Assembly (NCBI GenBank): GCA_001929475.1 | Contig: LXFE01000148.1 | Location: 1 to 32,314 of the forward strand | Length of the DNA: 32,314 nucleotides | DNA from: Neolecta irregularis DAH-3 | Lineage: Eukaryota; Ascomycota; Neolectomycetes; Neolectales; Neolectaceae | Direction of reading: 5' to 3' | Shown here: in pieces, positions 1 to 32,314 of the stretch | Position numbering within the stretch: position 1 is the stretch's first letter | How the letters are laid out: every line of letters starts with the position of its first letter | Program-made: the position numbers and the translations under genes | The notes under the pieces: generated by a model | Seen by the model: the letters and a program-made list of their open reading frames with translations, nothing else | Databases searched by the model: none | What the model was told of the DNA's origin: nothing

Positions 1-65
1 CCTATTATCGCCTGTTATCATCTGCCCTACTTGCCTGCTATCACCCCGCCCACCTTGTCCGTTGG

Positions 66-160
66 TCACAATATGATGAACCCTACATCATATTGTCACA
101 ATATGAAAAATCCTACATCATATTGTCAAAATATGAAAAAACCCATATCATATCATACAA
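66..160. repeat. 30-bp tandem repeat, about 3 copies, hairpin-forming
   Basis: Three consecutive 30-bp units start at 66, 96 and 126. Each begins TCAcAATATGA and the first two end CATCATATTG; the third decays after about 20 bp. The first unit holds a perfect 10-bp inverted repeat (CAATATGATG against CATCATATTG) around a 7-nt loop. The second keeps 7 bp of the stem. The surrounding DNA is AT-rich with no credible gene. The function is unknown. Confidence 0.8.
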
Positions 161-220
161 TATGTAATATATCATATTTATTGGCATATTGTTGCCAACA
201 CTGTATGATAGATAGGGGTT

Positions 221-255
221 GACTCATGGAATTTTACATTTTGCATTTTGAAATA
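221..255 (+). repeat. short dispersed repeat, copy A
   Basis: The stretch beginning GACTCATGGAATTTTACA matches 1459-1493 (GACTCGCGGAATTTTACA) at about 27 of 31 positions. Weaker similarity extends upstream on both copies (GATAG...GGG). Neither copy codes for a recognisable protein. It looks like the end of a dispersed element, or a promoter segment duplicated with one. Confidence 0.5.
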
Positions 256-384
256 AATGTTTGGACCAGTTTGATCAGGCTAAATCGGATGCAAATTGAG
301 CTCTTATCAAGGATCCTTTTCAAAATTATACTAGAAATATATTGAATTATATTTCAAAAGATTGACCACTACTACAATGTCATT

Positions 385-1205
385 TTAGAAAAGATTGAAA
401 AACAAAGTAGATTCATCATCATGATAATTGAATGTCTTCATTTTTAAGACAACTTGATTATGATCAGTAGGTGCAGTCAAAGCTTCAATCATAGAGGAAA
501 CCCAGAATCCATTTTCAAAGGATACATCATCGGGTGGTGTAATGCCTTCTAGTTCATTATTGATGAAAATCGGCCCAGTAATTTCAGTATGAGCAATGTC
601 GAAATCGTTCCATGATTCAATTTCACTGTCGAAATCGTTCCATGATTGAGTTTCAGCCGTGATAATGGTGATATCACTCAACTTTGATTTAAAAGTTGAT
701 GGTCGATTGAGACTCTATTTTCGGAAATAGTTCTCTCGGATATTGTTTGAGTACACATTGATACGGTCTTGAAGTTATCAGGTCTGGTGTAAAATCCCCT
801 TCGGGACTCAAAAATGGTGACCAGCACCCAGAATGCATCTTCAGTGGAATGACTTAGCAAAGAGTAGCTGCGATAAGGTTCACTTTATGGTTTAGAATGG
901 AATTAGAAGGTGTATGTACTTTTTTGGCAAATCCAATTGAGGGGTTGTGTCGACTGAAAGCTTGCAAAAAGTCTTCAGTTTCGGTACACGCGGTCCCTTG
1001 CCTCCGAAAAAGATATTATTAGGCATAGTCTGATTGATATCCTATATTCTAAGCCTCCTGTTTGCCGTCTGTCCACCACCGCATCCCCGCCTCGCTCTCG
1101 TCCCAGACAAACACACTGCCCGACCGGATCTCACTGCGCTCCTCGCTCAGCTCCCGCCCCAGAACCTTTGCCCGGGAGGGGCGGGAGCAGGGGAACACTG
1201 TCTCA
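385..1205 (-). CDS. Gti1/Pac2 (WOPR)-domain transcriptional regulator, 5' exons unresolved
   Basis: WOPR proteins are fungal DNA-binding regulators of morphology and development. The exon at about 1057-1205 (minus) carries the hallmark: a LSEERSEIRSGSVFVWDE stretch followed by GMRWWTDGK, matching the family pattern of an ER-rich helix, I-x-SG-S/T-VFV-x-DE, then RWTDG. The usual WSxSR continuation is not clearly seen and lies across an unresolved splice. Downstream, 714 to about 866 encodes YSLLSHSTED and SRRGFYTRPDNFKT, resembling the end of the second WOPR block (YYsxED...G.lrtPS). A 32-nt intron at 682-713 is clean and leads to the last exon (385-681), which holds two copies of SWNDFD and ends at TAA. 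A GC-donor intron near 820-850 is possible. Upstream of 1205 a further exon (ATG at 1361) may belong, but the DALxLFEAC motif is missing. The gene may be intact but badly resolved here, or degraded. Confidence 0.5.
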
Positions 1206-1458
1206 GGAGTGCAGTCTAGGAGAGTGACCGAGCGAACCGGGGTATGTTTTTGTTGAAGCCATGGAGATAGAAGCCGCTGCGGTGGGGGGGATATTCGACG
1301 CAGAGCTGCGGGTCAGAGAAGCAGATGACAGGCATACTTCAGCTACGGCAGTTGCATTCATGGCGCGCAGGATGTTTGCAAAGTTGTCTGATCTTGCTGA
1401 CGGCAGTGAGGGTTGTTGAGATGAATTGGGGTTTTGGGGTGGATAGCGATGATGGGTG

Positions 1459-1605
1459 GACTCGCGGAATTTTACATGTTGCATTTTCAAAACAAACTGT
1501 ACTAAGCTACCCGCCCATGGAAGAGATCTGAACCGTCCGCCCGGATAGTGCTCTGGCGGGCTGTTGGGCAGGTTGGATAAGAGGGATAAAGTGTATCTGT
1601 AGCTT
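1459..1605 (+). repeat. dispersed repeat pair in the TRM5 promoter
   Basis: The first part (1459-1493) repeats 221-255. The second (about 1515-1605, core GAAGAGATCTGAACCG) is found inverted at about 6815-6910, where the core reads CGGTTCAGATCTCTTC. The similarity continues through GTGCTC, CAGGTTGG and GTGTAT...TAGCTTGG, so it is more than a chance word. It ends about 30 bp before the TRM5 start codon. No coding potential is supported. It is likely a fragment of a dispersed element that now forms promoter and 5' UTR. Confidence 0.5.
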
Positions 1606-1635
1606 GGTTGGCTGTAAAACACGCCCTCAATTTTC

Positions 1636-3094
1636 ATGTTCTCCCCACCTGCCCTCCATGGAATGAAAAATCTAGATCGCTCATTATTCCATAAAACAAT
1701 CAACCTCTCAGCAGCTCGAGTTTCTGGCAACCAAATTCCTCTCTTTCAAAGAAGCTGTCACCAGTATGCCAATCTTCCTACCACCTAACTCAAAGAGACG
1801 TCTTCAAAGTCCCAAGACTCCGTAGCATATTGCAGGACGGAGACGATCGACTCATCTTATTACGACCAGGCGTTTTACCAGATGGTAATTATTCTTTTTC
1901 AAAAAAGATTTTAAATTAGATCTCTCAACGTTATCTACACCCACAAGGCAGTTCATTTCTCAACATTCAATAAAAATTGAACCTTACAAACTTGAACTGG
2001 ACTATTCTTATTGGAAAACTGGCATCTATTATCTTGTACCAAAATTAATTTATAGACGACATCCTATCCAGCATTCTACCCAAACACCTCGATGAAATCC
2101 CAGGAGGATTCACTCTAGTCGGCCATATTGGTAATCCTCCAAACTTTTGTCTAACATTTGAGCCCACTTGAATCTCCGAGATCAGTATCTCCCATATAAA
2201 CACATCATCGGCCAAGTCATCCTCGATAAAAATTATAGTGTAAAAACAGTGGTAAATAAACTCGACATCATAGACTCTCAATTCCGCAACTTTCAAATGC
2301 AAGTACTCGCAGGACCCGCCGAATTCATCGTCAAGCAGGTCCTTATTGACATAAAATGCAAACTAACCAACAGCGAGAAAATAATTGTACCTTTCATTTT
2401 GACTTTTCCAAAGTTTATTGGAATTCACGATTGGAGACGGAACATGCACGGCTGATCAAATTATTTGAAACACACGGCATTGTCTGTGATGTTTTTGCGG
2501 GAGTGGGTCCATTTGCTGTACCTGCTGGAAAGAATGAGACATTTGTTCTTGCAAACGATTTAAATCCATCGAGTTATTTAAGTCTTGTTGAAAACATTCA
2601 TTTTAATAAAGTATTCTTGTTAAACGGCTCGATTGATATCTAGGTCGGCGCATTTGTACGCGGATATAACCTTGATGGAGGAGATTTTATCCGACAGAGT
2701 CCGAAATTAGCTGAGGATCTTGGAAAGACTGCTAGCGTTACCGTGGGCCGGTTAAAAAGGAAACAAGATAGAATTATCGCTGTGCCGCGGTATATCTCGC
2801 ATTATGTCATGAATCTCCCGGCTTCCGCCATAGATTTCCTGGGCAAGTATAAAATTAGTATATATTGACCAATTAGCTCATTTTCGAGGGATCTTTTCCG
2901 AAAGATGTATTCCTGACGATAAACTACCAATGATTCACGTTCATTGTTTTTCAAAAACGATGCCTGCTGATGACGATTTACTCTTGCATATTCGCAGGTC
3001 ACTTGCATTCAACATTCCCAGTGCACAAGTGTCGATTCATAATGTCCGAAGTGTAGCGCCGAATAAAGTATATTTTGCAAATGTCACAGGCTGA
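1636..3094 (+). CDS. TRM5: tRNA (guanine37-N1)-methyltransferase
   Basis: Trm5 transfers a methyl group from S-adenosylmethionine to N1 of G37, next to the anticodon, and prevents frameshifting; in fungi it acts in nucleus/cytoplasm and mitochondria. Eight exons (1636-1763, 1796-1884, 1920-2021, 2056-2130, 2163-2338, 2374-2610, 2644-2842, 2877-3094) give 407 aa, normal for the family. Visible in order: MFSPP...[10 protein letters not shown] at the N-terminus; GHIAHLNLR and GQVILDKN near 110-150; [16 protein letters not shown]; the SAM-binding [14 protein letters not shown] near 230-242; NDLNP near 250; [21 protein letters not shown]; and a C-terminal [11 protein letters not shown]. Introns at 2022-2055 and 2843-2876 begin with GC; the others are GT-AG of 32-35 nt. 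The start is the only ATG that gives the conserved N-terminus. The 3' end converges on eIF3d with a 106-bp gap. Confidence 0.95.
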
Positions 3095-3200
3095 TTGAAA
3101 GGAAATGTACTGTTGTTCGTTTCGATTACCTAAACAAGTCGCATTTGCAGATACATAGACGGGAAAGATTTTTTAAATGTATTATATCTACGACTCAAGT

Positions 3201-5035
3201 TCATGCTGTAAAATCTTCTTCTTCCTCGCCAGTTGAATATACGCGAACAAGAGGCCTATTTGGATCCTGCGAAAATCAGAATCATGTTCATGAGCAAAAC
3301 ATACCTTGATCAGCACAGATTTCCCTTCCGGCATCTTCATGCACATGTCAACTATAGTTCTAACGATTCCCCATCCATTTGAAATATTCAAGTTCATTTG
3401 AGAAGCGAAATCACGGGGCCTGTAGCCACACACTCCCACTACAGAATGTTTAGTCGCGTCCTTGGGATTCATCCTCGACACAAATCTAATCGTCAGCCTT
3501 GCACATGAAAAATGTAACCCGAGTTTCATTTGATCGGCTCCAGCTAAATAACTCTGCACCGCCCATCGAGCTAATTTAAAATTGTTGTTTTTCATTTCAG
3601 TCGCAACGACAGCACCTCTCTGAGAATCCAATTTTGCACGCCAATCAATTCCACTTGATCCAGCTGCCTTTGAGTCAAATTCATTCAAAGCTTTTATAGT
3701 CAGGAATTGAGTTTCACCAGACGGTGTGAGCAAAACTGCATCGATTTCCGTACGGACAATCATCGAGAGAGGTTCTTCTTCACTTATACTCAAATCAAAC
3801 CGTCGGTATCGGTATCCTTTATTAGCTAATGGGTCCGTCTCTTCTGATTCATTGTAAAACGGATCGGGATGTTGAAATTTATGAACCTGAGTAGATTCAG
3901 AAACAACTTGGACGCCAAAGTTTTGGACTATATAAGTTGCTTCCAACCTCAATGCGCTCGAGGTGTTGATTACTTCTTTGATTGTGTCGTCGTCTTGAGG
4001 GGGATTAGCCGCGTTTTCATTGACGGTTACGTAATCTCATGTTAGTCTAGGGTTGTTCATTGAAGAAAATACCAAACGGTCCGTTTTCTCGTTTGTCAAG
4101 GAATAGTTTGTTTCCTTCCCGATGGACGATGATATCCCATGGTAAAACAGACCTTGGGGCACACATCAAAAGAGAGAGAATATTATCCGTTGCAAAAATC
4201 GTAGCTGTGTCTGATTGTGCTAATTTCTGGATCACTGGATCGTCTGTTGTAGTTGGATTGAACTGTACTCGATCAATGCTTTGAAAGATACGTTCGGTTT
4301 TTGGAGCGATTTTATCGTAACTTTTATCGTAAAAATTAAGAGATCCATAGGTTTCGCTGATGTTAATATAGTATTAAAGATTGGCTTACACATCCTCGCC
4401 CTGGCTTACATCCAAATTGAGTTTACTCAAACGATTAAATTCGATTTCATCGACAAGTTTCCAAGTGGGTTTGATATTGATACTAGCATCGCGAATCTTT
4501 GTGGGTTTATCATAATCTTTCCAACCCATCCGTCTGCCTCGGCCAGCTTGATTATTTTGTTGAGGTCGTCGATTATCCTGAGCCGAAAGTCTTCCTCCAC
4601 CGAGTCGCTGAAGGTTACTTCGTCCACCACGACCAGGTTGACTAGACCCTCTTGTAAGTCGAGACTTGTCTGCAGACTTTCGGGCGATTGGATCTTTTGC
4701 TTTTGATGAAGATTTATTGTCAACGACGCTAAATGATCCTTCTTCTTCTTCACCTTGCTGGAATGCAAAAACAGAATTTAGTCCAGCTCCATAGGCTTGA
4801 TATTGATCTAAAGTTAATTATATCATTTAAAAAATGCACCTCTAATTCCGCGTTGCTGACGTCCGGCGTCTCGACGGTCTTTTTCACCGTCAGCAGTCCA
4901 ATCCGCGATTTTCCCCAGTTTATCGCCTTTACTGTACGGCGCATATGGGACATCTGCTAATGGATCATCTTCAGGGGCAGTAGCCGGAGGACCCCATCCT
5001 AATGTTTTTGGGAATTCTGGAAGCGCAAATGTCAT
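3201..5035 (-). CDS. eukaryotic translation initiation factor 3 subunit d
   Basis: eIF3d is the cap-binding subunit of eIF3 (Moe1 in fission yeast). Six exons (5035-4840, 4807-4390, 4356-4073, 4035-3519, 3485-3305, 3266-3201) give 553 aa. The N-terminus reads [17 protein letters not shown] then [15 protein letters not shown] basic, glycine-rich middle ([34 protein letters not shown]) is followed by [13 protein letters not shown]. The core is very conserved: [78 protein letters not shown], then FVSRMNPKD and [21 protein letters not shown]. It ends [20 protein letters not shown]. Introns are 32-38 nt. The 33-nt intron 3486-3518 is a multiple of three with no in-frame stop, so its retention would insert 11 residues without breaking the frame. 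Confidence 0.97.
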
Positions 5036-5124
5036 GGGCACTGGAACTGAGATTTGGAGGTGACTTCGTAGATTGTGGCAAGTCACTCACGTTCACCAAT
5101 CCTAAAGATTTGCAGATTTATAGA

Positions 5125-6161
5125 CTACAGGATTTCTGATGCGATCCACTGCGAAATCTCATTATCTGTTTGAATAAAATTTCCCCGGCCATACTTTTTT
5201 CCCACGAGTCCTGCTTCCATTGCTGAGGCTGAAACATAAAACGTAGCTGGTACGCCTTGAATGTCGACTTTTATGATGTCGCCATGTTTGGAAGAAACCT
5301 CTACCATCTGGAATCAGCAGGGATATGATGAAGTGAATACAACGGTCCCAAAGGAGAATGATTTCTCCAAGTTCTGTGTGAATGCGGGTGTTTGCCCGTA
5401 TAGCCAATTGTCTGTCTACTATCGGTAAGGGGTCCGAAGCGGCGATACCTGAAATTCTTTCTCTATTTGGTGTACATCTCCTGTTCTCGCTTCATCCTCT
5501 GTGACATGGACAATTTGACATTCCCCATAGTGTTGTTGAAATTGCATGCAAACACTTTTGACAAATTCTTCATGTGGAATCTCTAGATTTTGAACACTAC
5601 TCCTGACACTATCGATGCCCATTATGCGCAGACCCTTTCTAGTTGATCTCAAAAGCCTATTCAAGTTTTCTAGATTTGAATGGAGGAGCATTGTTCCATG
5701 GTGATACGCTCGGCCTTTGGAAATTTTGAAAGCCGATCCAGAGACCTTTTTACCATAAAGAACAATATCGTGACGATGGTTGACGGTTGTATCTCTTCCC
5801 ATCATGTTCAAGGCTGAGCTCACCAACTGGGCATTTCCAGAGCGGGTGAATTCGGATGACTGCATGAATACACAATAGTTTGTGTTTCCGAGGTCGTGGT
5901 AGACCGTGCCGCCGCCAGATTTTCTGCGGACAAAAGGAATTGAACGGGACTGCAAAAGAGAAAGGTTTATTTCGTGCCAAGGATTTTGATTACGACCGAT
6001 TACTACGCAGGGATTGTTTCGATAGATGAATAGGGAGGTTTGAAGGGGTGTATGGAAGAGAAAGTCTTCAAAGGCGAGATTGAGATAGGGCGAGAAGAAT
6101 TTGGAAATGTAGATTGTCTTTCGTTAGTTGCGCGGGAGAGAGGCGATGCCCGCGGAAGCAT
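5125..6161 (-). CDS. lipoate-protein ligase / lipoyltransferase, mitochondrial
   Basis: This LplA-like enzyme (AIM22 type in yeast) attaches lipoate to the E2 and H subunits of mitochondrial dehydrogenases and the glycine cleavage system. Exons 6161-6150, 6117-5449, 5415-5341 and 5307-5125 give 312 aa. Seen: YISKFFSPYLNLAFEDFLF; CVVIGRNQNPWHEIN; FVRRKSGGGTVYHDLGN (the RRxxGGGxVYHD lipoate-binding loop); RHDIVLYGKKVSGSAFK with the catalytic-type lysine; GRAYHHGTMLL; NWLYGQTPAFT; and a C-terminal domain with SKHGDIIKVDIQG. The first intron (6118-6149, 32 nt) has a GC donor (GCATCG) and a CTAAC branch site. The proposed start gives only MLPR before the conserved region, so a mitochondrial presequence on another first exon, or an in-frame upstream start, is possible. 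It lies 89 bp upstream of eIF3d on the same strand. Confidence 0.92.
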
Positions 6162-8235
6162 GCAGGAGGCTTCGCTTGAGAGCAAAAACAAGATGTGCAA
6201 GAGTGGCGAAGGCACTGCGTTTTGTCGGCGGTTCGTTGCAGAAATGAATTCGATTAATAATAACACATTTACAACATCCAACAGGTCATCTATTCCATGA
6301 ACCAGATGCACTAAATGATAGCTCCTATCCCAGACATGAGGGTTTGGGTTACATGCTTGATATAATGAGGTAGCCTACATACCTTCCTACTTCTATTACT
6401 TTATTATGCTATTCTAATGTACTGTGTTGTTGTTCTTGTCTTTGTATTAATTAAAGGCCCTTCCGCGAGGAGAAATAATAGCAACTGGGGAAATTGCCTG
6501 ATAGAAATCAATTTATGTGAGCAATTTTTGTTGTTGAATGGGGGATTGCCGTCAGTCTGAGCCACGCAATGTGATCGGACTCGGTAAATTAGCAATTCCG
6601 GTCGCAGGCGGCGGGTTTTAACCACCTGCCTCGTTCTTTTCTCGACATCTTCAAAAGGCAGACAGAATCCCAGCCTTTCGGACAATAGCGTGTCCAACCG
6701 CCCGCCCGCCGTGGTCGACTGTTCGTGAGAAAGTGCTCCATGGTGATATAAGTTGACCAAATTTTCAAGTTGGGCAGACATTTGTAACCCCTTTTGACTT
6801 GAAACCAAATTTGAAACAATATACCAAGCTATACACCTGTTCCTTTTAACCAACCCGCACAATTGCCTGCTGGAGCACTCTCAGGCGGGCGGTTCAGATC
6901 TCTTCAGCGATTGGTTCAGAACTTTTTTTATTATCACCAATCTCACTTACAATTCACTATCCTATCTATTTTGGCACGGGTTCTGCTTCAAACGTCGGTT
7001 CTCTGTCTTCTCGAGAGTATCTTCGTACCGAGAGTATGGGGCGTGCTGACGAGTCACCGTCGGTAAACGGGGCTTAGCTTAGCTTATCGCGCAGATTCTG
7101 GTTGTAGAGTATTGCAGGGGGTTCTGATATATATCAGAAAACGATTCTTAGAGGAGATGAAGCGAAAACGATTCATTGATTCTTTGCGTGGATGGATAGA
7201 GCATTATCCAACGCCGTACAAAGAGGCAGCTACATAACTACTTATAGTTTTACAAGTATGAGCCACGTCATTGTAGTAAACCAAGGAAGCGTATAATAAT
7301 AGAAAACCCCATCAGATAACCGGAAAATACTACGTGGACCGTTTTCCTGCGACAAGCTTTTCCATTTATTTTTACCTAGAGCATGTACTGGAAGGAATTA
7401 TGTTGTGTTCTGCAAGTATATAGTATAGTCTCGCGCCCCTCTTTCTTCCTAACAAAATATCAAAGATCAAAAAGAACATCCTTAAGAAGCCTACCTGCTA
7501 CTACCTACCCATTTAACAACAATCAACACTCACTCTATTCTCATCCTTAAAACGACTTTAATCTTTGGGACGGATTCTGCGCGAAATGCCCTTACACTAG
7601 CAGTTCCTCAAATCACCCCTGTCTCGGATGCACATAATTCCGAAGCTATCCTAGCTATAAGTAGGCAGGCCCAGGCTAAACAGAATTCCTTTGACCTCCT
7701 CTTATCGCACGGAATAATTCAGCTTCCATGCCACAGTTTTCTTTGCTAATGTGGCTTATAGCCTTGTTCATTGCTTCTTCGTCGGGTATGGTACTCTTTT
7801 ACACTGTCTGAATTTGTAGTTGAAGGCGCAATCATAGAACGTGGCGCCTTTCACTTAAAAGACTTACCATCTCCTTGTGAACCAATGGATCCCAACCCCC
7901 GCTGCCACACTTAAGACTTTCCTTATGGGAACTTTGAGTACCTTGCTTCTTTTATGTTAAACCGTGTCTTCCAATATATATTCCAGAAGTGAGGGAATTG
8001 CCTTTGCTAGGACTGTATATCTTATTTGAGTAAAGAATATGTGTTGTGTATATGCTGCATGAAATTCTCATTGGTTTTACCACTGGGGCATTCCAAACGA
8101 GTGGATGGATCGTCAACAGGCAGCTATAAGTTGGTTACTTAATCACGTGGATAAATCCAGCCATGACCAGTTGACATTTTATTCCCATGACTCACTTCAC
8201 TCGCGTGCTACCACTTGATCTGCGCGCATTCGAAT
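6162..8235. other. gene-poor interval of about 2 kb
   Basis: No ORF here matches a recognisable protein. 6404-6862 (minus) and 6863-7066 (plus) are open by chance. 6815-6910 is the inverted copy of the TRM5-promoter repeat. 7080-8200 is AT-rich with short stretches such as a repeated AAAACGATTC (around 7138-7175). A 31-codon minus ORF near 7685-7780 shows no conserved feature. No tRNA was found by eye. Confidence 0.5.
6815..6910 (-). repeat. inverted copy of the TRM5-promoter repeat
   Basis: Reverse-complemented, this stretch reads GAAGAGATCTGAACCG, then GAGTGCTC, GGGTTGG and GTGTATAGCTTGG, in the same order and spacing as 1519-1605. It is the second copy of a dispersed sequence in opposite orientation. 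No terminal repeats or target-site duplications are visible by eye, so I cannot assign it to an element class. Confidence 0.55.
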
Positions 8236-9521
8236 ATGAGGGTACTAGGCACAGCGATTAGGCGATTTTTGCGGCGGTGGCAGTACCGCGAACAGCGGCC
8301 GGCAGCAGGCGACCGGGTATTTGTCGCGGTTTCTGGAGGTGTAGACTCTGGTGTTGCGGCCGCACTTGTAAAGCAGCAGGCATGGAAATTCGGCCTCTAC
8401 CCAGCTAAAAGAAGGGTTTCCAGGTGGAGGGTATATTTATGCGGTCGTGGGATGCAGAAGGGTGCAGCTCGAGTGCGGATCTTGATGCTGCTCGCGATGT
8501 TTGCCGGTCGCTGGATATTGTTCTGCACACTGTTGATCTGAGTAAAGAATACTGGCTGCGGGTGTTTGAGCCGCTGCTGGCGGAATATGTGCAAGGTCGA
8601 ACGCCGAATCCCGATATTGAGTGCAATTCTCTGATCAAGTTTGACTGCCTGTGTGCACATATAGACCATAAAGTGAAATTGAGTGGAGCAAACTGGTGGT
8701 TGGCGACTGGTGACATTCCCGGGCGACGCCGCTGATGCAATAGGCCACTATGCGCGCACTGCCCGCCTGCGCCGTTCGAGTTTGTTGCTGCGACCTGCGG
8801 ATGCAAACAAAGATCAAACATTTTTCCTTGCGCGCATCCCGCAGCACGCTCTCCAGCGGGTATTCCTCATCACGTGCGCCGCTGACGTCAGTCCCTCTTC
8901 CCGCTTGCACACTTAACCAAACACCACGTCCGCAGACTTGCGCGCCTGTTAAATCTTCCAAATGCAGATCGCAAAGACTCACAAGGCCTCTGCTTCGTCT
9001 CGCCTGCCCATTCTCGCTTCGCCAATTTCCTGCACGAATATATCCCAAACAACCCTGGCGATATCATCACCACCGACGGCCAAAAGATCGGCACCCACAA
9101 TGGCATCTGGCATGGCACCATAGGCGAAAAGAGCCACTGCTACGTCACGAATCATAGGTGGTTTATTGTTGCAAAGGATCCCGTCAACAATACAATCATC
9201 GTCGGGAAGGGCTGGGACAACCCATTGCTTTTAGCACGCAGAATATTCGCTGCACACTGGAAGTTTGTTGATGAAATCCCTCGGCCTCCTGGTACTCGTA
9301 TCCCCAACTTGCATGTCCAAATCAGACACCGCGAACACGCAGGTATGCAATTTTGTTTATCAAGTTGAACAATAGGATATGCAAATGTCCTCATTCTACA
9401 GGATGGCAAAGCCGTTGTAGAGTTGGAATCTCGGATTCGTGCTGCAGCTCCCGGACAGACTGTTGTTGTCTGGGACGATGATATGTGTATCGCAAGTGGA
9501 ATCATTGAATCTGCATATTAG
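8236..9521 (+). CDS. mitochondrial tRNA-specific 2-thiouridylase
   Basis: This MnmA/MTU1 (yeast SLM3) family enzyme thiolates U34 of mitochondrial tRNAs for Lys, Glu and Gln. Five exons (8236-8379, 8412-8709, 8744-8859, 8892-9342, 9376-9521) give 384 aa. The N-terminus (MRVLGTAIRRFLRRW) is basic and suits mitochondrial import. The PP-loop AVSGGVDSGVAAAL is at about 31-44; then GIFMRSWDAE; GRTPNPDIECNSLIKF with the first catalytic-type cysteine near 119; ATGHYART; NKDQTFFLARI; DSQGLCFV with the second cysteine near 220; GTHNGIWHGTIGEK; and APGQTVVVWDDDMC with SGII at the C-terminus. Intron 8380-8411 has a GC donor (GCATGG). The region is GC-richer than its flanks. The 3' flank is rich in TGTA motifs. 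Confidence 0.95.
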
Positions 9522-10143
9522 ACTGGACATTGGTTCAATGACCTCTTAATCTATGTACTATTCCCACAAATGTCATGTATATTTTGTGTAGTGTAATTGT
9601 AAGTGTAATATGTAATATGTAATTGTAATTTTAATCTGTACAGCTATCATTATGGACAACTGTATATCTGTATTATAATCTATATCCTTGTATCTCGGTT
9701 AGCTGAACAATAAACCTTTGACACAGAATATTCTGTTCTCCCAAGCATTTATCTACCCATTTTTATCTTTGCTATCCTGAGTGGCAATTGATACAAAATG
9801 AGTCCTCAGTTTAATTTAAATTCTGTCGACAGATGTGCTGTTGATTTTACCTCACGCTATCTGGGTCCCAAGTTACTCTTTTCAATAGATTCTCGAAATT
9901 CTGGTTCATCCCATCACATATTTATCTAATTTGTTTAGTGCAGAACTTGATACTAGCTATCGTATCAAAATTTCCTGACTGTTTCTATTTTTTCTGTCTA
10001 TTCCTATAATTTCCGTTCATTCCATCTTTTCTCTCAACCCCAAGCGAATTCGATGATAGAAACTTGCTATTCAATATTAACAATTTTATGCACAAATTCC
10101 TGCTCTAATTTCCTGATTTGACCCCTGAAGTTCATCAGTACTT
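9522..10143. other. AT-rich 3' flank between convergent genes, TGTA-rich
   Basis: This stretch of about 620 bp between the convergent thiouridylase and MIC19 genes has no credible gene. About 9570-9680 contains eight or more TGTA tetramers (TGTATATT, TGTAATAT twice, TGTAATTG twice, TGTATATC, TGTATTATA), in part a TGTAAT microsatellite at 9590-9632. It probably holds both 3' UTRs. Confidence 0.6.
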
Positions 10144-10630
10144 TCACTCAAAAATGATTTGCCCATACTTGAAATCCTCTACTTCCTTCCAACATTCCAA
10201 CGGCCTGTGTTCATGTAATTTTAGACAACCCACTAGATTCTCCCGAACTTGGTTAACACCATCTAATTCCCTTAATTTTGGACGTTTTTCCAGTTTCTTT
10301 TTTAAATTTGCGATATCGTTAGATAGAATAGTGCTATTTAGACCGGAATCATTTTCTATATTTATTTTTGATAATTCAGATGCTTGACGTTCAAAAGCTT
10401 CGGATTCAAGAAGTTCAAGTCTCTTCAGCTCGGCATGGACTCGAGATTGAATATGTGATTCAAGTGTTATACCTCTGCTTATATCGGCCTTCCTTTTAGA
10501 TACGACGTGAAAAAGAAAATACTTTTTTCGAGTCGAGATGTTCGACTAGTACCGAGGAGAGCCCTATAGGATAGGATCGCGGGTTTTGGACTACATAAGG
10601 CTGCGAAGAGGCCGACTGACTATTTCCCAT
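10144..10630 (-). CDS. MIC19: MICOS complex subunit MIC19 (CHCH protein)
   Basis: MIC19 is a peripheral inner-membrane subunit of MICOS, which shapes crista junctions. Two exons (10630-10523, 10488-10144) with a 34-nt intron give 150 aa. The start MGNSQS fits an N-myristoylated MG terminus, typical of the family. A DU-type helical part follows: LDSKKADISRGITLESHIQSR, then VHAELKRLELLESEAFERQ and a coiled coil through about 100. The C-terminus has VRENLVGCLKLHEHRPLECW, a CHCH-type pair of cysteines ten residues apart, then KEVEDFKYGQ. The splice acceptor was chosen to keep phase 0 (SKK then ADIS); one three bases earlier would break the frame. Confidence 0.9.
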
Positions 10631-10856
10631 CTTGCGAGGTGGAGTGAGTGTTCGTGTTGGGCTTGACCAACCCCAATCTCATTAGTAACACAAAGACCAA
10701 GAAGATGATCTTGAAGGTTCTATCTAATCCACTTGTGAAGATCATTGGAATCCATGAGGCTTAATAAGGATACAACCATAAAAAAGCATTCTATGCTTTG
10801 TCCTAACCAAAACCTTTGGCTAGACCTTAAAAAAACCCCAACACCTTTCAACATAT

Positions 10857-11900
10857 TCAAACTCCATCAACGTATCTTTCCTCCACATTCCTGAAGAAAT
10901 CGTCTTTTCGTCGATCAGATGATCGCGGAACACTCGACTGTGATGAACTATCAACTATGTAATCTGCATGAGGCAAAGCTTTAGCAATATAAGTTATATC
11001 TCCATAGATGACATAGTACCTTCATCTGGTGATAACAGACCCATTTCATCAAGCGCATGGGGAAATTGTCCTTCATCTTTATCTGATGAGCAGGCTATAC
11101 TTTAGCATTCACACCATCCGAAACAGATATACTCGACTCTTCTCCCATCTCATGATTAGAACATGTCCTGAAATCACCTACTGCATCTAATGAATCAACT
11201 GAAGCCAAGGCGGCTTCAGACATCAAAAATGCATCTAAAGCATCATTTGCATAATCGAGTAAGCCCAACATACCGCTGGTCCTAGTTGTCATCTTGGTTA
11301 TCCCATCCCTCGGATTTAGGATTTCAAAGATCACGTCGTCCACTTGAACCAATTCGATTTTGCGTGACGGACTTTTAAAGAGATCCCTTCGTATCCGATC
11401 ATATTCAACATCTTGAAGTTTGCTATGGGTTGCTATTCAGTCAATCCATATGAATTCCGAGAGGGATACAAATGGGCGAAATCTGGGAATCAATTAAGGG
11501 TGCGGCTATCGAGGACTTTTCAAATTTGCTTTCCACAAATGTCGAATCTGCAGTATTTTCTTGCTTGAAATCTTTGTTCGATGAGGAGAATTTCTTTTGT
11601 AATTTCTCAAATCGAGTTTCGCGGAAGGGTGTATTGGTCACATTCGGTGGGAGTACTCGTTTCGACCCAGAAGTCCATCGCAAGAGCCCTGACTTCTTCC
11701 GGGTGAGAGTGTGATGACCAGTTCCTGAGACATTGCTGGGCGTTGATGTTTGACAAATGACCTGCCGCGGAGAACGGGTGGTCTCTATCGATTGGGAGGA
11801 GGGTAGAGCGGAACTGCTTTCAAGCTGGTGTCTGTTTCAGTCAGTTTTGGTCAATCGATGAGGGGATGGTGAAACACAAGAGAGGTGTGCCTACTTCATG
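10857..11900 (-). CDS. unidentified multi-exon gene, 5' end unresolved
   Basis: I do not recognise this protein. The 3' exons splice cleanly with short introns at 10979-11019 (41 nt), 11083-11114 (32), 11149-11181 (33) and 11433-11469 (37), staying in frame to a TGA at 10857-10859. The large exon 11470-11831 is serine/threonine-rich and basic (TRSPRQ, GHHTLTRKKSGLLRW, GSKRVLPPNVTNTPFRETRF, EKLQKKFSSSNKDF), suggesting a nuclear, possibly phosphorylated protein. The next exon has RIRRDLFKSPSRKIELVQVDDV then ILNPRDG; the tail is acidic (LDEMGLLSPDE) then VPRSSDRRKDDFFRNVEERY. Upstream, one or two exons between about 11878 and 12200 probably belong (intron 11832-11877 or longer), but no start could be fixed. 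A cell-cycle or chromatin role is only a guess from composition. Confidence 0.45.
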
Positions 11901-12325
11901 ATTCTGGCGACGTCGTTCGACCCAACTTAACAGAGCGCTAAAGAAGAGGAAGCTACGGAAAAGGGGCAAGTAGACATAAAGAGGCAAACAGCGAGGACAA
12001 GCGCCCGAATCGTCACTGGGAATCGAAATTAAAAGATGGATGTCATTCCCTAATCTCTCGCATATGAAATGACGGTGGGCTTGATGTGGCTTGCTTTGTA
12101 TTCGTATCTCCAAAACTATTTCTACATAAAGCTTGTCTAAATTTCCTGGTAGCATTGTTCGGTGTGGCATTGCTAATCAAAAATATGATTCAAAGGGATG
12201 GGCCAAGAGACCGATGGAGCATTTTAAGATCGACAAAATGTGGAGAACTAGGAAAGTGATCTGCACTTCGAGGCCAGCCTCCCGCCATTCCCAACCGCTC
12301 ATCCAATTATTCCAATCGAACAATT

Positions 12326-14255
12326 ATGCATCTGCCCGCATTACTTCAAGCCCTTCGCTCTCAAAAGAGACATCAGGCGCAGGAGGTCTCGCAGTATCGG
12401 TATGAATCAATGGATATGATCTCTCCCGTGGCGCGCCCACTTTTGCGAAAGCCAAAGCCCCGGGAAGAAGTTTGTCGCCTATCAACTTCCAAAAGTACGA
12501 GGTCCCTTTTGCCGGAGACGAAGGTGGAGAAGACAACGGAGCATGTTGGAGGACCGTGTTTAGCGAGGTGGGGTGCTGATGAGGATATCACGACATGGCG
12601 AGGTTACGTAAACGCTTACAAGCAGGTATGTCTCTGTTCTGTCTGCAATTTCAAATAAAAACGAATGAAATTCGTCTCCACGTAATCGCTGCGAGAAAAC
12701 CATGTGATGTATTGACATATTTATTTGGTTGGCTCTTTTAGAAGTCGCAAAAACATTGCTCTGTTTTCCGCAAATATTCGACACCCTAAATTTAGATTTC
12801 TGATATGAAATATTTGCCATAAAATTAAATTGCAAGGTTATACAAAGATCCTCGTATTCATCTCTTTTAAATTTCTTTCTTGATTGTAAATCATGTACTT
12901 ACTACTATTCAGGGCCGGTTAAACTTCTCGAATCCCCCCTTGCCACCCCCAGATATGCCACACATGAACTATTTTCCACCTCCTATACCTGATAATGAGA
13001 AGGAACGTCTGGCTGCATGACTCCCACTGATTCTTTCGAGTAATGAAAAAGGCCGTTCGTGCATACGACACCCCCCCTAATGCGGCCAACTTCCAAAGAA
13101 TTGTTTCTGCATTAAGAAAGTTATTCAATACTAATTTAGCATTTGTATCTCTAATCCATGATAAAAAAGCATTTGTGAAATCTCAAGTGGAATTTGGACT
13201 GTAATTGCTTCCTCCGGAACTTGGCTGATATGCTAGAGATGCCACAACCAGAGATATAACCTTTTGCGGTCATACAATTCTCGGTAGCGAACCTCTTGTT
13301 ATTCTAGATACACTTAAAGACTGGCGACTAAAAGGAAATCCTTTAGTGGTGGGTCCTCCTTACCTAAGATTCTACGCAGGATCTCCAATAATAACCCCTG
13401 TTTGTATTTTTTTGGGATTCTACTAAGGGCTAGGAAGGTTTTGCAATAGGGACGGTTTGTATATTAGATTTGAAGGCTCGCGAAAGCTTCTCTGCACAAG
13501 CTCGGCGTCAGCTATCTGAATTTGCTCGAATCGCTATGGATGAGATCATCAGACTTAAAGAACAAAATGCTTCTGCGATGTCAGCTTTACTGGACGATGA
13601 AATGGTATCTGGCGAAGCAGTGTTCAATGTCAATGGGAAGAAGTATAATATCCAATACAGCAGAACAGAGGAATTACAAGAAGAAACTTCCGAAAGTGTT
13701 TTGAAAGCACCGAACTACTCTTCTGCTAAGCCGGATAAAAGAACTTCGTCAGGAAGGACAATTCCCCATGAGCGAAATGCTTCGCAAAGCTCAAATAATC
13801 CGCAAAAGCACTCATCGCATCCACAAGCTGACAATGTCACTGAACAATTGAACGCCCTTGATATCGCTGTAGAACTTGTTTCTCAAACACTGAAATTGGA
13901 CCTGGTGTATATTGTGAAAGTGTCTCCCTCGCGAAATGTTTGTGAATGTAGCCTTCTAGTATCTCATGGTCTTTCCACTCCGCTTCCAGTATTTGACCCG
14001 ACTTTACACTTACGAGCCTTGAGATCAGATAATGGATTGGTTTACGAGAATCCGACCAACGAGGATCAAGTTTACAAAATAGGAGTTCTCGTTCCGGTGT
14101 GGAGGGAGGGCGAAGATAGAACGGAGTGTGTTAAGGGTGTCATACTTGCTGGATTTGCAAAATCTGGAAGATCAAAAGGATTTACACGGAAGGAAGTTAA
14201 TTATCTGAGGGATTTTGGACCATTGTATTCTTCTATATGGTCAGCCCTCACTTAG
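12326..14255 (+). CDS. fungal GAF-domain protein
   Basis: Five exons (12326-12625, 12913-13014, 13052-13200, 13237-13399, 13434-14255) give 511 aa. The basic N-terminus leads to ITTWRGYVNAYKQGRLNFSNPPLPPP and PHMNYFPPPIPDNE. A GAF domain follows: KERLAAVRAYDTPPNAANFQRI, FNTNLAFVSLIHDKKAFVKS, TTRDITFCGHTILGSEPLVI, LDTLKDWRLKGNPLVVGPPY, LRFYAGSPIITPEGFAIGTV, CILDLKARESFSAQARRQL, then a helix EFARIAMDEIIRLKEQ. The C-terminal third (about 360-511) is low-complexity then a possible second GAF-like fold (LDIAVELVSQTLKLDLVYIV). The GAF architecture resembles bacterial two-component sensors, but no kinase or cyclase domain follows. The ligand is unknown. Intron 12626-12912 is 287 nt, far longer than any other here; intron 13015-13051 has a GC donor (GCATGA). 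The start is the first in-frame ATG and could lie upstream. Confidence 0.85.
12626..12912 (+). other. unusually long intron (287 nt), possible RNA host
   Basis: The flanking exons join in phase (AYKQ then GRLNF) and the ends are GTATGT...CTATTCAG. Other introns in the window are mostly 32-54 nt. Inside, a C-box-like GTGATGT at about 12704 and a D-box CTGA at about 12799 lie some 95 nt apart, with only three or four terminal bases able to pair. This is weak evidence for a box C/D snoRNA. Confidence 0.25.
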
Positions 14256-14535
14256 ATTTTGAATATGATCGCTGAACTGCTTAAACAATATGTTTCATTG
14301 TAAATCTTTTCTAATTGTTCAATTGTTATCCACAGCTGAAAAGTGCATAAGCAAATCATCCCTATTGATTTGAAAGAATAGAAACAAGGTAGGAAGATAA
14401 GGGCAAGAGAGCACAACTATCAACAAGGAATAGGCTCTCTCGGAATATGTCTTTTGTTCAAAGTATTAGCCATACTAGTGGCAAATCCACCATTGCGAGA
14501 AGATCATAAATGCATTTCAGTTTGGTCTACTGCCA

Positions 14536-15940
14536 CTAGAACTGCCACTCGCTACTCTGTTTCCTTCCCATACGAGGCCTTTAAGATGTTAGTAGGTATT
14601 TTCAGGGTGCTCTCATACTTGGCGACAGGAACCTGTTCATCGTCATCTCCAAAGCCCCAGTTTGGGCGTAATGCATTTGTGGCAGCTAGTTTCTGTTTTA
14701 TCGGCAGGGGAATTTCCTCGCCATTGCCCCAGTGTGAAACCAAATGCTCAAGTTGAGGTTTTTTTATTTGAGTTTGCTCTGGAGTTCCCGCAAAGTCAAA
14801 GTGAGATAAGTTTTTGCGGGCATTACTCGCTAATCCCGAGCCTTGTTCTGTCTTGGGTGCTATTGTTGGCTCGTCATCGTTGAAAGAAAAGTTTCTCTCT
14901 GCATCCCTGCGAGATTCTTTCGTAGGGGGAATTTTGGTAGCCGGGGTATCTTCGCCCCAGAGATTAAATTTTCCAGTTGCTGTTCGACTAGCGACTCCGC
15001 CGCGAGCACCTTTGAACAAAGTATCTCGTTCATCCTGAGCGGACTTTTCGTCTGGTGTACCGAACTGAAACCCGTCCGAGATATCTTGTCCTCGCCGAGA
15101 CAACTTGACAGGTTCTGGATCTTCTGGATGGATCGAGAAGCTCTGCTGGGGTGCTGCAGCACCACCCTTACTTCTGCGTTGTGGAGTAGGTGCAGGGGTG
15201 TTCTCATTAGGAAACAGATCTTCGTATGGGCGGGGTGGTGGACGGGCAATCTCTGCTGATTTGACGATGGCTTCTTGCCGGACGTGAGGTTCTTTGGGAG
15301 CATCGTCGAATAGTTGAAGAGTTCTACGAGGATCAGGCGTCGGATGAAGGTGTTCAGATTTAGTTTTTCTTTGGATCGGAGGAGCCACTTAAACGCGTTA
15401 GAAACCCTGCAGAGAAAAAAGAATCAAGCGACCTCCTCTCAAAAGAGCCATGGATTGTTCCTTGCCTGTAATTGGCCAGGCGTTTCCTCTAGTTCCAATA
15501 ATGCCGATTTGCTTCAACACGGTTGCTTGATCCCAGAAAATCCTGATAGCGCGAATTTTCATGTCTTCAAATATCACAACATGTACCTACGGTCAGAGTT
15601 TAGCATCCATCTCAGATGATTGAAAGAAGGGCAGATTTACCATTGGCAAATCGACTTTTTGATCGCGACAAAAATTCTCCTCTAAACCAGGAAGCATCCA
15701 TCCCCCGCTATTTTTGAAATGAATCTGAGCATTGGACTCTAGGACGAGAGAGTTCGAGCCAATGTGAGTTGAAGTGATTTCATCAGTGCTTTCCAATTCC
15801 GTGCTGGAATTGATGATATGTTTGAGAATATCGTCCGGGCCACTCAAATATAGGCAAGTGGGAATGTAAATCAAGGTTGCTTGATCATGGAGATATTGCG
15901 CCTTTGGCGACTTGAGGAAAAGCCTATACATATCGTTCAT
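14536..15940 (-). CDS. fungal NTF2-like domain protein with aromatic-motif tail
   Basis: Four exons (15940-15641, 15586-15433, 15387-14619, 14578-14536) give 421 aa. Residues 1 to about 150 form an NTF2-like fold: MNDMYRLFLKSPKAQYLHDQ, LIYIPTCLYLSGPDDILKHI, SNSLVLESNAQIHF, GGWMLPGLEENF, VDLPMVHVVIFEDMKIRAIR, IFWDQATVLKQIGIIGTRGN, WPITGKEQ. The rest is a long disordered tail with spaced aromatic/acidic motifs (RPPPRPYEDLF, GFQFGTPDE, KFNLWGEDTP, ERNFSFNDDEP, GSGLASNARKN, SHFDFAGTPE, HWGNGEE, NWGFGDDDE) and a final WQF. I recall similar two-part proteins of unknown function in other fungi. The tail motifs may be short docking sites. Introns are 40, 45 and 54 nt; the last sits in the NTF2 part and is the longest apart from the GAF-gene outlier. 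Confidence 0.8.
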
Positions 15941-16657
15941 TGCGCCGGGGGGAAGTAGATTGATGATTGGGAAAGAGGGGGCGATGGTGTTTCTCAAAAC
16001 ATCAACCAGTTAGGCAGCGCTTGGACCGCACAGGGCCTCCCCCATTTTGACTGTTTAGAATTTACAGAACATCAACCTAGCCACGTGTTTAGTGACTGGT
16101 GGCGAGGCACAGTAAATAAATTCCGTGAAATGACAATAAAGGCAGTCTATGGTAGAAACTGAGTTGAGGGAAGAGGGACACTCCTCTATTCACATATCTT
16201 TTATAATTTCCTTTCCAGTCAAGGTCTATCATAAGACGGGTACTTGTTGAGCACCTAGGACGGTATTTCGAATAAATTGAGTGCTGTTAATTGCTCCAAT
16301 CACGTATTTCGTCCAGTTTGCGAAGCACTCGCTAGATTGAGAATGATCATTCAGTGATTTTTGGCAGATAGCTACCATTGGATATTGTCAAGGTAATGAC
16401 GAAGGTATTGGAGGTGGTGACGGGATTTGGAAGCTATCAAAATAAGGCTAGTGAGGTTGTTCTGCTTGATATCAATTGTTGAGAGCTGAGAGTCCTGAAG
16501 CGAAATATCGAAGCAACCTAACTGTTCAACTCTGAAGAAGCTCGTACGATCAAGGCATAGTGTGTCACGGCACGTCCTGTGCTCAATCATCGAAGCAGGG
16601 TTAACCAGCAGAGATGGCATCAACAGGGTTTTCAATATATGCATGTTCGGGAATTTA
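15941..16657. other. intergenic, about 700 bp
   Basis: This stretch lies between the NTF2-like gene's start and the RPN10 stop, both on the minus strand. The minus-strand reading to 16372 is only read-through past an RPN10 intron and stop in another frame. Nothing else was recognised; it presumably holds the RPN10 3' UTR and the promoter of the NTF2-like gene. Confidence 0.5.
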
Positions 16658-17572
16658 TCATTTATTGTCAACCTGCATCTTGCGGTCTTCCTCTTCCTTC
16701 TTCCGTTCACCTGCTTCCTTACAGTTAACGTATATTCCAGAAGGAGACAAACCTGCCTAGCCTTTTCTTCTTCCATGCTCATTTTTAATGCCAAGGCCAA
16801 CTCAGGATCCAGACTAGGATCGACTCCAAACTCAAACTGTTCACCACTGCCGCTAGCAGCAACACCTCCAACTTCCCCATCTCCACCTAGAATCGTACTT
16901 CCAAGGAGCATATCGCTCAATAAATGTGGGCCAGGCGGGATTGTAACTAGATGGCTGTTCTCTGCACTGTTGATGTTTTGGATGAAAGCTTCGACTTTCT
17001 CTTCATTGGTCGAGTCCTCGCCAAAACTTATAATATCGACTGATATGTTATTTTTCTTCAGTTTTTTAGCGAGTTTGACTAAATCTTTTGTATCTTCTGA
17101 AATTGGAGAAGCGGTCAAAACGACAATCCGTTGCCGTTGATTCTTGTTTTCACGGTGTTTCAAAGCTAGCTATGAATATCAGACATTGAGCTATGGGGAG
17201 GTCTACTTGAGCAATCTGAATCGCAGTTGTAAAGTGGCACGATTCTGATATCTTCACATCATGTAAAGCCGCCAAAATAGCTCCAAAGTCCGTTGTTAAC
17301 GTTGATTTTACTTCTGGGCTGATATTCATTAGCACAATTGCCCGAGCTCAACCCACGCTACCTTTTCCCAGCCATAGTCATTATGCCCACTGCATTCTCA
17401 GGATTTGCCTGTGTCTTTGCATTGAATAGTAAATGAACAGCCGATAGTTGAGCCTCGAACCTAGTCGGTGTATAATCCCCATTCCGCATGAATTCGGAAT
17501 TATCTATGCTATTGGTTAGGACTTTGTCTAAACTAAAGCATCGAACATGATCATTGTAGCTTCTAACACCAT
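16658..17572 (-). CDS. RPN10: 26S proteasome regulatory subunit RPN10 (ubiquitin receptor)
   Basis: Rpn10 sits between the base and lid of the proteasome and captures ubiquitin chains. Five exons (17572-17547, 17508-17362, 17318-17207, 17169-16753, 16717-16658) give 253 aa. The VWA domain runs from MVLEATMIIIDNSEFMRNGD through FEAQLSAVHLLFNAKTQANP, EVKSTLTTDFGAILAALHDV, KHRENKNQRQRIVVLTASPI to about 190. A single UIM follows (DPELALALKMSMEEEKARQ). The protein ends shortly after it (ERKKEEDRKMQVDNK), so it has one UIM and a short tail, as in yeast and unlike animal S5a. Introns are 38, 43, 37 and 35 nt. A 232-bp gap separates its start from the divergent borealin-like gene. Confidence 0.95.
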
Positions 17573-17804
17573 CCTGAAGAGATCCTGTAAAGTTGAGCTG
17601 AGATGAAGTTTGATTCAGTCAGAGCTTGCGTATGAAATCTAGGGAATATTGAACCACCCAAATATTTCAAAACATATTACCTAGCAAAACTACTTAAAGT
17701 TTTCAGAAATAATTATTCTATGGTTTTCCCGTGTATGTTATAGGATAATATTTTGACCGCGCAGTTCACCCAACTAGCGATCAAATATCAACACACTCCT
17801 TCAC

Positions 17805-18098
17805 ATGACAAGGCAACGCCCATCACAAGTCCTTCGTCAACAGAGTATGTTTCTCATTGATTTGTATTGAAAATCCAGTCAATACCCGAATTGCGACATT
17901 ACAGACACATTCCCAGTTGATTCAACATGCACTCCGTCTGCGTATTGAGAAACGGATAGCAGCCATCCCTGAAGAAATTAGAAATAAGCCACTTAGAGAA
18001 GTAATTAAGATAGTCAAGGTATAGATTTATCGTAACGACTTCTTGATCAGCTAGAATGGACGGAAGAAGAGACTGAAGAACTAGTTCTCCAGAATTGA
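17805..18098 (+). CDS. borealin/Nbl1-like small protein (tentative)
   Basis: Three exons (17805-17844, 17879-18018, 18051-18098) with introns of 34 and 32 nt give a 75-aa protein: MTRQRPSQVLRQQINTRIAT, then LQTHSQLIQHALRLRIEKRI, AAIPEEIRNKPLREVIKIVK and an acidic end (LEWTEEETEELVLQN). The pattern of a helix, then a second helix with R-x-R-I-E-x-RI-x-x-IP-x-x-[IL]R, resembles the N-terminal helical hairpin of borealin and its yeast counterpart Nbl1, which holds the chromosomal passenger complex together by binding survivin and INCENP. Length also matches Nbl1 (about 73 aa). The match rests on a short motif, so it could be another small helical protein. The start is the only ATG that keeps both introns in phase. 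Confidence 0.5.
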
Positions 18099-19043
18099 TC
18101 GATTCAGTAATGTGGGCGTTCAAATGGATTTTTGATTGATTTTTGACATTGGATTGATGTATCTGTGTGAAGCTATTGAATATTTTTTGTAAGACAATCC
18201 AACGAGTTGTGCGTCGCAAAATCTTTTACGAGTTGTCTTCTAGGTTGCTGCATACGCTTCTTGAGTACTCTTAGTGAACTCAATCGGGCCAAAATTCTCT
18301 TCGAATATCCCTGTATGATTAATGTCTATAAAATGAGATTGATAGCATGATCAGCCTATATTCAAATCACAAGGTAGATTTCCCTTTCTCGGAGCAGATT
18401 CGAGGCAATAAACGAAAAACTATATCAATTAATCAATTAATCAATGAAAGTCCATAGACGAATAGGAATCTCAATTGCCAATTTTGAGATCCTATAAGAT
18501 TTTGAATTAACGAGACATTTAGGATGATGTCAACGCTCACTGTTTTTACAATTCAGTACAAAAATATATCAAACTTGTAGTTGCAGAAGTCAATCAGTCT
18601 ACCAGTCAATCATCTATATCAATCAAAAGATTTAAATAATTCGTCAATAGAAATGGCTTTCAGTCCTCCGAGCCGATTATGCTTGAACTGCACCAGCAAA
18701 CCAACATAGGCCCAAATTGTATATATTTATTTGAAATAATTCCGGAAATCAAAACCCTCAGGCAAGCTTGAATGATATGGAATAGTTACTGAGTCAAGAG
18801 AATTAACCTCTTTCGAAGTGAATTCCTTTCTCAGATAACTAAGTGTATTCTTCCTCTTCTGAACGTCTAGAACTCCTGGTAAGAATTATCACATTTGACA
18901 GACTCGATAAATTTTCTCAAAAAGCGACACGATGAGTAATCGACTTGATTGCAGAGCAGTATGAAACAGTCTTCGACAATTAAAATAATGCAGTCAAAAT
19001 TAAATAACTTGACCCGAAAGACCAGGTTTGTCTATGTAGCCGT
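18099..19043. other. AT-rich intergenic region, about 950 bp
   Basis: This lies between the 3' ends of the borealin-like and threonine aldolase genes (convergent). It contains TCAATTAATCAATTAATCAA at about 18424 and several TCAATCA words. The minus-strand reading at 17899-18219 is mostly antisense of the borealin-like gene. No gene recognised. Confidence 0.5.
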
Positions 19044-20228
19044 CTATTGTCTCTTTAAGCTTCCATAACCTGAACCGACACTGTCGATTCTTGATGTACG
19101 CTGTATCTCTATGGCGCTGTTGCCTCCAAAACCTTTATGGCCACCTCGAGCACATCTTCGAAGGACGTTCTTTAATTTGTCAATTGCATCTTCGGATATT
19201 TGATGATGCATAACAATCCTTCCGTTGCCCAGTTTAATACCTGCTTTCTTTGCTTCCTTGTCAATTTCATTAAAGTCCGGATAACGAAGCAATATCATAT
19301 TTGTTTGGACGGGAAGGAGAAGCTCGTATCCTAGATCTGCAATGTAATTACTCAAGGCAAGAGTAATCTCGTGGGTTCGTTGTAGAGTCGGGAAGATGTT
19401 GTCGTATGCTGCCCGAGCTGCAGCAGCGAGTAAACCACTCTACGGATGTCAGCTGAAGAATTCTAGAGATGAATGCATACCTGACGAACTCCACCGCCAA
19501 TAGCCTTACGATACCATCTCGCCATTTTTATTGTTTCTTCATCGCCAAGAATGACGCTTCCATACGGCGCTCCCAGGCCTTTCGAGAAGCAGACAGAAAT
19601 TGTGTCTACATGTTTTGCGTATTCAGAGAGGCTGACTTTAGAGGCAACACTGGCATTCCATAGCCTCGCTCCGTCTAGATGAACCTTGATGCCATGGTCC
19701 TTTGCAAGCTTGGATATCTCAATAAGATCTTCAATCGGCAATATAGTTCCGTTGAGAGTATTTTCCAAGCTGATTATCTTTGTGGGGGCTGTATGAATAT
19801 CCTCCAGCACAATGCCACGTTTGATATCTTCAAGGGTCAAATGGATTCCGTTTTCAGGAAAAACAGGAGTGAGCATTGCACTGCTTAGAAGCCCCACGCC
19901 ATTCGCTTCCCACGCATATACATGTGCTCTCTTATCGCAGATAATTGAGTATGGGCCCCGGGGCTCAAGGCTCTTTAAGCTCAGTTGGTTGCCCATTGTT
20001 CCACTGGCCACAAACAGAGCGGCAGGCTTCTGGAACAGGTCGGCGATAAACGCCTGGAAGCTGTTTGTCGCGTGGGATTCGTGGTATACATCGTCTCCGT
20101 GACTAAGGGCCTGCGCAAGAGCCGCTAGCATTTCTGCAGTCGGGGTTGTGACTGTATCGCCTGAAGAACGGGTCAGCGTAGGACGGTCAGGGCAAGGCGC
20201 GCGCACTTCTAAAATCGTGGGAAGCCAT
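19044..20228 (-). CDS. GLY1: L-threonine aldolase (PLP-dependent)
   Basis: Gly1 cleaves threonine to glycine and acetaldehyde. Three exons (20228-20207, 20160-19481, 19439-19044) give 365 aa. The N-terminus MASHDFRSDTVTTPTAEML is canonical only after removal of the 46-nt intron 20161-20206, which splits the DFRSDTVT motif. Then GDDVYHESHATNSFQ, AALFVASGTMGNQLSLKS, CDKRAHVYAWEANGV, ISLENTLNGTILP, KVHLDGARLWNASVAS, and CFSKGLGAPYGS with the PLP-binding lysine. RKAIGGGVRQ and SGLLAAAARAAYDNI are joined across a 41-nt intron, and QTNMILLRYPDF follows. The C-terminus has a basic, glycine-rich extension (RRCARGGHKGFGG). The 5' region (20150-20620) is GC-rich; the promoter is the 220 bp below the F-box gene stop. 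Confidence 0.96.
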
Positions 20229-20448
20229 CGCGCTTGCCGCAGGCGACTGGTTGCTCGGCAACTGGCGGGGGCAGAAATATGCTCTCGGAGCAGTGGGCGG
20301 TAGTTTGGGGCGAGTCGCGGCTGAGGCGACAGTGCGGCGCTGGAGCATCCGAGCAAGAGCAGAGCGGGGCAGTTTGCCCGGCCAATTTCGGTACGCTAGA
20401 CCTGTCACAAGGTAAATATTGCGTCCACGTGGTCTCTTGACGGGCCAG

Positions 20449-21276
20449 CTACAAACAACCCAGTGCCCCGCCATCCCGCCCAGTACTGGGCAACGGTGTT
20501 TCCAGCATGGCGCCCGAGCTGCAGTAGTCTTCCCGCAGAATGGCCTCCCAGATTTCCGCCGCTCTTTCCACTATGTCGTCTTCGCCTTTAGCGCTCAAAA
20601 TACCTGCAATCGCACTTAAACACAACCGCTCATGAAGCAAAAAATACACATATGGCGAAGCAGGGATCATGGATCGCTTGCGATGTGGAAGTGCCGGAAG
20701 TGCTGCCCCATGAGGCCGAAGCGTCATGTCGATTCGCTTGAAGATTTCAGGCGTGATATACCGATCCCGCAAGTTCAGATATATCCTATTCTCCCAACAG
20801 AATCTTCGATTTTGGAGCTCCTGTCTAACAACACATGGCTTGGAGATCTCGACGAGACGTCGAAGAAATGTTGACGACATTACAATACATCCGTTTCGGA
20901 TAATGTGTGCTGTAGGACCGTTTTCAATTTCATCGGCCAGAACATCGAGATACGTCAGAAAGCTTTGATCTTGACTTTGGAGCGCGGCGGCGATTTGCGA
21001 TGTCATATCCAATACTGAATAGAGAAAGGCAATGTACGCCATCGAGATCGTTTTAGCCTTTGGCCGAAACACATCGGATACTAAACGTAAACATGGACTC
21101 TGATCAACCTCGAGGAAAAATCGCTTGTTGAGAAGGGAATCGTAACAAGATAAAACCGTCAACGACAGCAATCGAGAAACCCGATAAACATTTACGATAC
21201 TTCGAATATCTGTATAGCGCAATATCTGGGTAAGCAGCTCTGTAGGAATCTTGGAGAAAACGTCGGGTCGAGACAT
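20449..21276 (-). CDS. F-box protein
   Basis: This single-exon gene of 275 aa has an N-terminal F-box (VFSKIPTELLTQILRYTDIR, then SIVNVYRVSRLL, about residues 6-40). Such proteins link substrates to the SKP1-cullin ubiquitin ligase. The remainder is mainly helical (AKTISMAYIAFLYSVLDMTS, TYLDVLADEIENGPTAHIIR, ENRIYLNLRDRYITPEIF) with no WD40 or leucine-rich repeats I can recognise. The start ATG at 21276 lies just before the F-box. It is one of the few intronless genes here. The last part overlaps a GC-rich stretch shared with the GLY1 promoter. The substrate is unknown. Confidence 0.75.
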   Translation of the reverse strand: MSRPDVFSKIPTELLTQILRYTDIRSIVNVYRVSRLLSLTVLSCYDSLLNKRFFLEVDQSPCLRLVSDVFRPKAKTISMAYIAFLYSVLDMTSQIAAALQSQDQSFLTYLDVLADEIENGPTAHIIRNGCIVMSSTFLRRLVEISKPCVVRQELQNRRFCWENRIYLNLRDRYITPEIFKRIDMTLRPHGAALPALPHRKRSMIPASPYVYFLLHERLCLSAIAGILSAKGEDDIVERAAEIWEAILREDYCSSGAMLETPLPSTGRDGGALGCL

Positions 21277-23293
21277 TGCTGGATGGGGCGAAATGAGGGA
21301 CTGTTATATATCCTGCTTGAGTCACTAACCGCGTGAGAAGCAGAATTCTTGTATTGAAACCAATTAAAACGCCTCATTCGTTAACGAATATGTTCGTACC
21401 AAATGTTAGCCTTGTTTCTTTCGGAGGTGCCATCTGCACACAAGCTACTTTTCCTTAGTCACCTGAATTTCAAGGGAATGAAGCTAAGTTTCGTGAATAC
21501 TGATTAGATAAGACTTGATTCATGAATTATTGCTTCAAGACCCAGTAGATGTCGATGTTTCATCAATGGCTCCTAAAAAATTACCTGATCAATAATACCA
21601 TTAGGCGATTGGCTATGATCCTTTTATCTTACTTCTTGGAAGAATATTGAAGAATTCGTCTACATCATCGACTTTAGTCAGCTACGGGAATATCCTCCGG
21701 TAAATTTCGAATGGTCTGAGATAGTTGGTCTAGTACTGAAAGTATTCAGAAACCAAGGATCTTCTATCTATATATCGATACATAAAAATCACAAGGTGTG
21801 AAAAGCTTGAAATTATCTTTCAATTGTCTTTAGGCTATTGTTCTCAGGAAGAGGATTAAGGGAAGGCCAATTATCGCGAGCTTGTCATCATACTCATGAG
21901 GACTATTATATCAAATCTCGTGTTTCATACGAGAGTATAATCAGTCTTCCACGAAGATCGACCTCCGCTATACGTAGAGCTTCACACTATCGCAGGCAAA
22001 AAGTGCATAGGCTGTCCTACAATTCTCAGCACCAAAGTTTTAGCCTGAAGAATTACGGACGAAACAGTAGAATCCGAATCTAGGATTTACATTTGACAGA
22101 TGAGATGATTGGGGTTTGGAGCGAATTCCCTGCATGTGATAAAGAAAAGCGCGAGTTCGGTTTATGCCAAGAGACCAACCCACCTTTTAAGTAAAACGAA
22201 ACAACATGAAACTAGTTTCGAGAAATTCTTGCTTTATCAAATAACCAACAGTTTCAAAGATCGACAATTTGCTTTTGCTTTACTGCTGTGACTCTAATCA
22301 TTCTGTCTTGATTAGGCCTATATCCTTGTGATAATCGCCAAAGCGGTCTTATTATTTCATTGCTGAACAGTCCTCCTGAGAAATGAAAGCTCGAACCAAA
22401 GGGGATTTGGTTGTGCGCCTAAAAAACACCAATCACTGTAGTAGTTCATTGTCACAGGGAATCAGCACTGACCGGATGGCATGTATGTGCCTGTGCACGA
22501 TTGAGTTTAGAGTGAAAGGAGCTCAAGCAATTCTTTAAGATCAACATGCCACACTCACAAGAACGGGCCATAGCTTCTAAAGGAATTTTCCCAGGCCAAG
22601 AAGGTTAAATGGCAGCTAACTCGCTTCATTTTTAGTCGCTTTTACAACCCTCCATGTATCCACCGCTTTTTTCAATGTGAGGACGCCTGTTAACACACAG
22701 GTTCCAATCAGTGTTCACAGTGAGTTTTAATTGCTTTGACAGGCGGTGGGTTTTTGGTGGAAATGGGGTTTGAAGCTTTGGTGTGCGAGGGCGGGGTCTT
22801 GGAGCGAGGAACCAAGTTATCAAAAGACTTGACTCGCTATTCAGACAGCATCCTCTTCTATCAAAAAAGAAACCTTCGCAGCCCTTTTATCGTATCCGCA
22901 GAACACAAGCTATGCCAAGTGGTTCAGAAAAACAAAAATGATAAAGTAGTAAATAAAAATAAAAGATAAGAAACTTCTCTAAACTAGACCTAGTGAGACA
23001 ACCAGCCGCATTCCCCTATACAAGAGACCTATGGCAAGCCAGACCGATTCAATGACCTAGTTCTTCAAAGTTAAACGAAACACGACGTTGGTTTTGGATG
23101 ACCGCGTGCTGAGACGTCTAAAAATGCCGCGCAAAATAGTTGAGGTAAATGATGTGATGATATGGGATAGTGATAGGAGTTCCGAAGGAGCTGGGGGGTA
23201 ACTGTTGGGGTAAATAGGGATAGTGGTAGGGTGAGGGAGTAGAAGAGGTTTGTCGCTGTAACCGGAAAATGAAGAAATGCGTATTTCCAAGTT
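21277..23293. other. gene-poor interval of about 2 kb
   Basis: No ORF carries a recognisable domain; 21838-22083 and 22736-22969 (plus) are short and basic but show no conserved motif and no plausible splicing. Local features are an AT-rich 21400-22330 and a purine-rich tract at about 23140-23250. No tRNA was found by eye. Confidence 0.45.
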
Positions 23294-23499
23294 ATCAGGA
23301 CGGTATCATGGAGATAATCATCATATAGGTTCTCCTTCTATGAGGTCACATCTTGATCCGATAACCCTTTGCCGACGTCAACCTTTGGAGGAGCCAAACT
23401 GCCCTGATTGCGAACTTCCCAAGCTAGACTAACAATATAATTCATTTCGCCTTCTTTTGTGCCAAGTATATCTAACATTTTGGTGCGTCCAATCTCACG
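23294..23499 (-). pseudogene. inverted, truncated copy of the 3' part of the downstream membrane-protein gene
   Basis: Read on the minus strand, this 206-bp stretch encodes EIGRTKMLDILGTKEGEMNY and AWEVRNQGSLAPPK. It matches 25013-25218 (plus) at over 90% by eye, with no visible indels. The copy has no start codon context, changes a TGG codon to TAG (TCATGG to TCATAG), and loses similarity abruptly at both ends. It is a segmental, inverted duplication that cannot make the full protein. It may be transcribed as antisense to the gene, but no promoter is evident. Confidence 0.85.
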
Positions 23500-23927
23500 C
23501 CCAAGGTGTGCTACATTATTCACTGGCTATAATCGTGCTTACTCCGAGTTACCAAAACTCTGGTGGATTAAGTCTGACGGATTTAACTCGTAATTCCGCT
23601 CGAATTAAGCTGTTGTGTTATTCAAAGTTTACCTAATTCAGCCACTTCGTCATCAAGAACTTCATCCCACAAACTTTTAAGTATTTTCTCACAATTTCGT
23701 ACCTTGGATAGTAACGTTCCGGTTGGAAAACCTATATAGCTTGCCGGATTCCTAGCAGTATGCGGTTGGCTTTCGAAGGTAAATTATGAGTGTATCACAA
23801 AAGAGACCTCAGACAGCGCTAAGCTACTCTTAATCTGCATATTGCCCCGCCTGCCTCCCTGTCCCTCTTCCCTTTTCTACTCCTATTTGATCATTTATTC
23901 CAATTGATTCTTTCTTGTTCCCTATCG

Positions 23928-25300
23928 ATGGTTAATCTACGATCTTGGATTTCGTTGGCTCTGCTACTTGTAGTACTTTACATAATATACAAGATCGACA
24001 GGTGTACAGTTCTTGCGACAATCAGCTCAGAAGCTGATGGTTTTCCAGACAATGAACCCGATATTGCATATTTCTCTTCGCGCAGGATGTTTTCATCTAA
24101 CCATCCTTTTGGAGTAACAGAGATATGCTCCACTCATCATATCCTAACCAGCCCATCGAATCCCCACGGAATCACCCCAATCGACTTCGGCTCCGCGAAA
24201 CTCAATCCAAATATCCTTCCTCTTCCCCCCAATGCAAAATATCCGTATTTTATCATTGGGAGATCTACGACGGACGGTTCGTACCAGGAAATTGTGGCCT
24301 GCTTTGCGGATTTTGAACATCTACCATTGACACAACGTCGTATTCTCAAGTGCGTTGACGAACCAAAAGTGATCACGGTCCCAAGCACGAAGGCCAAAAA
24401 ATGCGAGAAAACATGGATGGAATTAGTGAAAGGACCTCATGACCCTAGAGTTTTTTGGAGTCCGAAGGGAGAGCCACTCATGACTTTTGGCACTCAGAGT
24501 TCATTTACTTGTTTTGGCCAATGGATTGTCGATTTACGGGCTGTTTATCAACCATTGAATGACCTTCTCAGTGGAACTATCGGGGGAAATATTAATTTTT
24601 CCGAGCTACAAGAGCTTCGACGGCCTGAGCCTTATGGCGAATTCGAGAAAAATTGGTTTTTGATCTGGGATGAAACCGGAGATATGTATGTTCATCACGA
24701 CTCAAATCCCAGAGTCTTTTCAAAACTCGGCGTCGAAACCCCGGTGAATTTGGCTCAAGAGAAGCCTTGCAGATCACGTATACCACTCTGGTTGAGTTTC
24801 AATAACTTGCAGTACCAGACCCATCGCTGCTTCCAGAAGGTGTCGACCATCATCAATCGACAAACACCCTCCTTGTCTTCCTATGCAAACGCTTGTCCTG
24901 CCCACCCAATCCCCCACAAGTCCTTATATCTATCCATCAAAAGAAATACTTTGAGATGTATCACGCATTCTATCAGCGATATGTAATTGTTTACTCCGCA
25001 ACTTTTCCATTTCATGAGATTGGACGCACCAAAATGTTAGATATGCTTGGTACAAAAGAAGGCGAAATGAATTATATTGTTAGTCTAGCTTGGGAAGTTC
25101 GCAATCAGGGCAGTTTGGCTCCTCCAAAGGGTCACGTCGGCGAAGGGTTATCGGATCAAGATGCGACCTCATGGAAGGAGCATCTATATGATGGTTATCT
25201 CGATGATACTGTCCTGATCAGCCTAGGAATCGAAGACAAATATAGTGCGATGCTCGATGTAATAGCACAGGACTTGGTTGGATGCTTGGACACGTGTTAA
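23928..25300 (+). CDS. type II membrane protein, fungal glycosyltransferase-like (unassigned family)
   Basis: Two exons (23928-24777, 24813-25300) around a 35-nt intron give 445 aa. A short basic N-terminus is followed by one membrane anchor (SWISLALLLVVLYIIYKI, about 5-22), giving a Golgi/ER type II topology with a lumenal catalytic-like domain. Motifs include KYPYFIIGRSTTDGSYQEIV, MELVKGPHDPRVFWSPKGEP, TFGTQSSFTCFGQWIVDLRA, EFEKNWFLIWDETGDMYVHH and a C-terminal GRTKMLDMLGTKEGEMNYIV. The GPHDPRVFW...F...W.VDLR pattern resembles fungal cell-wall mannosyltransferase-like proteins of the WRY/beta-mannosyltransferase kind, but I cannot confirm membership. The start was chosen as the ATG just before the anchor. 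An inverted broken copy of its 3' part lies 430 bp upstream. Confidence 0.75.
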
Positions 25301-25627
25301 TTTGGTTCTTTTTTGGCGATGTAATACAACGTGTTTTGAGGGTATATTATTATAGTCGATTGAGTTTTAATCTTTATATGCTGTATGCATGTTCTCTGGG
25401 ACTTGATATTAGAATTCATTACAGAAAAAATCCCCTCAAGAGGTCTGACTATGGTTAGTTAAGGAATTCTGGGTACACTTCAAGCCTCCTGCGAAAAATA
25501 TCTGTGCAAATCTCAAGCTGGTTGAACAAAGGAGAGACGGTCTCAAGTATAGGAGCTCCATTCATCTAAAACGGAACTTTGAAGAAGTTGAATCAATTTT
25601 CTCCACCACCATATTCTGCCAACCAGC

Positions 25628-26295
25628 ATGGTAACACCACCTTTATTCAACCCGAGTCTGACCAATTGTAGTCACAGACACTCCGTCCATATTTATCTGC
25701 TGTCCGTTCTTCTCTGGCCGCTGCTTTGTGTCTAGAGAACTTTGCATCCCAAGTCGTGGAGCGCCACAATAAACCTGAAGTTGAAGTCAGGTCTAGTCTC
25801 CCATATACGACATTCATCCGCCATGCTGACTGCTGTTAGAACGACACCCGAGGTCCTTCTGCAGCCTATTCATATTTCGCGGAACGAATCAGAACGTGTA
25901 CTTATAGAACCATCAATTAATTCAATTCGGTTCAGCATCAAAATTAAGCAGGCAGATGAAATCGAACATGTTCTAGTTGATCGGTTTACTAGATTTTTAA
26001 TGGGCCGTGCAGAGGCTTTCTTCATTTTGCGGAGAAAGCCAATCAAAGTAGATTAATCGACAATGCATTTTTGACAACTAAGGGCTATGATATATCCTTT
26101 CTAATCACCAATTTTCACACAGAGAGTATGCTAAAGCACAAACTTGTGGATTTTATCATCGAGGTATCCTTGATTTTGGTTCATTCAGTTGATCTGTAGT
26201 TCATGGAGGAAGTGGACGCGGAAATCAATGAAATGAAACTTTTCCTGAACGGAAGGGCCCGATTCATTGCTGAAAGTTTTTTGGCACAGGCATAG
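25628..26295 (+). CDS. Arp2/3 complex 20 kDa subunit, ARPC4
   Basis: ARPC4, with ARPC2, forms the core of the actin-nucleating Arp2/3 complex. Five exons (25628-25630, 25672-25790, 25840-26047, 26083-26163, 26200-26295) give exactly 168 aa, the family's length. The first coding exon is only the start codon; a 41-nt intron follows, then [19 protein letters not shown]. Then [119 protein letters not shown] and [11 protein letters not shown]: nearly the whole conserved sequence. Introns are 41, 49, 35 and 36 nt. Its stop is 33 bp from the stop of the convergent gene at 26329. Confidence 0.97.
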
Positions 26296-26328
26296 CACAC
26301 TTTTTTGACGTTTCTGACATTAGTTCGA

Positions 26329-26923
26329 TTAATTTGGTAGCATAGGAGATCCGGTTCCAATCATCTCCTTTTTGATGTCCATATATTCTATGAAAGGCCT
26401 GATGAAGAAATGAACTCTCAGGTCCATCAGCCTTTCTTTCCGAGTTGATGAGTCTAAAACCTTATTCAATTCTTCTATGGCCTCGATTTCCGGCCAGCAA
26501 ACATTGCCATTGACACGACGATAAGCATCCTTCGTTTGTTTTGGCAGTGAAATCTTGCGATCCACACGAAAAAATGCACTGAACGTTAAGCCTTCATAAG
26601 AGATCATAACTTTCTTACTATCAGTCATGGATTCGTAGTGATTTATTCTTCCAATTCGATATACTCCTGTATTAAACTTTTGCAGTTTGATACCTTTCTG
26701 ACCCCTTATTCTAAGAGTAGTCATGCTTCCAAGTTTGGCGATCTCTCCCTCCGGGGTGTTGAGTTGTATATTGTGAATCGACAAATTGTCTTAGGTAGCT
26801 CTAGGTTCATTGAGATAACTGGATGACCATCCGCGAATTTGAAAAGCTCATCAAATAATTCAAAATCCAGGAGTCTGCATTCTGCTTGTCAGTATATTCA
26901 AGGTGACACATTCCGAGCTTCAT
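26329..26923 (-). CDS. unidentified conserved-looking protein
   Basis: I do not recognise the family. Exons 26923-26908, 26881-26828 and 26789-26329 give 176 aa in frame; the second intron (26790-26827, 38 nt) is secure and the first (26882-26907) would be only 26 nt and is doubtful, so the start is uncertain. The main exon encodes a compact, charged domain: SIHNIQLNTPEGEIAKLG, GVYRIGRINHYESMTDSKKV, MISYEGLTFSAFFRVDRKIS, CWPEIEAIEELNKVL, VHFFIRPFIEYMDIKKEMIG and a final GSPMLPN. The early part (LLDFELFDELFKFADDN) looks like a helix. No signal or membrane segment is seen. The gene ends 33 bp from the ARPC4 stop and shares a 360-bp divergent promoter region with the PFK-2 gene. Confidence 0.6.
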
Positions 26924-27282
26924 TTGATGCCAACTGCGGGAGTGAAGTAGCCTCGAGATGTGATGTTCACAGTATATCTAAGTATCTGAGAAACTTCAGT
27001 TATTCATTGATTTAGCAAATATGAAAATGCTATTAACCAGTCGGCCATGTGTTACAAGACTAACAGATGTGCTCTGCTATTTTCAGTGGTCGTCATCCCA
27101 GTCACAAGCGCTAGAATTTCGCAACAACAATCAAAGCCGCAGATTCCCACAAATTCTCCCTCATAAACCCTCATAAAGGCCAACTTACGATGTCCAGAGG
27201 ACCTGCAATGCAACTCGGGTTTAGAGATGGCCCGCGACATGCAAACCTATTACTTCGAAAATCTAGTTCGTCTGCGCTGTGG

Positions 27283-29220
27283 ATGGATCAAACTTGTACG
27301 CCGATGACCAGTCGTCCTCCTAGTCCTAAAATTGGGGCGTATGAAGATTATTTCTTGTGGTTCGAGCACTGATCTTGTAGAACAAAAGGGACTATTGATA
27401 TTCCTGGGCTTACGCGGGCGAGAGGTATGTTATTCTTGACAGGCTCCAGATAATGATATTCAGGCGGTCGCCGTAACTCAGACGATATTGGTTCAAAGTT
27501 GTGCATCGCTTTAGTCGGCCTACCTGCCAGAGGAAAATCCTATATTGTGAAAAAACTGGACCGCTATCTTAGATGGTAGTCGATCAGATTACATCAGGTT
27601 CATTGAGCAAATAGGCTTCAACATTCTACGCAAATCTTCAACGTCGGAAATTTGCGCCGAAGAAGATCCTGTGCATTAAATGACCACGATGCAAAATTCT
27701 TTGATCCCCATAATGAAGCTGCTAGGAATGTCAGGGAAGAGTTGGCAAAAGAGTGCCTCGAAGAACTAATTCATTTTCTCCTCTATGAGGGAGGCACTGT
27801 GGGTATCTTAGGTATATATCGACAAACTCTGGTCAGAGATTGACAAATTTCATAGACGCGACGAACTCTTCTCGTAGCAGGCGAAAAATGATTATAGAAA
27901 GAATAGCCCAAGAACCACATCTCAAGAGTAACTGTTAGTTTTCTGTAACTCTCTAATCGTTGCAGTACTTTTCATCGAGTCGATATGTACGGAAAGCGAG
28001 ATACTCGAAGCGAATATACGTCTGAAGCTTTCTGGACCTGATTATCATGACAAAGATCCCAGGTTATCACTTGTAGACTTTCGGAAGAGGATAGAAATGT
28101 ATGAGCAAGCCTATGAAACCATCGACGAAGACAAAGAAGAAAACATACAGTATTGCAAAGTAAACTCTTTCATTTCCGATGATATATAATAACTTGTAGC
28201 TGATCAATGTCGGAAAGAAAGTTGTTGCTTATAACATACAAGGATATCTCTCAGGTCAGGCAGTGTATTTCTTACTGAATTTCAACCTTGCACCACGGAT
28301 GATTTGGATTACACGTCATGGTAATTCTTCTTGTATATCTGTTTTGATAAGTTAGGTGAGTCTGAAGATAACCAAGAAGGAAGGATTGGAGGGGATGCCG
28401 TTCTAACCGAACGAGGACATCGTTACGCAAAAGCTCTTTCTAGATTTCTCGAACGTATGGCTAGTGTGAGCAATTCACCCAACTGATCTTTAAGAACAAC
28501 GCCGTGATTTTAATGATCGCCAAATTGAACTTCGCCAATGTAAATCTCCACTAATGTTCACAAGTTCACCTCCTCCGCCGTTAATAGAAAAATCATTCAG
28601 CGTTTGGACAAGCATGATGCAACGATCTATCCAGACATCGGAGTTTTTTGATGAAAGTGTTTACGACGTCAAAATGATGAGGATGCTGGACGAAATCAAC
28701 GCTGGTATCTGTGAGGGAATGACATACGAAGAAATAAAGCAGAGCTATCCAGAGGAATTCGAGGCAAGAAAACAAGATAAACTGAACTATCGCTATCCTG
28801 GGCCAGGAGGTGAGAGTTATTTGGATGTCATCCATCGACTGAACAGTGTGATTGTTGAGGTTGAGCGGTACGAATCTATACATATTGATTCACTAATGCT
28901 ACATTCTCAAGGATGACGGATCATGTATTACTCATAGGTCATCGTGTTGCAACCAGGATTTTGCTTGCCTACTTCTTGAACCTCGATCAGAAGGCATGAA
29001 AATACACATGTGCTGGAAAATATGCTGACTCTTCTTTCTAGCTTATTACTGACCTTGATGTTCCCTTGCATTCATTGTACGTTTTAGAGCCAAAACCATA
29101 TGGGACAGGCTTTAAAAAGTATTTTCGATTCAACCTGTTTTGGTTCTCTAACGCCGCAGGTTCACGTATGACGAAGGGAATGATCAGTTCATCGAAGCAA
29201 ATATCAAAGGCGTGTATTAG
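27283..29220 (+). CDS. 6-phosphofructo-2-kinase / fructose-2,6-bisphosphatase
   Basis: This bifunctional enzyme sets the level of fructose 2,6-bisphosphate, the main activator of glycolysis. Twelve exons (27283-27338, 27381-27424, 27464-27575, 27615-27811, 27856-27933, 27966-28159, 28200-28320, 28356-28454, 28495-28867, 28912-28993, 29042-29118, 29160-29220) give 497 aa. The N-terminus reads SRPPSPKIGATKGTIDIPGL. The kinase has the Walker A loop ALVGLPARGKS, FNVGNLRRR, FFDPHNEAARN, DATNSSRSRRKMIIERIAQE and SGPDYHDKDPRLSLVDFRKR. The phosphatase has ITRHGESEDN with the catalytic His, GRIGGDAVLTERG, LDEINAGICEGMTYEEIKQS, RYPGPGGESYLDVIHRL and LLIGHRVATRILLAYF. Both halves look functional (RHG and GHR histidines kept). 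The intron at 28994-29041 has a GC donor (GCATGA). An in-frame ATG at 27190 could add 31 residues. Confidence 0.95.
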
Positions 29221-29493
29221 TCTGCATCTTGTATGCTATTGAGTTTCTTTGGTTGTATGTTGATTTGCGACGGTTTCGGGGTTTGGCACATGGTACTTTT
29301 ATTCTGGCTTTCATATTTTTCGCCCTAAATGTTATAAGGCTGTTTTTTCTGCTGTATTTTGATCCTTTGAGAGATATTGTAGCATAGTTGAAGGGTGTTG
29401 TCGTGAGACTCAATCAGGTAAATCGTATAACAGTATAAATGAGGAGATCTATTTCAACATTTGACCACAATCCCCAAACCTCTATTTCATAAA
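29221..29493. promoter_or_regulatory. spacer between PFK-2 and the orphan gene
   Basis: This 273-bp stretch holds the PFK-2 3' end and the promoter of the orphan gene. It is AT-rich with TATAAATGAGG near 29434; no specific site can be assigned with confidence. Confidence 0.3.
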
Positions 29494-31361
29494 ATGAGCA
29501 ATAGAAGCCCATCTTCAGCATTGGTTGCCTGGATGCAGCTTCTGTATGACTTCAATTATAACATGACTAATGTGACAGGATGAATGCTAAAGCAACAAAT
29601 ACTCATGTCTTGAAAGATTATGATGTTAATGTTAAAACTTGTTCTTTTGACAACTTCTTACAATATTCAACCTCAGGACCTGAACAAGGTACTATTGGAT
29701 CCTCTACAGAAGAAGAAAGAAGGAAATTCTTAGGTTTAATTCATACAGAACTGGAAAGAAGTATACCTCTTTCCCAAGAGTATTGGAGTTTGATTGAGGC
29801 ATTGAGTACAGTAAAGTCTTGTAGTTTGTCAATATTTGATAATTTAGGCAAAGCCAAATGATTCTTTAGAACAAATCAATCACTCTTTTGACAATGAAAC
29901 TCATTTGCCACAATTAATACCAAAAGAAGCTACTAAAGATAATGATTCTGCCATTAGTTCTGTATTGATTTATTTCTACTTCTGCTAAATTTCTTAGTAT
30001 AAAACAACAACTGTAGTTCCAACTCCTTTTGTGAAATCTCCAAGGCAAAATACTAATGATAATTCTCCTATTATACCTTTAACCCAAGCTTTTGTTGGAC
30101 CAATAGTTCCAGTTATTTCTATTTATCAACCTGAAGTTACTATTGGGAGACTTAGTACTGCTATAACTGATAATAAAGTTAGAATTGCTTTTAGAAAACT
30201 TCAAAGTAATTCTGTATTATATTTCTCAATAATATCTTCTAATAATATAGGCTTCTGTTAGACAAATTATTAAATTAGGTATTCCTTCTATGGTTAAGGC
30301 AACTATTTTAATAAGTTTAACAATAGCTAATCATTAGATTGATCCATTTTCTATTAAACAGTCAGAAGGTTTTGAAAATACAAATTTCTATCTAAATCAA
30401 AAAGAGCTAGATCCTTTCAACCTGAACCTACCTCTACCTTCTGCCAAAGGTATTCAATGGCATCTCAAATGGCCTAAAGAAAGAAATTTAATACTAGTAC
30501 CTATATTACCTTTATTATCTATCAAAATTATAGAAGATAATATAGTACAAGAAGAAGAGAATTCTAGAACATTTAGTATATCTAACTTAATTTCATATTC
30601 AGAACCAAGAATACCTTCAACAAATTCAATAAATAAAGCCAAAGAGAATATTGTTTCAAGTCCTAGATTATATTCTTGGGCTTCATGTTGTAGTAGTCTT
30701 ACAAGTACTCCAAGTCCAGAAAAACAAGTTTCTCCCAACAAGCAACTAATACAAGGAGGTGAAATACTTGATAAAAAATACAAAGGTAGGAATTTTATAC
30801 AAAAATCTTGGTCTCCTGCAATAAATCAACAATGTTTTATTGATAAAAAAGAATCTCCTTTAGATATATCCTTACAGTCTTTATTAGTTAAAAATTTAAA
30901 TCAACCAAAAATATCTTTCCAGTATTCTAATAAAAATAAAGGAAAATCTCTTTTGAAATCAAAAATAGAAACTCCCTATGAAAATGATACTGAACCTTGG
31001 TTATTTAATAAAGAAAGTCCATTTTTTAAAAGACCAATTTACTTTAACTCCTCAAAATATATACAAAAGGTATTTTATCTTAAAATTAATCTCTTATAAC
31101 CTTAAGATATCTTCTACATCTCTTGAGCACTCCCACTTAAATATAAAAGATGATGAGGTATTACTTTACCCCAAAAAGGATATACAGAAGAATTCTACAA
31201 ACTATTCAAATACAGATATCAGTATATTATCAAAAATAGAGATTGAAGATATTAACAACTTTATTATCAGTGAGTTAAGGGCTAAAGGTGAGAAAGAAAC
31301 TACTCTAACAAGATATAAAAAAGTACTCAATAGTTTATATGAAGAACAATATCTTATTTAA
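29494..31361 (+). CDS. AT-rich orphan gene with six short introns
   Basis: I do not recognise this protein. Exons 29494-29543, 29579-29810, 29848-29961, 29998-30213, 30251-30292, 30338-31069 and 31107-31361 join in phase into 546 aa with no internal stop; introns are 35, 37, 36, 37, 45 and 37 nt, the same size as in neighbouring genes. Without splicing the region looks broken. The protein starts MSNRSPSSALVAWMQ, with a helical N-terminal segment (TEEERRKFLGLIHTELERSI, PLSQEYWSLIEALST), then a long Ser/Asn/Lys-rich, probably disordered middle (TPSPEKQVSPNKQL, NKNKGKSLLKSK), and a C-terminal helix (SELRAKGEKETTLTRYKKVL, NSLYEEQYLI). Codons end almost always in A or T (many TTA, ATA, AAT, AAA), unlike the balanced usage of neighbours. 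No membrane or signal segment. It could be a fast-evolving nuclear protein or acquired DNA. Confidence 0.65.
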
Positions 31362-31439
31362 AAGTCAAGGTTTTGTTATTATAAGTTTTGTAATTGTAAA
31401 ATATACTATATCCAATAAAACTTGGCTCAGCTTGAGAAG

Positions 31440-31770
31440 GGCGATATGGATAATGGGGGCTTGAGGTGGGCGAGACAGGCGCGCAAGATGGGAGGGCAAG
31501 GCGGGAGAGGTGCACAAGCCGGGAGAGACGGGCGGGCAAGACATGAGTGCGATGTGGATATGGGGAGCGCGAGACAGGCAAGGTGCGAGACAGGCCACAG
31601 GTGCGCGAGGAAAGAGAGGTGCGCGAGGCATGAGAGGCGTGAGAGGCAGGCGAGATAGGAGAGGCGCATGAGGCAGGTGAGATGGGAGAGGTGGGCAAGA
31701 TGGGAGAGATCGGCTGGCGAGGCGGGCAGACGAGGCTGGTAGGAAGGCGGATAGGAAGACAGGGGAGGAG
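31440..31770 (+). repeat. purine-rich GAG/GGC minisatellite
   Basis: About 330 bp of degenerate units around GAGACAGGCR, GAGAGGTGCR and GGGAGRGGYG, strongly G-rich on the plus strand and C-rich on the minus. Unit length is about 9-10 bp but irregular. Long ORFs on either strand (for example a minus-strand Ser/Pro/Ala-rich frame) are only translated repeat. It starts about 80 bp after the orphan gene's stop. Confidence 0.75.
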
Positions 31771-31794
31771 AGGGCTACATAGTATTATTGAATA

Positions 31795-32314
31795 TCAAGT
31801 GAAAAGGTCCATTTCGGCCCATGGGCCAATGGGCCGGGCTTTTTTCTGAGCTAAGCCCACGGGTTTTTCATGGGCCGGGCTAAGCCCATGGCCCGTCCCA
31901 ACACTGAACATGATGATATTGACTGTCAGCAGATATCGTTTTGAGCTCCTTTTGGTGAAAATTAGTGGGGAGATCGAGAACCGGCTTTTCGAGATTGTCC
32001 AGTACTGGATGCGGAGATGATCCCTGCAGATATCCCCAGGCAAATCTAGTGTAATAGGCTGGGAAGTCGGCACACCGAGCGAGGACCCGCGCCAAGCTAG
32101 TTGTGTGCGATTGCAAACTGAGGATGCTTTGCCAGTAGCCGGGCCGCTACGATGCATAGGGCTTCGGTAGCAGAGACAGACGGACAAGAGCCGCGCGAGA
32201 GGCCGCTGCGGGTGCGGGTGTGGCTGCGGGAAGGGCTTTAATGTGGCGTCGGGCGCAACCGGGAGGGGACGCCGCAGCCGCCGCCACCGGCAGAGCGTTC
32301 CGGGAGGCCGGCGG
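31795..32314. other. GGGCC-palindrome cluster and GC-rich end, no confirmed gene
   Basis: 31815-31900 has nested palindromes (GGCCCATGGGCC, GGGCCGGGCT, AAGCCCATGGCCC), with GGGCCGGGCT occurring twice. Similar GGGCCGGGC/AAGCCC words occur in repeats of several fungi. 31880-32116 on the minus strand is open (LARCADFPAYYTRFAWGYLQ, then PHPVLDNLEKPVLDLP) and could be part of a gene running past the window edge, but no start, splice or domain is secure. The final 120 bp is very GC-rich. No rRNA was recognised. Confidence 0.4.

What the first reader, a model, noticed from the sequence alone, without database searches (positions are those of the whole stretch)
2022..28994. GC-AG introns with a GCAT donor are unusually common
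Six introns in five genes need a GC donor to keep conserved protein sequence and phase: 2022 and 2843 (TRM5), 6149 on the minus strand (lipoate ligase), 8380 (thiouridylase), 13015 (GAF) and 28994 (PFK-2). Five of six begin GCAT (GCATCT, GCATCG, GCATGG, GCATGA twice), as if GTAT had become GCAT. One is the usual GCAAGT. That is about 10% of introns seen; typical fungi have about 1%. It suggests relaxed U1 recognition of position 2 in this lineage, compensated by other donor bases or by the tiny intron size.
Basis: partly seen in the sequence, partly recalled or inferred. Interest (0 to 1): 0.75.

Follow-up and report, generated by a model that had tools for sequence, protein, structure and literature searches.

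The report
GC-AG introns in Neolecta irregularis
In the early-branching fungus Neolecta irregularis, whose introns are only about 37 letters long and begin with unusually loose signals, a few percent of introns appear to start with GC instead of GT, which looks several times the usual fungal share, and public gene models break at some of them.

Summary
The window is a contig of Neolecta irregularis DAH-3. For four of the six introns (2022, 2843, 8380, 28994) GC is the best of 15 non-GT donors in profile alignments, and GT-only parses lose 16-100 nats. 13015 is moderately supported, 6149 weak. Outside the window (about 200 kb) GC alone stands out: 21 calls against a mean of 2.0 for 14 other dinucleotides. 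Ten were given to Pfam; nine matched a family and all nine scored better with GC. In the eight large gains the GC junction also beat splicing one codon earlier or later. A kinase/DEAD set not chosen for GC is weaker: 2 firm GC donors (up to 4) of 74, which alone does not exclude 1%. My estimate is a few percent genome-wide (about 3-8%), against about 1% in fungi; 10% is not established. GCAT is not a special class: 8/16 GC donors have AT at +3/+4, against 26/65 GT donors, because GTAT is this genome's ordinary donor. U1's donor-pairing stretch is canonical. The larger oddity is general donor looseness (+5G in 24/65). Compensation at +5 is suggestive. No RNA data were available.

The parts
2022..2055 (+). 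GC-AG intron, TRM5, 34 nt, ctg|GCATCT...TATAG|acg, phase 1
   Evidence: profile alignment; NCBI model P0121 splices here
2843..2876 (+). GC-AG intron, TRM5, 34 nt, tgg|GCAAGT...AATTAG|ctc, phase 1
   Evidence: profile alignment; NCBI model P0121 reads through and ends at 2865
6118..6149 (-). putative GC-AG intron, lipoate ligase N-terminus, 32 nt, cgg|GCATCG...CTAACGAAAG|aca
   Evidence: ab initio only: gain 0.8 nat; upstream of the LplA domain
8380..8414 (+). GC-AG intron, tRNA thiouridylase (MTU1/MnmA), 35 nt, cag|GCATGG...AGAAG|ggt, phase 0
   Evidence: profile alignment, gain 16.1 nats, next best dinucleotide 12.6; NCBI model P0241 starts downstream at 8439
13015..13051 (+). probable GC-AG intron, GAF protein, 37 nt, gct|GCATGA...AAAAAG|gcc
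   Evidence: spliced protein aligns through the junction to 4zmu_A, E 1.5e-27, with a 3-residue gap; junction outside the Pfam GAF match
28994..29041 (+). GC-AG intron, PFK-2/FBPase-2, 48 nt, aag|GCATGA...TTTCTAG|ctt, phase 0
   Evidence: profile alignment, gain 41.0 nats; NCBI model P0001 reads the donor as A-stop and ends at 28996
1764..3101 (+). TRM5: 8 introns in the donor-blind alignment (6 GT, 2 GC)
27425..29159 (+). PFK-2: 9 introns in the donor-blind alignment (1 GC; one placed 3 nt off its GTATGT), plus a GTATTT intron at the 3' end
   Evidence: last intron from the gene-finder protein, coordinates by eye

Best explanation
These are ordinary U2-type (major-spliceosome) introns whose donor has drifted from GT to GC in a lineage with loose donors and very short introns (about 37 nt) with a strong CTRAY-like branch site. 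With the intron held by a short span and the branch site, and with general tolerance of poor U1 pairing, T-to-C changes at +2 are kept more often than in other fungi, so that GC reaches a few percent of introns. Shown: GC donors are required, to the codon, by conserved protein in several genes, and GC stands out from all other dinucleotides in the gene-finder test. Inferred: that these introns are spliced efficiently, that the share is about 3-8%, and that branch site and size carry the recognition.
For: Profile alignments with GC best of 15 non-GT donors. GC 21 calls vs mean 2.0 for 14 other dinucleotides outside the window; at 6 nats 7 vs 0. Pfam gain in 9 of 9 matched candidates of 10 given; in 8 of 8 tested the GC junction beats one residue less and one residue more. 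Same intron position GT in one PAK-like paralogue and GC in the other. Canonical U1 5' stretch. Donor looseness: +5G 24/65, +4T 29/65. Branch matrix CTRAY-like; median length 37.
Against: No RNA evidence. The kinase/DEAD set has only 2 firm GC of 74 (P=0.17 at a true 1%), and in that set the count of GC gains of 10 nats or more (4) is little above other dinucleotides (0-3, mean 1.5), because a locus that needs a non-GT donor rewards many of them. At least one of the 21 calls is false (L006 3563: a 114-nt GT intron lies there) and L025 5532 and a few more are doubtful. The finder was limited to introns of 70 nt or less, so its length figures are bounded. GC introns are not shorter than GT introns.
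Confidence: 0.72

Rival explanations
1. The genome-wide rate is ordinary (about 1%) and the window is a chance cluster that was noticed because it was a cluster.
For: The three window genes were picked for having GC introns. The set not chosen for GC has 2 firm GC of 74, P=0.17 at 1%.
Against: Eight codon-exact GC introns outside the window among about 450 called introns, although the finder recovers under half of such introns (112/240 at prior .04; 34% at 2 nats) and only those inside Pfam domains could be verified.
Confidence: 0.15
2. The GC donors are sequencing or assembly errors (T read as C), or sit in decayed genes.
For: Only one assembly is at hand and no reads.
Against: Errors would have to fall on donor position +2 in many conserved genes that are otherwise open (UBC9, SLU7, PFK-2, TRM5 and others), and GC stands out from the other dinucleotides.
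Confidence: 0.04
3. Neolecta has a distinct GCAT donor class read by a changed U1 or another factor.
Against: AT at +3/+4 is as common in GT donors (26/65) as in GC donors (8/16), p=0.57. The one U1 found has a canonical 5' stretch.
Confidence: 0.03
4. The GC introns are weak, regulated introns kept for alternative splicing or retention.
For: Weak donors such as GCATCT are expected to splice poorly; the NCBI PFK-2 and TRM5 models each read through one of them, as retention would.
Against: They interrupt conserved domains of housekeeping genes; the NCBI TRM5 model does splice the 2022 intron.
Confidence: 0.1

Closest known systems
GC-AG subclass of U2-type spliceosomal introns (about 1% in fungi, as quoted in PMC7407476)
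   Same: GC...AG ends, U2-type branch site, length like GT-AG introns, perhaps stronger remaining donor bases
   Different: share apparently several-fold higher; several donors lack the AAGT tail (GCATCT, GCATTC, GCACCC)
High-GC-AG algae: Aureococcus 39.6%, Micromonas pusilla 22.2%, Chlorella 7.7% (PMC3033335, passages read)
   Same: genome-wide excess of GC donors
   Different: the first two genomes have 69.5% and 65.9% G+C; here the sample has 44% and introns 38.8%
Oikopleura dioica and Eurytemora affinis (PMC7072748, passages read)
   Same: relaxed donor position +2
   Different: there GA-AG exceeds GC-AG; here GA is at background in the gene-finder test (2 calls vs mean 2.0)

Membership tests
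GC-AG U2-type introns | GC at the intron start, required by the protein (AG end was imposed, not tested) | tested here: met
   window introns; eight outside, codon-exact
GC-AG U2-type introns | canonical U1 with ACUUACCUG | tested here: met
   L001 1501-1646, 43.7 bits, below Rfam's gathering score of 69.5
GC-AG U2-type introns | compensating strong donor elsewhere (CAG|GCAAGT-like) | tested here: inconclusive
   +5G 11/16 vs 24/65 p=0.027; -1G p=0.39; +3A p=0.11; +6T p=0.26; half of the 16 were found with a donor matrix
GC-AG U2-type introns | excised from RNA | not testable with these tools
   no transcript data at hand
U12-type introns | long ATATCC/GTATCC-type donor with TTCCTTAAC branch | tested here: not met
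   judged by eye on the GC introns; the motif is recalled
Distinct GCAT donor class | AT at +3/+4 over-represented in GC donors relative to GT donors | tested here: not met
   8/16 vs 26/65, p=0.57; 7/14, p=0.56

The most novel reading that the evidence does not exclude
Neolecta has a naturally relaxed donor-recognition system. Intron definition has moved from the donor to a span of about 37 nt plus a strong branch site, so that donor positions +2 to +6 are all loosened at once and GC reaches 5-10% of introns in a genome of moderate G+C. This happened with a canonical U1 donor-pairing stretch and with U1C, METTL16 and SNRNP27K family genes all present.
Probability: 0.32. Interest if true: 0.62.

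Novelty: new member of a known kind. Interest (0 to 1): 0.43.

Why it matters
Public gene models break here: the NCBI proteins for PFK-2, TRM5 and MTU1 in this window read through or start after GC introns. Neolecta is used as a reference for the origin of complex multicellularity in the Ascomycota (start of the abstract of PMC5309816), so its models matter. Biologically, loose donors together with canonical U1 and with METTL16 and SNRNP27K family genes present offer a test of what lets a spliceosome accept poor donors.

Tried and rejected
A GT-only gene finder with introns up to 300 nt gave a long tail (90th percentile 132 nt), some probably false; I restricted it to 70 nt (on), which in turn made at least one false GC call (L006 3563). 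A donor scan without context found few GC (3) and few others. Rfam U6 was not found, but no control rang, so nothing is concluded. Loss of METTL16 or SNRNP27K as the cause of +4T was rejected because both families match in the genome. In the kinase set, free choice of donor gave 30 GT, 2 GC and 23 others, many of the latter within a few bases of a GT; so free choice with paralogue profiles is noisy and I first over-counted. The control led me to lower the firm count from 4 to 2: at L034 and L038 GC is the best non-GT donor, but at L035 (TA best) and L078 (CA best) it is only the fifth. L034 (first intron), L037 and L040 have further unclear GC options. Dropped: DEAD fragment L077 did not align; kinase fragments L053, L064, L065 gave no intron and L056 a poor match; flat choices other than GT or GC with no GT/GC partner at the same acceptor were not counted. 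Of the 21 GC calls, 11 were not given to Pfam, and the calls of the other dinucleotides were not either. In one search I mis-typed the L078 donor; corrected.

Full report
Where it is. The window is contig C201, bases 1-32,314, of an assembly of 8.96 Mb in 363 contigs. The top protein hit for PFK-2 is a Neolecta irregularis DAH-3 protein on a contig of 32,314 bases; Neolecta is in the Taphrinomycotina.

Checking the six. I wrote an aligner that places DNA on a protein profile and lets an intron begin with any dinucleotide at equal cost; an AG end, a branch-site score and a length prior are imposed. Profiles were built from database relatives without the Neolecta proteins. In PFK-2, TRM5 and MTU1 it finds 21 introns: 16 GT, 4 GC, and 1 placed three bases off a GTATGT. 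The GC introns are 2022-2055, 2843-2876, 8380-8414 and 28994-29041. As a control I allowed GT plus one other dinucleotide in turn: GC gives the largest gain of 15 in each gene, 100.5 nats in TRM5 (next 78.2), 41.0 in PFK-2 (next 40.3, TG, partly from another intron) and 16.1 in MTU1 (next 12.6). So a non-GT donor is needed at each place, and GC is best, but in PFK-2 and MTU1 the margin over a one-codon shift is small. These genes were chosen because they held GC introns, so 4/21 is not a rate. The GAF intron (13015-13051) is moderately supported. The lipoate ligase intron (6118-6149, minus) is only an ab initio call.

What the public models do. The NCBI TRM5 model splices the 2022 intron but reads through 2843 and ends at 2865. 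The MTU1 model starts at 8439, after the 8380 intron. The PFK-2 model ends by reading GCA TGA at the 28994 donor.

How common it is: gene finder. In the 232 kb held at that stage (window and L001-L027) I trained a simple gene finder (introns 26-70 nt). With GT, GC and one further dinucleotide allowed, GC calls outside the window that improve the local score by at least 2 nats number 21; the other 14 dinucleotides have 28 together, mean 2.0; at 6 nats GC has 7 and the others 0. Sensitivity was measured by changing called GT introns to GC in silico: 112 of 240 recovered at the .04 prior, 34% of 511 at 2 nats. Correcting for this gives 7-9% by strata and 7-8% by a context regression, bootstrap interval about 3-12% (20, 14 and 11 calls at three thresholds, L025 left out). 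That is likely high: at least one call (L006 3563) is false, since a 114-nt GT intron explains it (sequence, measured by eye), and a few others are doubtful. Taking only the eight Pfam-verified introns below and a sensitivity of 34-49% gives 16-24 among about 460, or 3.5-5% (my arithmetic).

Independent test of those calls. I gave Pfam 10 of the 21, each as the GC-spliced and as the best GT-only protein. Nine matched a family and all nine scored higher with GC: UBC9-like 141.6 vs 85.7, SLU7 159.3 vs 111.6, chitin synthase 210.3 vs 169.9, aminotransferase 110.6 vs 83.2, RdRP 174.6 vs 149.0, polymerase B 210.8 vs 186.9, MHYT 61.5 vs 41.9, HSP20 68.1 vs 59.0, IF-2B 149.7 vs 147.1 (not decisive). 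The tenth had no match. For the eight clear ones I then removed or added one residue at the junction: in 8 of 8 the GC junction scores best, by 4.0-11.5 bits (over the longer form alone 4.0-7.0 bits). With acceptor and frame fixed, the donor is thus placed to the codon, and there it reads GC. Three further candidates (Prm1-, Spf1- and Bre1-like) look right from recall of the families; no call tests them. Some gene names are recalled.

How common it is: a set not chosen for GC. Kinase and DEAD-box exons were located genome-wide. 42 kinase loci or fragments, 9 DEAD loci or fragments and one DEAD gene already held were aligned against profiles of their own paralogues. By a fixed rule (flat choice is GT or GC, or GT/GC shares the acceptor with the flat choice) there are 66 kinase introns; 8 DEAD introns were counted by hand. 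This method is noisy: in the first 22 kinase loci free choice gave 30 GT, 2 GC and 23 others. With GT plus one dinucleotide in turn over 51 loci, loci with gains of 10 nats or more number 4 for GC and 0-3 for the others, mean 1.5. At L034 (taa|GCACGT, gain 22.2, next 14.5) and L038 (ctg|GCAAGA, 10.7, next 5.3) GC is best and I count these as firm. At L035 and L078 a non-GT donor is needed and GC (aaa|GCATAT; aag|GCAATA or act|GCAAAG) fits, but other dinucleotides score higher. So 2 firm of 74 (2.7%, interval 0.3-9.4%; P=0.17 at 1%), or 4 of 74 (5.4%, 1.5-13.3%; P=0.007). This set is compatible with every estimate above and does not by itself exclude 1%. L030 and L034 are PAK-like paralogues that share an intron position, GTATGT in one and GCACGT in the other.

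What the donors look like. GT donors chosen without donor preference (n=65): G at -1 40, A at +3 48, T at +4 29, G at +5 24, T at +6 25. A G at +5 in only 37% is far looser than I recall for fungi. Compared with 16 GC donors (8 from profile alignment, 8 from Pfam-tested calls), AT at +3/+4 is no more common (8/16 vs 26/65, p=0.57) and +5G is more common (11/16, p=0.027; 11/14, p=0.007 without L035 and L078; 5/8, p=0.25 in the profile subset; six tests, uncorrected). Lengths do not differ in a visible way. So GCAT is the C form of this genome's GTAT consensus. Called intron length has median 37 (5-95%: 32-48, bounded by the 70-nt limit), with 3.5 introns per kb of coding sequence and intron G+C 38.8%; with a 300-nt limit the median was 38.

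Machinery. One U1 was found, with a normal ACUUACCUG; it scores 43.7 bits, below Rfam's gathering score. The zf-U1 (U1C), Methyltransf_10 (METTL16) and SNRNP27 families match above their cut-offs; the predicted METTL16-like protein keeps an NPPF motif (motif recalled). Loss of METTL16, tied to the +4 base in Saccharomycotina (PMC10581693, passages and start of abstract seen), does not explain +4T here.

Literature. Fungi average 98.7% GT-AG (PMC7072748, passages read), with outliers such as Meyerozyma guilliermondii at 6.67% major non-canonical sites. About 1% GC-AG in fungi is quoted in PMC7407476 (passages). High shares are known in G+C-rich algae (PMC3033335, passages). Searches for Neolecta with intron, splice sites and genome listed no paper whose title or abstract start deals with its GC-AG introns; the held text of the genome paper has no 'intron' (PMC5309816, term search). 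Supplements were not read, and most subscription journals are not in the library.

Verdict. Real and probably elevated, a few percent, part of a general looseness of donors; not a GCAT class and not a changed U1. RNA data would settle it.

Noticed in passing
window 2865, 8439, 28996: NCBI models P0121 (TRM5), P0241 (MTU1) and P0001 (PFK-2) read through or start after GC introns, while P0121 does splice the GC intron at 2022.
   Followed up: yes
C351 12003-12963 (L028, L029); C309 24844-25008: METTL16 and SNRNP27 family genes are present although the donor consensus has T, not A, at +4, unlike the association reported for Saccharomycotina.
   Followed up: partly
whole genome G000: No U6 snRNA match with the Rfam model, though no control genome rang either; an intron inside U6, recalled from fission yeast, could hide it.
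   Followed up: no
L030 467-507 and L034 470-506: PAK-like kinase paralogues share an intron position with GTATGT in one gene and GCACGT in the other.
   Followed up: partly
L035 469-509, L078 145-171: Two introns need a non-GT donor, but the profile does not pick GC as the best one; GC options lie a few bases away.
   Followed up: partly
L006, reverse strand, about 3563-3676: A KH-domain-like gene has a 114-nt GT intron, so longer introns exist and a 70-nt limit makes false calls.
   Followed up: partly
window 31440-32314: G+C-rich, repeat-like stretch at the contig end with spurious coding calls (for example the doubtful GC call at 31775, where many dinucleotides were called).
   Followed up: no
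window 29493-31361: A+T-rich gene-like stretch with a doubtful GC call at 30299; nature unknown.
   Followed up: no
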